64,000 nucleotides of DNA, from NCBI RefSeq assembly GCF_014904695.1, contig NZ_JACXXN010000028.1, forward strand, positions 1-64,000, in the 5' to 3' direction. The stretch is from Nostoc sp. MG11 (GTDB lineage Bacteria; Cyanobacteriota; Cyanobacteriia; Cyanobacteriales; Nostocaceae). The notes under the pieces are model-generated. The model saw only the letters and a list, made by a program, of their open reading frames with translations. It did no database searches and was not told the DNA's origin. Positions 1-64,000 of this stretch are shown here, piece by piece; position 1 is the first letter of the stretch, and each line of letters begins with the position of its first letter. The translations under genes and the position numbers were made by a program.

Positions 1-149
1 TAATCTCAGTTGCACTCGACTTAATAAATCCTCAACATTTAAGAAACTGGTTTGCCAGTTGCTGCTACTGTACCTCATAACAGCCGTAAATGCTGTAACT
101 GCTGGAGAAGTATGATTAAACTTCTTTGCCTGCTACTACCTTGTTTACC

Positions 150-788
150 CTACTCCCTCCGCCCTCTCATACTTTGCAGTACGACAAATAAGATGCCGAT
201 AAATCCCAAAATTGGGAGAGCGATCGCTAAAAGTGGTAATTGTCTAGATTCACTTTGTGCTACACCACTATTGACATCTTGCAAATCTTGTGAACTATTA
301 GAAGTACCAGCCGCTACGGTAACTTCAAATTTAAAATTAAATGGTTTAAAAGTTGTCTCAGAGGCCGGTTTACCATTCAGTTGCAGCTGATAAATTCCTG
401 GCTTGGGGAAAACAATTTCTGCACCTGGTATACCTTGATAACGCTCAGCCGCCACAGCGTTTAAAGATGGCTCCAGTAGTGGCGGCTCTCCTGGTGCATA
501 GGGTTGGGCATAAACAGCTAGTCGGCAATTACACTGCGCTAGCGGAATCACCCTTCCGCCTTTGCGAGTAAGCGCAAACCAGGCTTGCGTAGGTTCTCCA
601 GCACGAGGATTATCATTTGGTTCAATGTGAAGAGTGCCGCCGACATCTCCTGCTATTTTCACACTATGGGCAGAGGCGGGATGAACATTAGTTATTGGTA
701 TAACTAAGCAACTCAGCAGTAATAAATACTTGATTGTTCCTTTATTTGAGTTAGGAGAGTTTGGTTTACCGGGATTTTGGGGGGACAT
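150..788 (-). CDS. Membrane-anchored secreted beta-sandwich-like protein, possible metal-handling partner
   Basis: A 212-residue protein. A hydrophobic segment at about residues 22-40 reads as a signal or anchor (ending ASA-HS), and a second membrane helix near residues 185-205 is followed by a positive tail (RGRRE). The part between lies outside the membrane and has the look of a small beta-sandwich: a GDVGGTLHI start, a PRAGEPTQAWFAL strand pair and PGIYQLQLNG near its end, reminiscent of CopC/YtkA-like domains. It begins 43 bp after the end of the SafE-like membrane gene on the same strand, so the two are probably one operon. A role in copper or other metal handling is inferred from that neighbour only; no catalytic motif is visible. 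Confidence 0.72.
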   Translation of the reverse strand: MSPQNPGKPNSPNSNKGTIKYLLLLSCLVIPITNVHPASAHSVKIAGDVGGTLHIEPNDNPRAGEPTQAWFALTRKGGRVIPLAQCNCRLAVYAQPYAPGEPPLLEPSLNAVAAERYQGIPGAEIVFPKPGIYQLQLNGKPASETTFKPFNFKFEVTVAAGTSNSSQDLQDVNSGVAQSESRQLPLLAIALPILGFIGILFVVLQSMRGRRE

Positions 789-831
789 AAAACTTTTCTA
801 GAGTTAATTTTGACCAAAACAAGCGCGATAC

Positions 832-2013
832 CTACGGCAAGGGCTTTGACCTACGCACTAGCAACACACCGAGGGTGACAATTCCCATCAGTATTGCCGC
901 TAATTTATTCCCCCAATTTGATTGTAAGGAACCCAAGTAATGGGAACCAATTAGTACAGCATGAATGGTACTCAAGAGCAAAGCTGGCACACCCAATAGA
1001 TGAATCTGTCGCCAACGCTTACCCAAAGATTTCTGCAACGAGTCCACACTTGTGAAAGCAGCGGGGGTCATTAATATCAATGCTACAGCACCCGCAGCCA
1101 TGCCCCACTGAAACTCTGGCGGCAAGAAAAAGAAGGCAGCAAAATTCCATTGCAATGAGTGTTCCAGCATGTGGGCGGTGTGAACCACAGAAAGCACAAA
1201 AGCTCCGACTCCCAAAGCGCGACGGTAACGCAGAGGCGACGCCCACAACTTACTGATGGGGCGAGCGATTAGCGCCATTATTAAGCAAATCAATGCAGCG
1301 TGTCCGGTGTAGTCTACCATTGTGTCACCAGTCCGCAGCAAAGTGATTGCGCCAATGGTGATAGTCACCCAGCCACCTAACCGAAATAATTGACTACGCC
1401 TGTCTTTATTTACCAACGACGTAGAGACGCCTACACCGAGCATAGTGGGCAAGGTTCCCAAGCCAAAAGCCAGCATAATTGCCGCACCCATCCACCAATT
1501 ACCAGCTTCCGCAGCTTTAATCTGGGCAGCATACAGAAAACCACAGGGCATCAAACCCCAAGTCATTCCCAAAATTGCTGGCGTCCACCATCTAGTTTTT
1601 GAGGAAAGCTTGACCATTCCCGTACTTAGGCGGTTATGCAAACTGCCCTGCAATAAGGGATGTAATACGGGAATACGTGGTAACAACTCAGGCTTGACTT
1701 GTCCTAAGCCAAACCAAATCAGCATTACACCAGTGATAATTGCCATCCAACGGCGTAAATCGCTGCCAACACCCGCTAGCTGTCCACCCTCTACCAACAC
1801 CGAACCCAGTGCGCCAATGCCAGCACCGACTAGAGCATAGCTCAACATCCGCCCCAGGTTTAGCAGGGTGTGAAATTTTAATTGCTGTCGCCAATTGGGC
1901 GTTTTCTGCTGATGAGAAAGAGAAAACGCCACCGTTAAGGGGCCACACATCCCAAAGCAATGTCCGAAACTGCCCAGGAACCCCAGGATCGTGATCAGCG
2001 ACAAATCTAGCAT
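832..2013 (-). CDS. TauE/SafE (UreH-like) family polytopic membrane protein with His-rich C-terminal half
   Basis: 393 residues and about ten hydrophobic segments. The N-terminus carries the GHCFGMCGP motif (about residues 17-25) typical of the SafE/UreH/CcdA-like transporters used in metal and thiol chemistry. The first six helices (to about residue 225) fit that family. The last 160 residues form extra helices with paired histidines (VVHTAHMLEH and LLSTIHAVLIGSHYLG), unlike a plain SafE protein and reminiscent of haem-binding cytochrome-b-like membrane domains. First gene of a two-gene operon with the secreted protein downstream. Exact substrate unknown. Confidence 0.8.
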   Translation of the reverse strand: MLDLSLITILGFLGSFGHCFGMCGPLTVAFSLSHQQKTPNWRQQLKFHTLLNLGRMLSYALVGAGIGALGSVLVEGGQLAGVGSDLRRWMAIITGVMLIWFGLGQVKPELLPRIPVLHPLLQGSLHNRLSTGMVKLSSKTRWWTPAILGMTWGLMPCGFLYAAQIKAAEAGNWWMGAAIMLAFGLGTLPTMLGVGVSTSLVNKDRRSQLFRLGGWVTITIGAITLLRTGDTMVDYTGHAALICLIMALIARPISKLWASPLRYRRALGVGAFVLSVVHTAHMLEHSLQWNFAAFFFLPPEFQWGMAAGAVALILMTPAAFTSVDSLQKSLGKRWRQIHLLGVPALLLSTIHAVLIGSHYLGSLQSNWGNKLAAILMGIVTLGVLLVRRSKPLP

Positions 2014-2175
2014 ATTACCTATTTATTTACCCTGATGTCTGAGATTACTGGTCGCAGGTTCTTTGATATTGATTTCATGCGGAACTTTAAGCCAAGTTTT
2101 TAACTTTGTCAAAAGACAAACCGTCAAACTTGGTGTTTACGTTAGCCTAAGTCTGGGAGACAGAGATAAATTTAT

Positions 2176-3237
2176 ATGAAAAAATGGATTTGGCTGATGC
2201 TGTTGGTGCTGATGGCAGTTGCAGTAGTAGGTAGCAGGGGTAATGCACTTAACGGGTTGTTTCAGCATACCTCGCCAGAAATTGTTGAGAGCATTCCAGT
2301 AGAAACACCCCAACCACAGCCAGAGTTGCAGAAAGTGAAGATTGCCCCGCAAGTATCTGCTAATCAATTGGTAACTCACATCGAAAAGTTAGATTTTCAG
2401 CGTTATACGACAGCAGAGCGATCGCGTACTCGCACTTATATTACAACTGAACTGAGAAAATTAGGCTGGAAACCCAAGCTAGAAAACTTCTCTGAAGGTG
2501 TTAACATCTTTGCCGAACGCTTAGGAACAAACAAAGCAGCTGGAGCAATTCTTGTAGCGGCGCATTACGATACTGTTGCTTCATCCCCTGGCGCTGATGA
2601 TAACGCCAGCGGTGTGGCTGTGGTGTTGGAAGTTGCCCGACTTTTCGGTTCACGTCCAACGCCACGGACTTTGCAGTTAGCTTTTTTCGACAAAGAAGAG
2701 GCGGGACTCTTAGGTAGCAAGGCTTTTGTGAGCAAAGCGACACGCTTGCAAAACCTGCGCGGGGTAATTGTTATGGATATGGTGGGATATGCTTGCTACA
2801 CTCCTGGATGTCAGCAGTATCCTGTTGGATTACCTGTTACTCCACCTAGCGACAAGGGCGACTTTTTAGCAGTAGTTGGTGATACCGAACATTTACCTTT
2901 GCTGAATGCCTTTCAAAACTCACAAATGAACCCTCCAATTGCCTTAAATAAGGAGGATTCAAATCTCCCACCAGTCTTAACATTGCCAATTCCTCTTAAA
3001 GGTTTGCTGGCACCTGATACTTTACGCAGTGACCATGCGCCGTTTTGGTATCAAGGAGTGGGTGCAGTACTAGTAACTGATACTGCAAATCTCCGTACTC
3101 CTCACTATCATCAACCTAGTGATATCCCAGCTTCCATAGAGCGATCGTTTTTTAGGGGAGCAGCCCAGATTGTAGTAAACGCTACTACTACATTTCTAGA
3201 ACAGAATAAAGTTTTGCAAACTCAACCATCAACCTAA
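2176..3237 (+). CDS. M28 family zinc aminopeptidase
   Basis: 353 residues with an N-terminal signal or anchor segment (about residues 4-20), so it acts outside the cytoplasmic membrane. Zinc-site motifs of family M28 are visible: AAHYDTV with the first ligands, GADDNASG with the bridging Asp, DKEEAGLLGS with the catalytic Glu and next ligand, and a late TPHYHQPSD His. It should remove N-terminal amino acids from peptides; the true substrate is unknown. Divergent from the SafE-like gene. A purine/pyrimidine inverted repeat follows the stop codon and may act as terminator. Confidence 0.87.
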   Translation: MKKWIWLMLLVLMAVAVVGSRGNALNGLFQHTSPEIVESIPVETPQPQPELQKVKIAPQVSANQLVTHIEKLDFQRYTTAERSRTRTYITTELRKLGWKPKLENFSEGVNIFAERLGTNKAAGAILVAAHYDTVASSPGADDNASGVAVVLEVARLFGSRPTPRTLQLAFFDKEEAGLLGSKAFVSKATRLQNLRGVIVMDMVGYACYTPGCQQYPVGLPVTPPSDKGDFLAVVGDTEHLPLLNAFQNSQMNPPIALNKEDSNLPPVLTLPIPLKGLLAPDTLRSDHAPFWYQGVGAVLVTDTANLRTPHYHQPSDIPASIERSFFRGAAQIVVNATTTFLEQNKVLQTQPST

Positions 3238-3242
3238 CCAAA

Positions 3243-3299
3243 CAAGGGAAAAGGGCAAGGGTTAAAGGGAAAGTAATAATTTTTCCCCTTTCCCCTTTC
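3243..3299 (+). terminator. G/A-rich to C/T-rich imperfect inverted repeat after the peptidase
   Basis: Runs of GGGAAAAGGG and AAAGGGAAA are followed after a short AT spacer by TTTCCCCTTTCCCC, able to fold into a long imperfect hairpin directly after the M28 stop codon. It could terminate that transcript, though no clean T-tract follows, so it may simply be a dispersed simple repeat. Confidence 0.4.
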
Positions 3300-3300
3300 C

Positions 3301-3413
3301 GAAACAGTAGAGGACATTGCTATTAAAGTGGGATATCACAATAGTGTTCATTTCTTTCGTCAGTTTCGCCAACATCACGGGACAACGCCCCAAGTCTGGA
3401 GAAAAACACAGCT
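3301..3413 (+). pseudogene. Remnant of an AraC-family DNA-binding domain
   Basis: The reading frame gives ETVEDIAIKVGYHN followed by SVHFFRQFRQHHGTTPQVWR, which matches the second helix-turn-helix of AraC/XylS regulators (pattern IA..VGY....F.R.F....G.TP..WR). Nothing of the sensor domain or first HTH precedes it; the low-complexity repeat abuts it. The frame runs on into unrelated sequence to a stop at 3591. A decayed fragment, not a working regulator. Confidence 0.65.
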
Positions 3414-3646
3414 ATCTATATCAGTTATATCAATTTATTGTCTAGTTGTTTGGCGCTCGGCGCGACTGCGCCGCACCGTCGCTTATGACAGTTGCGTAAG
3501 TCCTGAGTATAGACGGAAATACTCTAGATATATCTGCAATCCCAATTTTGCGATCGCATACGCAATTACTCTATTTTCATCTTTAGAGTAGCCAAATACA
3601 CAAATATCCGCTATATTCCCGTAAGTATCAATTATTGTAGCTATTT

Positions 3647-5299
3647 ATGGGAATAAGTTGGAGAACTCTAAAAATAGTTGCGGGTTTCTTGTTTACCGTA
3701 GCTCTCACACAGTTTTTTGGGGCAAATACCTCTGTACAAGCGGCTGACACCGTTGTGGTGCGTTTTGGTCTGTTTGCAGAATCCATCTCCCTTGCCGAAT
3801 TGCGAAAAGCGGCGGAAACTGGAGAATTTCCTCCAGGTTTAGAACTTTTCACCCAGAGGTTATCGCAAGAACAACGCCGCTTTTTCTTGGGAGCGCTGAG
3901 AATGGGAGTACCAATAAATGTTGTCACTATTAATAGATTACTCAATACTCAGATTGGCACAACGATTCTCAACGACATATCCACAGCCATAGTCCGAAAG
4001 GACAAAGCCGGTGTACAAGCACTGAGAGCGGGATTAGTGTTAGGCTCTACTTCACCTCAAGGTCTTTCCGTACTGAGTTTTATCGCCGCCTATCCTAGTC
4101 AACGCCTGGAAATTAATTTGCCACAGGCTTTCATGGTTTCAGGGAGTTTGAATACGGCTTTTTGGCGCACCCAGCAGTTTATGCTGACAATTGCTCCCCA
4201 ACTTGATCCCAGACAACCGCAGATTTCTTTCCCCTTTGACCCCAGCCAACCAGGAAGCGCTCAAGTACAAATACTCAAATTAAACCTAAATGACCAAAAG
4301 CGCCAACGCCAAATTCCTGTTGATATTTACTGGTCAACTGCTGCAACTCTCAACAAACCCGTAATTGTCTACTCTCACGGGATGGGATCAAACCGTACAG
4401 ACTTGCGCTATCTAGCAGAACATTTAGCATCTCACGGTTATGTGTTCGCAGCTTTAGAACATCCTGGTAGCAATGGGACAAGTACCGACTTAGCAATCCA
4501 AGGTAAGACCAGGTTTTTGCAGCCTCAAGAGTTTTTAGATCGTCCAAAAGATATTAGTTTTGTCCTCAATGAACTCGAAAAGCTTAACCAAACAGCTAGC
4601 AATCCCCTTCAAGGAAAACTCGCAACCAATAACGCGATGGTCATTGGCTATTCTTTTGGTGGTGGTACAGCCTTATCAATTGCTGGAGCCGAGTTACAAC
4701 CAAAACGTCTCAAACAACGTTGCAAGGATAACTTGTCTGTTTTGAGTTTGGGAGAAACCATCCAGTGCGTTGGTCAAGAACTACCAGAAGACAGCTATCA
4801 GCTTCGGGATACTCGGATTAAACAAGCTATCGCTCTGAGTCCTACAACTTCTCTAATGTTTGGCGAAACAGGTTTAACTAAGGTGCAAATCCCCACCCTA
4901 GTCTTGGCAAGTTCCGCAGATAAAAGTACCCCAGCTTTAACTGAGCAAATTGTGGCATTTGACAAAATCCCATCACCTAAGTGGCTGGTTGGTATACTTG
5001 GAGGTACTCATCTAAGTGTGAAAGACCCCAGTACTACTTTGGATCAAGCAGGACAACCCAATACACCTTTTAGCGGTGGCGAAATCGTGGGTGAACAAGC
5101 AACCGACGTTCGCGAATTCCTAAAAGCTATAGCTTTGGCATTTGCTGCCCAGATGACTCCAGAAGCTAAAAGCTACGCGATCTTTCTCACACCAGATTAC
5201 GCCCAGTTTGCTTCAACTGCGGCATTTCCGTTTCGTCTAATTACGCAGATTCCCCCTGATGCTATGGCAGCGGTGAAGGAATTTTTTGGCAAAGAATAA
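3647..5299 (+). CDS. Secreted alpha/beta hydrolase with N-terminal DUF1400-type domain
   Basis: 550 residues. A signal peptide (about residues 8-30, ending VQAA) sends it to the periplasm. Residues about 30-150 resemble the DUF1400 helical domain that precedes many cyanobacterial hydrolases (pattern VVVRFGLFAESISLAELRK). The catalytic domain follows: HGMGSNRTD oxyanion region, a GYSFGG nucleophile elbow with Ser336, and a late GGTHLSV with the likely catalytic His. The overall arrangement resembles PAF-acetylhydrolase/dienelactone-hydrolase-like esterases. Substrate unknown. Confidence 0.82.
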   Translation: MGISWRTLKIVAGFLFTVALTQFFGANTSVQAADTVVVRFGLFAESISLAELRKAAETGEFPPGLELFTQRLSQEQRRFFLGALRMGVPINVVTINRLLNTQIGTTILNDISTAIVRKDKAGVQALRAGLVLGSTSPQGLSVLSFIAAYPSQRLEINLPQAFMVSGSLNTAFWRTQQFMLTIAPQLDPRQPQISFPFDPSQPGSAQVQILKLNLNDQKRQRQIPVDIYWSTAATLNKPVIVYSHGMGSNRTDLRYLAEHLASHGYVFAALEHPGSNGTSTDLAIQGKTRFLQPQEFLDRPKDISFVLNELEKLNQTASNPLQGKLATNNAMVIGYSFGGGTALSIAGAELQPKRLKQRCKDNLSVLSLGETIQCVGQELPEDSYQLRDTRIKQAIALSPTTSLMFGETGLTKVQIPTLVLASSADKSTPALTEQIVAFDKIPSPKWLVGILGGTHLSVKDPSTTLDQAGQPNTPFSGGEIVGEQATDVREFLKAIALAFAAQMTPEAKSYAIFLTPDYAQFASTAAFPFRLITQIPPDAMAAVKEFFGKE

Positions 5300-5789
5300 A
5301 ACTCACCTCAATAACTACTTATACCATTTCACGAAATTCTTGATCTAAACCATTCACTCTGCTCCTCTACCCACTTATAAAATATATTGAAACCCTGACG
5401 CACAGGACTTACCACGAGGCATCGTTCAATCTATGTCTATATCTAAAGTTTAGAGTAAGTAAAATATATTTCTCTCTGTAGAGAGAGAAAAAAGCTTCTA
5501 GAGTGTCAACATCGACATCATTGATAGTATTATCAATAAATAGTCGAAAAAATAAGCTTGTTTGAACCAAATGTTTTTATTCTCACCGTCAAAAGATGAT
5601 AAAGAATCTGAAATCTTTGCCATGATTGTATTTAAGACGTTTTGAAAAACATTTGAGTTTTGGTTAGATAATCTGTGGAAAGGATGATTTAAAGTGTGTG
5701 TACTCTGACAAAATGTAGGCTATGGGCAATAGACGGTAGGCGCAAATAGTTGCCACGAAATATCAATAACCTAATAGATTAGGTCAGGC
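5300..5789. other. 490-bp intergenic stretch with one 9-bp-stem hairpin
   Basis: No convincing ORF. Positions 5469-5490 form a perfect 9-bp stem (TTTCTCTCT pairing with AGAGAGAAA) with a GTAG loop. Reading the minus strand the stem is followed by a T-rich tract, so it could be a weak terminator in that direction. Otherwise AT-rich and probably containing the promoter of the kinase gene. Confidence 0.5.
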
Positions 5790-8498
5790 ATGTTACACAT
5801 GAACAACAAGGTGCTACGCCAAGCTCAAGAAGATTTAGAAATGAGCACTGAGGAACGTACTGCTGAGCTTTCCCAGACCAACACAATTTTGCAACAGGAA
5901 ATTAGCGATCGCCAGCGTATAGACACATCACTACAACAGCAAATCGATTTACAGCGATTGGTGATGTCTGTTGCCCAGCGCATCCGCCAAAGTTTGAATT
6001 TTAACATGGTTCTAAACACGACTGTAGCTGAAGTTCGACAGTTGCTACAGGCAGACCGAGTGTTTATTTATCGCTTTGAGCCAGATTATAGTGGCGCTGT
6101 GGTAGTAGAATCAGTTGCCGAGGGCTGGATCTCTGTTCTGAATGCCCAAGTCCAAGACACTTATTTCATAGAAACTTGCGGTAAGGAGTACAGACAGGGA
6201 TGCTTCCAAGCTGTAGCAGATATCCATACAGCAGGTCTTACCGAATGCCACCGCGATTTACTTGCTCAATTTCAAGTCAAGGCAAATTTAGCAGTTCCCA
6301 TCTTACAAGGAGAAAATTTGTGGGGATTATTAGTTGCCAACCAGTGCGAGACATCCAGACAGTGGCAACCCTGGGAAATCGATTTTCTTCAGCAATTAGC
6401 AATGCAAGTGGGTATTGCCATCCAGCAATCGGAATTGTACGAGCAGGTACAAACTGAACTTGCTGAGCGCAAGCGGATAGAATCCGGTTTAAGAGCAAGG
6501 GCACGCCAGCAAGCAGCCGTAGCTAAACTAGGTCAATTGGCTCTCGCTGATACAGATCTGTACGCATTAATGCATGAAGCCGTTGCTCTGATTACTAAAA
6601 GCCTTGAGGTAGAGTATAGCAAGGTTTTAGAACTGCTTCCTGACAACAACAATTTACTCTTAAGAGCAGGAGTCGGTTGGCAGTCGGAACTTGTGGGAGA
6701 TGGGATAGTTGGTGGAGGAAGCGACTCTCAAGCGGGCTATACGCTACTTTCTAGTGAGCCAGTAATTGTTTGCGACCTTCGAGAAGACAGGCGGTTCAGT
6801 GGCCCACCGTTGTTGCAAAACCACGGAGTAGTCAGCGGTATTAGCGTCATCATCCAGGGTCAGCAACAACCTTTTGGTGTCTTAGGCGCACACACAACCA
6901 AACGCCGAGAGTTTACTCAAGATGATATTCATTTTTTACAGGCGATCGCTAATGTGCTGGCTACGACAATTGAGCGCAGATGGGCAGAACAAAAAATCCG
7001 CGAACAAGCGGCTCTACTCGATATCACCACAGACGCAATTATTGTCTGCACTCTAGAGCAGCAAATCCTATTCTGGAATCAAGGCGCTGAGCGGCTGTAT
7101 GGCTTTTCGGCAACAGAAGCCAACAGAAAAAATGTTAATAAGCTTTTTCGCCAAGAAATTTCGCCACAACTCGAAGAAGCGGAAAAAATTGTGATTGAGT
7201 ATGGCTCGTGGCAAGGTGAGTTGCGTAAACTGACAAGATCTGGTAAAGAAGTCATCGTTGCCAGTCGCTTGATACTAATGCGGGATGAAGCAGAGCAACC
7301 CAAATCCATCCTCATTATTGATACCGACATCACCGAGAAAAAACAGTTAGAAGCCCAATTTCTCCGCGCTCAACGCTTGGAAAGCCTTGGTACACTGGCT
7401 TCAGGTATTGCCCACGATCTCAATAACATCTTGACGCCCATTATGTCCTCAGCCCAAATGTTGGCGCTCAAACTTCCTAATCTCGACGCGCGGTATAAAC
7501 CACTACTAAAGGTTCTCGAACAGAACTCTAAACGTGGAGCGGATTTGGTTAAGCAAATTCTGACGTTTGCACGTGGTTCTGAAGGCAGAGGTGTTACTTT
7601 GCAACTAGAATATCTACTGTTGGAAATTGAGCAAATAGTTAACAGCACATTTCCAAAATCTATCAAACTTAGTAAGAGTCTACCTACACAAAATCTCTGG
7701 ACTATTGTGGCAGACCCTACACAAATGCATCAAGTGTTAATGAACTTATGCGTCAACGCTCGTGATGCGATGCCCGAAGGTGGCACTCTATATATTTCAG
7801 CAGAAAATTTATTCATTGATGAAAACTTTGCCAAGATGAATCTGGATGCTCATGTGGGTTCCTACGTAGTCATAACTATCTCCGATACAGGATTTGGTAT
7901 CCCTCCACTAATTTTGGATCGAATTTTTGAACCCTTCTTCACAACTAAAGAATCGGGCAAAGGCACAGGGCTAGGTCTGCCAACTGTAATTGGTATTGTC
8001 AAAAACCACGGTGGTTTTATTAACGTGGAGAGCGAGGTAGGTAAAGGTACTACATTTCAGGTCTACTTACCCGCTGTCAAAGAAAGAACAAAGCAGCAAA
8101 CAGAGAACTTAGAATTACCCAATGGTAACGGAGAACTGATTTTAGTTGTAGATGATGAAGCCGCTATCCTAGAGATCACCAAAACTTCGTTAGAAGACTA
8201 CAACTACAGAACCCTCACAGCTAGTAATGGCATTGAGGCAATCTCATCGTATGCTCAGCACAAAGATAAAATCAGCATTGTATTGATGGATATGATGATG
8301 CCATCAATGGATGGGTTAACTACCATTCGCATCCTGCAACAAATGAACCCACAGGTCAAAATTATTGGGATTAGCGGCATCGCGGCAAACAGCCAGCTTA
8401 TTGAAGCTGCTGGCGCTGGCGTCAGTGTATTTGTGAAGAAGCCCTACACTTTCTACGAATTATTGCACGCAATTAACGACGTTTTGAGCGAGCCATAA
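5790..8498 (+). CDS. Hybrid sensor histidine kinase (coiled coil-GAF-GAF-PAS-HisKA-HATPase-REC)
   Basis: 902 residues, no membrane helix, so cytosolic. Order: coiled coil 1-50, GAF1 about 55-215, GAF2 about 240-395, PAS about 405-515, HisKA with phospho-accepting His542 in AHDLNN, HATPase with N-box Asn652 and G boxes DTGFGI (699) and GTGLGL (725), receiver with Asp834 in LMDMMMP. GAF1 contains Cys153-His154 in TECHRDLL followed by [12 protein letters not shown], the position of the chromophore Cys-His pair in phytochrome-type GAF domains, so light sensing is possible but unproven. The short N-terminus may be cut back from a longer ancestor. No partner regulator adjacent. Confidence 0.9.
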
Positions 8499-8618
8499 GC
8501 TGTTAATGCTAATTAACATCATTATAATCCTCTACTGTTTAGCTTTAGACAGCCAGTAGCGACGTTAGCACATAGCAACAGGAATTGTGACCATAGCGCT
8601 TTTTCCTATTGAGAAAAA

Positions 8619-9005
8619 TTATGGAGTGGGTGCAGGTTTTAGATGTTTTCCTGCGTAGTAGACAATTACTTTCAATTGTTCTTCATGAGGAACATAAAAT
8701 ACTCTGTCCCCTTTTGTCACCTCGTATTCCCATGCACCTTTGTACAGTTTGCCTTTTAAAGAGAAAACACAACTAGGTAGCCTGGTTATAGGTGCAGTAC
8801 ATAAATCGTCGTAACAACGACGAGAATTTTCTGGATGGCGCTGCATTAAGGCTTCCCAGTCTTGATTCACCCGGTGATTTTTAGCTACCACTAACCAAGT
8901 GCTTTCTGTTTTAGATAATGCATGAGCCGTCAGTTTAACTTCTGGCGGCTCCACATTCTCTATGATTGGATCTTCACTTGGATTATCTGACACACGAAAA
9001 TTCAC
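8619..9005 (-). CDS. Putative toxin of a Phd-type toxin-antitoxin pair (RelE/ParE-like C-terminus)
   Basis: 128 residues. The second half reads LKGKLYKGAWEYEV then GDRVFYVPHEEQLKVIVYYAGKH, the strand pattern of RelE/ParE-fold toxins (basic surface, a V-Y-V-Y strand and a terminal HY/H motif). Residues 30-80 (TAWLVVAKNHRVNQDWEALMQRHPEN) form a preceding helical part. Its start codon overlaps the end of the upstream antitoxin-like gene by 4 bp, a layout typical of co-translated TA genes. Family assignment rests on pattern and context only. Confidence 0.62.
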   Translation of the reverse strand: MNFRVSDNPSEDPIIENVEPPEVKLTAHALSKTESTWLVVAKNHRVNQDWEALMQRHPENSRRCYDDLCTAPITRLPSCVFSLKGKLYKGAWEYEVTKGDRVFYVPHEEQLKVIVYYAGKHLKPAPTP

Positions 9006-9496
9006 GCAGCATTTTTACTAGAAGGCTGTGTTAATAATATCTCATCAGTCTCATCATTAAAAGCTGCGGCTAGATCAGGACTGGTAATTGCTATGGCACT
9101 TTCATGCCATTCATGGATTATTGCGTCAATCAAGTCCCATGCATTGTTAGAGACATCAGTTAAGCGAAAAGCTTCACTAACCTCTTTAATCAAATCTTGA
9201 AGATCATCTGCATCAAATACTCTAAGCCATCCATAAGGATGCTCAGAACCGATTTCTTTTCCTAGTAACAAACTAAAAGCAACGGATAGTACTTCAAAAA
9301 CAGCTTTACTCTGTGTTACTCCCTTAACAAGGTAAGCCGCATCTTCACGACGCAACAGTGCAAAAGATTGATCATTGCGAGTAATTGTTACTGGGCGTTC
9401 ACAGGCTTTGTCTAGAATTCGCCCAGGTTGACGATTTAACTCTGTAGCCGTAATCAGTTCATCTGAGTAAGCATTGCTAAAAATTGCAAGAGACAT
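9002..9496 (-). CDS. Phd/YefM-like antitoxin with extended C-terminus
   Basis: 164 residues. The first 60 show the Phd/YefM fold: ITATELNRQPGRILDKA, then PVTITRNDQSFALLRREDA. Typical Phd proteins are 70-90 residues; here about 100 acidic, helical residues follow (FDADDLQDLIKEVSEAF, DLIDAIIHEWHESAIAIT), presumably the toxin-neutralising part. Transcribed first, overlapping the toxin by 4 bp. Directly repeated TACGTAATA boxes lie about 60-80 bp upstream and probably bind the protein for autoregulation. Confidence 0.75.
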   Translation of the reverse strand: MSLAIFSNAYSDELITATELNRQPGRILDKACERPVTITRNDQSFALLRREDAAYLVKGVTQSKAVFEVLSVAFSLLLGKEIGSEHPYGWLRVFDADDLQDLIKEVSEAFRLTDVSNNAWDLIDAIIHEWHESAIAITSPDLAAAFNDETDEILLTQPSSKNAA

Positions 9497-9556
9497 GATT
9501 TGTGCGTTTTCTGGAAATGCCGATTTAATAAAATTTAGTCAGATCAATAAAGCTTA

Positions 9557-9577
9557 TACGTAATATTTTACGTAATA
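9557..9577 (-). promoter_or_regulatory. Two TACGTAATA boxes, likely operator of the TA pair
   Basis: TACGTAATA occurs at 9557-9565 and again at 9569-9577, 12 bp centre to centre, each holding the palindrome TACGTA. The pair sits upstream of the antitoxin start in otherwise AT-rich DNA, as expected for autoregulated Phd/YefM operons. Confidence 0.5.
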
Positions 9578-9865
9578 CTTTTTATTTGTCAATAGTAATT
9601 AAAACTCTTTTTGCTGAAACTATTCCTCTCAAAGCATTCCAGACTTTTTGCTAAGTAGACGAGGGAAACGAGGAAAAATAACTTTTATCAAAAGATATAT
9701 GTCATTTTTTTGTCAAAAATGATGCTAAAAACTAAGTAAATTTTACAGATATTCGCCATGCTGAAGTTTTAGCCTTGTTGAAGAAATTCTTTTTTTAATG
9801 AGATAACTTCCAAAAGGCATTAAGTTAAGTACATCTACCCAAGGTGAGATGCGAGTTCTACAAGC

Positions 9866-10531
9866 ATGGTATCCAGAACAAAAACCATTCAAATTTCTCA
9901 AGATTTTAAGAATCATCTAAGAGCCAAGCAAACTTCTACCTTCATGTTGAGACAAATCAACCGTCGCTATATGCTCACGGTCTTGATACTTTATTCCAAG
10001 GGTGTGCTAAAAACCGTATATTTTTATAACAATTTTAATAAAAAGCGGGACTACTATGCAGTCAAAATTAGTCAAACCATTCATATTTTCAACTGGCAGC
10101 ACTTGCTAAACCAAGTAGGTAAGAGTGAACGCAACATTCCCAAAGATTGGGATAGCTTCTGGGAGTTTTGGAAACAAATACAAGATAACCCAAAGGTAAA
10201 TCAAAAACCAGATACAAAAATAAAACCTGAAACCATAGCAAACTATTTCAAAGCTGTTGGATGTCGATATCCACCAGTCATAGCACCAGTTTGACAAGAC
10301 TCCTTTTGGACAAACCCAGCAGTTCCACAGCTGTCGACTGCTGCTAAAACACTGATGAAAGGTCAAACTAGCCCATTTTATATTGTCCAAAACCCAGTTT
10401 ATAGCTTAGTCCTAAAAGACAATATTTGGGGTAAAGCTCTCCATCGAAGAGTTGTGTCTAGTGTATCTCCAGAGCAAGCAGCTGATGAGACAATTGAGCA
10501 AAGCAAGCAAATTTTTGACGAATGGCAGTGA
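9866..10531 (+). pseudogene. ABC sugar-type solute-binding protein gene with in-frame stop
   Basis: A frame running from 9866 to the stop at 10529-10531 is broken only by TGA at 10292-10294. After it the same frame resumes as FWTNPAVPQLSTAAKTLMKG, then TSPFYIVQNPVYSLVL, KDNIWGKALHR and finally SPEQAADETIEQSKQIFDEW, the C-terminus of extracellular solute-binding proteins (family 1). Before the stop, RNIPKDWDSFWEFWK also fits that family, whereas the first 60 residues look scrambled. Missing signal peptide and N-lobe show long decay. No permease or ATPase genes lie nearby. Confidence 0.72.
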
Positions 10532-10749
10532 GCCAAATAAAAAACAAAAGTTAGAATGCAGATTTAATCATAAAAATTTATTTTATACAGGCTTAAGAAA
10601 TATGTTGTTTATTGCATAAATACCCAAAAAAGAGGTGATAAATTCCATATTGGCATCTCAGCATTGACTTTTATTAAAAGTCTATTGGATTTCACCACTG
10701 AGTAGTTTTGTTTCTTACTGTTCCTTTAGTTTCTTCGTGACTATAACTT

Positions 10750-13215
10750 ATGAAATTCTGGAATCAGCACCTAACAACTAAAGTTGCCAGTTCCTTCTTA
10801 CTCCTGTCTTTAGTGAGTGTTGCTGTAGTAGGAGGAGTTACCTTCATAGAAGCCAGAGAGGCTTTAAAGCAAGCCACCTTTGATCGACTAAGTGTAACAG
10901 CAACGCTTAAAGAGGAAGAAATTTCCCGTTGGTTTGAAGACCAACAGCGGGATTTTCTCCTAACAACTCAGTTTCCAGATGTACAAACGAACCTAAAGAT
11001 ACTCCTAAGTCGTGAATCTGATGCAAAACATAGTATCGCTTCCACGGTTGTCTCTAAGTACTTCATAGAAATCACCAAACTTAAACCTAACCTCAAAGAG
11101 ATTTTTATTCTCGATCGCAGCAATCAGGTCATTTTATCTACTGACAAGCTGCGTGAACGTCAGCACGAAGTTTTAGCGAACATGACTTATGTTGAACAAG
11201 TTGAGCCAGGAGACTCCTTTACTCCCATCTTTTATGTCTCGCATCTAACTAATAAGCCATCAATCACCTTGGCGACACCTTTACGTGACGCGGTTGGAGT
11301 AAGACAAGGTGTGCTTTTAGCTCATCTAAACTTAGACCAAATTGATCAAATTGTCCGCGAACGTACAGGTTTGGGTAAAAGCGGCAAAACCTACTTAGTT
11401 GGTTTGATAACTAAAAATACCTTGATCTCAAAAGCGCAAGTCAACACACAGCAAGTCTCTGAGAGTGTCAGCAGTCGAGGTATTGATGCGGCCATGAGTG
11501 GAGCTAGAGGCTTTGGGCTTTATCGCAACTATGCTGGAGTACCAGTCATTGGAGTGTATCGCTGGCTAAACGACCAAGATCTGGCCTTAGTAGTTGAGAT
11601 GGATCAAGAAGAAGCATTTGCTCCAGCTCGTCAGCTCGCAGGGACAATTATGCTGGTGGGACTGGGTTCAGTGGGAACACTATTAATTGGAGTGTATTGG
11701 CTGATGCGAGAGTTAAAAATGTCTCGTGAACAGTTAGAAAATTACAGCCGCCAATTGGAGGTGAAAGCCCAAGAAGCCGAAGCTGCAAACCTTGCCAAAA
11801 GCGAATTTCTGGCCAATATGAGCCACGAACTTCGTACCCCTCTCAACAGTATTCTTGGCTTTACACAGCTAATGACTCGCGATCGCTCTTTGAATGCTTG
11901 TCAGTTAGAACATCTAGAAATAATTAATCGCAGTGGCGAGCATTTGCTGACCTTGATCAATGACGTGTTATCAATGTCCAAAATTGAAGCCGGACGAACG
12001 ACACTAAATGAAAATAGTTTTGACTTGTATTCTCTACTTGACTCTTTCGTAGAGATGTTGCGACTCAAAGCAGAATCTAAGGGCTTACAGCTAATCTTTG
12101 AGCGGACTCCAGAAGTCCCGCAATATGTACTTACAGATGAGAGTAAATTACGTCAAGTCTTGATAAATCTCCTTGGTAACGCCATCAAATTTACTGAAGA
12201 AGGTGGTGTGATTTTGCGAGTCGGAATCAAGCAAGAAAAAGTAGAAACAAGACAAAATTCTCAGTCTTCATCCTGCTTGTTACATTTTGAAATCGAAGAC
12301 ACTGGGCCTGGTATTGCACCAGATGAACTGGAGAAGTTGTTTAAACCCTTTATTCAAACGGAAACTGGTCGAAAATCTCAGCAAGGAACTGGTCTTGGTT
12401 TAACTATTAGCCAACAATTTGTGCGCCTGATGGGGGGAAACATTGCTGTTAGCAGTACTTTAGATCAAGGAACGATTTTTGCTTTTGATATCAAGATTAG
12501 CCCAGCAGAAGTAGCTAAAGTTAAAACTCGACAGCTAAAACGACGAGTGATTGGTTTAGAGCCTAATCAACCAAAGTATCGGATCTTAGTAGTTGAAGAT
12601 AAATGGGAAAATCGCTTACTTTTAGTCAAGATGCTGACATCACTTGGGTTTGAGGTACGTGAAGCTGAAAATGGTCAAGAAGGGGTAAATCTCTGGGAGA
12701 CTTGGGAACCTCACCTGATTTGGATGGATATGCGGATGCCTGTGATGAATGGGTATGAAGCCACTAAACAAATCAAAACCCATTTAAAAGGTCAGGCTAC
12801 CATCATCATTGCTCTGACTGCTAGCGCCTTTGATGAGGAACGATCTGTAATTCTATCTACAGGCTGTAACGATTTTGTGCGTAAGCCCTTCCGAGAAGAA
12901 GTAATTTTGAATAAGATGGCTCAATATTTAGGAGTACGCTATATCTATGAGCAAAAAGCTCTTAAAGTAGAGCAATTTGGCGAAGATTCAGAGATTGAGT
13001 GTTGTTCATTAAAAGAGGTTCTGACTCGGATGCCCTCTGGGTGGGTGGAAAAACTACATCAAGCAGCACTGTGTACAGATGAGAAGCTAATTTTCAGCTT
13101 GATTGAGCAAATTCCTCAAGAATCTGCCCATCTGGCAAACACTCTGGCTGATTGGGTCAATAACTTTCGTATTGATAAAGTGATTGATTTAACACAATCA
13201 GAAGAGAATGGATAA
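10750..13215 (+). CDS. Membrane hybrid sensor histidine kinase (Cache-HisKA-HATPase-REC)
   Basis: 821 residues. Two membrane helices (about 10-30 and 297-320) bracket a 265-residue extracellular sensor with dCache features (LKEIFILDRSNQVILSTD; SITLATPLRD; GVLLAHLNLDQI; SGKTYLVGL). A coiled coil leads to HisKA with His359 in MSHELRTPLN, HATPase with NLLGNAIKF and DTGPGI, GTGLGL, then a receiver with Asp660 in IWMDMRMP. The last 100 residues are helical and could be a weak HPt-like region but show no obvious histidine motif. It overlaps the following regulator by 8 bp, so the two are translationally coupled. Confidence 0.92.
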   Translation: MKFWNQHLTTKVASSFLLLSLVSVAVVGGVTFIEAREALKQATFDRLSVTATLKEEEISRWFEDQQRDFLLTTQFPDVQTNLKILLSRESDAKHSIASTVVSKYFIEITKLKPNLKEIFILDRSNQVILSTDKLRERQHEVLANMTYVEQVEPGDSFTPIFYVSHLTNKPSITLATPLRDAVGVRQGVLLAHLNLDQIDQIVRERTGLGKSGKTYLVGLITKNTLISKAQVNTQQVSESVSSRGIDAAMSGARGFGLYRNYAGVPVIGVYRWLNDQDLALVVEMDQEEAFAPARQLAGTIMLVGLGSVGTLLIGVYWLMRELKMSREQLENYSRQLEVKAQEAEAANLAKSEFLANMSHELRTPLNSILGFTQLMTRDRSLNACQLEHLEIINRSGEHLLTLINDVLSMSKIEAGRTTLNENSFDLYSLLDSFVEMLRLKAESKGLQLIFERTPEVPQYVLTDESKLRQVLINLLGNAIKFTEEGGVILRVGIKQEKVETRQNSQSSSCLLHFEIEDTGPGIAPDELEKLFKPFIQTETGRKSQQGTGLGLTISQQFVRLMGGNIAVSSTLDQGTIFAFDIKISPAEVAKVKTRQLKRRVIGLEPNQPKYRILVVEDKWENRLLLVKMLTSLGFEVREAENGQEGVNLWETWEPHLIWMDMRMPVMNGYEATKQIKTHLKGQATIIIALTASAFDEERSVILSTGCNDFVRKPFREEVILNKMAQYLGVRYIYEQKALKVEQFGEDSEIECCSLKEVLTRMPSGWVEKLHQAALCTDEKLIFSLIEQIPQESAHLANTLADWVNNFRIDKVIDLTQSEENG

Positions 13216-14032
13216 TCATCTTCAGTTATTTAAAGCAAATATTCTAGTTGTTGACGATACACCTGATAATTTGCGACTTTTATCCGCCATGCTCACTCAG
13301 ATGGGATATGAAATTCGCAGAGTGATCAACGGACAAACAGCTTTAAAGACAGCGCAAGCCGCCCCGCCCGATCTAATTTTGCTCGATATCATGATGCCAG
13401 AGATGAATGGGTATGAAGTCTGTCAACATCTCAAAGCTTCGGAGAAAACCCGCGATATTCCGGTGATTTTTATCAGCGCTCTGGATGAGGTACTCGACAA
13501 AGTTAAAGCCTTTGCCGTTGGGGGCGTGGATTATATCACCAAACCATTTAGTGAAGAAGAAGTTTTTGCTCGTGTAGAGAATAACTTGACTATTCGGAGG
13601 CTGCAAAAGCAACTTACCGAGCAAAATATCCGGTTGCAAAAGGAAATTTGCGATCGCCAAAAAGCAGAGTTAGCACTGAGACTCAGCCAATTTTATTTAG
13701 ACAGGTTTAAAGACTCGATATTTTTTATTAATTCAGATGCTCAAATTGTCTACGTGAATGAAGCAGCTTGTCGTACACTCGGCTATTCGCGTGAACAACT
13801 GCTGACTATGACTGTTCACAATATCGACCCAAATTTTCCAGCGGTTACTTGGTGCTTACAATGGCAAGAACTTAAACACAAAGGCGCTTTCACCTTTGAA
13901 TCTATTCATCAAACTCAAGATGGTCGAGATATCAGAGTAGAAATAAACCTTAATTATCTGGAGTTAAATGGACAGGGATACCATTGTGCGAGCGTCCGCG
14001 ATATCACCACTCGCCCACAGCAGAACAACTAG
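13208..14032 (+). CDS. Response regulator with REC and PAS domains
   Basis: 274 residues: receiver at about 10-125 with Asp60 in LILLDIMMPEMNG and a conserved Lys in YITKPF, a coiled coil (about 126-150), then a PAS domain (about 155-270, FYLDRFKDSIFFINSDAQIV; GRDIRVEINLNYLE). No DNA-binding or enzymatic output is present, so it probably relays the signal of the overlapping kinase to another protein. The first 8 bases overlap the kinase stop region. It ends just before a dispersed palindromic repeat. Confidence 0.9.
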   Translation: MDNHLQLFKANILVVDDTPDNLRLLSAMLTQMGYEIRRVINGQTALKTAQAAPPDLILLDIMMPEMNGYEVCQHLKASEKTRDIPVIFISALDEVLDKVKAFAVGGVDYITKPFSEEEVFARVENNLTIRRLQKQLTEQNIRLQKEICDRQKAELALRLSQFYLDRFKDSIFFINSDAQIVYVNEAACRTLGYSREQLLTMTVHNIDPNFPAVTWCLQWQELKHKGAFTFESIHQTQDGRDIRVEINLNYLELNGQGYHCASVRDITTRPQQNN

Positions 14033-14038
14033 ACCATT

Positions 14039-14106
14039 GTAAAGACGTTGCAATGCAACGTCTCTACCGAAGGATTTGTTGCAATCATTAATTGAATCGG
14101 TATGAG
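14039..14106. repeat. Dispersed 68-bp repeat with perfect-type palindrome, copy 1
   Basis: Begins with the palindrome arms GTAAAGACGTTGC and GCAACGTCTCTAC (14039-14067) and continues through ATTTGTTGCAATCATTAATT to TCGGTATGA. The same 68 bp recurs in opposite orientation at 49783-49850. Confidence 0.8.
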
Positions 14107-14199
14107 AGCAAGGATTCATGCCAGAGGCCTATTGACTTCCTATGTATATATTGAGAAGCTAATAATTAGTTTGTCTAAATAAAGGAAGTACATGAACTT

Positions 14200-15054
14200 G
14201 TGACTATAATGACAGGACAAGCAGATTGGTCAGAACCGCTTGAGTGTGAGCCAAGACCGATCATTCTAGAAACTCAGGGACTCACACGCCGCTTTGGCAA
14301 GGTAACTGCTGTTGATTACCTAAACATATCTGTGGAACAAGGTGAAGTATTTGGCTTGCTTGGCCCCAATGGAGCTGGCAAGAGTACAGTTATTAAAATG
14401 TTGACGACTTTGCTGCCTTTGAGTACTGGTAAAGCAATATTGGCTGGTTATGACGTGACTCGTCAAGCCACTGCTGTTAGACGGGTTATCGGCTATGTGC
14501 CTCAAGCCCTCTCTGCTGATGGCAGTCTTACAGGTTACGAAAATCTCTTAATTTTTGCCAAGCTGTACGAAATTCCCTGGAAGAGGCGCGATCGCCATAT
14601 CCGTGATATGTTGGCGTTTATGGATTTACAGGATGCTGCAAATCGCCTAGTGCGAACTTACTCCGGTGGCATGATCCGCAAGCTGGAAATCGCCCAATCA
14701 ATCCTGCATCAACCACGCATTTTATTTCTTGATGAGCCGACCGTAGGACTAGATCCACTAGCTCGGACTCAGGTATGGAAACTTGTACAACAACTCTGTG
14801 CAGATCACGGCACAACCATATTTTTAACAACCCACTTTTTAGAAGAAGCCGACAGTCTGTGTAGCCGAGTAGCGATTATGCAGCAGGGTAAAGTTATAAC
14901 TACAGGTACACCCAGTGACTTAAAAGCCTCTCTAAATCAGCCTAACGCAACTTTGGATGATGTGTTTATTTACTATACAGGCGACCAATTAGCATCAGGA
15001 GTCAGCTACCGTGAAACCGCAAGAAACAGACGTGCTGCTCAGCGGTTGGGTTGA
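14200..15054 (+). CDS. ABC transporter ATP-binding protein, DrrA-like
   Basis: 284 residues, GTG start with AGGAAG upstream. Walker A GPNGAGKST, Q-loop YVPQALS, signature TYSGGM, Walker B ILFLDEPTVGLD and the switch His in FLTTHFLEEAD are all intact. It should hydrolyse ATP to drive the membrane partner encoded next; their coding regions overlap by 44 bp in different frames. The DrrA-like type exports drugs, lipids or polysaccharide-like compounds. Substrate cannot be read from the sequence; the methyltransferase two genes downstream hints at a small-molecule context. Confidence 0.9.
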   Translation: MTIMTGQADWSEPLECEPRPIILETQGLTRRFGKVTAVDYLNISVEQGEVFGLLGPNGAGKSTVIKMLTTLLPLSTGKAILAGYDVTRQATAVRRVIGYVPQALSADGSLTGYENLLIFAKLYEIPWKRRDRHIRDMLAFMDLQDAANRLVRTYSGGMIRKLEIAQSILHQPRILFLDEPTVGLDPLARTQVWKLVQQLCADHGTTIFLTTHFLEEADSLCSRVAIMQQGKVITTGTPSDLKASLNQPNATLDDVFIYYTGDQLASGVSYRETARNRRAAQRLG

Positions 15055-15865
15055 GCCACTACCTACTCGCCGATCCAATCTGATCTCTGCAATTCATGAG
15101 CTAGTTACAAAATCCCTTGTAATTGCAGAACTTGAAGTGCGGAAACTGCGGCATGATCCGACAGATTTAATTGTGCGAGCCGTACAACCAGTACTATGGT
15201 TACTAATCTTTGGACAAGTGTTCTCCCGCACTAAAGCGATTCCCACAGGGAATTTACCTTATTTAGACTTTATGGCCGCTGGAATATTAGCACAGAGTGT
15301 ATTGTTTGTAGCAATTTTCACTGGTGGGATGACGCTGATTTGGGAGCGCGATTTAGGAATTGTGCATAAATTCCTAGCTAGCCCTACACCTCGTGTGGCA
15401 ATGGCGTTAGGCAAAGCAATAGCATGTGGAGTACGGTGCCTACCACAGGTAGTATTCATTTATGGATTGGCACTGCTGTTAGGTGTCAAACTCAATCTCA
15501 ATCCCCTGGCGATTTTGAAAGTGCTAGTGATAGTCATGCTGGGAGCAGGTTGCTTCTGTACTTTTTCATTAATTATTGGCTGTGTGGTGAAATCACGAGA
15601 ACGGATGACGGGAATTGGGCAATTATTAACCATGCCGTTATTTTTTGCCAGTAATGCTATTTATCCCATCTCACTGATGCCAAATTGGTTAAGGTTTATT
15701 TCCCGTTTAAATCCCTTGACTTATGAGGTTGACGCCTTACGCGGCACGATGCTGTTGAATGGCACTAGTCTCTATGGTTTCGGTCTGGATTGTACAATTC
15801 TCTTGGTAACATTAATAGGCTTGACGATTATCTGTGGAAAACTTTATCCACGGGTAGCAATGTAA
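15011..15865 (+). CDS. ABC-2 type transporter permease
   Basis: 284 residues, GTG start inside the preceding ATPase gene. About six membrane helices after an N-terminal cytoplasmic stretch; the patterns RAVQPVLWLLIFGQVF, FLASPTPR and NPLTYEVDALRG are hallmarks of DrrB/ABC-2 permeases. Forms the exporter with the upstream ATPase. A MarR-family gene follows after 19 bp, so all three are probably one transcript. Confidence 0.9.
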   Translation: MKPQETDVLLSGWVEPLPTRRSNLISAIHELVTKSLVIAELEVRKLRHDPTDLIVRAVQPVLWLLIFGQVFSRTKAIPTGNLPYLDFMAAGILAQSVLFVAIFTGGMTLIWERDLGIVHKFLASPTPRVAMALGKAIACGVRCLPQVVFIYGLALLLGVKLNLNPLAILKVLVIVMLGAGCFCTFSLIIGCVVKSRERMTGIGQLLTMPLFFASNAIYPISLMPNWLRFISRLNPLTYEVDALRGTMLLNGTSLYGFGLDCTILLVTLIGLTIICGKLYPRVAM

Positions 15866-15884
15866 TCAGGAGAATAACCATCCC

Positions 15885-16364
15885 ATGACCTTGGATAAAC
15901 CCGCTAAAGGTGCAACTTCCCAAGAATGTGCCGCTAGAGTGATGGATACAGTTCCATTGGTGATGCGGTTTATCCGAGCAGATATGCGTGTTCACAGTGC
16001 TGCTTTTTTATCTATACCTCAGTTGCGATCGCTGGCATTTATCAACCGAAATCCAGGAGCCTCAATATCAGAACTGGCAGAACATCTAGGTGTAACTTGT
16101 GCTACAGCATCCGCCACAACAGAACGCTTAGTACAACGCAACCTGGTAGAACGCAGCGATCATCCTCAAGAGCGGCGGCGGGTTATTCTGAATCTGACTG
16201 AAGATGGCAAGCACCATCTTAAGCAATCTCAAGATCAAACTCGTGCTCATATTTCCGACCTATTGAAAGATCTTACAGAAGAACAAATTTCCAATATTGA
16301 AGAAGGCTTAGCTCTACTAAAAAATGTCTTCGAGCAAACGGAACTCAAATCTCCACAACCATAA
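15885..16364 (+). CDS. MarR-family transcriptional regulator
   Basis: 159 residues with the winged helix at about 45-115: LRSLAFINRNPGASISELAEHLGVT, then ATTERLVQRNLVERSDHPQERR, the wing DxRxx-like basic turn and LTEDG. An AGGAG box sits 10-15 bases upstream of the ATG. Located at the end of the ABC exporter operon, it probably senses a ligand and controls the exporter, as MarR proteins commonly do with adjacent pumps. Confidence 0.88.
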   Translation: MTLDKPAKGATSQECAARVMDTVPLVMRFIRADMRVHSAAFLSIPQLRSLAFINRNPGASISELAEHLGVTCATASATTERLVQRNLVERSDHPQERRRVILNLTEDGKHHLKQSQDQTRAHISDLLKDLTEEQISNIEEGLALLKNVFEQTELKSPQP

Positions 16365-16450
16365 AGTTACAGAACATGATCCCTTTGCAGCGTTGAAGTT
16401 TCGAGACTATCAACTATTGACGAATTAGCCCTACTGTAAAGCGAGGATCT

Positions 16451-17125
16451 ATGACTCAAGAACAATGGACTGCGGTTGACCATTATATCACCGATCTGCT
16501 TGTGCCGCCCGACCCCGCGCTAGATGCGGCGCTCCAGTCCAGTGCCGCGGCCGGTCTACCGCCGCACAACGTTTCGCCGAACCAGGGCAAGCTGCTACTG
16601 CTGTTGGCGCAGATCCACGGGGCACGTACCATCTTGGAGATTGGCACGCTAGGCGGCTATAGTACAATCTGGCTCGCGCGATCGCTGCCTGCCGATGGCC
16701 GCCTAATTACGCTGGAGTCTGACCCAAAGCACGCTGAAGTTGCCCGCGCCAACATCGGGCACGCCGGCCTAGGCGATATCGTTGAGCTGCGCCTCGGACG
16801 AGCGCTCTCTACGCTGCCGCAGCTTGTCGCCGAAAATCGCCGACCATTTGACCTGATCTTCATCGACGCCGACAAGCCAAGCAATCCAGATTACTTTGCG
16901 TGGGCGCTCAAGCTCTCCCGTCGCGGCAGCCTGATCATCGCCGATAATGTTGTCCGCAACGGAGCGGTGATCGATACTACCAGCAGTGATCCCAGTGTCC
17001 AGGGGGTACGCCGTTTTAACGAACTGCTCGCTGAGTCGTCACGTGTGAGTGCCACCGCGATCCAGACCGTGGGTAGCAAAGGGTACGATGGCTTCGCTAT
17101 CGCCCTGGTTACTGCTGAGGATTAG
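16451..17125 (+). CDS. Class I SAM-dependent O-methyltransferase (CCoAOMT-like)
   Basis: 224 residues. SAM motif ILEIGTLGGYSTIWLA, LITLESDPKHAEVARANI, then FDLIFIDADKPSN with the metal-binding Asp region and LIIADNVVRNG, all typical of family-3 cation-dependent O-methyltransferases acting on catechol-like hydroxyls. Base use differs sharply from its neighbours: many GC-rich codons (GCG, CGC, CTG, GGC) against an AT-rich background, suggesting transfer from a GC-rich bacterium. It follows the exporter/MarR genes after 86 bp and could modify the exported or sensed compound. Confidence 0.88.
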   Translation: MTQEQWTAVDHYITDLLVPPDPALDAALQSSAAAGLPPHNVSPNQGKLLLLLAQIHGARTILEIGTLGGYSTIWLARSLPADGRLITLESDPKHAEVARANIGHAGLGDIVELRLGRALSTLPQLVAENRRPFDLIFIDADKPSNPDYFAWALKLSRRGSLIIADNVVRNGAVIDTTSSDPSVQGVRRFNELLAESSRVSATAIQTVGSKGYDGFAIALVTAED

Positions 17126-17213
17126 CGCTTGCCCTCACTAAGGTGATTGTAGCGTTTTAAAAACCTTTCGCTTGGCGGCAGTCAAGCCTTGCAGCATACA
17201 CTGCTACGACATC

Positions 17214-18290
17214 TCACATCTCCAACACCTCACGTACCAAAGACGCCAATTTCTCAGCACTATCGGGAACAGCGATCGCCTTTGCTTTCTCTGCCATTTT
17301 TGCCAACTCATCTGGCGATCGCAATAAATTCAACACCTGAGCTTGCAATATTTCAACTGTCAACTCCGATTGCTGAAATGTTAACGCTGCACCAGCTTTT
17401 GTAAATATGTCCGCATTGTAAGATTGATGGTCTTCCGCAGCAAAGGGGTAAGGAATCAAAATCGCTGGCGTTCCACACACCGCTAATTCTGTTAAACTAC
17501 CCGCACCAGAACGACTAATTGCTAAAGAAGCCCGCCGCAATAAAGCTGCCATGTTGTCATAAAAGGGCAACTCTATATACTGCGGATGCTTGAGATTATC
17601 TGCTTCGGGATCGCGATCGCCAGTTAAATGCACTACATACGCACCAGCATCAAACCAAGCTTGAGTTGATTGGCGCACTAACTTATTAACTGCAACTGCA
17701 CCTTGACTACCACCAAAGACGACAATCAAGGGAGCATTATCAGGAATGGGTAAATCTAGTGGTGTATTAATTCCTGCATCTAAGAATTGCGAGCGCACGG
17801 GAGTACCCACGCAGACATTTTTTGCACGAGGTAAATACTTAGTAGCTTCTATAAAGCCTAGAGCTACCGCACTGCACCAAGGGCCAAAAAAGCGAGTCAC
17901 TTTACCTGGTAAAGCATTAGATTCGTGGAAAACCACAGGTAAACCGAGGGAACGCGCCGCAATGACGGCTGGCCCTGCAATATAACCTCCTGTAGTAAAC
18001 ATCCCTTGAAAATTTCCCTGTTTGAGAATTCGCCTAACTTCCAGAATCGAACTGACGAGTTTACCCAAGATGCGGAGAGAGGAGAGTCCAAACCCTTGCT
18101 GAAACCCTTCAACTGCAATAGTATGCAAAAGATACTGTTTGGGGACAAGTTGAGTTTCTAGGCGATTGGGTACGCCCAGCCATTCGATTTCATAATCTGG
18201 CAGTTTCTCGGCCAGTGCGATCGCTGGAAATAAGTGTCCACCAGTCCCACTGGCAGCTATTAGTAATTTTATCGGTGCGTTTGCCATCAA
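17214..18290 (-). CDS. murG: UDP-GlcNAc:undecaprenyl-PP-MurNAc-pentapeptide GlcNAc transferase
   Basis: 358 residues, normal length for MurG. GT28 features: GTGGHLFPAIALAEKL at the N-terminus, FHESNALPGKVTR, GGSQGAVAVN at the start of the nucleotide-sugar domain, and SRSGAGSLTELAVCGTPAILIPYPFAAEDHQ near the donor site. Catalyses the last cytoplasmic step in lipid II synthesis at the inner face of the membrane. Stands alone, divergent from the secreted SnoaL-like gene. Confidence 0.96.
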   Translation of the reverse strand: MMANAPIKLLIAASGTGGHLFPAIALAEKLPDYEIEWLGVPNRLETQLVPKQYLLHTIAVEGFQQGFGLSSLRILGKLVSSILEVRRILKQGNFQGMFTTGGYIAGPAVIAARSLGLPVVFHESNALPGKVTRFFGPWCSAVALGFIEATKYLPRAKNVCVGTPVRSQFLDAGINTPLDLPIPDNAPLIVVFGGSQGAVAVNKLVRQSTQAWFDAGAYVVHLTGDRDPEADNLKHPQYIELPFYDNMAALLRRASLAISRSGAGSLTELAVCGTPAILIPYPFAAEDHQSYNADIFTKAGAALTFQQSELTVEILQAQVLNLLRSPDELAKMAEKAKAIAVPDSAEKLASLVREVLEM

Positions 18291-18371
18291 ACCTCTACCG
18301 TTTAGCGCCTAGCTTAACTAAGATAAAACAATTTCCCTACCTTCTCTACTCAAATCAGTAAACTCTTACCA

Positions 18372-19229
18372 ATGAATAACATTATTGCCTTATTAGTGAG
18401 ACACCAACCAAGATTTTCCGTGAGCATCTGGTTGATTTTGTTTCTACTGACACTTGGTTTAAGCAGTAGTTGGCAACGCGCTCAAGCTAATGCACCACGA
18501 CAATTACTTAAATCTGGGGAACTTGCTCAACGTAATACCTCCCAAAATGCACCCGCAGAACTGAGAAACTTGTTGACACAAGTTGATGCAGCCGCCAGTA
18601 AAGGCGATGTCAAAGGGGTGATGCAATTTTACGGTACTAATTTCATTCATGGGGATGGATTAAATCGCCAAACTTTAGAAAAAGCTTTAACTTCACTCTG
18701 GCAAAGATATCCAAATTTACGATACAGCACACAGCTACGCTCTTGGAAATCTGAAGGTAATGCGATCGTCGCCGAAACGGTAACTAATATCACCGGCTTA
18801 CCTTCTGCCAACAGTAATAATATGGCTCTCAATGCCTCCATTACATCGCGTCAGCGCCTTACAAATGCAAAAATCGTCCGCCAAGACATTTTGGCAGAAC
18901 GCACCCTGCTCACCTCTGGTAGCAAGCCACCCCAAATTGATTTTAAATTACCTCAGCAGGTGAGAGTCGGTCAGAAGTATAGTTTTGATGCGATCGTCAA
19001 AGAGCCACTGGGTGAGGATTTTCTTCTGGGAACAGCTTTGGAAGAACCTATCCAACCAAATAAATATCTCAATCCTACAACTGTAGATTTGGAATTACTG
19101 ACATCTGGCGGACTTTTTAAAGTGGGACAAGCGCCATCCACCCCTGGTAGCCAATGGGTTTCGGCGGTGATTCTCCGAGGCGACGGTCTAACAATGGTAA
19201 CTCAGCGCTTGCAAGTAGTGAAAAAGTGA
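18372..19229 (+). CDS. Secreted protein with SnoaL/NTF2-like domain
   Basis: 285 residues. A hydrophobic segment (about 17-33) and AQANA suggest a signal peptide cut near residue 41. Residues about 62-150 (LRNLLTQVDAAASKGDVKGVMQFYGTNF) have the look of a cone-shaped NTF2/SnoaL fold, often a scaffold for small ligands. The C-terminal 110 residues are beta-rich (VRVGQKYSFDAIVKEPLGED). No catalytic residues can be named. Monocistronic by position. Confidence 0.8.
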   Translation: MNNIIALLVRHQPRFSVSIWLILFLLTLGLSSSWQRAQANAPRQLLKSGELAQRNTSQNAPAELRNLLTQVDAAASKGDVKGVMQFYGTNFIHGDGLNRQTLEKALTSLWQRYPNLRYSTQLRSWKSEGNAIVAETVTNITGLPSANSNNMALNASITSRQRLTNAKIVRQDILAERTLLTSGSKPPQIDFKLPQQVRVGQKYSFDAIVKEPLGEDFLLGTALEEPIQPNKYLNPTTVDLELLTSGGLFKVGQAPSTPGSQWVSAVILRGDGLTMVTQRLQVVKK

Positions 19230-19292
19230 GCATCGATTCAGTAATTGCAAAACCTAATTTCTTTTCAGTAAAATGACCAATTCTCATTGACT

Positions 19293-19321
19293 GTAGAGAC
19301 GTTGCAATGCAACGTCTCTAC
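19293..19321. repeat. 29-bp dispersed palindrome
   Basis: Arms GTAGAGACGTTGCA and TGCAACGTCTCTAC around one central base. Same family at 14039, 21964, 49822 and 58703, always between genes. Confidence 0.85.
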
Positions 19322-19444
19322 AAAATAATCGGTTTTTCTCGCCCCTATCTTGAATACTGAATCGGTGTTCTAGTTGAGTTGTAAATTCGCGTCAGTTCCA
19401 TATTATTGGACAATTGAGACTGAACTCTTGACTTTTGACTAATA

Positions 19445-20218
19445 ATGATTTCTCTGCAAAATCAAATTATTTTGATCACTGGCGCAAGTAGTGGTATTGG
19501 TGCTGCTTGTGCGAGAGTTTTTGCGGGTGCAGGTGCGAAACTGATTTTGGCGGCGCGGCGATGGTCACGTTTGCAAGAGTTAGCAGATGCACTCACAAAA
19601 GAATTCAGCATTGAGATTCATTTATTACAGCTAGATGTGTGCGATCGCGCTGCTGTTGAATCTGCTATTTCTACCCTACCCCCTTCTTGGTCTAACATCG
19701 ATATCCTAATTAACAATGCTGGTCTGAGTCGCGGTTTAGACAAGTTGCACGAAGCTAGCTTCCAAGATTGGGAAGAAATGATTGATACTAACGTTAAGGG
19801 TTTGCTTTATCTGACTCGTTATATTGTTCCTGGAATGGTAAGTCGTGGTCGCGGTCATGTGGTAAATCTAGGTTCTATCGCCGGACATCAAACCTATCCT
19901 GGCGGTAATGTCTACTGTGCTACGAAAGCTGCTGTCAAGGCAATTTCTGAAGGCTTAAAACAAGACCTGTTAGGAACCTCTGTACGCGTAACTTCTGTTG
20001 ATCCAGGTATGGTAGAGACAGAATTTAGCGATGTCCGCTTTCATGGTGATACTGAACGTGCCAAAAAGGTTTACCAAGGAGTTACCCCCCTCACCCCAGA
20101 TGATATAGCTGATGTGATATTTTTCTGCGTCACGCGATCGCCTCATGTCAATATCAACGAAGTTGTACTTATGCCAGTTGACCAAGCTAGCGCCACGTTG
20201 GTTAATCGACGAACATAA
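19445..20218 (+). CDS. Short-chain dehydrogenase/reductase, YdfG-like
   Basis: 257 residues. Cofactor motif TGASSGIGAACA with AARRWSR after strand 2 (basic, so NADP(H) likely), NNAGLSRG, catalytic Ser in NLGSIAGHQTYPGG and the YCATK Tyr-Lys pair, then VDPGMVETEFSDVRFHGD. This resembles YdfG-type 3-hydroxy acid dehydrogenases. The DUF1295-like membrane gene follows after 37 bp, so co-transcription is likely, ending at the terminator at 20971. Confidence 0.9.
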   Translation: MISLQNQIILITGASSGIGAACARVFAGAGAKLILAARRWSRLQELADALTKEFSIEIHLLQLDVCDRAAVESAISTLPPSWSNIDILINNAGLSRGLDKLHEASFQDWEEMIDTNVKGLLYLTRYIVPGMVSRGRGHVVNLGSIAGHQTYPGGNVYCATKAAVKAISEGLKQDLLGTSVRVTSVDPGMVETEFSDVRFHGDTERAKKVYQGVTPLTPDDIADVIFFCVTRSPHVNINEVVLMPVDQASATLVNRRT

Positions 20219-20255
20219 AAGTACCTATATTTAAGAAGATAAGGTTGCTAAACCC

Positions 20256-20912
20256 ATGCAAAACACTGCCAACGTTGAAAAAAGTAGGGTGACAGCACTC
20301 ACAGCCATTAACACAGCAAAAATTCTCACAATTGTCTGCTTGGTGGCTTTTGCTGTCGTCTTCGGTATCCAAGACTTTCGACAGATTATCTATCTCTGTC
20401 TGCATATTAGCTATTGTCTCTGGTGGCTAGTGGAACAGTGGTTTTATCCCCAGCGGCGACAGATATTTAATGAACCTATGGGGGTTAGTAGGTTTATCCT
20501 TGTATTATTTTTTGTCGGGTTTTTGTATGCCCTACCTGGATATCTGGCATTTACCAATCCTGTCCCTCTATCAATGACAACAACTGCTGTAGCACTACCG
20601 CTGTATACTTTTGGTACGCTGATCAATGCAACCGCTGATGTCCAAAAGCTTAGCGCTAAACAATACGGTGCGGGGCTGGTTCGTGATGGGATTTGGCGAT
20701 TTTCTCGTAATATTAATTACTTTGGCGATTTGCTGCGGTATCTAAGTTTTAGTGTTGTGGCTGGTTCGCCTTGGGCTTATTTTGTACCAGTAGCAGTCTT
20801 ATTTACTTCTCTCCAACGTATGTCCCAGAAAGACCAGTCAATGTCCGCCAAGTATCCAGACTATGCCGAGTACCAACAATCCAGCGTTCGCTTGATTCCG
20901 TTTATTTGGTAA
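20256..20912 (+). CDS. DUF1295/isoprenylcysteine methyltransferase-like membrane protein
   Basis: 218 residues with about five membrane helices. The C-terminal block GLVRDGIWRFSRNINYFGDLLRYLSF and later KYPDYAEYQQSSVRLIPFIW follow the DUF1295/steroid-5-alpha-reductase-like and ICMT fold, where the N-Y-F-G-x-L motif and the terminal YP.YxxY motif lie at the cofactor site. Substrate unknown, probably a lipid. Second gene after the SDR, perhaps acting in the same lipid-modifying step. Confidence 0.8.
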   Translation: MQNTANVEKSRVTALTAINTAKILTIVCLVAFAVVFGIQDFRQIIYLCLHISYCLWWLVEQWFYPQRRQIFNEPMGVSRFILVLFFVGFLYALPGYLAFTNPVPLSMTTTAVALPLYTFGTLINATADVQKLSAKQYGAGLVRDGIWRFSRNINYFGDLLRYLSFSVVAGSPWAYFVPVAVLFTSLQRMSQKDQSMSAKYPDYAEYQQSSVRLIPFIW

Positions 20913-20970
20913 TTCTCTTGATATGCAGATTTAATTGAATAATTAATCATTCCAAAGATATATTTTTATC

Positions 20971-21005
20971 AATCGCAGACATTTTTCCGCCTGCGATTTT
21001 TTTAT
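20971..21005 (+). terminator. Rho-independent terminator after the SDR-DUF1295 pair
   Basis: An 8-bp perfect stem (AATCGCAG with CTGCGATT), 12-nt loop, then a run of seven Ts. Confidence 0.8.
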
Positions 21006-21018
21006 AAAATTAGTTACA

Positions 21019-21043
21019 AATCATAATCATTTCGACTATGATT
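21019..21043 (+). promoter_or_regulatory. AATCATA-N11-TATGATT dyad upstream of ZIP gene
   Basis: A 25-bp symmetric site with perfect 7-bp arms, ending 31 bp before the metal transporter start. Size and AT/ATCAT content resemble Fur/Zur-type operators, so metal control is plausible; the regulator is inferred. Confidence 0.45.
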
Positions 21044-21074
21044 TATTTAGAAAATTGGATAAAGAATCCCAGGT

Positions 21075-21848
21075 ATGGAAAGCCTTGTAATCGGTGCGAT
21101 CGCTAGTTTAGGTGCAGGACTTGCCACAGTCATCGGTGCCTTGCCAGTTTTATTACCAATAAATCTCACACAGCGAGTGCAGGGAATCATGCTGGGGTTT
21201 GGTGGAGGAGTGATGTTAGCAGCAACATCATTTTCGTTAATTGTGCCAGCAAAAGAAGCAGCAACAGATCAAGGTCAATCTCAAGCTAGTGCAGCTTTAA
21301 TTATTGTTGGGGGGATGCTACTAGGCGGAGTTTTTTTACAACTGGCACATCGGTTTTTACCTCACGAACATTTCTTTAAAGGACAAGAAAATGTTCACCG
21401 TAATAACCTTAAGCGAATTTGGCTATTTATTGCTGCAATTACTATTCACAACTTCCCCGAAGGTTTAGCTGTAGGAGTTAATTTTGCTAACAACAACATT
21501 AGCGATGGTATACCTGTAGCTTTGGGAATTGGTTTGCAAAACATCCCAGAAGGTTTAGTAGTGGCATTATCTTTAGTATCTGAGAAGTATTCACCAGGTT
21601 ATGCAGTGTGGATATCTCTGCTTACAGGTTTAGTTGAACCAATTGGCGGTTTGATTGGTGTAGGTGTGGTGAGTGTCGCTAATTTTGTCTTACCTTGGGC
21701 GATGGCGTTTGCAGCGGGAGCAATGTTATTTGTGATTAGTGATGAAATTATCCCCGAATCTCATCGCAAAGGCTTAGAGAAAGAAGGAACTATCGGTGTA
21801 ATGTTGGGCTTTGTAGTCATGATGTTTTTAGATATTGCTTTAGGGTAA
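21075..21848 (+). CDS. ZIP-family divalent metal transporter
   Basis: 257 residues, eight hydrophobic helices. The metal-binding helix pair is clear: TIHNFPEGLAVGVNF in helix 4 and LQNIPEGLVVAL in helix 5, with an HRFLPHEHFFKGQENVH cytoplasmic loop rich in His between helices 3 and 4. Length and motif match the GufA-like bacterial ZIP branch, importers of zinc, iron or similar ions. A symmetric ATCAT dyad 31 bp upstream may be its metal-dependent operator. Confidence 0.92.
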   Translation: MESLVIGAIASLGAGLATVIGALPVLLPINLTQRVQGIMLGFGGGVMLAATSFSLIVPAKEAATDQGQSQASAALIIVGGMLLGGVFLQLAHRFLPHEHFFKGQENVHRNNLKRIWLFIAAITIHNFPEGLAVGVNFANNNISDGIPVALGIGLQNIPEGLVVALSLVSEKYSPGYAVWISLLTGLVEPIGGLIGVGVVSVANFVLPWAMAFAAGAMLFVISDEIIPESHRKGLEKEGTIGVMLGFVVMMFLDIALG

Positions 21849-21963
21849 TGTAACTTAATTCCTAGATCGCGATCGCCAACTTGATAGCTGGCATTACAGG
21901 CGATCGTTTACCTTATTGCGTCAACTCTGAAGTTTATCTATAGCACGTCAATAACCTCGCTCC

Positions 21964-21986
21964 GAGACGTTGCATTGCAACGTCTC
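21964..21986. repeat. Dispersed palindrome, GAGACGTTGC/GCAACGTCTC type
   Basis: Perfect arms around TT/AT centre; third copy of the 29-bp family with the outer two bases of the left arm altered. Confidence 0.8.
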
Positions 21987-22012
21987 TACACGCATGAAAT
22001 TTGTACAAAAAA

Positions 22013-22136
22013 TAGACCTCTTGCACGAATATCTGAAAATAAGAATTTTAAGGTTCACGCAGAGGCGCAGAGGCGCAGAGAGTAACGAGAAATTTATCTA
22101 TTTGGAGTTCATAATCTGATTCATGCAAGAGGTCTA
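22013..22136. mobile_element. Small TIR element (TAGACCTCTTGC ends)
   Basis: 124 bp bounded by TAGACCTCTTGCACGAAT and its near-perfect inverse (17 of 18). The interior has ACGCAGAGGCGCAGAG repeats and no ORF. A MITE-like non-autonomous element; no clear target duplication. Confidence 0.65.
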
Positions 22137-22146
22137 ATCTTTAATT

Positions 22147-22371
22147 GGCGTTGCTGAATCCAGGTATGAATTTATCGGGCTACGCCCCGCTACGCTAACA
22201 CGCAGAGACGCAGCGGAAAGTCTGAGCGCCGGCTTCCGACGAACAGACGCCACTTGCTTCAAGCCGGGGAACCCGTCCAACGCAGTGGCTCAACTTTTCA
22301 AGACAGAGGCGCAGAGAGTAAGAGTTTAAAATGTTAAGTTTTTAAATTTCATACTTCAATTCAGCAATGCC
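22147..22371. mobile_element. MITE family A, copy 1, with 8-bp target duplication
   Basis: 225 bp starting GGCGTTGCTGAATC and ending GATTCAGCAATGCC-type (TTCAGCAATGCC). CTTTAATT lies immediately outside both ends (22139-22146 and 22372-22379), a perfect 8-bp target duplication. No coding capacity; the interior holds CGGGCTACGCCCCGC and CGCAGAGRCGCAG motifs. Confidence 0.85.
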
Positions 22372-22392
22372 CTTTAATTAAACTGTGTTGTA

Positions 22393-24996
22393 CTATAATC
22401 GCGGATCTACAGGTTCACTCTCTAGCGCCAAAATCCCGAAAACACATTCATGCACGCGGCGCAGCGGAGTATGAGAGACAAATCGCTCCAAGGCTTCAAC
22501 ACCCAGAGCAAACTCCCGCATCGCCAGAGAACGCTTGAGGGATAGCCCACGTTGTCGCAGACGTTGCAGATTCTCCGGCGCTGAATATTCTACACCGTAG
22601 ATAATCCGCAAATATTCTTGTCCGCGACACTTCACCGCAGGCTGCACAATGCCGCGACTGCCTTGGACAATGAATTGCATTGGCTTGACAACCATACCTT
22701 CACCACCCGCAGCAGTAAGTTCTTCCCACCAATGAATTCCTTCAGCTTGGCTGCTTGGGTCAGTCAAATCTATGACTTTATAGGCAGTTGCTAAGAGCAA
22801 GACGGGGTCTGATTGGCAGATTTTGGCGATTTGCTCCATATGCCAGCGATGATCTTTGTCGATGTGGGCGGCTCCCTCTGTTGCCAGGATGTGGAAGGGT
22901 GCGAGTTTTAGATCAGAAATATCGGTGACAGACCAGCAGTAGCGGCGGTAGGCAGTGATATACTGATGCGCCATCTCTGCACGTTGCTGGTAGTGGCTGA
23001 GTTGGTTGCTGATTTCGACGTTGCGATCGCTTGCTTGTTGCAATAAGCTAACAGCATCATTGAGAGCAAGGCGTGATGCCACTCCCACAGGTGCATACTG
23101 TTCTCGCAGTAACCCTTGTGCTTTAGCTGACCAAGGCATCAATTCACAGTCTAGACACACCCAATCGGTATTAAACTCTTCCCAAAAGCCGCTTTGGGAA
23201 AGAGCAGCATTCACCCGCGCCAATAGTTCCGCTTCCAATGCTGGATTATCAAAGAAACGCCTTCCTGTGCGGGTGTAGCAGATGCCAATACCTTCATTCA
23301 CCACACCAAACCGTTTCTCGGCAACTCCTAAATCCCGGCAAATAACCACCACTGCCCGCGAACCCATGTGTTTTTCTTCGCAAACTACTTCAGTGATTTC
23401 CTGTTGGTAGTAGGCAAAGGCTTGCGCTGGGTGTTCCAAATATCCCAGTGTTGAAGATGTTTCCACAGGGGACATAGTGGGTGGTAGGTAAATCAGCCAT
23501 TTCGGATTAGCGGCAAAACGGCTCATCACTTCTAAAGCCGCGATCGCATTTTCTTCTCGAATGGTAATGTTGGGCTTAAGTCGCGTGTTAATGAGGCGCT
23601 TACCCAATACGTCCTCAATGTGCAGGACATCATCGAGTTCCTGCTGAGATGTGCGTGTGACTGTGTTTTGTACCAAAGGTTTCACAGGTTCGCAGTATAT
23701 ACGAGCAGCCGGAATGCTCACCAATTCTTTTTCTGGATAGCGGAGGGCGGTGAGTTTGCCGCCAAAGACACAGCCTGTATCAATATCAATAGTGTTATTC
23801 AGCCATTCTGCTTCTGGTACAGGAGTATGCCCGTAAACTACCATCGCTTCACCCCGATATTCTCCCGCCCAGTTATAGCGGACGGGTAAGCCAAACTCAT
23901 CAATCTCGCCAGTAGATTCACCATACAGAGCAAACTCGCGCACCGCACCAGATCCCCGTCCCTGCATTTCTTGTTTCATCCCCGCGTGAGCCACCACTAA
24001 CCGTCCGTCATCTAGGAGGTAGTGACTTATTAAGGAATCCAGAAATTTTTGCAGTTCTTTTGCGAAAGGTTCGCGCACCTCATCGGGTAACGCCTCAATC
24101 TCATGTAGGGTTTGCTCTAACCCATGATTGACTCGGACATTTTTACCTCGTAGTTTCCGCAATAGCTTGTTTTCATGATTACCAGGAACGCAGATAGCTG
24201 CACCTGCCATAACCATGTTTCGCACCAGCTTGACTGTATCTAAGATACGCGGGCCACGGTCTACTAAATCACCCAAAAAAACAACTTTCCGTCCTTGGGG
24301 GTGGTAGTAAATAGGAGTGTCCCAGAGAGTGGAAGTAAATTCTTCCCCCCTGCTCCTCTGCTCCCCTGCCCCTCTGCCCTTCTCATAGCCTAATTGTTGG
24401 AGTAATGCTTCAAGTTCGTCGCAACAGCCATGAATGTCGCCGATGATGTCAAAGGGGCCGTGTTCGTGTTTTAGGTTGTTCCAGAGGGGTTGGCGTTCGA
24501 TTTCAACAGCTTCAATTTCTGCTAGAGAGTTGAGAGTGTAGACATAGCGGAAACCTTCTTTTTCCAAACCACGTAGAGAACGCCGTAACATTTGGCTATG
24601 ACGCCGCACTACATGGGAGCCGAACTGGCGATTGCTGCGCTGTTGGTTGCGTTCATGGCATAATTCTTCTGGTAAGTCGAGGACGATCGCGATCGCAAAG
24701 CAATGATATTGTCGTGCCATTTGCAATAGAATTTTGCGATCTTCCATCTGCACGTTGGTAGCATCAATTACAGTCAGTTTAGCTGCTGCTAGCCGTTTGG
24801 CAGTAATGAAGTGCAACACCTCAAAGGCATCTTTGGTAGCAGACTGGCTATTTTCATTATTGGAAACCAAGCCGCGACAAAAGTCTGAAGACAGCACCTC
24901 GAAGGGTTGAAAGTGCTTATGGGCAAAAGTTGACTTACCGGAACCGGAAGCACCGATGAGGACAATTAGGGATAGTTCGGGAATAGTTATTTTCAT
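22393..24996 (-). CDS. pnkp: Polynucleotide kinase-phosphatase, bacterial RNA-repair Pnkp
   Basis: 867 residues, close to the usual length of bacterial Pnkp. Three enzymes in order: 5'-kinase (about 1-170, P-loop GASGSGKST at 15-23), metallophosphatase (about 180-440; GDIHGCCDE at 186, GDLVDRGP, GNHENK, AHAGM), and a ligase-like adenylyltransferase (about 475-860) with nucleotidyl Lys542 in EKHMGSR. In known systems it heals and, with Hen1, seals RNAs cut by ribotoxins, usually in tRNA anticodons. hen1 is upstream with 89 bp between. An 8-bp simple repeat within residues 207-220 adds a Gly/Arg/Glu-rich loop to the phosphatase. Confidence 0.95.
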   Translation of the reverse strand: MKITIPELSLIVLIGASGSGKSTFAHKHFQPFEVLSSDFCRGLVSNNENSQSATKDAFEVLHFITAKRLAAAKLTVIDATNVQMEDRKILLQMARQYHCFAIAIVLDLPEELCHERNQQRSNRQFGSHVVRRHSQMLRRSLRGLEKEGFRYVYTLNSLAEIEAVEIERQPLWNNLKHEHGPFDIIGDIHGCCDELEALLQQLGYEKGRGAGEQRSRGEEFTSTLWDTPIYYHPQGRKVVFLGDLVDRGPRILDTVKLVRNMVMAGAAICVPGNHENKLLRKLRGKNVRVNHGLEQTLHEIEALPDEVREPFAKELQKFLDSLISHYLLDDGRLVVAHAGMKQEMQGRGSGAVREFALYGESTGEIDEFGLPVRYNWAGEYRGEAMVVYGHTPVPEAEWLNNTIDIDTGCVFGGKLTALRYPEKELVSIPAARIYCEPVKPLVQNTVTRTSQQELDDVLHIEDVLGKRLINTRLKPNITIREENAIAALEVMSRFAANPKWLIYLPPTMSPVETSSTLGYLEHPAQAFAYYQQEITEVVCEEKHMGSRAVVVICRDLGVAEKRFGVVNEGIGICYTRTGRRFFDNPALEAELLARVNAALSQSGFWEEFNTDWVCLDCELMPWSAKAQGLLREQYAPVGVASRLALNDAVSLLQQASDRNVEISNQLSHYQQRAEMAHQYITAYRRYCWSVTDISDLKLAPFHILATEGAAHIDKDHRWHMEQIAKICQSDPVLLLATAYKVIDLTDPSSQAEGIHWWEELTAAGGEGMVVKPMQFIVQGSRGIVQPAVKCRGQEYLRIIYGVEYSAPENLQRLRQRGLSLKRSLAMREFALGVEALERFVSHTPLRRVHECVFGILALESEPVDPRL
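24348..24379. repeat. Four-unit 8-bp simple repeat inside pnkp
   Basis: Units CCCTGCTC, CTCTGCTC, CCCTGCCC, CTCTGCCC in tandem; on the coding strand they give the GAGEQRSRGEE loop. Four 8-bp units make 32 bp, so a change of one unit would shift the frame. Confidence 0.7.
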
Positions 24997-25085
24997 AGTT
25001 TTTTTTAACGTAGACGCGTAGCGGCTTGCCGCAGGCTACCGCCAAGGACGCAAAGGGCGCAAAGGAAGAAATAAGTAGGATGAAA

Positions 25086-26474
25086 TTAGGAATTATGGTT
25101 AAACACTGCCATCTGTGTGGGTGAACCTACTTCTAAGTCTTCTGTGCCTACAGGTTGAAGTTCCACAGTATAGCCAAAGCGTTCTGCTACTTGGTTTGCC
25201 CAGTTTGTAAACTCTGCGCGCGTCCATTCAAAGCGGTGGTCTTTGTGTCGTAGTTTCCCCGCAGGTAAGTTCTCAAATTTGACGTTGTACTCAATATTGG
25301 GCGTTGTCACCACTACCGTTTTGGGTTGGGTAAACTCAAATAAAACTCGCTCAAATGACCCCAAACGCGGCAAATCAAGATGCTCAATTACCTCAATCAC
25401 CGTAGCAGCATCGTAGCCACTAAAGCGTTTATCTTGATAGGTAAGTGCGCTTTGGATTAATTGCAGACGTTCCCATTGATTGCGAGGGAGATGCAGGCGG
25501 TCTAATCGTTCTTGAGCGACTTCTAGCGCCCTGTAGGAAACATCGACACCCGCAATTTGCTCGAAATAACCATCTTTAAGCAAGAGTTTCAGCAGAGTTC
25601 CCTGACCACAGCCTAAATCAATCACTCGCTTTGCACCCCTTTGCTTCAAAGCCGCAATCACCGCATTCATCCGCTGCTGATTTAAACTAATCGGCTTTTC
25701 TACCGCTGCTTCTTCCTGGGCATGAGTTTCTTCAGCACTATCGGGATCGGGATTGTCTTCCTCTGCTAATTGGGCTAAAGCCAGACGAGTTAAGCGATGT
25801 TGTCGTTTTAGGTAACGTTTGGTAATTTGTTCTCGCGCTGGATGTGTAGTTAACCAACCTTCGCCATGACGCAATAGTTTTTCGATTTCTTCATCGCCTA
25901 CCCAGTAATGTTTATCGTCGTCTAATACTGGAATCAAAACGTAGAGGTGACTTAACAAATCGCTTAAGGGTAAGGTGTGCTGAAGTTCGACGCTAAAGTA
26001 TTGGCTCTGTCCCCATTCAGGAAATTCCTCATTTAAAATGTGACCTTCGGCACTCACACTGTAACCCAATGGCTCAAACAGTTCCCGCAAAAAACTTTCA
26101 CCACCGCGACAGGGTAAGACAGACAGTTTTGCTGTCAAAGGAATAGGAGTTTGTACTAGTTCTGGGAACTCTTTGCAGCGACCTCCTAAAGCCGTGCTAA
26201 ATACCTGAGCAATCGCTACACTTAAAAATGAAGAAGCAACATAAGGGCGATCGTTTACATATTGTTCCAGCCTAGCACTGCGTCCCCGCACCAATTTCAC
26301 GGGGTCAACATCCAACAATAACGCCACCATGCATCGCTGGGTATTTGCTTCCGGGTAAAAGACGTGCGCTTGTCCAAAAGAAAGAGAAAAAGACTGACAG
26401 CGGTCAGGGTGTTTATGCAACAGATAGCCTAACTCTGTTGCTGGGAAGTGTGTCGTTGCGATCGTTAGCAGCAT
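25086..26474 (-). CDS. hen1: RNA 3'-terminal ribose 2'-O-methyltransferase Hen1
   Basis: 462 residues. The N-terminal half (1-240) matches the bacterial Hen1 partner domain that activates Pnkp ligase; the C-terminal half is the methyltransferase: SAM loop DLGCGQGTLL (286), metal ligands E361, E364 and H365 in EVIEHLD and H413 in KDHRFEW. It methylates the 3' ribose at a broken RNA end so that the repaired junction cannot be cut again. First gene of the pair with pnkp. Its start faces the divergent NTPase-TPR gene across a 21-bp tandem array. Confidence 0.95.
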   Translation of the reverse strand: MLLTIATTHFPATELGYLLHKHPDRCQSFSLSFGQAHVFYPEANTQRCMVALLLDVDPVKLVRGRSARLEQYVNDRPYVASSFLSVAIAQVFSTALGGRCKEFPELVQTPIPLTAKLSVLPCRGGESFLRELFEPLGYSVSAEGHILNEEFPEWGQSQYFSVELQHTLPLSDLLSHLYVLIPVLDDDKHYWVGDEEIEKLLRHGEGWLTTHPAREQITKRYLKRQHRLTRLALAQLAEEDNPDPDSAEETHAQEEAAVEKPISLNQQRMNAVIAALKQRGAKRVIDLGCGQGTLLKLLLKDGYFEQIAGVDVSYRALEVAQERLDRLHLPRNQWERLQLIQSALTYQDKRFSGYDAATVIEVIEHLDLPRLGSFERVLFEFTQPKTVVVTTPNIEYNVKFENLPAGKLRHKDHRFEWTRAEFTNWANQVAERFGYTVELQPVGTEDLEVGSPTQMAVFNHNS

Positions 26475-26595
26475 TCACTTATGTAAAGGTGAAAATGAGG
26501 CAAGAGTTAATAAATACCGCTTCAGGGTAAACGATTACGGAAAGAAATGATGGCGTTGTTGAGGAATATTACAGCGTTTTTCAACTGGAAGTCCC

Positions 26596-26805
26596 TTGCA
26601 GGTCGATGCAATAGCATTGCAGGTCGATGCAATAACATTGCAAGCCGATGCAATAACATTGCAAGCCGATGCAATAACATTGCAGGTCGATGCAATAACA
26701 TTGCAGGTCGATGCAATAACATTGCAGGTCGATGCAATAACATTGCAGGTCGATGCAATAACATTGCAGGTCGATGCAATAGTATTGCAGGTCAATGGTG
26801 TTTAA
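26596..26805. repeat. 21-bp tandem array 1 (10 units)
   Basis: Nine close units and one degenerate unit of exactly 21 bp. Each unit has TTGCA, six bases, TGCAA; adjacent units are joined as TGCAATAACATTGCA, another inverted repeat. Open in all frames because 21 is a multiple of 3, but no frame has credible protein character. Ends 61 bp before the NTPase-TPR start. Confidence 0.95.
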
Positions 26806-26866
26806 GCAGTAGTTGGTATAATCCATTCAAGTGTTGCCATATTAATCACCTCTAGCCATCAACCCT

Positions 26867-29077
26867 GTGTTGGATATACAGACAATTCAAAAATTCTACC
26901 AAGACCACAGAGAGTTCATTAACACCCTCATTTCTGGTGGTCTATCTGCAATAATTCCTGTAGTTGCAGGTTTTATTTGGTGGTTAAGATGGCGACACCG
27001 CCAGCAACGCATTCCCTCTTCAAGTTTTCCTTTTGAGGTGATTAAGCCACAAAGTCAAGACGTGTTACAGCGGATTCTCGGCGGGGATGATAATGACCCC
27101 TTGGCTGATAGAAATATTGGTTACCAAGTACGAGTGACTAATCGCAATGTTTGTCACGAATTAAAACAGTTGTTGGAGAAAGAAGAATCGCGCTGGGTAT
27201 TGATTCTAGGACAGAGTGGGCTGGGAAAAACGCGAGAAGCAACAGAATTGGCAAATCATCTCAACCAAGAAGGTTGGACAGTTTTGTTCCTCAAGCCGGG
27301 AGAATGGCTAGATTTTCCGGCGCAGTTGTCATCAGAGATTGGCACAGACCGGAAGTTGCTATTTTTCCTAGATGATTTAAATCAAAAGATGCAGCGCGGT
27401 CATGAAGAAATATCGCCAGAAGCAGAGAAAATTCCTGTACAAAGATTAAAAGTATCATTGCAAGAGCGACTACTGCAAGCGTTGGAGAAGTACGAAAAGT
27501 TTTGCGGTAAGTCAGAAATTCGGGTAATTGCTACGGCGCGAAATGAGAGAATTTCAGACTTTGAGGGAGAACCAACCCATTGGGACAAACTGCAATGGGA
27601 AAAATATCCGCAGTTATTGAATCGCTTTACTCGTTACGAGTTGGCGAAACCAGAAGATAACGCAATTATTGAGTTGTTCAATGAAACCATTCCCAACACA
27701 AATATTTCCGCCAAGGTTGAAGATTATCCCGCATTAGCTAGCCGCAATGACCGCACTTTTAGAAATGTTGTCGAGAATCTCCGCAGCCTGAAAAATAACG
27801 AACAACCTTTGAACCTCAAAACTTATCGACACAGCCTAAAAGACACTTGGGAAGAACGCTACAAAAAAGCTGTGCGGAAATATCCGGCAAGCCGTTACAT
27901 TTATGATGCTGTGGATTTGCTGCAAAAATTCGACATCGAACTACAGCAATTTACCGTGGAAGCGACAGCACGACTGTTAGCAGGTGGAAATTTTTGGCAG
28001 CAATTGCAGTATTGGCGGCAAATTCGGATTGCGACTAACTTGTTGATTCATAGTGAACGCATTTTAGAACCCCATGATGGACAAATTGAGGCAAAGAGAA
28101 GGCGGGTAGAAGCAGGAGAATACATTTTGCGCTTATCACGCTTATTGCTAAAACTAGCAGAACGTTACCCTACACAAATGCAGGAATCACTGATTAGTTT
28201 TGGTAATAAAGTTTCTCGATTAGGTCGCTATAAAGAAGCATTAGCTAGCTTTGATAAAGCTATAAATATATCACCTGAGTCTAGTTTAATATGGTTTTTA
28301 AAAGGTAATGAGCTATTTTATTTAGGAAAATTTCAACAAGCGATCGCCTTTTACGACAAAGCTATAGAATTTAAACCAAGCTCACACAAATCTTGGTACA
28401 ACCGGGGCATGGCACTGGATAAGTTAGTTAGGGAAGAAGAAGCGATTGTCTCTTACGACAAAGCCATAGAATTCAAACCTGATAAGCACGAAGCTTGGAA
28501 TAATCAAGGCTACACACTATCTAATTTAGGAAGATTTGAAGAAGCTATTACTTCTTACGATAAAGCCATAGAGTTCAAACCTGATGACCATGTAGTTTGG
28601 TACAATCGAGGCAATACGCTGTCTATTTTAGGAAATTTTAAAGCAGCTATCACTTCTTACGATAAAGCCATAGAATTTAAACCAGACTTTTACCAAGCTT
28701 GGAATAACCGAGGCTTAAGATTGTCGAATTTAAACAGATTTGAAGAAGCGATCGCCTCTTATGATCAAGCTATAAAATTAAAATCAAACTTACACGAAGC
28801 TTGGTATAATCGGGGCAATACACTGTGGAATTTAGGAAGAAAAAAAGAAGCGATCGCATCTTACGATAAAGTCATAGAATTCAAACCAGACTTTTACCAA
28901 GCTTGGTATGAAAAGGCTCGCTGTTATGCATTGCAGGGGAATATTGAGCAAGCAGTCTATAATTTACAACAAGCTATCAATCTAAATCTTGAAGAATGCC
29001 GAGAAAGAGTGAAAACAGACTCTAATTTTGACAGCATTCGTAATGACAAACGATTTCAGGTATTACTGCAAAGTTAG
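26867..29077 (+). CDS. Membrane-anchored P-loop NTPase with C-terminal TPR repeats
   Basis: 736 residues with a GTG start. One membrane helix (about 23-42), then an NTPase with Walker A GQSGLGKT (115-122) and Walker B LLFFLDDLN (164-172), a helical middle (about 230-440), and eight 34-residue TPRs (about 450-700; repeated SYDKAIEFKPD). The layout is that of STAND-like signalling ATPases, in which TPRs sense a partner and the NTPase is a switch. No effector domain is visible; the membrane segment may be the effector. Divergent from hen1-pnkp. Confidence 0.85.
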   Translation: MLDIQTIQKFYQDHREFINTLISGGLSAIIPVVAGFIWWLRWRHRQQRIPSSSFPFEVIKPQSQDVLQRILGGDDNDPLADRNIGYQVRVTNRNVCHELKQLLEKEESRWVLILGQSGLGKTREATELANHLNQEGWTVLFLKPGEWLDFPAQLSSEIGTDRKLLFFLDDLNQKMQRGHEEISPEAEKIPVQRLKVSLQERLLQALEKYEKFCGKSEIRVIATARNERISDFEGEPTHWDKLQWEKYPQLLNRFTRYELAKPEDNAIIELFNETIPNTNISAKVEDYPALASRNDRTFRNVVENLRSLKNNEQPLNLKTYRHSLKDTWEERYKKAVRKYPASRYIYDAVDLLQKFDIELQQFTVEATARLLAGGNFWQQLQYWRQIRIATNLLIHSERILEPHDGQIEAKRRRVEAGEYILRLSRLLLKLAERYPTQMQESLISFGNKVSRLGRYKEALASFDKAINISPESSLIWFLKGNELFYLGKFQQAIAFYDKAIEFKPSSHKSWYNRGMALDKLVREEEAIVSYDKAIEFKPDKHEAWNNQGYTLSNLGRFEEAITSYDKAIEFKPDDHVVWYNRGNTLSILGNFKAAITSYDKAIEFKPDFYQAWNNRGLRLSNLNRFEEAIASYDQAIKLKSNLHEAWYNRGNTLWNLGRKKEAIASYDKVIEFKPDFYQAWYEKARCYALQGNIEQAVYNLQQAINLNLEECRERVKTDSNFDSIRNDKRFQVLLQS

Positions 29078-29094
29078 ATGGGCAGTTTACACTA

Positions 29095-29210
29095 AATTAA
29101 ACTACAACAGCCAAGATATAAAAACTCTTCTTGTGAAAAGACATCGTACCATTAATCGTATTACTGCTAATGAAATTTGCAAACAAGCAGGTTTATTACC
29201 TAATTTTTAA
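29095..29210 (+). pseudogene. Possible HicA-type toxin C-terminal fragment
   Basis: The frame ends KRHRTINRITANEICKQAGL, recalling the basic C-terminus of HicA-like proteins (RH.EINR.TA..ICKQ). Nothing recognisable precedes it, so at most a remnant. Low confidence. Confidence 0.25.
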
Positions 29211-29458
29211 TTGCTCTGCTAGTTTGTATTGAAGCACTGTTTTGAAAGGATAAACCCGCTCTTGAGTCAACCATGCAGCATAAAGTAGAGATTGACGAAT
29301 ATCCTCTGGTTCTAAATCAGGATATTCTTCTAAAATTTCCTCTACAGGTTTTCCATTAGCTACCAAATTTACCACTAAAGAAACCGGAATTCGCATCCCA
29401 CAAATGCAAGCCCACCCATAATACTAGGGTAAAATGTAATTTTGTCTAGACCTAACAT
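29196..29458 (-). pseudogene. DUF433 (VapB-like) antitoxin gene broken by a frameshift
   Basis: ATG at 29456-29458, preceded by a strong GGAGGG ribosome site, gives MLGLDKITFYPSIMGG. The family continues with a GGRACIRGMRIPVS-like stretch, and this is found in another frame as ACICGMRIPVSLVVNL, then VEEILEEYPDLEPEDIRQSL. The break is near 29410-29412 and fits loss of about four bases. A shortened protein from the internal ATG (29394-29396) would lack the first strands. No DUF5615 toxin lies next to it. Confidence 0.75.
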
Positions 29459-29496
29459 AAATTATCCCTCCAACATCTATTTGTTGCTTAGAAGAA

Positions 29497-29761
29497 GAGG
29501 ATGTTTGAAAAGTCCTTGGTGATGTATCAAATACTTTTAGATCCCCCTAAATCCCCCTTAAAAAGGGAGACTTTGATTCCGTTTCCCCCTTTTGAAGCTA
29601 CGGTGTACACACATCTCTGTACAAAACCAAAATCGTTGTATATCCTCCTAAATCCCCCTTCAAAAGGGGAACTTTGAGAGGTTTTTGCCCCTCTTTTGAA
29701 GGGGGGTTGAGGGGATCAATAAGTGCCTAATATCACAGCCGACCACTTTTCAAACAACCTC
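29497..29761. mobile_element. MITE family B, copy 1 (265 bp)
   Basis: Bounded by GAGGATGTTTGAAAAGTCC and the inverse of GAGGTTGTTTGAAAAGTGG. The interior holds several G/C-run hairpins (AAATCCCCCTTAAAAAGGG). Copy 2 at 44838-45001 is shorter and in opposite orientation. Confidence 0.75.
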
Positions 29762-29879
29762 TAAGCCATATATTCATGAAATCTCGCGTTCTGTCACCAG
29801 TTTTATCTTAGTTTAAATCGAGTTATGAGGTTAAATGATGAGCATTAACGCTTATTCATAAAATTTTCTGCGCTAACTT

Positions 29880-31547
29880 TCAAATCCCATAAGAGCGGGG
29901 ATAAGGCTTTAGAAGTGTCTTAGCCTGATAGACATAAACGACATTAATAACCACCCCACCGCGTCGAATTGGTATCGTTTCAATCTCACTCAAGCTGTTA
30001 AAGTAAGTTCGATAGTTAGCCATCAAATCTTGTCTTTTATTAAAGGGATTAGTAGTGATGTATAGCGCATCTTTTCCCAGCCATTGATTAGCCTCTGACC
30101 AAAAAGCAAAACCACGCAAATCTTTGCCAATATCAAAGCAAGTAATCGGTATGTCAGCAATGGGTTCAAGAGACATAGCTATCGGCCCACCCAGGTAATA
30201 GCGATTGGTAAAAATAAAGCTAGAGTTTTGTAGCGCTGCACTGAGGACGGGAGATTTAGCAAAGCCGCGCCGCAGTTGTTGAATATCAATTAGTTCTGTA
30301 GATGGGTCATCTTTGGGAGGCAAGAACCCACCCAGTAAAGCGTATTGGCTAGGCTTTTGTACTATTCCTGTTGTGACTTGCAACAGTGCAATGAGTAAAA
30401 TACTGCTCACCATAATTCCCGAACCTAAAAGCCATCGCCGTACACTACGTCGAGATTGCTGCTGCCATAAGATTGCTTGTTGTCCTAACAGCAAGGTTAA
30501 CCCCCAAAATCCTGGCATTGACCAGGCAGGCAAAATTTGCCGATATCCACCTATCAGAGTAAACCCTAAAGTTAAGGGCAGAGACACCCATAAAATCAAG
30601 AGCCACGAAGACTCTAACTCTTTTCTGGAGGTTAGTGATTTTTTAGAAAAAACTTGCATTGTTCCAGCCAAAGCTGGTCGCAAACTCACCCACCAGAGGG
30701 GAAATCCTATAGTTGGGAACAGATAAGCTACCCCAGCTAAACAAACGCCTCCTACACTCAGCAGATTGTAGCCGCCTCTGGGTACTGCTCGCTCTGATTG
30801 AAAACGAAACGACACCCAATCATGCTGCATATTCCAAAGCAAAATTGGGGAGATGGTGAGCACAAATAAGCCTAATGCTAACCATGCCCAAGGAGAGCGG
30901 AAAACAGAGCGATGGCGTGGACTCGTTAGACAAAAACCAACTAGCCCTAGTCCTAAGAGAAAACCGTGATATTTGCTGAGGCAGGCTAATCCGACCAGAA
31001 TACCAAGAATTGCTAAGCGGTAACTGGGAAGGTATGAATTAGATGAGCAGGGTTCATCCTGCAACAGGCTTTGTTTTTGAGTTTGAGGCTGCCGAAAAAA
31101 TTCATCCGCTGCACAGTATAAACTAGCTGACCAAAAAAAGATCAAGGGACTATCGGGGAGACTGAGGACGCCAAAGCCAACTAGAAAAATTGGACTGATG
31201 GTAGCGATCGCTAAAGTCAAGCTAGCAGCCTTAGCAGAAAATAATTTCAGGCTAGTCAGATACAATAGCACCAAACTGCCTGTATGCCAAATCAATGCTC
31301 CCAGACGAATCGTAAATTGCGATACAACACCAGTTGACCACGGACCAAAACCAGTTGTCAGCCCCACAAGCATTGGATGATCAAAATAACTCCAGTCCAG
31401 ATGCAGGCTGTAAAGATAGTAGTAAGCCTCATCAAAGGTAGGGTAAAGCCAGAAAGCAATAAAGGCTCGAAACAGCAGTCCCCCAACCAGTAAAAAAAGC
31501 ACTGACTGATTAGTTTTTTGAGCTAACCATTTCTGAGCTATTTGCAT
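29880..31547 (-). CDS. GT39/ArnT-like membrane glycosyltransferase
   Basis: 555 residues with about ten or eleven membrane helices. The first extracytoplasmic loop has FDEAYYYLYSLHLDWSYFDHP, the signature of GT39/PMT_2 enzymes with the catalytic Asp-Glu. Such enzymes move a sugar from a polyprenyl-phosphate donor to a lipid or protein outside the membrane. The C-terminal 150 residues (about 400-555) form the soluble domain. Neighbours give no pathway clue. Confidence 0.88.
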   Translation of the reverse strand: MQIAQKWLAQKTNQSVLFLLVGGLLFRAFIAFWLYPTFDEAYYYLYSLHLDWSYFDHPMLVGLTTGFGPWSTGVVSQFTIRLGALIWHTGSLVLLYLTSLKLFSAKAASLTLAIATISPIFLVGFGVLSLPDSPLIFFWSASLYCAADEFFRQPQTQKQSLLQDEPCSSNSYLPSYRLAILGILVGLACLSKYHGFLLGLGLVGFCLTSPRHRSVFRSPWAWLALGLFVLTISPILLWNMQHDWVSFRFQSERAVPRGGYNLLSVGGVCLAGVAYLFPTIGFPLWWVSLRPALAGTMQVFSKKSLTSRKELESSWLLILWVSLPLTLGFTLIGGYRQILPAWSMPGFWGLTLLLGQQAILWQQQSRRSVRRWLLGSGIMVSSILLIALLQVTTGIVQKPSQYALLGGFLPPKDDPSTELIDIQQLRRGFAKSPVLSAALQNSSFIFTNRYYLGGPIAMSLEPIADIPITCFDIGKDLRGFAFWSEANQWLGKDALYITTNPFNKRQDLMANYRTYFNSLSEIETIPIRRGGVVINVVYVYQAKTLLKPYPRSYGI

Positions 31548-31887
31548 TTACTTAAATTCCTATACAAACAAAATCATCTTATGGCAGCAGCATGGCAACG
31601 TAAAACTTTATTTGTGGTCTTTGATACTCGTTCATCCACCTTTGAACTGGATTAACGAGTGTTTGAACCGGATGAATCTACCTCTCAACTCCGTTAACGA
31701 GTCTTTGAACTGGATAAATCCACCTCTAAACTTCGTTAACGAGTCTTTGATACTCGCTAACAAGCATAAATACTCCGCCCCTCTGCACCTTTAAACCTAA
31801 TTGGCAACACCAAGTTTTAATATGAAGCTATAATTTGCAGAAATATAAACACCTTATCTGTTTTTTTGTATTTCCTGGAGTTGAGTA
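31548..31887. other. 340-bp gap containing array 2
   Basis: Apart from the 21-bp array nothing but AT-rich promoter-like DNA is visible. Confidence 0.6.
31620..31787. repeat. 21-bp tandem array 2 (about 8 units)
   Basis: Units alternate between a form ending ATCCACC and one ending AACGAGTC, giving a 42-bp higher-order period: for example TTTGAACTGG-AT-AACGAGTG then TTTGAACCGG-ATGAATC. The last unit is strongly degenerate. ACTCGTT/AACGAGT inverted pairs link units. Ends 100 bp before the GAF gene. Confidence 0.85.
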
Positions 31888-32580
31888 ATGGTATTTTGGG
31901 GAGATCACACTGGCTTACCAAAGCCTTACAAGGGCTGGAATGTATTCGTAGGTAATGGGCCAGACAATACAGAAAATCAGCTTGTTGCTTCTGTCAAAAA
32001 GCTGCTTGGTTGGCTAAAAGAATATATGTCTGTAGATACTGTCACGCTTCTACTACCTACTAAAGACAAACAGAATCTATTCGTGTATGCCACCATCGGA
32101 CTTAAAGAGGAAATCACAGAAAATATTCAAATTCCCATTGGGCAAGGTGTTGCTGGTCGTATTGCCGCCAGCAATGAACCAATGATAGTCAAAGATCTAT
32201 CAAAGGTAGAAGTTGTAAGTCCTATTTTGCGACAAAAGGGTTTGCGATCGCTCGTCGGTGTTCCATTGCCCATCAAGCAGGGAGTAACCGGGGTTTTACA
32301 CGTTGGCACGTTCAAATCCCACCAATTCACCGAGCGCGATATACAGCAATTGCAACTCGTTGCTCATCGCCTGAGATTGAAGATAGCAGATATAGAACTG
32401 TTTAATCTGCAAAAGCTGGATGACTTAGTATGTTGCTTTAATCTTCAAAAGATAGCTACGTTGAGGACTTCAATTATGTCCCTCTGGTGGAACAGGTTAA
32501 AGTTAAGTTTTTCAGCAATTAAGCAAAAATGTCAGCCCAGCAAATATGCTTTGATTTATTCACCCCAGCGATGCCACTGA
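31888..32580 (+). CDS. Single GAF-domain protein
   Basis: 230 residues. GAF fold at about 28-172: LLGWLKEYMSVDTVTLLLP, IPIGQGVAGRIAASNEPMIV, RSLVGVPLPIKQGVTGVLHVG, FTERDIQQLQLVAHRL, resembling the GAF domains in front of SpoIIE/GGDEF outputs. The last 55 residues (CFNLQKIATLRTSIM and on) match nothing obvious and overlap the convergent gene by 25 bp, suggesting that a former output domain was lost. A ligand-binding or stress-sensing module is likely. Confidence 0.8.
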   Translation: MVFWGDHTGLPKPYKGWNVFVGNGPDNTENQLVASVKKLLGWLKEYMSVDTVTLLLPTKDKQNLFVYATIGLKEEITENIQIPIGQGVAGRIAASNEPMIVKDLSKVEVVSPILRQKGLRSLVGVPLPIKQGVTGVLHVGTFKSHQFTERDIQQLQLVAHRLRLKIADIELFNLQKLDDLVCCFNLQKIATLRTSIMSLWWNRLKLSFSAIKQKCQPSKYALIYSPQRCH

Positions 32581-33614
32581 TGAAAATTAGCTCCTGCACT
32601 CACTGCTAAACCAATTTGGTGCTGTGACGATAGCTCATCATAGCCACCTTCGTTAGCGCCAATGTAGTACATACGGAAACTACCATCATCCATTGGCACT
32701 ACACAAGGCGTACCTACTGCTCGTGCGTCCCAGCGACCAGAACCCTTCTGGGAATGACAAAATACGGAACCATTGGCTTGCTCACCTTTATCTTTTTGCC
32801 AATGAATGCCATCATCAGAAGTGGCTACACCGATAGAGTGATAACCGCTGCTGTTGACACCTTCGTAGAACATGACGTACTGGCCGTTTATCTTCAGTAC
32901 ATGGCGAGTACCAATACCCCGTTCATCGAAGCTTCCAGGCTCACCTGGGCCGAGGATTTGGCCGACTTTTTCCCAGCACAAACCATCGGTAGAAACCGCT
33001 AAGCCTACTAGGAATCCTTTGTCTGGGTTCAAGGTGTGATAGTACAGCTTCCAAGTTCCATCATCATCACGTAGTACTTGTGGCCACGCGCAGAACAGTG
33101 CATCGAATTCTTCTGGTTTGCCTATATCAAGGAAGGCTCCTTGGTAAGGGCCTTCCAGTCGTATCCAATTGATGCCGTCACGCGAAACGGCACACCCAGG
33201 GCGCATCTGCACTCCTTTAGCTTGAAACTTTCCCATGTTGACAACTGTATGGTTGCCACCGAAGTACCACATCCAATAAAGACCATCATAGAAGTTTACA
33301 TTGCTGACACCGACATGAGCTGAATCAAAGCGACTAGGTTCTGGGTGAGGCTCAAAAATAGCTCCCATAGTTAGAGAACCCTTCACCCTTTCCCAATGAA
33401 CACCGTCAGTAGAAATAGCTAAACCACAGCGACCAGTAGGCAAGTTAATTTGCCGATCAAAAGAAGCGTCTCGACCGTAGTACCACATCTTCCAAACGCC
33501 ATCGGGACAGCGCATAACCTGCGGTGCAGAAACCCGCTCGGAATCCCACCAGCCTTTTGAACCAGGTGCTAATACCAAGCCGGGTTGATTGATTTGCATT
33601 GCTTCATGACTCAT
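32556..33614 (-). CDS. Five-bladed beta-propeller glycosidase-like protein (GH43/GH32 type)
   Basis: 352 residues, no signal peptide. Repeating blades with G..W..YY/MWY motifs: DGVWKMWYYGRDAS, LYWMWYFGGNH, DGTWKLYYHTLN, GQYVMFYEGVNS, DGSFRMYYIGANEGG, each followed by CGLAISTDGVHWERV-like segments. This is the pattern of furanosidase-like five-bladed propellers. No clear catalytic Asp/Glu triad could be fixed, so it may be a binding protein. Reads in the same direction as the FAD monooxygenase located 79 bp upstream of it. Confidence 0.75.
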   Translation of the reverse strand: MSHEAMQINQPGLVLAPGSKGWWDSERVSAPQVMRCPDGVWKMWYYGRDASFDRQINLPTGRCGLAISTDGVHWERVKGSLTMGAIFEPHPEPSRFDSAHVGVSNVNFYDGLYWMWYFGGNHTVVNMGKFQAKGVQMRPGCAVSRDGINWIRLEGPYQGAFLDIGKPEEFDALFCAWPQVLRDDDGTWKLYYHTLNPDKGFLVGLAVSTDGLCWEKVGQILGPGEPGSFDERGIGTRHVLKINGQYVMFYEGVNSSGYHSIGVATSDDGIHWQKDKGEQANGSVFCHSQKGSGRWDARAVGTPCVVPMDDGSFRMYYIGANEGGYDELSSQHQIGLAVSAGANFHQWHRWGE

Positions 33615-33693
33615 AATCTAAAATCCAAATTCTAAGATTTCAGCAATTACCGAAGTAGTGATACCAAATTGGGAAAGGAAGTATTAACAGCAC

Positions 33694-34869
33694 TCAGGAC
33701 TTTTTCAAATCAGTTGCTACGGTTGGCTTATAGTTATACAGCCACTCCTCAAACTCAGTATCACTTACTTGGGCTTTCTCCATCATTCCCCGAAGATATG
33801 TTTCGCTGTCGGCTTTATAGGCGCGGTTCGCCTGCACTGCGTTGCGGATCTGGATTACTTGTGTGCGCGGTTTACGATTGTTTTCGTAGTTAGCAAGGGC
33901 TGCTTCTATAGTGGAGGCAGATGATAAGCATTGGGAAAGTTCCCATGCATCTTCAAACGCAGTATTCGCTCCTTGTCCTAGTAATGGAACCATCGGATGG
34001 GCTGCATCACCCAAGAGAGTGACTCTGCCTTGGCTCCAATTTTGTAACGGCAGTCTGTCGGATATTGGTCGTTCTATAATATCTTCAGCATCCGTTGCTT
34101 TGACGATCGCCTGCACTGGTTCTGCCCAACCAGAAAATTTTTCTTGAACGCGAGACTTAACATCAAAGGTACTCTGGGCGACAAATTCGTCCGGTGCTAG
34201 TGTAGCAGCACTCCAGAATAAATATCCGCTACCCAAGTCAAAGAAACCGAAAATTTTGCCATCGGCTGCTGTCATTGACATGACTTCGTTAGGAGGTAGT
34301 AGTTCATGGCTGTACTTGATAACGGCACGCCAAGACATACGACCAGCATAGCGAGGAGATCCGTCACCAATCAACGTCTGTCTAACTGCGGAGTTTAACC
34401 CATCAGCCCCGATCAACAAATCAGCCTGCACTTTCTTACCTTCATCAAAGTAGACTTCAACACCGCTGTTGTTTTGCTCAAAGCCAATACATCGATGATT
34501 GAGGTGAATAGCGTCGTTTGGCAGTGAGTCTGCAAGAATCTCTTGCAGACGTGACCACCTGATCTGCAACATTGGCCGCCCATATTTCTCCATGAACGTA
34601 ACTGATTTCTGGGCAATTAGCTCACCAGTGCTTTTTCTCAAGTTAAGCATACGGGTTTGACTACCCGCGCCTTCCAAGGACTCAACTATACCAGGAGCGA
34701 TCGCATCAAGACTATTTAAACCGTTGGGAAAAAGCGTTAGACCAGCACCAATTGGTCGTAAGGAATATGCTTTCTCGTAGACTTGGGCATCAATACCTTG
34801 TTTTCGCAGGGCGATCGCAACTGTTAAACCACCAAGTCCAGCACCGATAATAACTACTTTTTTGACCAT
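33694..34869 (-). CDS. FAD-dependent monooxygenase, copy 1
   Basis: 391 residues. FAD-binding GAGLGGLTVAIAL at the N-terminus, DG motif LLIGADGLNSAVRQ, and GDAAHPMVPLLGQGANTAFEDA as in PHBH-type aromatic hydroxylases and zeaxanthin-epoxidase-like enzymes. Uses NAD(P)H and oxygen to hydroxylate or epoxidise an unknown substrate. Clearly paralogous to the gene at 49951-51114. May be co-transcribed with the propeller protein downstream. Confidence 0.9.
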   Translation of the reverse strand: MVKKVVIIGAGLGGLTVAIALRKQGIDAQVYEKAYSLRPIGAGLTLFPNGLNSLDAIAPGIVESLEGAGSQTRMLNLRKSTGELIAQKSVTFMEKYGRPMLQIRWSRLQEILADSLPNDAIHLNHRCIGFEQNNSGVEVYFDEGKKVQADLLIGADGLNSAVRQTLIGDGSPRYAGRMSWRAVIKYSHELLPPNEVMSMTAADGKIFGFFDLGSGYLFWSAATLAPDEFVAQSTFDVKSRVQEKFSGWAEPVQAIVKATDAEDIIERPISDRLPLQNWSQGRVTLLGDAAHPMVPLLGQGANTAFEDAWELSQCLSSASTIEAALANYENNRKPRTQVIQIRNAVQANRAYKADSETYLRGMMEKAQVSDTEFEEWLYNYKPTVATDLKKS

Positions 34870-35381
34870 GATTTTGGGGCTTTTGCTGGGGTTTTCCTAA
34901 CAAAAAGTTGTACTTTGCCTGATTATTGATTTTTAGATCAAACAATACAAGTTTTCATCAATCCTTAGAGAGTTTTCTTAACAAAGCTTCGTATGTATGT
35001 AGGTCAAAGACACCTTCTTATCCCTAACCTAATCGGCATTGCTGAATCAATATATGAAAAATATGAAAAGCTCACGCAGAGGAGCCAGTGCGTTGCGCGG
35101 GTTCCCACGGCAGTCCGCTCAAGTCGGGAAACCCGCCCACGCGGCTGCCTCCCCGTTGTAGCAACTGGCGTCGCGCAGAGGCACAGAGAATAAGAGCATT
35201 GCCGAATTTAAATATGAATGATTTTAACTTTTTCATTTAATGCTTTCCTTTGCGTCTCTGTCTTGAAAAGTTATGTTCGCCGGAAGCCGGCGCTCATACT
35301 TTTCGCTGCGTCTCTGCGTGAAGCAAATTCATTTTTTCGTTCAGCAACGCCGCCTAATCTACATTAATTAGATTTACATAC
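34870..35381. other. 512-bp gap dominated by a MITE
   Basis: Only the 317-bp family A element and its target duplication are recognisable. Short apparent frames across it are repeat-derived. Confidence 0.65.
35035..35351. mobile_element. MITE family A, copy 2 (composite, 317 bp)
   Basis: Ends GGCATTGCTGAATC and TTCAGCAACGCC. Flanked by ACCTAATC (35027-35034) and GCCTAATC (35352-35359), a target duplication with one difference. The interior holds an internal GCATTGCCGAA end, so it looks like two nested units. Confidence 0.75.
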
Positions 35382-36689
35382 TTAAACTAAATCCTGATGA
35401 GTAAAAGACTTAGCATTTGCCCCGGTGTAAGTGGCTACAATATGACCATCGCCAGTCATTTGATACTTGTATGTCACCAATCCTTCTAAACCGACAGGGC
35501 CGCGGGGTGGCATTTGTTGGGTACTAATTCCCACTTCTGCACCGAAACCGTAGCGAAAACCATCAGCAAAGCGGGTAGAACAGTTGTGGAAGACATTGGC
35601 TGAATTTACCAATCCGATGAAAGTTTTGGCAGTGGTTAAATCTTCAGTGATAATCGCATCCGTATGGCGAGAACCATATTGGTTAATATGAGCGATCGCA
35701 TCTTCTGTAGAATCGACTATTTTAATCGACAAAATAAAATCGCTGTATTCTGTTTCCCAATCTGTTTCTGTTGCAGTTTTAATATGAGATAAAATTGCCA
35801 AAGTGCGTTTATCACCTCTTAATTCTACGTGGCGTTCTTCTAAAGCCTCAGCAGCTTTTGGTAAAAATTCTGCGGCGATTGACTGATGAACTAGCAAAGT
35901 TTCAATTGCATTACAAACAGCAGGGTATTGCGCTTTGGCATCAACTGTAATAGCAACTGCTTTGTTAATATCAGCAGCTTTGTCTATATAAAGATGACAA
36001 ATTCCATCTGCATGTCCTAATACTGGAATGCGCGTATTTTCCTGCACAAATCGCACAAAAGAGTTAGAACCTCTAGGAATAATTAAATCTACATATTTAT
36101 CTAACTTCAAAAGTTCTAGAGTTTCCTCTCTAGTTGTCAACAGCTGCACCGCATCAGGGTTGACAGCAGTTTGAGATAATCCTTGTTTTATTGCTTTGAC
36201 TATTGCTTCACAAGAACGGATCGCTTCCTTTCCACCTTTGAGAATCACACCATTACCCGACTTGATAGCCAGAGAAACAATTTGAATAGCTGCTTCTGGA
36301 CGTGCTTCAAAAATAATTCCCAAAACACCTAAAGGACAAGTAATTCGCTTGAGAATTAAGCCAGTATCGAGTTCACGGTGAATCTGAATTTGACCAACTG
36401 GATCAGCTAGCTTGCCTACATCTCGTACCCCAGCGATCGCATCTCTTAACTTATGTTCATCCAACTGCAAACGCCTGTAAAGTGGTTTAGGAATTCCGTC
36501 AGCAGCAGCGGCTTCACAATCAGCAATATTTGCTCGGCATATTTCATCTCTAGCTGATTCTAAAGCCTGGGCGATCGCTGCGATCGCTTCATTTTTCGCC
36601 TCAGTAGAAAGAAGTGCTAGCTTACTTGCAGCTTGGCGCGTTTGTTGGGCGATCGTAATCAGGGGACAAGGAATATCGAGAATAGTCAT
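35382..36689 (-). CDS. proA: Glutamate-5-semialdehyde dehydrogenase
   Basis: 435 residues, aldehyde dehydrogenase superfamily. Typical ProA blocks: [81 protein letters not shown] with the catalytic Cys, and [23 protein letters not shown]. It makes glutamate semialdehyde from glutamyl phosphate in proline synthesis. Stands alone (proB not adjacent). A TTTGTCA simple repeat lies 70-100 bp upstream. Confidence 0.95.
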
Positions 36690-37188
36690 AGCACAAAATA
36701 ACTTTCAAATATGGCAAAAATCTTTACCTTTTTCTCATCCTATCAACGTTGGTTGGTTATTTGTCATTTGTCATTTGTCAATGGTCAAGAGTAAGTATTT
36801 ATTTTCCTTGTGCTTCACTCCCCTTACTCTTTATCCGCCTTCCTCCAATCGGGTGAACCATCTGGGTAGATAAAAACTACTCTGATTGGGTGAGGCTTGA
36901 ATGGGTTTAAATTACTTATTCTGTAATTGTTGAATACAGACACAACAAGAGTAATCACTGAGCAGCAAAATAAATAAATATAAGTATTAATACAGTCATA
37001 CAACAAATGTAATTATGCGTCCCCAAGACTAGAGAGAAGAGATACAGTGAGTCTCCTTTCTCTAGTCTTTTACTAAAAATGAATAATTTATACTGTCATT
37101 ATTTAAACTTTTACGAAATTGTGATGACGTGTGTTGGATCTATTGAGTATTCATGGATCAAATACCACTCCTTTATTAGGGAGATCCT
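36690..37188. other. 499-bp intergenic region with simple repeat and hairpin
   Basis: Contains the TTTGTCA repeat near 36760 and an 11-bp stem at 37025-37069 (AAGACTAGAGA with TCTCTAGTCTT, 23-nt loop, then TTTACT). The hairpin lies 120 bp before the M48 gene and could be a leader structure. A 60-residue frame on the minus strand (36824-37006) has no clear protein character. Confidence 0.5.
36757..36787. repeat. TTTGTCA heptanucleotide repeat
   Basis: Three perfect TTTGTCA units with degenerate edges (GGTTA, ATGGTCA), a cyanobacterial short tandemly repeated repetitive sequence. Confidence 0.8.
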
Positions 37189-39183
37189 ATGTCATTGCAA
37201 TCTGGATTAGATGCCTTTCAACAAGGACGTTATCAAGAAGCAGTTCAATTACTAGAACAGTTTTGCCGTAACGCTGTTGATTACAATTCCTCAGATTATC
37301 TTTCCGCACAGATGTGGCTGATGAAAGCCTATCAAGGCACAGGCGAAATCGAGAAAGCTACGAGCCTGTGTCAAAAGCTAATGATGAGCGAAAACCAACA
37401 GGTTCGCACTTGGGCAGAACAAGCACGTCAATCCTTTCCCCAACTACCAGCAACCCAGTCTAATGCCGCTCAAAAAGCTAGCCGTGCTGCTACTGTTGGT
37501 GTGAAATTAGCAATGGGGGGTGTGGGTGGGAGTCTGGTGTTAGCTTCTGGTGTCACCATGACCTTGCTGTTTGGTATGGTGTTGGCTTTAGGTTTGAGCT
37601 TAGTATTTATTTTGGGTAGTGACGATCCACTCCAAGGGCTAGCGATCGCAATTGGTATTACCCTAATTTTTAATATTGCCGCTTTTTTCTTGTCTCCCTT
37701 TCTGATGGACTTAACCCAACACTGGCTATACCAAACTCGCTGGGTAGAGTTAGCAGAAATTGAAAGCCTCAGTCCAGAGACAGCTAAGGTTATTCGTCAA
37801 GTCTGTCAGCAAAAAAATTTAAAAACGCCCCGCCTGGGAATCATTAACGACCAAAACCCCACGGCTTTTACTTATGGTTCGTTGCCTAACAGCGCCCGCC
37901 TAGTAGTCAGTCAAGGACTTTTTACTTACCTTGATGATGATGAAATTGCTACAGTCTACGCTCACGAGCTAGGACATATCGTCCATTGGGACTTTGCAGT
38001 GATGACAGTAGCTTCTACCTTAGTACAAATTTGCTACCTCATTTACAGCACAGCCAGAAGATTTGGACGTGGCGGCGACAGCAAAATCAAAGATGCTATG
38101 CAAACAGCTGCTTTAGTTGCCTACGTATTTTACATCTTCGGCACTTACCTACTGTTGTATCTCTCCCGTACCAGAGAGTACTTTGCTGACCATTTTGCAG
38201 CAGAAAGTACAGGGAACCCTAATGGATTATCCCGCGCTTTGGTGAAGATTGCTTACGGAATTTTAGAAGAAGGTTCGCGATCGCCAGAACCCAGCCGCTT
38301 GATTGAAGGTACTCGCGCCTTGGGTATCTATGACCATAAAGCCGCTGCTTCCACAGGAACCGCCTACCGCATTGCATCCGACCCGCAAAAAATCGGTCGC
38401 GTCTTTTTGTGGGATATGTTTAACCCTTGGGGTTGGTGGATGGAGTTAAATTCCACTCACCCCTTAACTGGCAAACGAGTCCGCGCCCTCAGCACCTATG
38501 CCGAACAGCTGGGTTTACCGACTGAGTTTGATATGGGGCGAGTTATTGGCGAAGGCAAAAGTCTGAGTAAGAGTAGACTCTACGGTAACTTCTTCTTAGA
38601 TGTTGTACTGTATGGGGCTGAAACTATCGGTTTCTTCGCCGGCTTGGTAATGGGTGTGATTCTATGGTCAAGTTCACCCAACTCCGGTTTAATATTGGGT
38701 GCGCCATTCATTGGCTTAGGGATAGGAATTCTAATTAAAGCCTTGGTGATGTTCCCCGACTACAAACAAGCAGCAGAAACGGACATTCTTACCCTAATGT
38801 CAGACCCCTACGCCAGTCCGTTGCGTGGACAACCTGCAAAACTTGAAGGTCAACTAATTGGTCGTGGCGACGCAGGTTATAAATTTGGTTCCGATCTCAA
38901 AATCCAAGACCTTAGCGGGATGCTTTATCTGCATTACGCCTCACGCTTTGGCCCCATCGGCAATTTTCTATTTGGGATGAAGCGAGTACAAAGCCTAATT
39001 GGTGAACAAGTTGGGGCTGTGGGTTGGTTCCGCAGGGGCGTTGCGCCTTGGATGGATCTCATTCAACTCCAAAGTGAAAATGGCACTATTGTCAACAGTT
39101 ACCATCGCTTCTGGTCATTCATCCTTGGTGGTGGATCGATTATCCTAGGAGTGGTCTTGACTATGTTTTTGAGCAGCAGATAG
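37189..39183 (+). CDS. M48-family membrane zinc protease with N-terminal TPR-like domain
   Basis: 664 residues. TPR-like helices (1-95; QGRYQEAVQLLEQF), two membrane helices (about 105-175), then the M48 catalytic site H259-E260-L-G-H263 with the downstream Glu in REYFADHFA; further helices about 485-530 and at the C-terminus. Related to HtpX/Ste24 proteases that cut membrane proteins in stress or quality control. The C-terminal 130 residues are a cyanobacterial addition of unknown role. A strong terminator follows. Confidence 0.9.
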   Translation: MSLQSGLDAFQQGRYQEAVQLLEQFCRNAVDYNSSDYLSAQMWLMKAYQGTGEIEKATSLCQKLMMSENQQVRTWAEQARQSFPQLPATQSNAAQKASRAATVGVKLAMGGVGGSLVLASGVTMTLLFGMVLALGLSLVFILGSDDPLQGLAIAIGITLIFNIAAFFLSPFLMDLTQHWLYQTRWVELAEIESLSPETAKVIRQVCQQKNLKTPRLGIINDQNPTAFTYGSLPNSARLVVSQGLFTYLDDDEIATVYAHELGHIVHWDFAVMTVASTLVQICYLIYSTARRFGRGGDSKIKDAMQTAALVAYVFYIFGTYLLLYLSRTREYFADHFAAESTGNPNGLSRALVKIAYGILEEGSRSPEPSRLIEGTRALGIYDHKAAASTGTAYRIASDPQKIGRVFLWDMFNPWGWWMELNSTHPLTGKRVRALSTYAEQLGLPTEFDMGRVIGEGKSLSKSRLYGNFFLDVVLYGAETIGFFAGLVMGVILWSSSPNSGLILGAPFIGLGIGILIKALVMFPDYKQAAETDILTLMSDPYASPLRGQPAKLEGQLIGRGDAGYKFGSDLKIQDLSGMLYLHYASRFGPIGNFLFGMKRVQSLIGEQVGAVGWFRRGVAPWMDLIQLQSENGTIVNSYHRFWSFILGGGSIILGVVLTMFLSSR

Positions 39184-39240
39184 CTAAGATTTTAGCTTGC
39201 TGCCTGGGCATTTTTCATTCCATCCAAGCTTTATTCATAA

Positions 39241-39270
39241 GGAGGCGGTTCTCAACTGCCTCCATTTTTT
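39241..39270 (+). terminator. Rho-independent terminator after the M48 gene
   Basis: GGAGGCGGTT and AACTGCCTCC pair over 10 bp (one G-U), CTC loop, then ATTTTTT. Confidence 0.88.
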
Positions 39271-39311
39271 AGGAAGAATCTCTGCGTTTCAGTGCTATAT
39301 TTCCAGATATT

Positions 39312-39623
39312 ATGGAAGCAGAGCGCAACAAACTAACAATCATGCATGACTTTGCGATTCAACCTAAAACTTTACGTGAAGCATGGGAACAAGGTTTGCA
39401 GCAGGGGTTAATCCAAGTTGCACTTAATATGCTGCGCGAAGATATTGATTTAGCTCTAGTAGCAAAACTAACTGGGCTACCACTTGAAAGAGTGAAGGGT
39501 TTACAAGTTAGCAACTTAGATGATTCTCAATCACTAGTAAAAGATTTTCTAGAATTAAGTGAGTCATCACTAAACAAAGTGTGGCTCGATCCAGAGGAAG
39601 ACAAAGCTTGGAAGGATCTATAG
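39312..39623 (+). CDS. Hybrid protein: Rpn-type C-terminus joined to antitoxin tail
   Basis: 103 residues. Residues about 20-70 (EAWEQGLQQGLIQVALNMLRE, LVAKLTGLPLERV) match the C-terminal region of Rpn/PD-(D/E)XK transposase-like proteins, while 72-103 (VKDFLELSESSLNKVWLDPE, EDKAWKDL) match the C-terminus of MazE/AbrB-type antitoxins. It appears to be a fusion by deletion. A MazF-like remnant starts at its stop codon. Whether a stable protein is made is unclear. Confidence 0.55.
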   Translation: MEAERNKLTIMHDFAIQPKTLREAWEQGLQQGLIQVALNMLREDIDLALVAKLTGLPLERVKGLQVSNLDDSQSLVKDFLELSESSLNKVWLDPEEDKAWKDL

Positions 39624-39742
39624 AAAAGCTTGGCAAAGGCCATGTCATCTCTGTGCCTTTCCCATTTTCTGATGAATCTGGGGCTGGGAGCGATCACTGT
39701 CACAAGAGTCAGCACTTTGAGCGCCTTGTATACAGATGTTAA
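39620..39742 (+). pseudogene. Truncated MazF/PemK-type toxin
   Basis: Overlapping the antitoxin stop (ATAG), the frame reads GKGHVISVPFPFSDESGA, the first strand pair of MazF/PemK toxins, then loses similarity and stops after about 40 codons instead of about 110. There is no ATG; an ATA codon stands where a start is expected. Confidence 0.65.
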
Positions 39743-39800
39743 AAGAAATGGTTGATATTATTAATGCAGCGAGAAACCGCAGCAATTTAGGACATTTATT

Positions 39801-40052
39801 ATGTCGTCAGTCACGATTAACCTGCCAGAAGAAGTATTTAGCGCCCGTCGCCTAAGTCCAGAAGAATTTGTGCGCGATATGCGCCTCGCTGCTGCGATCT
39901 ACTGGTATCAGAAGCAGGAAATCTCAATGGAGAAAGCAGCCTCTGTTGCTGGGTTAAACCGCCGAGACTTTCTAGCCGTCCTAGCCCGTGAACAAGTAGA
40001 TGTCTTCGCTGTTGACCTTGATGATTTGCAGCGCGAGTTAAACCGTGGCTGA
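39801..40052 (+). CDS. UPF0175-family antitoxin
   Basis: 83 residues, full length for the family. Pattern TINLPEEVF, EEFVRDMRLAAAIYWYQKQ, ISMEKAASVAGLNRRDFLAVLA with a helix-turn-helix-like core, then VDVFAVDLDDLQREL. Probably binds DNA and neutralises the PIN-like protein encoded next; the two genes overlap by 8 bp. Confidence 0.88.
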   Translation: MSSVTINLPEEVFSARRLSPEEFVRDMRLAAAIYWYQKQEISMEKAASVAGLNRRDFLAVLAREQVDVFAVDLDDLQRELNRG

Positions 40053-40530
40053 ACTGCCTGCTATCAACACATCCCCACTAATTTTTTTGACCAAGGGCGG
40101 CTTTGTCGATTTGTTGCTCCTAATTAGCCCATCAATTATTGTTCCATCGGCTGTGGCCGCAGAAATTTTTGAGTATGGGGAAACAGACGTAACAGCAGTT
40201 ACACTCAACAATACTGATTGGTTGATTGTACAAGAAACACCACCAGTCCCAAATGTGATTCAGAATTGGGATTTGGGTCTAGGTGAGTCAGCTGTACTGA
40301 CCTGGGGCTATATCAATCCCGGCACGGAAGTAATTCTGGATGATTTAGCAGCCCGTCGTTGTGCTGCCACTTTAGGAATTCCGGTACGGGGGACATTAGG
40401 GATTGTTATTACTGCCAAACAACGAGGGGTAATTCCGGCTGCACGTCCAGTGTTAGAACAATTGTGCCTGTGTGGGATGTATTTATCTGACCGCGTGATA
40501 AATCAAGCATTGGCATTGGTAGGGGAATAG
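40045..40530 (+). CDS. DUF3368 PIN-like toxin
   Basis: 161 residues. INTSPLIFLTK at the N-terminus holds the first PIN-like acidic/polar site; IIVPSAVAAEIF and LGLGESAVLTW bring Glu residues, and VILDDLAARRCAATLGIPVRGTLGI carries the Asp pair, all in DUF3368 order. Expected to be a metal-dependent RNase held in check by the upstream UPF0175 protein. Complete and probably active. Confidence 0.88.
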   Translation: MAELPAINTSPLIFLTKGGFVDLLLLISPSIIVPSAVAAEIFEYGETDVTAVTLNNTDWLIVQETPPVPNVIQNWDLGLGESAVLTWGYINPGTEVILDDLAARRCAATLGIPVRGTLGIVITAKQRGVIPAARPVLEQLCLCGMYLSDRVINQALALVGE

Positions 40531-40707
40531 ATTGACTCCCAGCGGTGAGTTGATAACTCTTCGCAATAACTTTAACGCTTCTCATCTCTTTACGGAAGAA
40601 TAGGGATCAGAGCGCGGTAAACTGTCTGTAATACAACCCTAAAACCCCTATAACTGGTATAAAAAACTATATATACACCTGTATAAGCTTTCCTTGGAGT
40701 AAAAATC

Positions 40708-41079
40708 ATGGAGAAGTCACAAATTCACGAATATGCACCGAATAGTTTTACTCTTAAGATTAAAAACGATTTTACTGAGCAAGTTGTCAGATTGCTTAGG
40801 ACTTATCCACCTCGCATTGAACCAAACAAACTTGTTCTTGAGGTTGAAAACCTTCTTGAGGAGTGCCAAAGAGTTGAGGTTTCTTCTTTAGGGCCTCCTG
40901 ATGTGTCTGAAGTATTTGATGTACTTCTTCATAGCTCAATCAACGCAGCTATTGAAGAAATGAGAAGACGGAAAGATTTTGATTACATTTGTAGAGCATT
41001 GGATTTAAGAGAAAAACTCACTTCATGGGGAAGTTATATTGTCACTTCCTATGATGAAGAGTTTTTCCCCTTGGACTAA
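40708..41079 (+). CDS. Hypothetical protein, 123 residues
   Basis: Not recognised. ATG at 40708 follows TTGGAG. Composition is soluble and helical: FTEQVVRLLRTYPPRIEPNK, VLEVENLLEECQRV, FDVLLHSSINAAIEEMRRRK and an acidic end YDEEFFPLD. No membrane segment, no metal motif. Lies between a complete UPF0175-DUF3368 module and a remnant gene on the other strand; it could belong to that accessory cluster. Confidence 0.6.
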   Translation: MEKSQIHEYAPNSFTLKIKNDFTEQVVRLLRTYPPRIEPNKLVLEVENLLEECQRVEVSSLGPPDVSEVFDVLLHSSINAAIEEMRRRKDFDYICRALDLREKLTSWGSYIVTSYDEEFFPLD

Positions 41080-41597
41080 TTAGTTAATATTTATTATCTA
41101 AAAAGCGGACTAGATAGAATATGGATATTCAAATAGCTTTAACAGACACTTTAGTAAATATGTATTACTAATTTGAAAGGCTTCTTGCATAATTTTTTCA
41201 GAGGTAAATTGCGGTTTATTTGATTTAATTTGGGGATGAACAATGCTATTTCCAACTTCAGTAATCGCTGTTACACTGTCATTCCAATTAAGTTCTTTGG
41301 CTTTTTTCTGAATTTCTATATATTCCTCTATAGGTTCTAAACGAATATCAAGAAATTTTAGTAAAAGTCTAATTTGTCCAGATGCCTTTAGTCCGTTAAA
41401 TCCATCATAAGTACATATCTATTAACTTTTAGGAATGTCCAAGCTATTTTCTCTAGAGCAGCCTAGAAGTGTTTCCATGTAAATTGAATGTTAAGCAAAG
41501 CCGAAGAATTTATAAAGAAACCTAGCAAATTGCTGTGTAGACAGAAACATAACTAATAGATTTAAGCAAACTTTTTCTTAAGCTTAAGGAGGGCCTG
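41080..41597. other. 518-bp gap with one gene remnant
   Basis: The minus strand at 41110-41417 holds an unrecognised coding remnant (listed). The rest is AT-rich, with a GGAGGG-type ribosome site just before the aldehyde dehydrogenase ATG. Confidence 0.6.
41110..41417 (-). pseudogene. Startless fragment of a HEPN/Apea-like protein
   Basis: A 99-codon frame without a usable start reads DGFNGLKASGQIRLLLKFLD, IRLEPIEEYIEIQKKAKELN, then AITEVGNSIVHPQIKSNK and on to a stop at 41110-41112. The E..NSIVHP element recalls the R/N..IVHP motif of HEPN/Apea-like domains. The N-terminal part of the gene is missing. Confidence 0.5.
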
Positions 41598-43064
41598 ATG
41601 GTTACAGCAACAGTACCAGGACAACAGGTCAAAATCGGCGCAACTAAGTTGCTGATTAACAACGAGTGGGTAAATAGTATCAGCGATCGCCGATTTGCAA
41701 CTATTAACCCAGCTACAGGTGAGGTAATCTGCGAAGTAGCAGAAGCAGACGCCGCAGATGTAGATAAGGCAGTACAAGCAGCCCGCGCTGCCTTCAATGG
41801 GGAATGGAGAAAGATTTCTGCTACTCGTCGCGGCGAGTTGCTTTACAAGCTAGCCAATTTAATTGAGCAAAATATTGATGAATTGGCGCGTCTGGAAACT
41901 CTGGATAACGGCAAGCCGCTGCAAGATTCATTAGGAGACTTGGGGTTAGTCATCGCCTGCTACCGCTACTATGCAGGCTGGGCTGACAAGGTTCAAGGTA
42001 AAACTATCCCAATTAACGGGCCGTACTTCTGCTACACTCGCCATGAACCAGTGGGTGTGGTTGGGCAGATTATCCCTTGGAATTTCCCGCTATTGATGCA
42101 GGCGTGGAAGTTAGCCCCGGCTTTGGCAACTGGCAACACTGTAGTTCTTAAAACTGCTGAGCAAACTCCTTTGTCAGCGCTGCGGGTGGGAGAGTTGATT
42201 ATTGAGGCTGGTTTTCCCCCTGGTGTGGTAAATATTTTATCAGGATATGGCCCAACAGCCGGAGCTGCGATCGCTCGCCATAACGATATTGACAAAGTGG
42301 CCTTTACTGGTTCCACTGAAGTCGGTCATCTAATTATGGAAGCAGCTGCCAAGAGCAACCTCAAGCGCGTCACTCTAGAACTTGGTGGTAAAAGTCCTAA
42401 CATCGTCTTTGCTGATGCTGATATGGATGCAGCGATCGCAGGTTCCCACGATGCCCTATTCTTTAACCAAGGGCAGTGCTGCTGTGCTGGTTCACGGCTA
42501 TTCGTGGAAGAAAAATGCTATGACGAGTTTGTCGCCAGGACTGTAGAAAGAGCTACACAGCGAGTTGTCGGCAATCCTTTCGATGCTAATACACAACAAG
42601 GGCCCCAAGTAGACAAAGACCAATTCGACAAGGTGATGAGCTACATTGAATCTGGGATGCGCGAAGGTGCTCAAATGCTTTGTGGTGGTAATCGTGTAGG
42701 AGAACAGGGTTTCTTTATCGCCCCCACAGTCTTTGCTGATGTCCGCGATGACATGAAAATTGCTCAAGAAGAAATCTTTGGGCCAGTAATGAGCATCATC
42801 AAGTTTAAAGATCTCGACGAAGTAATTCAACGAGCGAACGCCACCATGTACGGACTTGCAGCCGCAGTCTGGACTCAAGATATCACCAAGGCGCACGCGA
42901 TCGCTAACAACTTACGTGCTGGTACAGTCTGGGTAAATTGCTACGACGTATTCGATGCTGCTGCGCCCTTCGGTGGGTTCAAGCAATCTGGTATTGGTCG
43001 AGAACTCGGCGAATATGGCTTGCAGCAATATACAGAGATCAAGACTGTTACTATCAAGTTGTAA
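41598..43064 (+). CDS. NAD(P)-dependent aldehyde dehydrogenase
   Basis: 488 residues. Motifs: [21 protein letters not shown], catalytic Glu in [11 protein letters not shown], catalytic Cys in [16 protein letters not shown], and [19 protein letters not shown] near the end. Closest in pattern to betaine-aldehyde/retinal-type dehydrogenases, oxidising an aldehyde to an acid in the cytosol. Preceded by an AAGGAGGG ribosome site. Converges with mazG 13 bp downstream; no partner gene suggests a pathway. Confidence 0.92.
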
Positions 43065-43077
43065 ACTGAGTATATTA

Positions 43078-43893
43078 CTACTCTTTGGCTAGTTGGGCTT
43101 TTGCCTGCTGCCAGAGAGTTTCTAACTCATCCAAACTGTAATCAGAAAGGGGGCGGTTAACAACTGCCTCCATTTTTTGTAACCGCTGGACGAATCGCTG
43201 ATTGGTACCTTGTAATGCGTCACTAGGATCGAGATTATGCCAACGCGCAAGCTGAATCACTGCAAATATTAAATCGCCTAATTCTGCTTGTTGTCGTGCT
43301 GGTGTTTCCTCAGCCAAAGCCTGCTGAAACTCGCTTAATTCCTCGTGAAACTTGTCCCAAACCCCATCAATATTTTCCCACTCAAACCCAACAGCAGCAG
43401 CCTTTTGGGAAATCTTCATCGCTGCCGTTAGTGGGGGAAGAGTACGTCCATAGCGACTAAGTTTAGCACTAAGTTTTTGCTCCTCTAGTGATGATTCGCC
43501 TTTTTCCGCAGCTTTGATTTGTTCCCAGTTTTGCCGCACCTCATCTACACTTGCCACGGACACATCACCAAACACATGGGGATGACGACGAATCAACTTT
43601 TGGGAAATCCCTTGAGTTATTTCTTTAAGAGAAAATTGCCCGGATTCGCTGGCGATTTGGGCTTGCAGTACCACCTGTAATAATAAATCTCCTAACTCCT
43701 CTGCGATCGCTTCTTTATCCCCACTCTTAATCGCGTCTACCACCTCATAAGCTTCTTCTATCACATAAGGTGTCAGTGTTTCGGGAGTTTGCGCCAAATC
43801 CCACGGACAACCACCATCAGGCGATCGTAATTTCGCCACCACCTCAATTAATTCTTGCAACGCCGCCAAAGTATCAACTTTGTTATTTGTCAT
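43078..43893 (-). CDS. mazG: Nucleoside triphosphate pyrophosphohydrolase
   Basis: 271 residues, two MazG domains. First domain: LRSPDGGCPWDLAQTPETL, EEAYEVVDAI and EELGDLLLQVV, i.e. the EExxE...ExxD magnesium site; second domain: FEWENIDGVWDKFHEELSEF and AELGDLIFAVIQLARW. Hydrolyses (d)NTPs, including non-canonical ones, to NMP and PPi. Its ATG is inside a TTTGTCA simple repeat shared with the stop codon of the upstream gene, so the N-terminal MTNNK is repeat-derived. Confidence 0.94.
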   Translation of the reverse strand: MTNNKVDTLAALQELIEVVAKLRSPDGGCPWDLAQTPETLTPYVIEEAYEVVDAIKSGDKEAIAEELGDLLLQVVLQAQIASESGQFSLKEITQGISQKLIRRHPHVFGDVSVASVDEVRQNWEQIKAAEKGESSLEEQKLSAKLSRYGRTLPPLTAAMKISQKAAAVGFEWENIDGVWDKFHEELSEFQQALAEETPARQQAELGDLIFAVIQLARWHNLDPSDALQGTNQRFVQRLQKMEAVVNRPLSDYSLDELETLWQQAKAQLAKE

Positions 43894-43913
43894 TTGTCAT
43901 TTGTCCTTTGTCG
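43879..43913. repeat. Heptanucleotide repeat spanning a stop/start junction
   Basis: Five TTTGTYR-type units. On the minus strand they supply the TGA stop (43897-43899) of the DUF2227-like gene and the ATG (43891-43893) of mazG. Confidence 0.85.
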
Positions 43914-44517
43914 TTCTTCCGTTGCTCTTTCTGCTAACTGTAGCTCGACGACTACCGCGAGTTGTAACTTTACGCTTTTTAATTTTGCCACTAGGAAGCA
44001 AACTCCTAATTCCTTGTTTTTGCACGCGCTTGTATGCAGAACCACCCCAATCACTCAGAGAATGACTCATTGCACCAAGTTCAAAGCCCAAAAATAGGGA
44101 GATATATTCAGTACTGTAACTCGTGAGCGATCGCCCGACAGTTACACCTAAATCCTGCCAAGTAAAAGCAATATTCCATAATTTTTCGGCAACTGCCAAA
44201 ATTACAACTGCCAAGATAGCTAGCAAACCGCCCAGATAAAGCACCCGCAGCGTTGTACCGATAATCGGCCCGTGAGAGAAAAAAGAACGATGACGGAGGC
44301 TTTTTTGATAAGGTAGCCAAATCCAGCGCAAGAAACCCCAGCGTTGAAATTGCACAGAGTAAATATCCAAATCGGGGCCAAACATCAGCCCCCCAAATAG
44401 AAACCCACCTGCAACTAACAAAGTCGCATTGCTACTGCGAGTTTGCCAGAAAGTCACGCCCGCCACGAACGGCAAAGCATACATAGTAATGCGATCGTGC
44501 GTCCGACCAGAGGGCAT
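43897..44517 (-). CDS. DUF2227-like membrane-associated metal-binding protein
   Basis: 206 residues with three hydrophobic segments. The N-terminus MPSGRTHDRITMYALP and later GPDLDIYS, KSLRHRSFFSHGPIIGT and EFGAMSHSLSDWG-type spacing put several His and Asp in the places known for DUF2227/YdjM-like proteins. The basic C-terminal tail (KKRKVTTRGSRRATVSRKS) ends in repeat-derived TTKDK. Upstream gene of mazG in the same direction. Function unknown. Confidence 0.85.
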   Translation of the reverse strand: MPSGRTHDRITMYALPFVAGVTFWQTRSSNATLLVAGGFLFGGLMFGPDLDIYSVQFQRWGFLRWIWLPYQKSLRHRSFFSHGPIIGTTLRVLYLGGLLAILAVVILAVAEKLWNIAFTWQDLGVTVGRSLTSYSTEYISLFLGFELGAMSHSLSDWGGSAYKRVQKQGIRSLLPSGKIKKRKVTTRGSRRATVSRKSNGRTTKDK

Positions 44518-44623
44518 TATTAAATCCTGAGTACTGAGTGATTATAAGACGAAAAAATATTTTCCCAAAAATACTAGCGCGATGCGAGATATTTTGCTAT
44601 ATTATTTAATTGTGAGACAAAAC

Positions 44624-44696
<73 letters not shown>

Positions 44697-44702
44697 TTAC
44701 TT

Positions 44703-44730
44703 AAAAGCCGTCAACTTGGCGGCTTTTTTG
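44703..44730 (+). terminator. Terminator of the tRNA-Val gene
   Basis: AAAAGCCG and CGGCTTTT pair around TCAACTTGG, ending in six Ts. Confidence 0.82.
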
Positions 44731-44837
44731 CTGGAAGCATACGCCAATTAGCCCAAGTCGGCAGAATCGCCCAAGCTACTGGCTCAATTTTGCTGTAATT
44801 TCAGGTAAATATTTTTGAGTTTGGCTTTGATATCTAA

Positions 44838-45001
44838 GAGGTTGTTTGAAAAGTGGTCGGCTGTGATATTAGGCACTTATTGATCCCCCCAACCCCCCTT
44901 CAAAAGGGGGGCAAAAACCTCTCAAAGTCCCCCTTTTTAAGGGGGATTTAGGGGGATCTAAAAGTATTTGATACATCACCAAGGACTTTTCAAACATCCT
45001 C
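44838..45001. mobile_element. MITE family B, copy 2, abutting a stop codon
   Basis: 164 bp between GAGGTTGTTTGAAAAGTGG and the inverse of GAGGATGTTTGAAAAGTCC. Same sequence as the outer parts of 29497-29761, inverted. Its right end overlaps the TAG stop (45001-45003) of the methyltransferase-nuclease gene. Confidence 0.8.
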
Positions 45002-46863
45002 TAAGCTTCTTCAGAGTCTAAAACATCTGCAAAGTCTAATGTATCTTCTAAATCTGAAGTTTCTTCTTCCAAATCCAACATCATTTGTTTAGGCGAAGGC
45101 TCTAACTTAACATCACCTTTCTTAGAAACATAATTTACGAGCTTAACCCAATCTATCTGGCCATTATTCATGAAGTATTGCATGAACTCAAAGGTCATTT
45201 CATTAACCTTAGTTTGGTATGTAGTCTTAAAAACTTCATCTTTCTTCTTAGCTTCCTGATCAATTGGTACGATTATCTCTTGGTAGAGATTTTCATCCTC
45301 TGAAATAAAGTTCCAGAATTCCTGCCCAGCATACTTGTAATAAGATTTATCTAGATCTACATCTTCTTTTAAAGGATTACGGTCTTTTCCATACATACAA
45401 CCATTGACAGCAATAATTTCATCTGTCACACCTTGCTGTCTTAAAGATTGTTTCGCTTTTTTAAAATTGTCCTTCATCCTGTTTATCTGGTCAGAGTTAC
45501 CCCAATAAGTTCCAGATTTAATTCCTACTAGATAGTAAATTCCATTTCTCTGAAACTCTAAATCAACACTATTAAGTCTAGATTTGAAACCACCATATAA
45601 TGTTTCAGATATATAGATAGCAAACTCCTCTAATAAATTGCCAAAAATAGTTTCTTCTTGAGACGAAAGAAAAGCGTCTACAATACCCTTAACGAAATCT
45701 TGAGCAAATTCTATATTTTTTGCCTTAAACAGGTATGGATTCTTGCGCTTAAGAATACTTTTAAGCTTAAGTTTACTCAGTTTCTCAAACCTTTTATCAT
45801 AGAAGGGAGTGAGAACATGTTGTATCAGATATTCATAATAAGCTTCATAGTCTGCATTAACCTTATCTTGGTCTTTAATACTCATAGATGGTGTCAAAGT
45901 TATAAGTTGAGTGTTGAGTTTTGCTTTTTCAATATTTGAAACAGCCAATTCACAATATTCTTTCTGTAACTCAATACCTATATAGTTTCTACCTAACTCT
46001 TTTGCTGCTACACACGTTGTCCCAGAACCAAGGAATGGGTCTAGTACTGTATCACCTTGCTCAGTAAATAATTTAATGAACCAAGATGGAAGAGATTTAG
46101 GAAATGCCGCACTATGATTTTTATTACCGCATTCTGTTGATAAATGTAGAACGTTGGTTGGATAAGCCATTTTTCTTTCCAACCAATTTGATATGTTCTT
46201 ACCAAAACCACTTTCAACTTTAGAATTATCTCTTTTTTTATCAGTGTCACTCAAGTTCTTAAGCCTAGACTTAGCCCAGTCACCCATAGGAACCATAACG
46301 CTTTCCTGATACATATTAAATTTTTTTTGTTTATTGAACTGGATACAATGTTCCCAGTCATCAGGAACTTCTTCAAGATTTTGTTCTTTATTGAATTGTA
46401 TACAGCGTTCCCAAGAATCTCTAAAACGATTCGACCACTTACCAGGAAAGCTATTCTTTTTATGCCAAATATACTCTTCAGTCCATAACCAGCCTTGATT
46501 TTGTATCTCTAAAATTAGCTTGATTACGTAGTTATGCCTTTGTCCATTAACAACTTTTTCTTTAATATTAAGAATAAATGTTCCACCTGGTTTTAAAACT
46601 CTTTTTAATTCTTGAGAAATCGGTAGAAACCAAGTAACATACTCATCTGGTGTAATGCCACCATACGTCTTCTTACGGCTGTCAGCATAGGGAGGAGACG
46701 TAACAATTAAGTCAACTATGCCCTCTGGCATCTGCTGCAATACTTTTAGACAATCACCAAGAATAACTTTGCTATTCCAATGCAGATTGGCTGCTTCTAT
46801 CTCCCTCAAATCTGTGATTAGTTTTACCTCTGGTATCTGAACGCTTAAATCTACTTCAGGCAT
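45001..46863 (-). CDS. Restriction-modification fusion: DNA methyltransferase plus PmeII-like nuclease domain
   Basis: 620 residues. Methyltransferase at about 25-310: catalytic TSPPYADS (55-62) first and SAM-binding DPFLGSGTTCVAA (275-287) last, the beta-class order, so N4-cytosine or N6-adenine methylation. Residues about 385-590 look like a PmeII-type restriction nuclease: ETIFGNLLEEFAIYISE, SVDLEFQRNG-IYYLVGIKSG with D434 and K449, YWGNSDQINRMKDNFKKAK, VNGCMYGKD. A 19-residue unit (WERCIQFNKEQN / WEHCIQFNKQKK) is duplicated at 151-182. AT-rich codon use compared with neighbours suggests transfer. A MITE lies at the stop codon. Confidence 0.88.
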   Translation of the reverse strand: MPEVDLSVQIPEVKLITDLREIEAANLHWNSKVILGDCLKVLQQMPEGIVDLIVTSPPYADSRKKTYGGITPDEYVTWFLPISQELKRVLKPGGTFILNIKEKVVNGQRHNYVIKLILEIQNQGWLWTEEYIWHKKNSFPGKWSNRFRDSWERCIQFNKEQNLEEVPDDWEHCIQFNKQKKFNMYQESVMVPMGDWAKSRLKNLSDTDKKRDNSKVESGFGKNISNWLERKMAYPTNVLHLSTECGNKNHSAAFPKSLPSWFIKLFTEQGDTVLDPFLGSGTTCVAAKELGRNYIGIELQKEYCELAVSNIEKAKLNTQLITLTPSMSIKDQDKVNADYEAYYEYLIQHVLTPFYDKRFEKLSKLKLKSILKRKNPYLFKAKNIEFAQDFVKGIVDAFLSSQEETIFGNLLEEFAIYISETLYGGFKSRLNSVDLEFQRNGIYYLVGIKSGTYWGNSDQINRMKDNFKKAKQSLRQQGVTDEIIAVNGCMYGKDRNPLKEDVDLDKSYYKYAGQEFWNFISEDENLYQEIIVPIDQEAKKKDEVFKTTYQTKVNEMTFEFMQYFMNNGQIDWVKLVNYVSKKGDVKLEPSPKQMMLDLEEETSDLEDTLDFADVLDSEEA

Positions 46864-47159
46864 GGCTTGGAGTTTTAGGGAATATAATCTCTTGCTAATA
46901 AATCCCCTAATGGCAGTTAGGAGATTTTGCTGCTAAATATGCAAAGATTTAGTCTAGCCTAAATCTTATACATTATTAATTCTATGTTTAGGGTTTCTGA
47001 GGACAGATGCTCATTAGACTTATTGCATAAATATTTTTTTACCTTACACACAGAAAGAGTTTAAAATTAGAACTTTTGCAAGAAGCCTATTGTTATGGAA
47101 GATGCTCGCCTCTTTTTTGATACCATAAGAGATCCGACTCTTTAAACACCGATTGACGT

Positions 47160-48563
47160 ATGAGCAAAGGAACCCTGTTTGACAAAGTTTGGGACTTACA
47201 CACCGTTGGTACACTTCCTTCAGGGCTGACGCAACTATTTATCGGGCTTCACCTAATTCATGAAGTCACCAGTCCCCAGGCCTTTGCTATGCTACGCGAG
47301 AGGGGTCTAAAAGTACTGTTTCCAGAGCGGACTGTTGCCACAGTCGATCATATTGTGCCTACAGAAAATCAGGCACGCCCGTTTAGCGATCGCCTAGCAG
47401 AAGAAATGATCCAAGCGCTAGAACAAAATTGTCAAGAGAATGACATAACTTTTTACAATATTGGCTCTGGTAGTCAGGGTATAGTCCATGTCATCGCTCC
47501 AGAACAGGGACTAACTCAACCAGGAATGACGATCGCTTGTGGAGATAGCCATACTTCGAGTCATGGGGCATTTGGGGCGATCGCATTTGGCATTGGTACT
47601 AGCCAAGTTCGAGATGTTCTGGCTTCCCAAACTCTCGCCCTCTCTAAACTGAAAGTCCGCAAAATTGAAGTCAACGGCACTTTGAACCCCGGTGTTTATG
47701 CCAAAGATGTCATTTTGCATATTATCCGTATACTTGGCGTCAAAGGTGGCGTGGGCTACGCCTACGAATTTGCAGGTACTACCTTTGAGCAAATGAATAT
47801 GGAAGAACGGATGACAGTTTGCAATATGGCGATCGAAGGCGGTGCTCGTTGCGGCTATGTCAATCCCGATCAAGTCACTTACGATTACCTCAAGGGTAGA
47901 GATTTTGCTCCCAAAGGAACAGAATGGGATCAAGCAGTGGACTGGTGGGAATCCATCAAGACTGATGCTGATGCCGAATACGATGATGTAGTGGTATTCA
48001 ACGCTGCTGATATTCCGCCGACAGTTACTTGGGGAATCACTCCTGGTCAAGGTATCGGCGTCAACCAGTTAGTGCCTCAGCCTGAAGAACTGCTTGAAGA
48101 AGACCGATTCATTGCAGAAGAAGCTTACCGCTACATGGATTTATTACCTGGTCAACCCATCAAGGGCACTAAAGTTGATGTCTGCTTTATTGGTAGTTGC
48201 ACCAACGGACGGATTAGCGACCTGCGGGAAGCTGCGAAAATCGCCAAAGGTCGGCGAGTCGCCGAGGGAATTAAAGCCTTTGTTGTCCCTGGTTCCGAAC
48301 GGGTGAAGCTAGAGGCGGAAGCCGAAGGATTGGATAAAATCTTCCAGGAAGCTGGATTTGAGTGGCGTGAACCGGGATGTTCCATGTGCTTGGCCATGAA
48401 CCCCGACAAACTTCAAGGAAGGCAAATCAGCGCCTCCTCCTCCAACCGCAATTTTAAAGGAAGACAGGGTTCATCTTCGGGCCGTACATTGCTGATGAGT
48501 CCAGCGATGGTAGCCACTGCTGCAATTAAAGGCAAAGTTTCTGACGTGCGCGAGTTGCTGTAA
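47160..48563 (+). CDS. leuC: 3-isopropylmalate dehydratase large subunit
   Basis: 467 residues, standard LeuC length. Aconitase-type features: [21 protein letters not shown], the 4Fe-4S cysteines in [13 protein letters not shown] and [13 protein letters not shown], and [12 protein letters not shown]. With LeuD it isomerises 2- to 3-isopropylmalate in leucine synthesis. leuD follows 153 bp downstream; the gap holds a hairpin. Confidence 0.97.
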
Positions 48564-48574
48564 TTTTCAAAGTG

Positions 48575-48624
48575 CGACGGGGAAGCGGGTTCCTTCTAAA
48601 AATGGGAAGATAATTGCCCCGTCG
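48575..48624 (+). other. Hairpin in the leuC-leuD gap
   Basis: CGACGGGG (48575-48582) pairs with CCCCGTCG (48617-48624) over a 34-nt loop; no T-tract, so attenuator or RNA-stability element rather than terminator. Followed by a GTCAGTA simple repeat. Confidence 0.5.
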
Positions 48625-48716
48625 TCGTCATTGGTCAGTAGTCAGTAGTCATTTGTAAAAACTGCTGATACAGCGCGAAGTCTTCCAACTAGCAATCATG
48701 AAGTTGATAGGTAAAT

Positions 48717-49319
48717 ATGGTGAGTGAAGTTAAAACAGTTTCCGGGTGCGGTGTCCCCTTAGTGGGTAATGATATAGACACCGATCGCATCATTCCGGCT
48801 CGTTATTTAAAAGCTATCACCTTTGATGGTTTAGGCGAAGGCGCGTTTATCGATGACCGCAAAGCATTAAATGGTGAACATCCATTTGATCAACCACAGT
48901 ACCAAGGGGCGAACATTTTAATAGTTAATCGCAACTTTGGCTGTGGTTCATCACGGGAACACGCACCCCAAGCGATCGCTAAATGGGGAATTCAAGCTTT
49001 AATAGGTGAAAGCTTTGCGGAAATCTTTTTCGGTAACTGCGTTGCAATGGGGATACCCTGCGTGACAGCCGATGCAACTACTGTTAAACAACTGCAAGAA
49101 CTAGTAGCAGCTAATCCTCAAGCAGCCGTCACTATAAATCTAGAAACCTTGCAAGTGCAAATTGGTGATTACACTGCTCCAGTTGCGATCGGTGAAGGTA
49201 CTAGAAGCACATTCATTTCTGGGACTTGGGACGCTTGCGGTCAATTGGTGGCTAACGCCAACCAAGTTCGGGCAACTGCTGGCAAATTACCCTATGTAGC
49301 TTGGGGCAGTGCCAGTTAG
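48717..49319 (+). CDS. leuD: 3-isopropylmalate dehydratase small subunit
   Basis: 200 residues. [25 protein letters not shown] at the N-terminus (the DTD-R-I signature of the swivel domain) and [22 protein letters not shown] with substrate-binding Ser/Arg, then [14 protein letters not shown]. Partner of the leuC product; the same direction and short gap suggest one transcript. Confidence 0.97.
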
Positions 49320-49352
49320 CTCTTGTTCCCTGGCTCTACCGGGGAATTTTAA

Positions 49353-49562
49353 TTCAATAGAATTGAACGGGCATTTCGGCTAGCACGTAGAATTAATTAT
49401 CAACCTGGAGTTAAAGTAGTTGTCGCACACATAGAAGCAATTCTTGATCGCTACAACGGAAAAGATTCAATGTGGCTATCAGCAAAGCTTATGGAGCTGA
49501 ACTTCACTGATTACTTCCCTCGATTTCTGGACAGAATTAAGGTTCTTGGCAACTTTTGGTGA
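49353..49562 (+). pseudogene. Startless coding remnant, family unknown
   Basis: A 69-codon frame reads RIERAFRLARRINYQPGVKV, HIEAILDRYNGKDSMWLSAK, then FTDYFPRFLDRIKVLGNFW and stop; a shift would continue it as ATFGDDGKLRAFKK. Protein-like composition but no start codon and no recognised family. It lies just before a VapC remnant. Confidence 0.4.
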
Positions 49563-49595
49563 TGATGGAAAGTTACGCGCTTTCAAAAAATCTAG

Positions 49596-49731
49596 ATAGG
49601 TACGCAAGACTTAAAAATTGCTGCGATCCCTCTGGTTAACTAGGCAATTCTCGTTACGCGTAATTACAAAGATTTTAGGAAAGTTCCTAATTTATCTCTT
49701 CAGGATTGGACTATAGACGAGTATTCTTGAA
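49596..49731 (+). pseudogene. VapC-type PIN toxin C-terminal remnant
   Basis: Reads IGTQDLKIAAIPLVN, stop (TAG 49641-49643), AILVTRNYKDFRK, then after a one-base shift in an A run (49680-49683) VPNLSLQDWTIDEYS. This is the IGt.DL.IAA.AL...lVTrN..DF..vp.L..edW pattern of VapC PIN domains. The N-terminal half is absent. Confidence 0.75.
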
Positions 49732-49782
49732 GTTTGATTCCCTTAAATTATTTTGGCATTATCTGAAACGTTTGTTATGTCA

Positions 49783-49850
49783 TCATACCGATTCAATTAA
49801 TGATTGCAACAAATCCTTTGTTAGAGACGTTGCAATGCAACGTCTCTACA
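49783..49850. repeat. Dispersed 68-bp repeat, copy 2 (inverted)
   Basis: TCATACCGATTCAATTAATG, GATTGCAACAAATCC, then the palindrome TAGAGACGTTGCA/TGCAACGTCTCTA (49822-49848). Inverse of 14039-14106. Confidence 0.8.
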
Positions 49851-49950
49851 TGGTGTATCTGTCACATTCTTTTTTTAATTGGTATCACTCACTTCTATCT
49901 ACCCAATTTTGGAAAACAGTAGCTTTCCAAAACCCGATCGCACACTCAAG

Positions 49951-51114
49951 TTAACTAGCTACAGATGGCTCGTAATTATAAAGCCAATTCTGAAAATCAT
50001 CACTATTTATCTGCGTTTGTCTAGCAGATGTTTCGTTGTCATCGTAGTAGCGCATCTCACCCAAAGCACTACGAGCTTGTATCACTCGTGTGCGCTCGAT
50101 GCGACGTTTTTCGTAGCTAGTAAAAGCTTCTTTAAAATTAGATGACTGGGAAAAACACACTTGCAGTTCGTATGCATCTTCAAAAGTGCTATTAGCTCCC
50201 TGTCCAATAGATGGAGCCATTGGATGTGCTGCATCGCCTAAAAGAACTACTCTACCTTGGCTCCAGTGTTTTAACGGTGGGCGATCGCAAATCGGCCCTT
50301 CCCAAATTTGCTCGGCTGGTGTCATTTCTACAACCGCCCGAAATGATTCATCCCAACCAACTAATTCATTGAGAATGCGAGATTTGACCTCATCAGCACT
50401 TTGGGAAAGCGAATAATTTGGTATGAATTTACGACTAATCCAACTAGTATATCCTTCACCCACGTTAAGAATATACATAAACTGTTTATTGCCTTTAATA
50501 AAAACTAAATCATAGGAATTAAATAGTTCGTGATGATACTTTAAAACAGAACGCCAACACATACTTCCCAGATAATTAGGCTTGCCATCCCCAATTAAAG
50601 CTTCTCTGACTGTGGAGTTGACGCCATCAGATCCAATCAGTAAATCTGCATATACTGTTTCTCCACCATCAAAGTAAATTTCTACACCGTTTTCATCTTG
50701 TTGAAAACCGATACAGCGATGATTGAGGTGAATGATGTCGGATGGTAATCTGGATGCGAGAGTTTGCTGCAAACGCCACCACCAAACAGTTAATAATGGC
50801 TGTCCGTATTTTTCTAAATATTTGCTTGAGTTAGTCCTAACGGTTTCTCCAGTAAATTTTTTTAAAACCGATTGGTGAACTGGACAACCCGAAATTGTGA
50901 GCGTTTCGACGATTCCTGGCGCGATCGCATCTAGGCTATTTAAGCCGTTGGGAGCCAATCCTAAACCAGTACCAGCAGGGCGAAGTTCTTGTGCTTTTTC
51001 GTACACCTGAACGTTGTAACCAAGGTTTCGTAGGGCGATCGCAGTAGCCAAACCGCCTAGTCCGGCACCGATAATGGCAATTTTATCTACTATGGGTTTT
51101 TTGTCCTTTGTCAT
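49951..51114 (-). CDS. FAD-dependent monooxygenase, copy 2
   Basis: 387 residues: GAGLGGLATAIAL, LLIGSDGVNSTVREAL, GDAAHPMAPSIGQGANSTFEDA. Shares most blocks with the protein at 33694-34869 (EKAQELRPAGTGLGLAPNGL; HLNHRCIGFQQ), so a paralogue, with divergence in the substrate-binding middle. Its ATG lies in a TTTGTCA simple repeat, so the MTKDKK start is repeat-encoded. Divergent from the molybdenum-hydroxylase subunit genes 141 bp away. Confidence 0.9.
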   Translation of the reverse strand: MTKDKKPIVDKIAIIGAGLGGLATAIALRNLGYNVQVYEKAQELRPAGTGLGLAPNGLNSLDAIAPGIVETLTISGCPVHQSVLKKFTGETVRTNSSKYLEKYGQPLLTVWWWRLQQTLASRLPSDIIHLNHRCIGFQQDENGVEIYFDGGETVYADLLIGSDGVNSTVREALIGDGKPNYLGSMCWRSVLKYHHELFNSYDLVFIKGNKQFMYILNVGEGYTSWISRKFIPNYSLSQSADEVKSRILNELVGWDESFRAVVEMTPAEQIWEGPICDRPPLKHWSQGRVVLLGDAAHPMAPSIGQGANSTFEDAYELQVCFSQSSNFKEAFTSYEKRRIERTRVIQARSALGEMRYYDDNETSARQTQINSDDFQNWLYNYEPSVAS

Positions 51115-51127
51115 TTGTGCTTTGTAA
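51100..51127. repeat. Heptanucleotide repeat at a start codon
   Basis: Units TTTGTCC, TTTGTCA, TTTGTGC, TTTGTAA. The ATG of the minus-strand monooxygenase (51112-51114) lies in the array. Confidence 0.8.
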
Positions 51128-51255
51128 ATATGAATAACTGATGATAAATGACAAAATGCTTACCCTTACTTCTATATTTGCTAGATTAACTAATAATTCT
51201 AGAAAAAGTCACAGACGAAAGATAGATAATAAATATAATTATTAGCAGTCTAAAT

Positions 51256-51804
51256 ATGGAAGATAAATCATTAACTCCAATAACTTCAAACTCTCTTCCT
51301 CAAGAATTGCAAACATTGGGTCCAGAGGTAGTAGATTTATCACTGAATATCAACGATATTGATTACTCACTAAGATTAGAACCTCGTGTTACTTTACTCG
51401 ATGCACTCCGTGAATATCTCGGTCTAATGGGTAGTAAAAAAGCTTGTGATCGCGGTGAATGCGGAGCTTGTACTGTGCTAATTGATGGTCGGCGAATTAA
51501 CTCTTGTATGACTTTAGCAGTGATGCACATCGGTGCATCAATTACTACCATTGAGGGATTAGCCAAAGATGGCGAACTCCACCCCATGCAAGCAGCTTTT
51601 ATTACCCATGATGCTTTTCAATGTGGTTACTGTACATCAGGTCAAATTGTCTCAGCCGTGGGAATGATATTAGAAGAATTACCAAAAACTGAGACAGAAA
51701 TTAAAGAAAAGATGAGTGGAAACCTTTGTCGTTGTGGAGCATACCCAAATATTGTTGCTGCAATTCAAGACGTGCTAGAGGAGATGAAAGATGCAGCCAT
51801 TTAG
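51256..51804 (+). CDS. Molybdenum hydroxylase 2Fe-2S subunit (PaoA/YagT-like)
   Basis: 182 residues. N-terminal plant-type 2Fe-2S cluster Cys in KKACDRGECGACTVLIDGRRINSC, then second cluster in HDAFQCGYCTSGQ and MSGNLCRCGAYPNI. These two clusters pass electrons from molybdopterin to FAD in xanthine/aldehyde oxidase-type enzymes. Overlaps the FAD subunit gene by 14 bp. Unlike PaoA, no Tat signal is visible, so cytosolic. Confidence 0.93.
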   Translation: MEDKSLTPITSNSLPQELQTLGPEVVDLSLNINDIDYSLRLEPRVTLLDALREYLGLMGSKKACDRGECGACTVLIDGRRINSCMTLAVMHIGASITTIEGLAKDGELHPMQAAFITHDAFQCGYCTSGQIVSAVGMILEELPKTETEIKEKMSGNLCRCGAYPNIVAAIQDVLEEMKDAAI

Positions 51805-52777
51805 TTATACTAAACCTACCTCACAAGAAGTGGCGATCGCTTCAATTGATCAAGACAAAACTGCTACATTTATCGCTGGTGGCACAGATTTACTGGGATT
51901 GATGAAAGATGGTGTACAAACAGCAAATAAATTAGTTGATATTAACAGTTTACCTTTAAGAAATATTGAATTTCAAGCTCATAAAATCCGCATAGGTGCA
52001 GTCTGCAAGCTGAGTGATGTGGCATTTCATCCCAAAATTCAGGAGTGCTATCCAGTTATTAGTCAAGCATTGCTACAAAGTGCTTCTCCCCAACTGCGAA
52101 ATATGGCAACAGTGGGCGGTAATTTACTGCAAAGAGTACGCTGTGGCTACTTTCGAGATCCGGTTTTTGCCTGTAATAAACGCACTCCAGGTATAGGTTG
52201 TTCAGCAGTTTCAGGATATAACCGGATGCACGCTATTTTTGGGGCTAGTGAGTCTTGTATCGCCGTTCATCCTTCAGATTTAGCTGTAGCCCTAACGGCA
52301 TTAGATGCTGTAATTTGTACTCAAGGATTGCAAGCAGAACGTCGAATTTCAATTCATGATTTTTATCTTTTACCAGGTGAAACACCAGAAAAGGAAACTT
52401 TATTACAGCCTGGAGAATTGATTACTGCTATTGAAGTCCCGCTTGCGTATAAATCCCATTATTTAAAAGTCAGAGATCGCGCAGCTTATGAATTTGCTCT
52501 AGTTTCTGTTGCTGTTGCTTTAGATATAGAACAAGACACGATTAAATCAGCACGAATCGCTTTTGGAGGAGTAGCACCCAAACCTTGGCGTGCGTGGGAA
52601 GCTGAGGAGTTTCTCAAAGGAAAACCTGTTAATGAAGCTACATTTACAGCCGCAGCGACAATATCCGTCAAAGAAGCCAAACCGCAAACACATAATGAAT
52701 TCAAAATTGAGTTAGTCAAACGCGCTTTGATACGTGCATTTTCGGTTGTGGGAGGAAAGGAACAAATGAGGCGATAA
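51791..52777 (+). CDS. Molybdenum hydroxylase FAD-binding subunit (PaoB/YagS-like)
   Basis: 328 residues. FAD-binding FIAGGTDLLGLMKDG and SPQLRNMATVGGNLLQRVRC, plus a Cys-containing insert (RCGYFRDPVFACNKRTPGIGC) that in PaoB-type proteins holds an extra 4Fe-4S cluster. C-terminal CO-dehydrogenase flavoprotein-like domain (FALVSVAVALDI, FGGVAPKPWRA). Translationally coupled to the 2Fe-2S subunit. The large molybdopterin subunit does not follow here; one lies 10 kb away, inverted. Confidence 0.93.
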   Translation: MQPFSYTKPTSQEVAIASIDQDKTATFIAGGTDLLGLMKDGVQTANKLVDINSLPLRNIEFQAHKIRIGAVCKLSDVAFHPKIQECYPVISQALLQSASPQLRNMATVGGNLLQRVRCGYFRDPVFACNKRTPGIGCSAVSGYNRMHAIFGASESCIAVHPSDLAVALTALDAVICTQGLQAERRISIHDFYLLPGETPEKETLLQPGELITAIEVPLAYKSHYLKVRDRAAYEFALVSVAVALDIEQDTIKSARIAFGGVAPKPWRAWEAEEFLKGKPVNEATFTAAATISVKEAKPQTHNEFKIELVKRALIRAFSVVGGKEQMRR

Positions 52778-52833
52778 AAGCAAGCGATGGCGTACCCGCC
52801 CGCTGTAGGCGATCGCATAACAAAGACCCTATA

Positions 52834-54273
52834 TTGTACAATCGCAAGAGACACAATCTGGAGAGCGACTTGCCTAGATCGATTCACTCTACTCAACCAC
52901 CACTGAGATTTATTCCCCTACGTTTTAACCCATTTATACTCAAGATTACTCAGTGCTTATTACCGCTCTTGCTACGGTTTCGGACTAGACCCTGGCTACC
53001 TGCTGGTATAGTCAATATTGAAGCCAGAAACGTTAAGGTATTAGCCGAACTTTATCAACAATTCCAAGCTGGCAAAATTCGCTTTTTGATAGCATTTCGT
53101 CATCCAGAGGTAGAAGATCCCCTTTGTATGCTATATCTGCTTTCCCGGATTGTGCCAAAGGTTGCTCGTCAGCAAAATATTGAGCTAAAAAACCGGGTTC
53201 ACAGCTATTTTCTTTATGATCGAGGTATGACAATATGGGCCGGGGACTGGCTAGGTAGATTGTTCTCTCGAATCGGGGGTGTGCCAGTTCGTCGTGGTAG
53301 GCGATTAGATAGAAAAGCTATCCAAACATCACGGGAGTTGTTTGCTAGTGGCAAATTTCCCATTTCAGTTGCACCCGAAGGCGGTACAAATGGTCTGAGT
53401 GGTGTTGTTAGTCCTTTGGAACCTGGTGTTGCCCAAATGGGTTTCTGGTGCGTAGAAGACTTGCAAAAAGCCAACCGTTCTGAGACTGTTGTAATTGTAC
53501 CGATCGCCATCCAGTATCGCTACGTTGAACCACCTTGGTCAAAGCTGGATTGGCTATTGAGTAAATTGGAATTTGATAGCGGCTTGCCAATGAAGGAAAT
53601 TGACCAGGGCGAGCAACAAGAAATATACTATCAACGCATCTGTCGCTTAGCTGAATACCTGATTGCAGAGATGGAAGAGTTTTATCGGCGCTTCTATCAT
53701 CAAGATATCCCCAAAATCATCTCAACTGAAGAATCTGCTAGTCCTAATCAAGTATTGATTGACCGACTGCACTACTTAATGAATATAGCTTTGCAAGTTG
53801 CCGAGCAATATTTTGGACTCCAGTCACAGGGGACTTTTATTGACCGCTGTCGCCGTTTGGAAGAAGCTGGCTGGAGTTATATTTACCGAGAAGATTTGCC
53901 AGACATCAACGCTTTACCACTCTTCAAACGTGGTCTAGCAGATTGGATTGCCGAAGAAGCAGACTTGCGGATGCGACACATGCGGTTAGTAGAAAGTTTT
54001 GTCGCAGTTTCCACTTATATGCAAGAACAACTAACTGCTGACAGGTGTGCAGAAATAGCGTTACTCATGTTCGATATGCTCTCTCGAATTAAGGATACAA
54101 CACTTCCAGGGCGACCGCGGTTAGGTTGGAAAGAAGCGCAAATTACCGTGGGTGAGCCAATTTCAGTTAGCGATCGCTGGGCGAGTTCTCAAGGCGATCG
54201 CCATGCAGTTAGACAGGCTTTGAGCGATTTGACAAGAGATTTGCAGATTGCCTTACAGAAAATGATTGATTAG
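52834..54273 (+). CDS. PlsC-like 1-acyl-glycerol-3-phosphate acyltransferase
   Basis: 479 residues, long for PlsC. The HX4D site appears as FRHPEVED (about residue 88) and the glycerol-phosphate block as VAPEGGTNGLSG (about 185), with GGVPVRRGRRLDR between. The C-terminal 250 residues are helical and specific to cyanobacterial homologues. The start is uncertain: only TTG codons (52834 or 52870) are available in frame before the conserved part. Probably acylates lipid precursors at the membrane. Confidence 0.8.
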   Translation: MYNRKRHNLESDLPRSIHSTQPPLRFIPLRFNPFILKITQCLLPLLLRFRTRPWLPAGIVNIEARNVKVLAELYQQFQAGKIRFLIAFRHPEVEDPLCMLYLLSRIVPKVARQQNIELKNRVHSYFLYDRGMTIWAGDWLGRLFSRIGGVPVRRGRRLDRKAIQTSRELFASGKFPISVAPEGGTNGLSGVVSPLEPGVAQMGFWCVEDLQKANRSETVVIVPIAIQYRYVEPPWSKLDWLLSKLEFDSGLPMKEIDQGEQQEIYYQRICRLAEYLIAEMEEFYRRFYHQDIPKIISTEESASPNQVLIDRLHYLMNIALQVAEQYFGLQSQGTFIDRCRRLEEAGWSYIYREDLPDINALPLFKRGLADWIAEEADLRMRHMRLVESFVAVSTYMQEQLTADRCAEIALLMFDMLSRIKDTTLPGRPRLGWKEAQITVGEPISVSDRWASSQGDRHAVRQALSDLTRDLQIALQKMID

Positions 54274-54731
54274 TTAGGTGTTGCATATTTTCGGGATGAT
54301 TTATCGGGCTACGCCCCGCTACGCTAACACGCAGAGGCGCAGAGACGCAAAGGAAAGCATTAAATGAAAAAGTTAAAATCATTTATACTCAAATTCACCA
54401 ATGCCCTTATTCTCTGTGCCTCTGTCTTGAAAAGTTATGTTCGCCGGAAGCCGGCGCTCATACTTTTCGCTGCGTCTCTGCGTGTTAGCACTCGCGGAGC
54501 GTCTCGTAGAGAAGCGGGGCGTAGCCCGGTAAATTCATATTTTCGTTCAGCAATGTCAACAGGAATGTACAGCAAGAAGCCTGAAGATGATAGTACTTCC
54601 TGTTAAGTATATGTGTTTATCTTTTGTAAACTTTTATATTATTAACGAATATGAAAAAACTTTTTAGTTTGCATATATCTATATAGACATGTGCTATATC
54701 TACCTACAGATTTTAAAATGCATTTAACAAT
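54274..54731. other. 458-bp gap with a rearranged MITE
   Basis: MITE-related sequence fills most of it (listed at 54277-54557). The remaining 170 bp are AT-rich and precede the cytochrome gene. Confidence 0.6.
54277..54557. mobile_element. MITE family A-related composite, copy 3
   Basis: Begins GGTGTTGCATATTTTCGGG and ends TTCAGCAATGTC, with CGGGCTACGCCCCGC near the left end and its inverse near the right. Contains an internal CACCAATGCC end, so nested or rearranged. No target duplication found; starts 4 bp after the acyltransferase stop. Confidence 0.6.
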
Positions 54732-56825
54732 ATGAAACGCCAAAAAAACCCTAATACTGGTGTATTTAGGGTCATATATGCTTTAAAAACTAAGGTTGTC
54801 TTATTAATCTGTGTTTTTGTCATTAGTTTGTTTGGTATTCTGTTATCAAATTGCTTGATAACCAGCGAGATAGCCATAGCTAAGAATGGCCTACTGCAAT
54901 CGGCTCCAACTCAACCTTTAGGCTATTACGACTATTTTGGGAAATTGCTAAATCCTCAACAAGCAGCAAGAATAGTTGCTAAGCAAGGACTTGATCCTAA
55001 TGACCCAATTTCCTATCAACGAGTAGGAGCAGTTCAAATCACTGAAGAGTTAATTGCCAAAGGTAAAGATATATTTTTCAATCGCAAAATTGGCGATATA
55101 TTTGGTCTGCAAGGAGTATTTGGTTTTGGAACTGGCGTTGCAACGATTTTGCCAGAACTACAAACAGCAATAGTTAAGTTGCAAGGTCAGCCGACAACAA
55201 ACTTACAAATTACTCTTGAGAAAGATATAACGTTAGGTAGTCGAACTGTTCCTCAAGGAACTGTCATTAATACAGGCTTAAAAATGGAAAAGGGAGGAAC
55301 TTTTCCCATTGGACTGGGAATCACACCTAACATTGATATTAGCTGTGCTGCTTGCCACGTATCCATTTCAAGTCAGGGGGAACCTCTAATCGGAGTACCT
55401 AATGGCGAAATTGCTACACCCTTGTTAGTTGCTTTAGCACCAAATTCTGCTGCGGCATTTTCGCGGTTAAATTTTAATCCTCTAAACCCAGAATATCGAG
55501 GTAATGGAAAAATCATTCTAGACAGTAAAGGTAATGAAGTAGAATTACCTGATCCTGAAAAGTTTGAAAAAGCTTTTGACGATGCAGTATTAGATGTGCC
55601 TTTCGGGAATTTTGAAAGTTCTTCAGATAGTATCAACAATACTACTCAAATTCCTAGCGCTTTCACATTTAAGAATCATCCTTATTTCTTTGATGGACAG
55701 TTTGCTGTCGGGCCGTTTGCGGGATTAAGCGCTAATAACAACGGCGTTCACTCTTCAGAAATCAATCTATTAGCAGCTGCTCAACTCAGTTCAGAAACTC
55801 TTAATATTGATCCAGAAGTTTATATTGGTACATTCCTTCAGAATGCTGCCGACCCACGTCTACGTTTACCAGAAGGAGTTACAGTCAAACCTTCAGAGTG
55901 GTTGCGTAAAATTGCACCAGATGCTACAAAAACAGAATTAGAAGACCAAGTTGCTGCCCCAGGAGCCGGGAATTCTCCCAATCTGCGCCCTAGCTTATTT
56001 ACATACAACGGTTTGGTTTTTAGTCCAAATACTGGAAACCTTAATGATATCGCTAGTGGCTCTTTTTTATTTGCTAATAACGCCATGTCTGCTTTCCAAA
56101 ATAGCTTAGTACCTCCTGCTAACAAAACTTCGGAAAACTGGCAAGCATTGAATAGCAATTCTGTTAGACGTGGAGCAAAAGTTTTTGAGAAAGCTAATTG
56201 TGCAACTTGCCATATTCCACCTTTCTTTACTGATAATAAAATTCATTCAATTGATGAAATTCGTACTAACCCAGCCCGTGCAGAGTCTCGGCTAGGGCTG
56301 AGTAACCTATTAGTGCCACCCAAACTGTACACTTTCAATACTCCCGTTCCCATACCTGCTAACGCTGAGGTGTTAGACGTGCCAACGCAGGGTATTTCTG
56401 ACAGTCCCACGACGTTACCCAAAGGTATATTGCCAAAAGGTGGTTACAAAACTACTTCCTTACGTGGTCTTTATTTAAGCGCACCATATTTGCACGATGG
56501 TGGGGTAGCAGTGCGAGCCGGAAGTCTGCAAGTTAACCCAAATGGCAGTTTCACTGTTGTTGACAAGAGTGGATTAGGGCTAACTGGCACTCTTAGCCAA
56601 AGTATACCTGCTAATGCTGCTAGTAGCTTGCGTGCCTTGGTTGATCGTGAACTTCGTGCTTTAGTTGTGAAAGCCAACAAAGCTAACCCTAGTTTAGTAC
56701 GTAGTAATCTTGATGGTACTGGACATGAATTTTACGTAGATAGGCAAGCTGGGTTTAATTCAAACCAGCAAACAGACTTGATTAATTTCCTACTAGCGCT
56801 TGATGATGACCCTGGTAATTTCTAA
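54732..56825 (+). CDS. Secreted di-haem cytochrome c-type oxidoreductase
   Basis: 697 residues with an N-terminal anchor or signal (about 18-42). Two c-type haem sites: C205-AA-C208-H209 (ISCAACHVS) and C490-AT-C493-H494 (ANCATCHIPPF), nearly 300 residues apart, with a late SAPYLHDGGVAVR element as in MauG/DHOR-type peroxidases and in RoxA-like rubber oxygenases of similar length. Likely a periplasmic electron-transfer or oxygenase enzyme; which of these cannot be decided. Confidence 0.82.
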   Translation: MKRQKNPNTGVFRVIYALKTKVVLLICVFVISLFGILLSNCLITSEIAIAKNGLLQSAPTQPLGYYDYFGKLLNPQQAARIVAKQGLDPNDPISYQRVGAVQITEELIAKGKDIFFNRKIGDIFGLQGVFGFGTGVATILPELQTAIVKLQGQPTTNLQITLEKDITLGSRTVPQGTVINTGLKMEKGGTFPIGLGITPNIDISCAACHVSISSQGEPLIGVPNGEIATPLLVALAPNSAAAFSRLNFNPLNPEYRGNGKIILDSKGNEVELPDPEKFEKAFDDAVLDVPFGNFESSSDSINNTTQIPSAFTFKNHPYFFDGQFAVGPFAGLSANNNGVHSSEINLLAAAQLSSETLNIDPEVYIGTFLQNAADPRLRLPEGVTVKPSEWLRKIAPDATKTELEDQVAAPGAGNSPNLRPSLFTYNGLVFSPNTGNLNDIASGSFLFANNAMSAFQNSLVPPANKTSENWQALNSNSVRRGAKVFEKANCATCHIPPFFTDNKIHSIDEIRTNPARAESRLGLSNLLVPPKLYTFNTPVPIPANAEVLDVPTQGISDSPTTLPKGILPKGGYKTTSLRGLYLSAPYLHDGGVAVRAGSLQVNPNGSFTVVDKSGLGLTGTLSQSIPANAASSLRALVDRELRALVVKANKANPSLVRSNLDGTGHEFYVDRQAGFNSNQQTDLINFLLALDDDPGNF

Positions 56826-56900
56826 TTAAAGGTGCGTTTGATTTCCTTCATTGGTATCAACTTCAGGCGAAAACCTTTAAATATCGAATACAAGATGTTC

Positions 56901-57061
56901 GGCGTTGCTGAGTAGAAATATGAATTTGTATCACGCAGAGGCGCAGCGAAAAGTTCTGTAGGCGGGTTTCCCAACCTAGGAAACTTTTCAAGACAGAGCC
57001 GCAGAGAGTAAGAGTTGAGAAGAGTTGATTTTTAAACTTCATATTCAAATTCAGCAACGCC
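56901..57061. mobile_element. MITE family A, copy 4, with 8-bp target duplication
   Basis: 161 bp, GGCGTTGCTGAGTAG to TTCAGCAACGCC. AGATGTTC flanks both ends (56893-56900, 57062-57069) without mismatch. Interior CACGCAGAGGCGCAG and CCGCAGAGAGTAAGAG, non-coding. Confidence 0.88.
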
Positions 57062-57069
57062 AGATGTTC

Positions 57070-57113
57070 TTGTAGGGCGGGTTACAGTGTTTCGCTTAAC
57101 TCACCCTACGCAA
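57070..57113. repeat. TTGTAGGGCGGGTTA inverted repeat
   Basis: TTGTAGGGCGGGTTA and TAACTCACCCTACGCAA face each other over a 12-nt loop with a few mismatches; a small dispersed hairpin element immediately after the MITE target duplication. Confidence 0.6.
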
Positions 57114-57171
57114 ATCAAGACTAGCGATCGCAACACTTAATTTGTTAACTTTATTTTTGGAGAATTATCTG

Positions 57172-57726
57172 ATGCAATTAACCAATAAGCTTCGTATTGC
57201 TACTGTTAGTATTGTTATCAGCTTCACTGGTGTTAGTACATCTGTAGCACAAGCTGCACAGTTCTTTGATTTTCAGTACTCTTTTCCCAGTTATGAAGCA
57301 AATAGTACAGCAATTTTCACTAGCGGCATCCTCACCACCACAGATTTAGATCCTATAAACAACAACTACACAATCACAGGAATCAGTGGGACAAGAACGG
57401 TAGAAGGAATTACAGAGAAAATTATTGAACTGCTCTCGCCTGGCGAATATGGAACCAATGATAATCTATTGAATGCAAGTATGCCGCTGTTAACCAAGAA
57501 CGGTTTTTCTTACCGAGTTGCTGGAAGCGGCGAAGACGGAAATGGGAACGTTAACGTATTCTATAGTAATTTCAGTGAAGGTTATTCAGAGTTTTCCAGT
57601 AATGTGGATTATGGCAACTTTAGTGTTACTCCACGTCCTATACCCGAACCTTATACAATAGGTGGCTCATTGGTTGCTTTTGGTTTTGGCTGGTGGGCGA
57701 AACGAAAAAGAGCAGTAGCTTCGTAA
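57172..57726 (+). CDS. PEP-CTERM sorted secreted protein
   Basis: 184 residues from the ATG with GGAG 8 bases upstream; an earlier in-frame TTG (57142) lacks a ribosome site. Signal peptide about 4-28 ending AQAA. The C-terminus has IPEPYTIGGSLVAFGFGWW and then KRKRA: PEP motif, membrane helix and basic tail, recognised by an exosortase. The middle is beta-rich and of unknown role. Confidence 0.87.
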   Translation: MQLTNKLRIATVSIVISFTGVSTSVAQAAQFFDFQYSFPSYEANSTAIFTSGILTTTDLDPINNNYTITGISGTRTVEGITEKIIELLSPGEYGTNDNLLNASMPLLTKNGFSYRVAGSGEDGNGNVNVFYSNFSEGYSEFSSNVDYGNFSVTPRPIPEPYTIGGSLVAFGFGWWAKRKRAVAS

Positions 57727-57731
57727 TTCGT

Positions 57732-58604
57732 TCAAGGAGAAGTGGTTTTAGAAACTTCTGGGCTACGAATGATGATATGTCCCTTCTCACTTTCTTGAAT
57801 AGCTAACACCGATGGTAGCTCATTAGATTTTGCATTTGGGGGCAATGCTCGAAACAAATAAATCCAGCCGCCACGTTCTAAGAGTAAGCGCCAGACTCTC
57901 GGCGGCTTTAGATTGCTATCACTATCTTCCCTACCTCGCAAGTCCTCGAATAAACCTCTGTCTCCAATAATGCGATAACCTTTCAAGGAAGGGTCAGCAA
58001 ATATATCATCAAGTTTGCGCCCTACAGCAAACTTTTCTTCAGGTGTAATTAGCGCTACAACGGGTAAAGTGGAGTTTTGACCAGCATCCCGCCTAGCATC
58101 TGCAATGCCTTGCCAACGAGCTAACCAAAATATCACAATTAACACCCAGGATACTATTACTATCTCATTGACTAGCGATCGCAAAAAATCCACTGAACGC
58201 AATTGCCCAGAACCAAATTCAGCTAGAGATTTTAGCTGTTTAGCTATCCATGAACGTCTGCGTTGAGTAGCAAAGATGATGCGGCTAACTAGTGATTGGC
58301 TTGCAGAGACGACTGTATCACTGATGATCTTAATTAACCATAATGTAGCTTGAATGGCGATCGCAGCGACAAAAAAAGCGATCGCAGTTTTGCAGATTGT
58401 CCAACCATCTCCGAGAAATATTTGCAGGGGAACTATTAAAAAAGACTGTGCAGGTAAGTCGAGAGTATTGAGTTCTAGCTGAAAAAAGTAAAAATATGAC
58501 CAACGATAAATCCAGCCTGCAAAGAAAAGCGCCGCACCCAGTAAGCCAAGTACACTCGTGAATTTACCTAAAATATTAGTTTCCTGGTTAGGTGCTTGGG
58601 TCAT
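57732..58604 (-). CDS. Hypothetical three-helix membrane protein
   Basis: 290 residues. Membrane helices about 15-35, 72-95 and 148-168, with a basic loop (IIFATQRRRSWIAKQLK) between the second and third. The 120-residue C-terminus (TLPVVALITPEEKFAVGRKL; YRIIGDRGLFEDLRGRED; VWRLLLERGGWIYLFRALP) is soluble. Not recognised as a named family. Convergent with the PEP-CTERM gene, 5 bp apart. Confidence 0.75.
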   Translation of the reverse strand: MTQAPNQETNILGKFTSVLGLLGAALFFAGWIYRWSYFYFFQLELNTLDLPAQSFLIVPLQIFLGDGWTICKTAIAFFVAAIAIQATLWLIKIISDTVVSASQSLVSRIIFATQRRRSWIAKQLKSLAEFGSGQLRSVDFLRSLVNEIVIVSWVLIVIFWLARWQGIADARRDAGQNSTLPVVALITPEEKFAVGRKLDDIFADPSLKGYRIIGDRGLFEDLRGREDSDSNLKPPRVWRLLLERGGWIYLFRALPPNAKSNELPSVLAIQESEKGHIIIRSPEVSKTTSP

Positions 58605-58702
58605 ACGAGAATTGTAGAAGAAACTTATTGAGATAGTATAAAACTAACCCTTCAATGTGTAATAGACATCCGAAAATTAATTATGCGTTGCCCAAAATCC
58701 TT

Positions 58703-58731
58703 GTAGAGACGTAGCACTGCTACGTCTCTAC
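58703..58731. repeat. 29-bp dispersed palindrome, variant with compensating changes
   Basis: Arms GTAGAGACGTAGCA and TGCTACGTCTCTAC. Relative to the other copies, T to A in the left arm is matched by A to T in the right arm. Confidence 0.85.
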
Positions 58732-58865
58732 ATCTTTGTCGGAGATGTCTAATGTATTTTTCTTTGTGTCTTAGTGGCTTGGTGGTTTAGAAATCAAATT
58801 TTTAACCACAAAGACACATTATTTAGATGATTTTACGGAAATTTGATATCTGCTTTGGAAGTTTA

Positions 58866-59501
58866 ATGAGAAAGTGGAATATAGTCAAATATACTGTTAA
58901 AGCCATGAAAGCTTTTTTCCAGGGATGGGTTGTGGCAATCTTAGTAATGGCAGCAGCGCTAGCTGGAAACATCCAAGCTGTAATTAGCAAAGATGTCAAG
59001 ACGGAAAATTTCTTGTTAGCACAGACACCAGTCAAAGCAGATGAATTAGACCTTGCAGTGTCCTTGCCAAAGTTAGCGCAGGTCATCTTTAAAGGGGGTG
59101 AGTCAAGCAGTGGTCAGATAATAGGAATTGATGCACAAGGCCAAGCACTATCAATTCAGCGTAGTGGTAAAACTGCTACGATTCCCTTGAGCCAAATTGC
59201 AAGAGTAGTTTTCAAGAATGAGAGGTTTGTTTACAGCAGCAATGAACTTCAAGTTATGCGGAACCCACGAATAGACCGTCCCCAAGGTAAGCCAGTAACT
59301 TGGAGTGGTATTCCACTAAATACTTTTACCATAAAAAATCCTATCCAAGGTCAAGCAGTAGTAAAGCTCAAACCACCTGTGGTTTCTACAGCACAGTTGC
59401 GAGGTATTCGGTCAGTGGCTAGAAATCGGCAATATGTGATAGATGAAATCCAATTCAATTCGCAACAAAGAACGATCACTATTTTGGCAAAACCTTATTG
59501 A
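58866..59501 (+). CDS. Secreted hypothetical protein
   Basis: 211 residues from ATG 58866, which has GGAAG 7 bases upstream; starts at 58827 or 58905 are alternatives (the last begins MKAFFQGWVVAILVM, a clean signal peptide). Mature part: VIFKGGESSSGQIIGIDAQGQALSIQRSGKTA-like beta segments, IARVVFKNE and LRGIRSVARNRQYVIDEIQF. It resembles a small secreted beta-barrel; no named family. Just upstream of array 3 and the TPR-CHAT gene. Confidence 0.75.
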   Translation: MRKWNIVKYTVKAMKAFFQGWVVAILVMAAALAGNIQAVISKDVKTENFLLAQTPVKADELDLAVSLPKLAQVIFKGGESSSGQIIGIDAQGQALSIQRSGKTATIPLSQIARVVFKNERFVYSSNELQVMRNPRIDRPQGKPVTWSGIPLNTFTIKNPIQGQAVVKLKPPVVSTAQLRGIRSVARNRQYVIDEIQFNSQQRTITILAKPY

Positions 59502-59823
59502 GCGTGAATTATTTTATCTCTAGGGGCGTAGATGTACACCCCTAACCTTTTTGACGTTCCTAACGACAGACACGATGTTAATCACAAACATCGCAACATT
59601 AATAAGAAACATTACGATGTCAATAACAAACACCGCGATATCAATAAGAAACATTGCGATGTTAATGACAAACATTGCGATATTAATAAGAAACATTGCG
59701 ATGTCAATAACAAACACCGCGACATTAATAAGAAACATTGCGATATTAATAACAAACATCACGATGTTGGTAATGACAGCTTTTGCTAACACCAATTGAA
59801 AACAGCTACCTCTGCGCTACTTT
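59502..59823. other. 322-bp gap occupied by array 3
   Basis: Two-thirds of the gap is the 21-bp array; apparent frames through it are a by-product of the period being a multiple of three. Confidence 0.7.
59573..59782. repeat. 21-bp tandem array 3 (10 units)
   Basis: Nine full units and one degenerate one, e.g. CGATGTTAATCAC-AAACATCG with perfect 7-bp arms. Units with AAGAAACATTG alternate roughly with AACAAACACCG, so a 42-bp higher-order period. Ends about 40 bp before the TPR-CHAT ATG. Confidence 0.95.
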
Positions 59824-62673
59824 ATGAAAAAAATTCTCCCCAGTTTTTTGGCTTTGGGTATTTATCTAACGCCTTTAACAGTAATACTGATGGCTCAACC
59901 CACCTGGGGACAAACTCAAAACTCGCAAGTCCAAGAAGCAGAAAGACTGCTTGAGCAAGGGGTACAACTGACACAGCAACAAAAACACCAACAAGCAATA
60001 CAAATATTTCAGCAAGCTTTAACCATTTCACGAGAACTCAAAGACCAAAAACGTGAAGCGATCGCACTGGTTGGGCTTGGATTTAACTATAACGCATTAG
60101 GAGAAAAGCAAAAAGCACTCGATTACTTCAACCAATCTCTGCCCCTATATCGTGCTGTGGGCGATCGCTCTGGTGAAGCTCTTACTCTCAATAACATCGG
60201 TGGAGTCTACGACACTTTAGGAGAAAAGCAAAAAGCACTCGATATTTACAATCAAGCTTTGCCCCTGAGACGTGCTGTGGGCGATCGCTTTGGTGAAGCC
60301 ACTACACTCAATAACATAGGTCGAGTCTACGACGATTTAGGAGAAAAGCAAAAAGCACTCGATATTTACAATCAAGCTTTGCCCCTGAGACGTGCTGTGG
60401 GCGATCGCTCTGGTGAAGCCAACACACTCAATAATATCGGTAAACTCTACAACGATTTAGGAGAAAACCAAAAAGCACTATCATTTTACAACCAAGCTCT
60501 GCCTCTATGGCGTGCTGTGGGCGATCGCACTCGTGAAGCTAATACACTCAATAGCATCGGTTTTGTCTACCATGCTTTAGGAGAAAAGCAGAAAGCACTC
60601 GATTTTTACAATCAAGCTCTGCCTCTATGGCGTGCTGTGGGCGATCGCTCTGGTGAAGTCACTACACTCAATAACATCGGTGGAGTCTACAGCGCTTTAG
60701 GACAAAAGCAGAAAGCACTTGATTTTTACAATCAAGCTCTGCCTCTATGGCGTGCTGTGGGTGATCGCACTAGTGAAGCTACTACACTCAATAACATTGG
60801 TGGAGTCTACAACGCTTTAGGAGAAAAACAGAAAGCACTCGATTTTTACAATCAAGCTCTGCCCCTGAAACGCGCTGGGGGCAATCGCTCTGGTGAAGCC
60901 ACTACACTCAATAACATTGGTTTTGTCTACGACGCTTTAGGACAAAAGCAGAAAGCACTCAATTTTTACAATCAAGCTCTGTCTATCTTTCGATCTGTGG
61001 GCAACCGCTCTAGTGAAGCGACTACACTCAATAATATTGGTGTATTTTACGACGATTTAGGAGAAAAGCAGAAAGCACTTGATTTTCACAATCAAGCTTT
61101 GCCCCTGAGACGCGCTGTGAGCGATCGCGCTGGTGAAGCTGACACTTTGGGTAATATTGGTGTACTCTTCCAAAGTACAAATCGACCAACCCAAGCTATT
61201 GCTAATTTGCAGCAATCTCTCCAAATTAGCTTAGAAATGCGCCGGGGTTTGCAACGAGAAAATCGCCAAAACTTTTTGCAGGAAAACGGTGCATATGCTA
61301 CTGCTTTAGTCGATATCCTCATTAACCAAAAGAAATACAATCAAGCCTTTGAATGGGTTAACCTATTCACCACAGCAGACCTTGCTGATTATACTCGCCT
61401 GATTAATGCCAAGGTTGCCAACCCAGAAGCACAGAAAGCTCTTGATAACTGGAGTATAAAAAATCAACAATTGGAATCCCTGCGACAACAACTGCAAAGC
61501 GATCGCTCCGAAAGCCTACCCCAACAAATTCGGCAATTAGAAGCACAAGTTTACTCAGATGCAGAAAAGATATCCCGCCGTTTTCCTGAAGTGGCAGAAC
61601 TATTTGAAACTACACCAGCAGATATTAAAAACCTGACATCTTCCATACCTACAGGAACGGTTGTAGTTCAACCCGTCTTGCTAACTAATGTGAGAAATAT
61701 GCCTAATAACGTCGCATTTTTCATCTTCACAAAAGGCGAGTTGAGCGTTATTAAAAAATCTATTGATCCCACTAAATTTAATAAACTTCTCACTCAATAC
61801 CTAGAACAGGTACAAGATGATGGTAATGCTAGCTACGCTGAAACTGGCGGCGAACTTTATGATATACTCATTCGTCCTATCGAAGACAAAATTAAGGCTT
61901 TATCCCCCAAACAACTGAGTATTATTGCTACTGGTAAACTGCGTCATTTACCTTTTGAAACTCTTTACGACAGTAAAACTAACCAATTTCTGATCCAAAA
62001 ATATCCTGTTAACTATCTCACTCGTATTTCTAATAATTCCCTGAAATCTCCAGGTGTGCAAAATGCCGTACCCCGCAAACCACAAGCTGTTTTAGCATTT
62101 GGTAATCCTGTACCCCGTGACCCGCAAAATCTCCCAAGTGCAGAGATAGAAGTCAGAAAGATTAAGGAAATATTCCCAGACAGCGAAGTTTATATCCACA
62201 ATGAAGCTACCCTAGAAAAGTTTAGATCCCAAGCTTTGCGCTTTTCCTTTTTGCACTTAGCAACTCACGGCTGTTTCAAAATTGAAGACTGCAAAAAAGT
62301 GGATTTACTAAATAATAAATTACTATTTGCTGATAAACCCTTAGACATTGCCGATGCTGCTCTTTTAGGACTACAAGGTACACAACTACTAATACTTAGT
62401 GCTTGTGAAACTGCTGTAGAAACTGATTTTAACGGTGAAGGAATTGCAGGTGTTGCTTATATATTTGAGCGTGCTGGTGCTAAAGCTGTAATGGCGAGTT
62501 TGTGGAAGGTTGAAGATAAAGTAACTCAGGAATTGATGGTTGATTTTTATCAGAATCTCAAGCAGGGTATGAGTAAAGGGGAAGCTTTGCAAAAAGCTAA
62601 GTTGAAGCTAATTAAAGATGATCGCCATCCTTTTTATTGGTCGCCGTTTGTTTTAATTGGTGATGCACGTTAA
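59824..62673 (+). CDS. Secreted TPR-CHAT protease-like protein
   Basis: 949 residues. Signal peptide about 1-33 (AQPTWG-QT). About eleven 40-residue TPRs of the kinesin-light-chain type (about 45-445; GEKQKALDFYNQALPL, AVGDRSGEATTLNNIG) that are nearly identical at DNA level. A helical linker follows, then the CHAT caspase-like domain (about 650-945) with catalytic His815 in LHLATHGCF and Cys861 in LILSACETA. Such proteins may cleave a partner bound by the TPRs. Preceded by a 21-bp array. Confidence 0.93.
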   Translation: MKKILPSFLALGIYLTPLTVILMAQPTWGQTQNSQVQEAERLLEQGVQLTQQQKHQQAIQIFQQALTISRELKDQKREAIALVGLGFNYNALGEKQKALDYFNQSLPLYRAVGDRSGEALTLNNIGGVYDTLGEKQKALDIYNQALPLRRAVGDRFGEATTLNNIGRVYDDLGEKQKALDIYNQALPLRRAVGDRSGEANTLNNIGKLYNDLGENQKALSFYNQALPLWRAVGDRTREANTLNSIGFVYHALGEKQKALDFYNQALPLWRAVGDRSGEVTTLNNIGGVYSALGQKQKALDFYNQALPLWRAVGDRTSEATTLNNIGGVYNALGEKQKALDFYNQALPLKRAGGNRSGEATTLNNIGFVYDALGQKQKALNFYNQALSIFRSVGNRSSEATTLNNIGVFYDDLGEKQKALDFHNQALPLRRAVSDRAGEADTLGNIGVLFQSTNRPTQAIANLQQSLQISLEMRRGLQRENRQNFLQENGAYATALVDILINQKKYNQAFEWVNLFTTADLADYTRLINAKVANPEAQKALDNWSIKNQQLESLRQQLQSDRSESLPQQIRQLEAQVYSDAEKISRRFPEVAELFETTPADIKNLTSSIPTGTVVVQPVLLTNVRNMPNNVAFFIFTKGELSVIKKSIDPTKFNKLLTQYLEQVQDDGNASYAETGGELYDILIRPIEDKIKALSPKQLSIIATGKLRHLPFETLYDSKTNQFLIQKYPVNYLTRISNNSLKSPGVQNAVPRKPQAVLAFGNPVPRDPQNLPSAEIEVRKIKEIFPDSEVYIHNEATLEKFRSQALRFSFLHLATHGCFKIEDCKKVDLLNNKLLFADKPLDIADAALLGLQGTQLLILSACETAVETDFNGEGIAGVAYIFERAGAKAVMASLWKVEDKVTQELMVDFYQNLKQGMSKGEALQKAKLKLIKDDRHPFYWSPFVLIGDAR

Positions 62674-62696
62674 TTGAACGTGAGTACACGCGAGGT

Positions 62697-62927
62697 GTAG
62701 GGGCACGGCATTGCTCATTGGTGTCAACTTAACGTGAAAGCCTAGTCTGATAAGCATTTCAAAGTTTTTCGATGTACCACCTAGATTTGAGATCCCCCCT
62801 AACCCCCTTAAAAAGGGGGGAATTAGAATCGAATGCCCCCTTTTGAAGGGGGTTGGGGGATCTGAAACTACGGGAAATTGAGTGTTTGAGCTGAAGTTGA
62901 CATCAATGGGCATTGCCGTGCCCCTAC
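62697..62927. mobile_element. MITE family C (231 bp) overlapping a stop codon
   Basis: Inverted ends GTAGGGGCACGGCATTGC and GTAGGGGCACGGCAATGC (inverse strand), continuing CATTGRTGTCAACTT, 34-bp TIRs with few mismatches. The interior is a CCCCCTTAAAAAGGGGGG-type hairpin. Its right end provides TAG (62924-62926), the stop of the large hydroxylase subunit. Confidence 0.82.
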
Positions 62928-64000
62928 GGGTATAACAACTTGTCTGGTGTAATTGGTAGGTCACGAATGCGTTTACCTGTGGCATGATAAACGGCGTTAG
63001 ATATGGCAGCGGCTACGCCAACAATTGGAAGTTCTCCAAGGCTTTTTGTTCCTAGAGTATTCACATAAGGATCGTGTTCTTCAACAAATTGCACTTCCAT
63101 ATTTGGTATATCTGCATGAACAGGAATCAGGTAATCTGAAAGGTTAGCATTAACTATTCTGCCCTGATTGGTATCCATTACTGTTTTTTCCATCAGCGCC
63201 ATGCCGATTCCCCAAGTAATCCCACCAATAACCTGACTTCGCGCTGTCTTGAAGTTGAGAATTCGCCCTGCACTATAAACGCCTACGCAACGTCTGACTT
63301 TGATTTCGCCTAATAATTCATCAACAGCAACTTCAACAAAGATTGCTCCAAAAGAGTGTTTGGCGTACTGTTTGCTCTCTGGGTTGGGTGCGGTTTCTTC
63401 TTTGGCTTCTATGCTTTCTAAACCGTGACGGCGCAGAATATCGGTGTAACTATCTCGCTTGCTGGGGTCTTGTTTTAAGAATATTTGCCCTAACTCTACT
63501 GTAATATTTTCTAATTGAGATTCATATAGAGGAGAATTGGGATCTGCGATCGCCATTTGAATCATCTTATCCCGTGCTGCACTGGCTGCTTTATGCACCG
63601 CCGGGGAAACACTAGCAACGGTGATTGAATTGCCTGCTATAGGAGCTTTGGGGTGATTGCTATCACCTAGTTCAAACTGCACCGACTGACTGGGTAAGCC
63701 TAATGCTTCAGCAGCGACTTGAGTCATCACTGTATAAGTACCCGTGCCAATGTCTTGCGTACCACTTTGGACTCGCACCTCTCCAGTGGCAAAAATTTCT
63801 ACCTTGACTGATGCGGGCCCGGCGTTGCTAGGAAATGTAGCACTCGCCATTCCCCAACCAATCAGGAAATGCCTCCTTTGGGGTTCGTCAGTCACCTGCG
63901 GAGGGAAACCCTCCTTCAGTGCTGGCTCATCATCGCGCATGGAGCGAGGAACTGGGTTGCGTTGTGACCAGCCAAAAATTTCTGCTCCTTGTTGGTAACA
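62924..64000 (-). CDS. Molybdenum hydroxylase large molybdopterin subunit, C-terminal part (PaoC/YagR-like)
   Basis: Partial: the frame is open to the window edge, 359 codons including the stop. FLIGWGMASATFPSNAGPASVKVEIFATGEVRVQSGTQDIG-type region, then QVAAEALGLPSQSVQFELGDS, NSITVASVSPAVHKAA, HSFGAIFVEVAVDELLGEIKVRRCVGVYSAG, and TLGTKSLGELPIVGVAAAISNAVYHATGKR with the GE catalytic Glu of this enzyme family. It would bind Mo-cofactor and substrate with the 2Fe-2S and FAD subunits. The usual partners lie at 51256-52777 in opposite orientation. The stop codon comes from MITE C. Confidence 0.93.
   Translation of the reverse strand, partial: CYQQGAEIFGWSQRNPVPRSMRDDEPALKEGFPPQVTDEPQRRHFLIGWGMASATFPSNAGPASVKVEIFATGEVRVQSGTQDIGTGTYTVMTQVAAEALGLPSQSVQFELGDSNHPKAPIAGNSITVASVSPAVHKAASAARDKMIQMAIADPNSPLYESQLENITVELGQIFLKQDPSKRDSYTDILRRHGLESIEAKEETAPNPESKQYAKHSFGAIFVEVAVDELLGEIKVRRCVGVYSAGRILNFKTARSQVIGGITWGIGMALMEKTVMDTNQGRIVNANLSDYLIPVHADIPNMEVQFVEEHDPYVNTLGTKSLGELPIVGVAAAISNAVYHATGKRIRDLPITPDKLLYP

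What the first reader, a model, noticed from the sequence alone, without database searches (positions are those of the whole stretch)
26596..59782. Three unrelated 21-bp tandem arrays, each just upstream of a plus-strand gene
Arrays at 26596-26805, 31620-31787 and 59573-59782 share the exact 21-bp period, 8-10 units and internal inverted repeats, but not sequence. Distances to the next start are 61, 100 and about 40 bp; two of the three genes are TPR proteins. 21 bp is two helical turns, so every unit would present its site on one face of the DNA. The shared geometry with different sequence suggests a mechanism or selection acting on period rather than sequence. Role is inference.
Basis: partly seen in the sequence, partly recalled or inferred. 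Interest (0 to 1): 0.82.

Follow-up and report, generated by a model that had tools for sequence, protein, structure and literature searches.

The report
Roaming 21-bp tandem repeat arrays
Between genes of a Nostoc-like cyanobacterium lie tandem repeats whose letters differ from place to place and species to species while the repeat length stays at 21 bases, which points to an unknown rule acting on DNA spacing rather than on sequence or on the neighbouring genes.

Summary
The three arrays are real and their units unrelated; arrays 1 and 3 show inverted repeats, array 2 does not. In 694 sampled intergenic regions of this genome, 14 of 18 non-heptameric tandem signals with lag 15-30 sit at exactly 21, none at 16-20 or 22-24 (array 2 shows at lag 42). 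The excess recurs in named Nostoc-like loci. Unit sequence turns over at orthologous sites while the period stays: the Hen1 intergenic region holds a family-1 array in two species, a family-2 array in two others, none in a fifth. In 31 arrays: 204 distinct substitutions, no indel; ordinary intergenic DNA gives 0.12 indels per substitution. Eight intergenic rows were dropped first; one holds an indel.

The 'upstream of a gene' half fails: 4 of 15 arrays with both neighbours are convergent, against 12% of intergenic room; neighbours are mostly unrelated genes. Coding is not supported; hairpins and predicted curvature are not general. Best reading: dispersed, non-coding minisatellites that spread and re-amplify in register, unit length held at 21 bp by a DNA-level constraint I could not identify. 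Nearest known: cyanobacterial STRR, LTRR and SDR repeats.

The parts
26596..26805 (+). Array 1, family F1: about 10 units of TTGCAGGTCGATGCAATAACA, exact 21-bp register; lies in the divergent intergenic region Hen1(-) / STAND-TPR(+)
   Evidence: TRF; extent; orthologous region in relatives
31634..31768 (+). Array 2, family F2: alternating 21-mers (42-bp higher order), about 6 units; divergent intergenic region PMT(-) / GAF(+); runs into the shared F2 right-hand sequence (match 31747-31786)
   Evidence: TRF; family; shared end
59573..59778 (+). Array 3, family F3: alternating 21-mers (42-bp higher order), about 9 units; between two plus-strand genes
   Evidence: TRF; the orthologous position in G003 holds a 21-bp array with mostly different unit sequence
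25086..26474 (-). Hen1 (RNA repair 3'-end methyltransferase), left neighbour of array 1; anchor for orthologous comparison
   Evidence: Pfam Hen1_L
26867..29077 (+). STAND-like NTPase + TPR protein, right neighbour of array 1
   Evidence: Pfam, (TPR strong; nSTAND3 just above, nSTAND_NTPase5 and AAA_16 below the curated cut-off)
29880..31547 (-). PMT-family glycosyltransferase, left neighbour of array 2
   Evidence: Pfam
31888..32580 (+). GAF-domain protein, right neighbour of array 2; anchor for orthologous comparison
   Evidence: Pfam
58827..59501 (+). Protein without Pfam match, left neighbour of array 3
59824..62673 (+). TPR + CHAT protein, right neighbour of array 3
   Evidence: Pfam

Best explanation
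The three arrays belong to a class of non-coding intergenic minisatellites of Nostoc-like cyanobacteria. SHOWN: families F1 and F2 occur at many places in the genome, some with shared edge sequences, so they spread; at a given site arrays are present or absent, differ in copy number, or are of another family between close relatives; through all this the unit stays at 21 bp, with substitutions but almost no indels. SHOWN: they are not concentrated at gene starts and show no coding signal. INFERRED: they behave as mobile or self-amplifying, near-neutral DNA that copies in whole-unit register, and variants whose unit length is not 21 bp (two helical turns of relaxed B-DNA, or three heptamers) do not persist because of a DNA-level constraint (replication, recombination, or a protein that needs phased spacing). 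Which of these imposes the 21 is not known.
For: Period: lag spectrum of 694 intergenic regions (213.6 kb): without 7-bp arrays, 14 segments at lag 21, 14 at 42, 11 at 63; at lags 15-30 otherwise one each at 15, 25, 28, 29. TRF on 1.229 Mb: arrays with >=4 copies, period 21 x 12 (10 intergenic, 2 in genes) and 42 x 4, against one 18, one 27 and none at 19, 20 or 22-26. Recurs in 19 named Nostoc-like loci (9 non-heptameric lag-21 segments, four of them the region upstream of Hen1; 0 at 19, 20, 22, 23; one each at 18 and 24), 0 in 29 other heterocystous loci, 1 in 23 other cyanobacterial loci, 0 in 9 non-cyanobacterial loci; groups made by me from record titles. Dispersal: F1 query gives 8 matches at 6 own places, itself included; F2 array matches at at least 21 own places, query included (40 of 68 candidates scored). 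Shared edges. Turnover: Hen1 region own and G003 F1, G004 and G001 F2, G002 none, G019 F1-like; locus Q own F2, G001 two F1 units, no TRF array in G002, G003, G004; locus R own, G003, G004 F1, G001 empty; locus P own only; window array 3 against a degenerate 21-bp array in G003. Indels: 204 distinct changes (310 mismatches, 257 units) and 0% indels by TRF in 31 arrays, against 75 indels per 617 substitutions in aligned intergenic DNA. Non-coding: no consistent synonymous excess (41), no frame open in all F1 or all F2 arrays (47), 92 open frames against 85 expected (49).
Against: The constraint itself is not identified. 7-bp arrays are also low in indels (about 12 indel bases to 489 mismatches over own and other samples), so low indel content is not peculiar to 21. 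The zero-indel count was made after dropping 8 of 39 intergenic rows; one dropped row (L253:5342) holds an indel, and one shorter 7-mer-derived array (C161:408906) does too. In one relative (L101, GAF locus of G004) TRF's 21-bp row has 16% indels although its 42-bp row has none. F1 and F2 each share ancestry, so their arrays are not independent births of the period. The indel baseline comes from two relatives and from local alignments. Some own-genome stretches were taken because they held F1 hits (one search then), and a later 230-kb sample held no clean 21-bp array. G010 also has long 20- and 26-bp arrays, so other periods do occur in the family.
Confidence: 0.6

Rival explanations
1. Period by inheritance only: all families descend from one old 21-bp unit; sequences drift and re-amplify, and nothing acts on the length now.
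For: Within-family ancestry is clear (shared edges); at locus 3 the own and G003 arrays share a 14-mer (by eye), as if homologous arrays had drifted apart and kept 21.
Against: At least five array types do not align to F1 or F2 above shuffles (the G003 locus-3 array does not align to F3 above shuffles either). No indels beside 204 substitutions, when about 25 were expected from the intergenic ratio.
Confidence: 0.2
2. Architectural or regulatory protein-binding arrays: two-turn spacing puts each unit on one face so that a protein can coat or bend the DNA.
For: 21 bp = 2 x 10.5 bp; in a wedge model 29 of 31 arrays are straighter when one base per unit is removed or added, and 5 of 31 (all 42- or 63-bp rows, window array 2 and its G003 orthologue among them, end-to-end ratio 0.33) are far more curved than their shuffles.
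Against: No shared motif between families; stems above chance in 11 of 44 units only; none of the 19 plain 21-bp arrays is unusually curved (mean rank 0.47), and for 42/63-bp rows the shuffle destroys the half-period, so that comparison is unfair; bacterial sequence periodicity is usually about 11 bp, not 10.5 (PMC4132750, passages seen).
Confidence: 0.15
3. Promoter-proximal control arrays for the downstream plus-strand genes.
Against: Placement follows intergenic room, with convergent regions if anything over-used (4 of 15 against 12%); neighbours are mostly unrelated genes; array presence is not conserved with the gene.
Confidence: 0.06
4. Structured RNA or DNA hairpins in tandem, in the manner of SDR or REP/BIME elements.
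For: Mean best stem 4.1 bp against 3.3 in shuffles; 11 of 44 unit consensuses reach p <= 0.05, in F1, F2 and F3.
Against: 33 of 44 units have no stem above chance, both units of window array 2 included; no Rfam match at the arrays; the G003 variant at Hen1 shortens one of the F1 stems while another remains.
Confidence: 0.08
5. Translated heptapeptide repeats (21 bp = 7 codons).
For: Absence of frameshifting indels; every array has at least one open frame (31 of 31); three of 96 frame tests reach p <= 0.04.
Against: 29.8 of 31 expected by chance, p 0.27; three such p values are expected by chance among 96 (16 arrays with >=5 changes tested); no frame open in all members of F1 or F2; the one open frame at G003 locus 3 runs only 40 bp before the array and ends with it, with no ATG, GTG or TTG seen there by eye.
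Confidence: 0.04

Closest known systems
STRR, short (7-bp) tandemly repeated repetitive sequences of heterocystous cyanobacteria (name seen in listings; detail recalled)
   Same: Same hosts, intergenic, many loci, head-to-tail, low in indels
   Different: Unit 21 not 7; units show no internal 7-bp repeat on average (shift-7 match 4.9 against 5.1 at other shifts), with one clear exception, C161:470110 (13 of 21); narrower distribution in my samples
SDR, small dispersed repeats of 21-27 nt in Nostoc (Elhai et al. 2008, Genome Res 18:1484; not held; content recalled; cited in PMC4390886, passages seen)
   Same: Nostoc relatives, similar unit size, dispersed, some dyad symmetry
   Different: Arrays are tandem without spacer, sequence differs between families, no stem common to all; identity with any named SDR family could not be tested
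LTRR, long tandemly repeated repetitive sequences of Anabaena PCC 7120 (mentioned in PMC2408588, passages seen; length of 37 bp recalled)
   Same: Tandem, intergenic, dispersed, with hairpin potential
   Different: Different period; lag 37 found in 0 of 694 intergenic regions
Bacterial minisatellites / VNTRs (general knowledge)
   Same: Copy number differs between relatives and units are alike within an array
   Different: One fixed period across unrelated sequences

Membership tests
Intergenic minisatellite / VNTR | Head-to-tail copies outside genes with copy number varying between relatives | tested here: met
   Copy numbers at orthologous sites: 9.6 and 5.6 (Hen1; own, G003), 2.8, 7.8 and 2.7 (GAF, 42-bp units; own, G003, G004), 12.2, 7.2 and 9.9 (locus R; own, G003, G004, the last at a contig end)
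STRR | 7-bp unit | tested here: not met
   Period 21; no excess self-match at shift 7 on average, one exception
LTRR | The published Anabaena unit (37 bp, recalled) | tested here: not met
   21-bp register; no lag-37 signal; the published sequence itself was not compared
SDR (Elhai et al. 2008) | Named 21-27 nt sequence families with published consensus | not testable with these tools
   Paper not held
SDR (Elhai et al. 2008) | Common predicted hairpin (recalled, for three of the families) | tested here: not met
   Stem above chance in 11 of 44 units only
SDR (Elhai et al. 2008) | Dispersed single copies | tested here: inconclusive
   At score >15 outside arrays: F1 4 hits (null 3), F2 12 (null 1), several of the F2 hits in short clusters; F3 1 (null 3)
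CRISPR array | Repeats separated by unique spacers | tested here: not met
   Units are adjacent without spacers
Coding tandem repeat | Conserved open frame with synonymous bias | tested here: not met
Promoter-proximal operator array | Preferential position upstream of starts | tested here: not met

The most novel reading that the evidence does not exclude
Nostoc-like cyanobacteria carry a sequence-independent process that makes or keeps tandem DNA only when its unit is exactly two helical turns (21 bp): a machinery or chromosomal selection that measures DNA period, not sequence, so that arrays of any sequence are amplified, dispersed and purged of length variants.
Probability: 0.2. Interest if true: 0.85.

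Novelty: new variant of a known kind. Interest (0 to 1): 0.52.

Why it matters
Bacterial minisatellites are usually treated as neutral slippage products with whatever period they were born with (general knowledge). A class whose sequence turns over within a genus while its period is fixed turns the question of whether something in the cell reads helical spacing of DNA into a simple test: replace 21 by 20 or 22 and watch. It also warns annotators not to infer promoter function from arrays that merely happen to precede genes.

Tried and rejected
Coding: synonymous-bias test in six frames on the 16 arrays with >=5 changes (G003:345 reached p 0.01 in two frames, L176:20472 p 0.04 in one), open-frame test against position-shuffled units, family-wide frames: not supported. 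RNA: Rfam on the window at gathering thresholds, only a tRNA; stem statistics: 11 of 44 units, not general. Heptamer ancestry: no average shift-7 signal, one array (C161:470110) clearly built of three related heptamers. Curvature: wedge model with parameters recalled from memory: the 19 plain 21-bp arrays no more curved than shuffles; 5 of the 12 rows with 42/63-bp units are, window array 2 included, but there the shuffle destroys the half-period. TPR link: 3 of 27 scanned neighbours; 31 neighbours were called, 3 were split between fetched stretches and could not be scanned and one 55-aa call was left out. Mobile-element ends: shared edges for some F1 and F2 arrays (several of these matches are weak, E 0.03-0.33); I did not look for terminal inverted repeats or target duplications. 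Solo units: excess for F2 only. Literature: ten searches; among the papers listed I noticed no description of a 21-bp period class in cyanobacteria, but I saw listings only, plus passages of four papers; the library is incomplete and the key SDR paper is not held.

Rows dropped: of 49 catalogue rows (period 21/42/63/105, >=76 bp) 10 were called in genes; of 39 intergenic rows 8 were left out: C216:182465 and G007b:75408 (guessed to be coding, not tested then), UHCC0926pn1:27027 (105-bp unit), G010:79950 and G004:199597 (63-bp units), L192:488 (7-bp derived), L253:5342 (has an indel), L172:2784 (duplicate of G004:2784). Of these only L253 has TRF indels. A later check shows that the open frames over G007b:75408 and over G010:34368 (called in-gene) barely outrun the arrays, so both are probably further non-coding 21-bp arrays, in two other genera of the family. 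One of the 31 kept arrays had too few units to enter the substitution count. In one search C216:182465 is counted; without it 15 arrays have both neighbours, and C161:215 lies at a contig edge. Genes were called with my own simple hexamer caller, so starts are approximate. Other lags were not filtered for 7-bp arrays.
Full report
1. Observation. Tandem Repeats Finder puts the arrays at 26596-26797 (21 bp, 9.6 copies), 31634-31750 (42 bp = two alternating 21-mers, 2.8 copies) and 59573-59764 (42 bp = two alternating 21-mers, 4.6 copies), all without indels (sequences). At a looser lag-21 criterion they run 26582-26807, 31630-31768 and 59568-59778. The units are mutually unrelated. Dyad symmetry is clear in array 1 and in one of the two alternating units of array 3, absent in array 2. 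Arrays 1 and 2 lie in divergent intergenic regions, array 3 between two plus-strand genes.

2. Is the period special? I took 1.229 Mb of the same genome by place (and the window; some stretches were chosen because one search showed a family-1 hit there). Among TRF arrays with at least four copies there are 12 with period 21 (10 intergenic, 2 in genes) and 4 with 42, one 18, one 27, none with 19, 20 or 22-26, beside 23 with period 7. A simpler check, the number of intergenic regions (694 of >=100 bp) holding a 42-bp window at least 71% self-identical at each lag, gives 17 at lag 21 (14 after removing 7-bp arrays), 0 at each of 16-20 and 22-24, and the harmonics 42 and 63. Split by contig, 14 of the 18 signals at lags 15-30 are at 21; one of the 14 is C216:182465, which I had guessed to be coding, and one is in C208, taken for its F1 hit; window array 2 is not among them and appears only at lag 42. 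A further 230 kb contained no clean 21-bp array.

3. Which organisms? The 80 named loci around Hen1 (1.357 Mb) served as a second sample, grouped by me from record titles. Lag-21 signals not explained by 7-bp arrays: 9 in 19 Nostoc-like loci (Nostoc, Komarekiella, Atlanticothrix), four of the nine being the region upstream of Hen1; 0 in 29 loci of other heterocystous genera; 1 in 23 other cyanobacterial loci (L203, an uncultured cyanobacterium whose array one search put inside a gene); 0 in 9 non-cyanobacterial loci. F1-like arrays are also on a megaplasmid of Nostoc sp. UHCC 0926. Stretches of G007, G022 and G010 are dominated by 7-bp arrays, but G007 and G010 each hold one long 21-bp array of other sequence that is probably non-coding; G010 also has 20- and 26-bp arrays. 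So the class is centred on Nostoc-like genomes but not confined to one genus.

4. Families and movement. Two families dominate the catalogue: F1 (RGYCGATGCAATnnCATTGCA-like, 12 of 32 arrays compared) and F2 (AACTCCATTAATGAGTCTTTG-like, 11 of 32, plus the G001 Hen1 array, which scores only 12 but is F2 by its first units, by eye); at least five others do not align to them above shuffles. An F1 query gives 8 matches at 6 own places, itself included; an F2 array matches at least 21 own places, itself included (where 40 of 68 candidates were scored). F2 arrays share a right-hand edge at seven places (one of them the G003 orthologue of window array 2) and a left-hand edge at two; F1 arrays share a roughly 50-bp neighbouring sequence at three places, one in another species (E-values from 4e-6 to 0.33, so the weakest are suggestive only). 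So arrays, or their edges, spread.

5. Turnover at orthologous sites. Hen1 intergenic region: own and G003 F1, G004 and G001 F2, G002 no array, G019 F1-like with other upstream sequence, G009 none. GAF region: own, G003, G004 F2; TRF listed nothing for G001 and G002. Window array 3: G003 has five clear units (TRF match 69%) that share a 14-mer with own units by eye and keep 21 bp, though their consensus does not align to F3 above shuffles; the neighbouring genes are 90-95% identical. Locus P (C161:441154): own only, near-empty in G002, other sequence in G001, G003, G004. Locus Q (C161:330456): own F2, G001 two F1 units, G003 empty, no TRF array in G002 or G004 (G004 shows one degenerate F1-like unit by eye). 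Locus R (C162:31421): own, G003, G004 F1, G001 empty, G002 one flank only. Locus O (C158:73226): own and G004 F1; G003 contigs end in it; no array by TRF in G001.

6. Indels. In 31 intergenic arrays (of 39 catalogued; drops listed under Tried and rejected) 257 units show 310 mismatches, 204 distinct changes, 139 of them in a single unit, and TRF reports no indel. Aligned intergenic DNA between this genome and two relatives gives 75 indels to 617 substitutions; genes give 26 to 2968; all TRF-marked repeats together 1 to 315. About 25 indels would have been expected from the intergenic ratio. Counting dropped and shorter arrays, two own-genome arrays with an indel exist (L253:5342, C161:408906). 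7-bp arrays are also low in indels, so this may be a property of the clade's tandem repeats at large.

7. What it is not. Placement: tandem 7, convergent 4, divergent 4 of 15, against room of 60, 12 and 27%. Neighbours include aldehyde dehydrogenase, EPSP synthase, radical SAM proteins, tryptophan synthase alpha, ABC ATPases and a kinase; TPR in 3 of 27 scanned. Coding tests are negative; stems exceed chance in 11 of 44 units; no Rfam family at the arrays; curvature is unremarkable for plain 21-bp arrays but strong for window array 2.

8. Reading. The most economical account is a dispersed, near-neutral, in-register evolving minisatellite class whose unit length is constrained. Two turns of relaxed B-DNA or three heptamers (one array, C161:470110, visibly consists of three related heptamers) are the obvious meanings of 21; lags 14 and 28 are rare (1 each outside 7-bp arrays), which favours two turns over any multiple of seven. 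This last step is inference. A point against a simple 10.5-bp reading is the roughly 11-bp periodicity of bacterial genomes, strong in cyanobacteria (PMC4132750, passages seen).

9. Compared with what is known. STRR, LTRR and SDR repeats of the same organisms are the nearest kinds; none was shown to include these arrays, and the SDR paper could not be read. One Nostoc genome paper says that ORFs made only of low-complexity sequence such as minisatellites were removed from its annotation (PMC5987646, passages seen). I rate this a new variant of a known kind.

Noticed in passing
window 22393-26474 (-): A Pnkp-like polynucleotide kinase-phosphatase/ligase (by eye from the ORF translation, not scanned) and Hen1, a bacterial RNA repair pair, back to back with a STAND-like TPR gene.
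   Followed up: partly
window 28320-28909 and 60087-61145: 102-bp and 120/360-bp tandem repeats inside the two TPR genes; the second gene's main alignment to G003 is 90% identical while its neighbours are about 95%.
   Followed up: no
G000 C161:177311-177360, C162:31679-31737; L048 about 16515-16570: A roughly 50-bp similar sequence (GTTTTTAGAT..GGCAAGGTTAAAGAAAGGGTAAGTT) sits directly beside F1 arrays in two loci of this genome and on a Nostoc sp. UHCC 0926 plasmid.
   Followed up: partly
beside arrays at C216:223645, C161:470297, C161:492833-492959, C216:224126, C162 locus R, L071 Hen1 region: A dispersed sequence containing AGGACTTACGCAC (or its complement), often with a CCCCTTAAAAAGGGGG-type palindrome, lies next to 21-bp arrays; it looks like a MITE and may share their insertion sites (by eye).
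   Followed up: no
G010:C1 about 2601690-2601969 and 2621336-2621459: Arrays of 20-bp and 26-bp units (GATTTATCGCGTCTC-like) in another genus, 98% matches, no indels.
   Followed up: no
G004:C48 about 103711-105458: CRISPR-like arrays with repeat GTTTCAATCCCTAATAGGGATTTTAAGTAATTGGAAT.
   Followed up: no
G000 C161:470110-470297: A 21-bp array whose unit is three related heptamers (GAACTCG/GAACTTC/GTGCTCG), a possible birth route from 7-bp arrays.
   Followed up: partly
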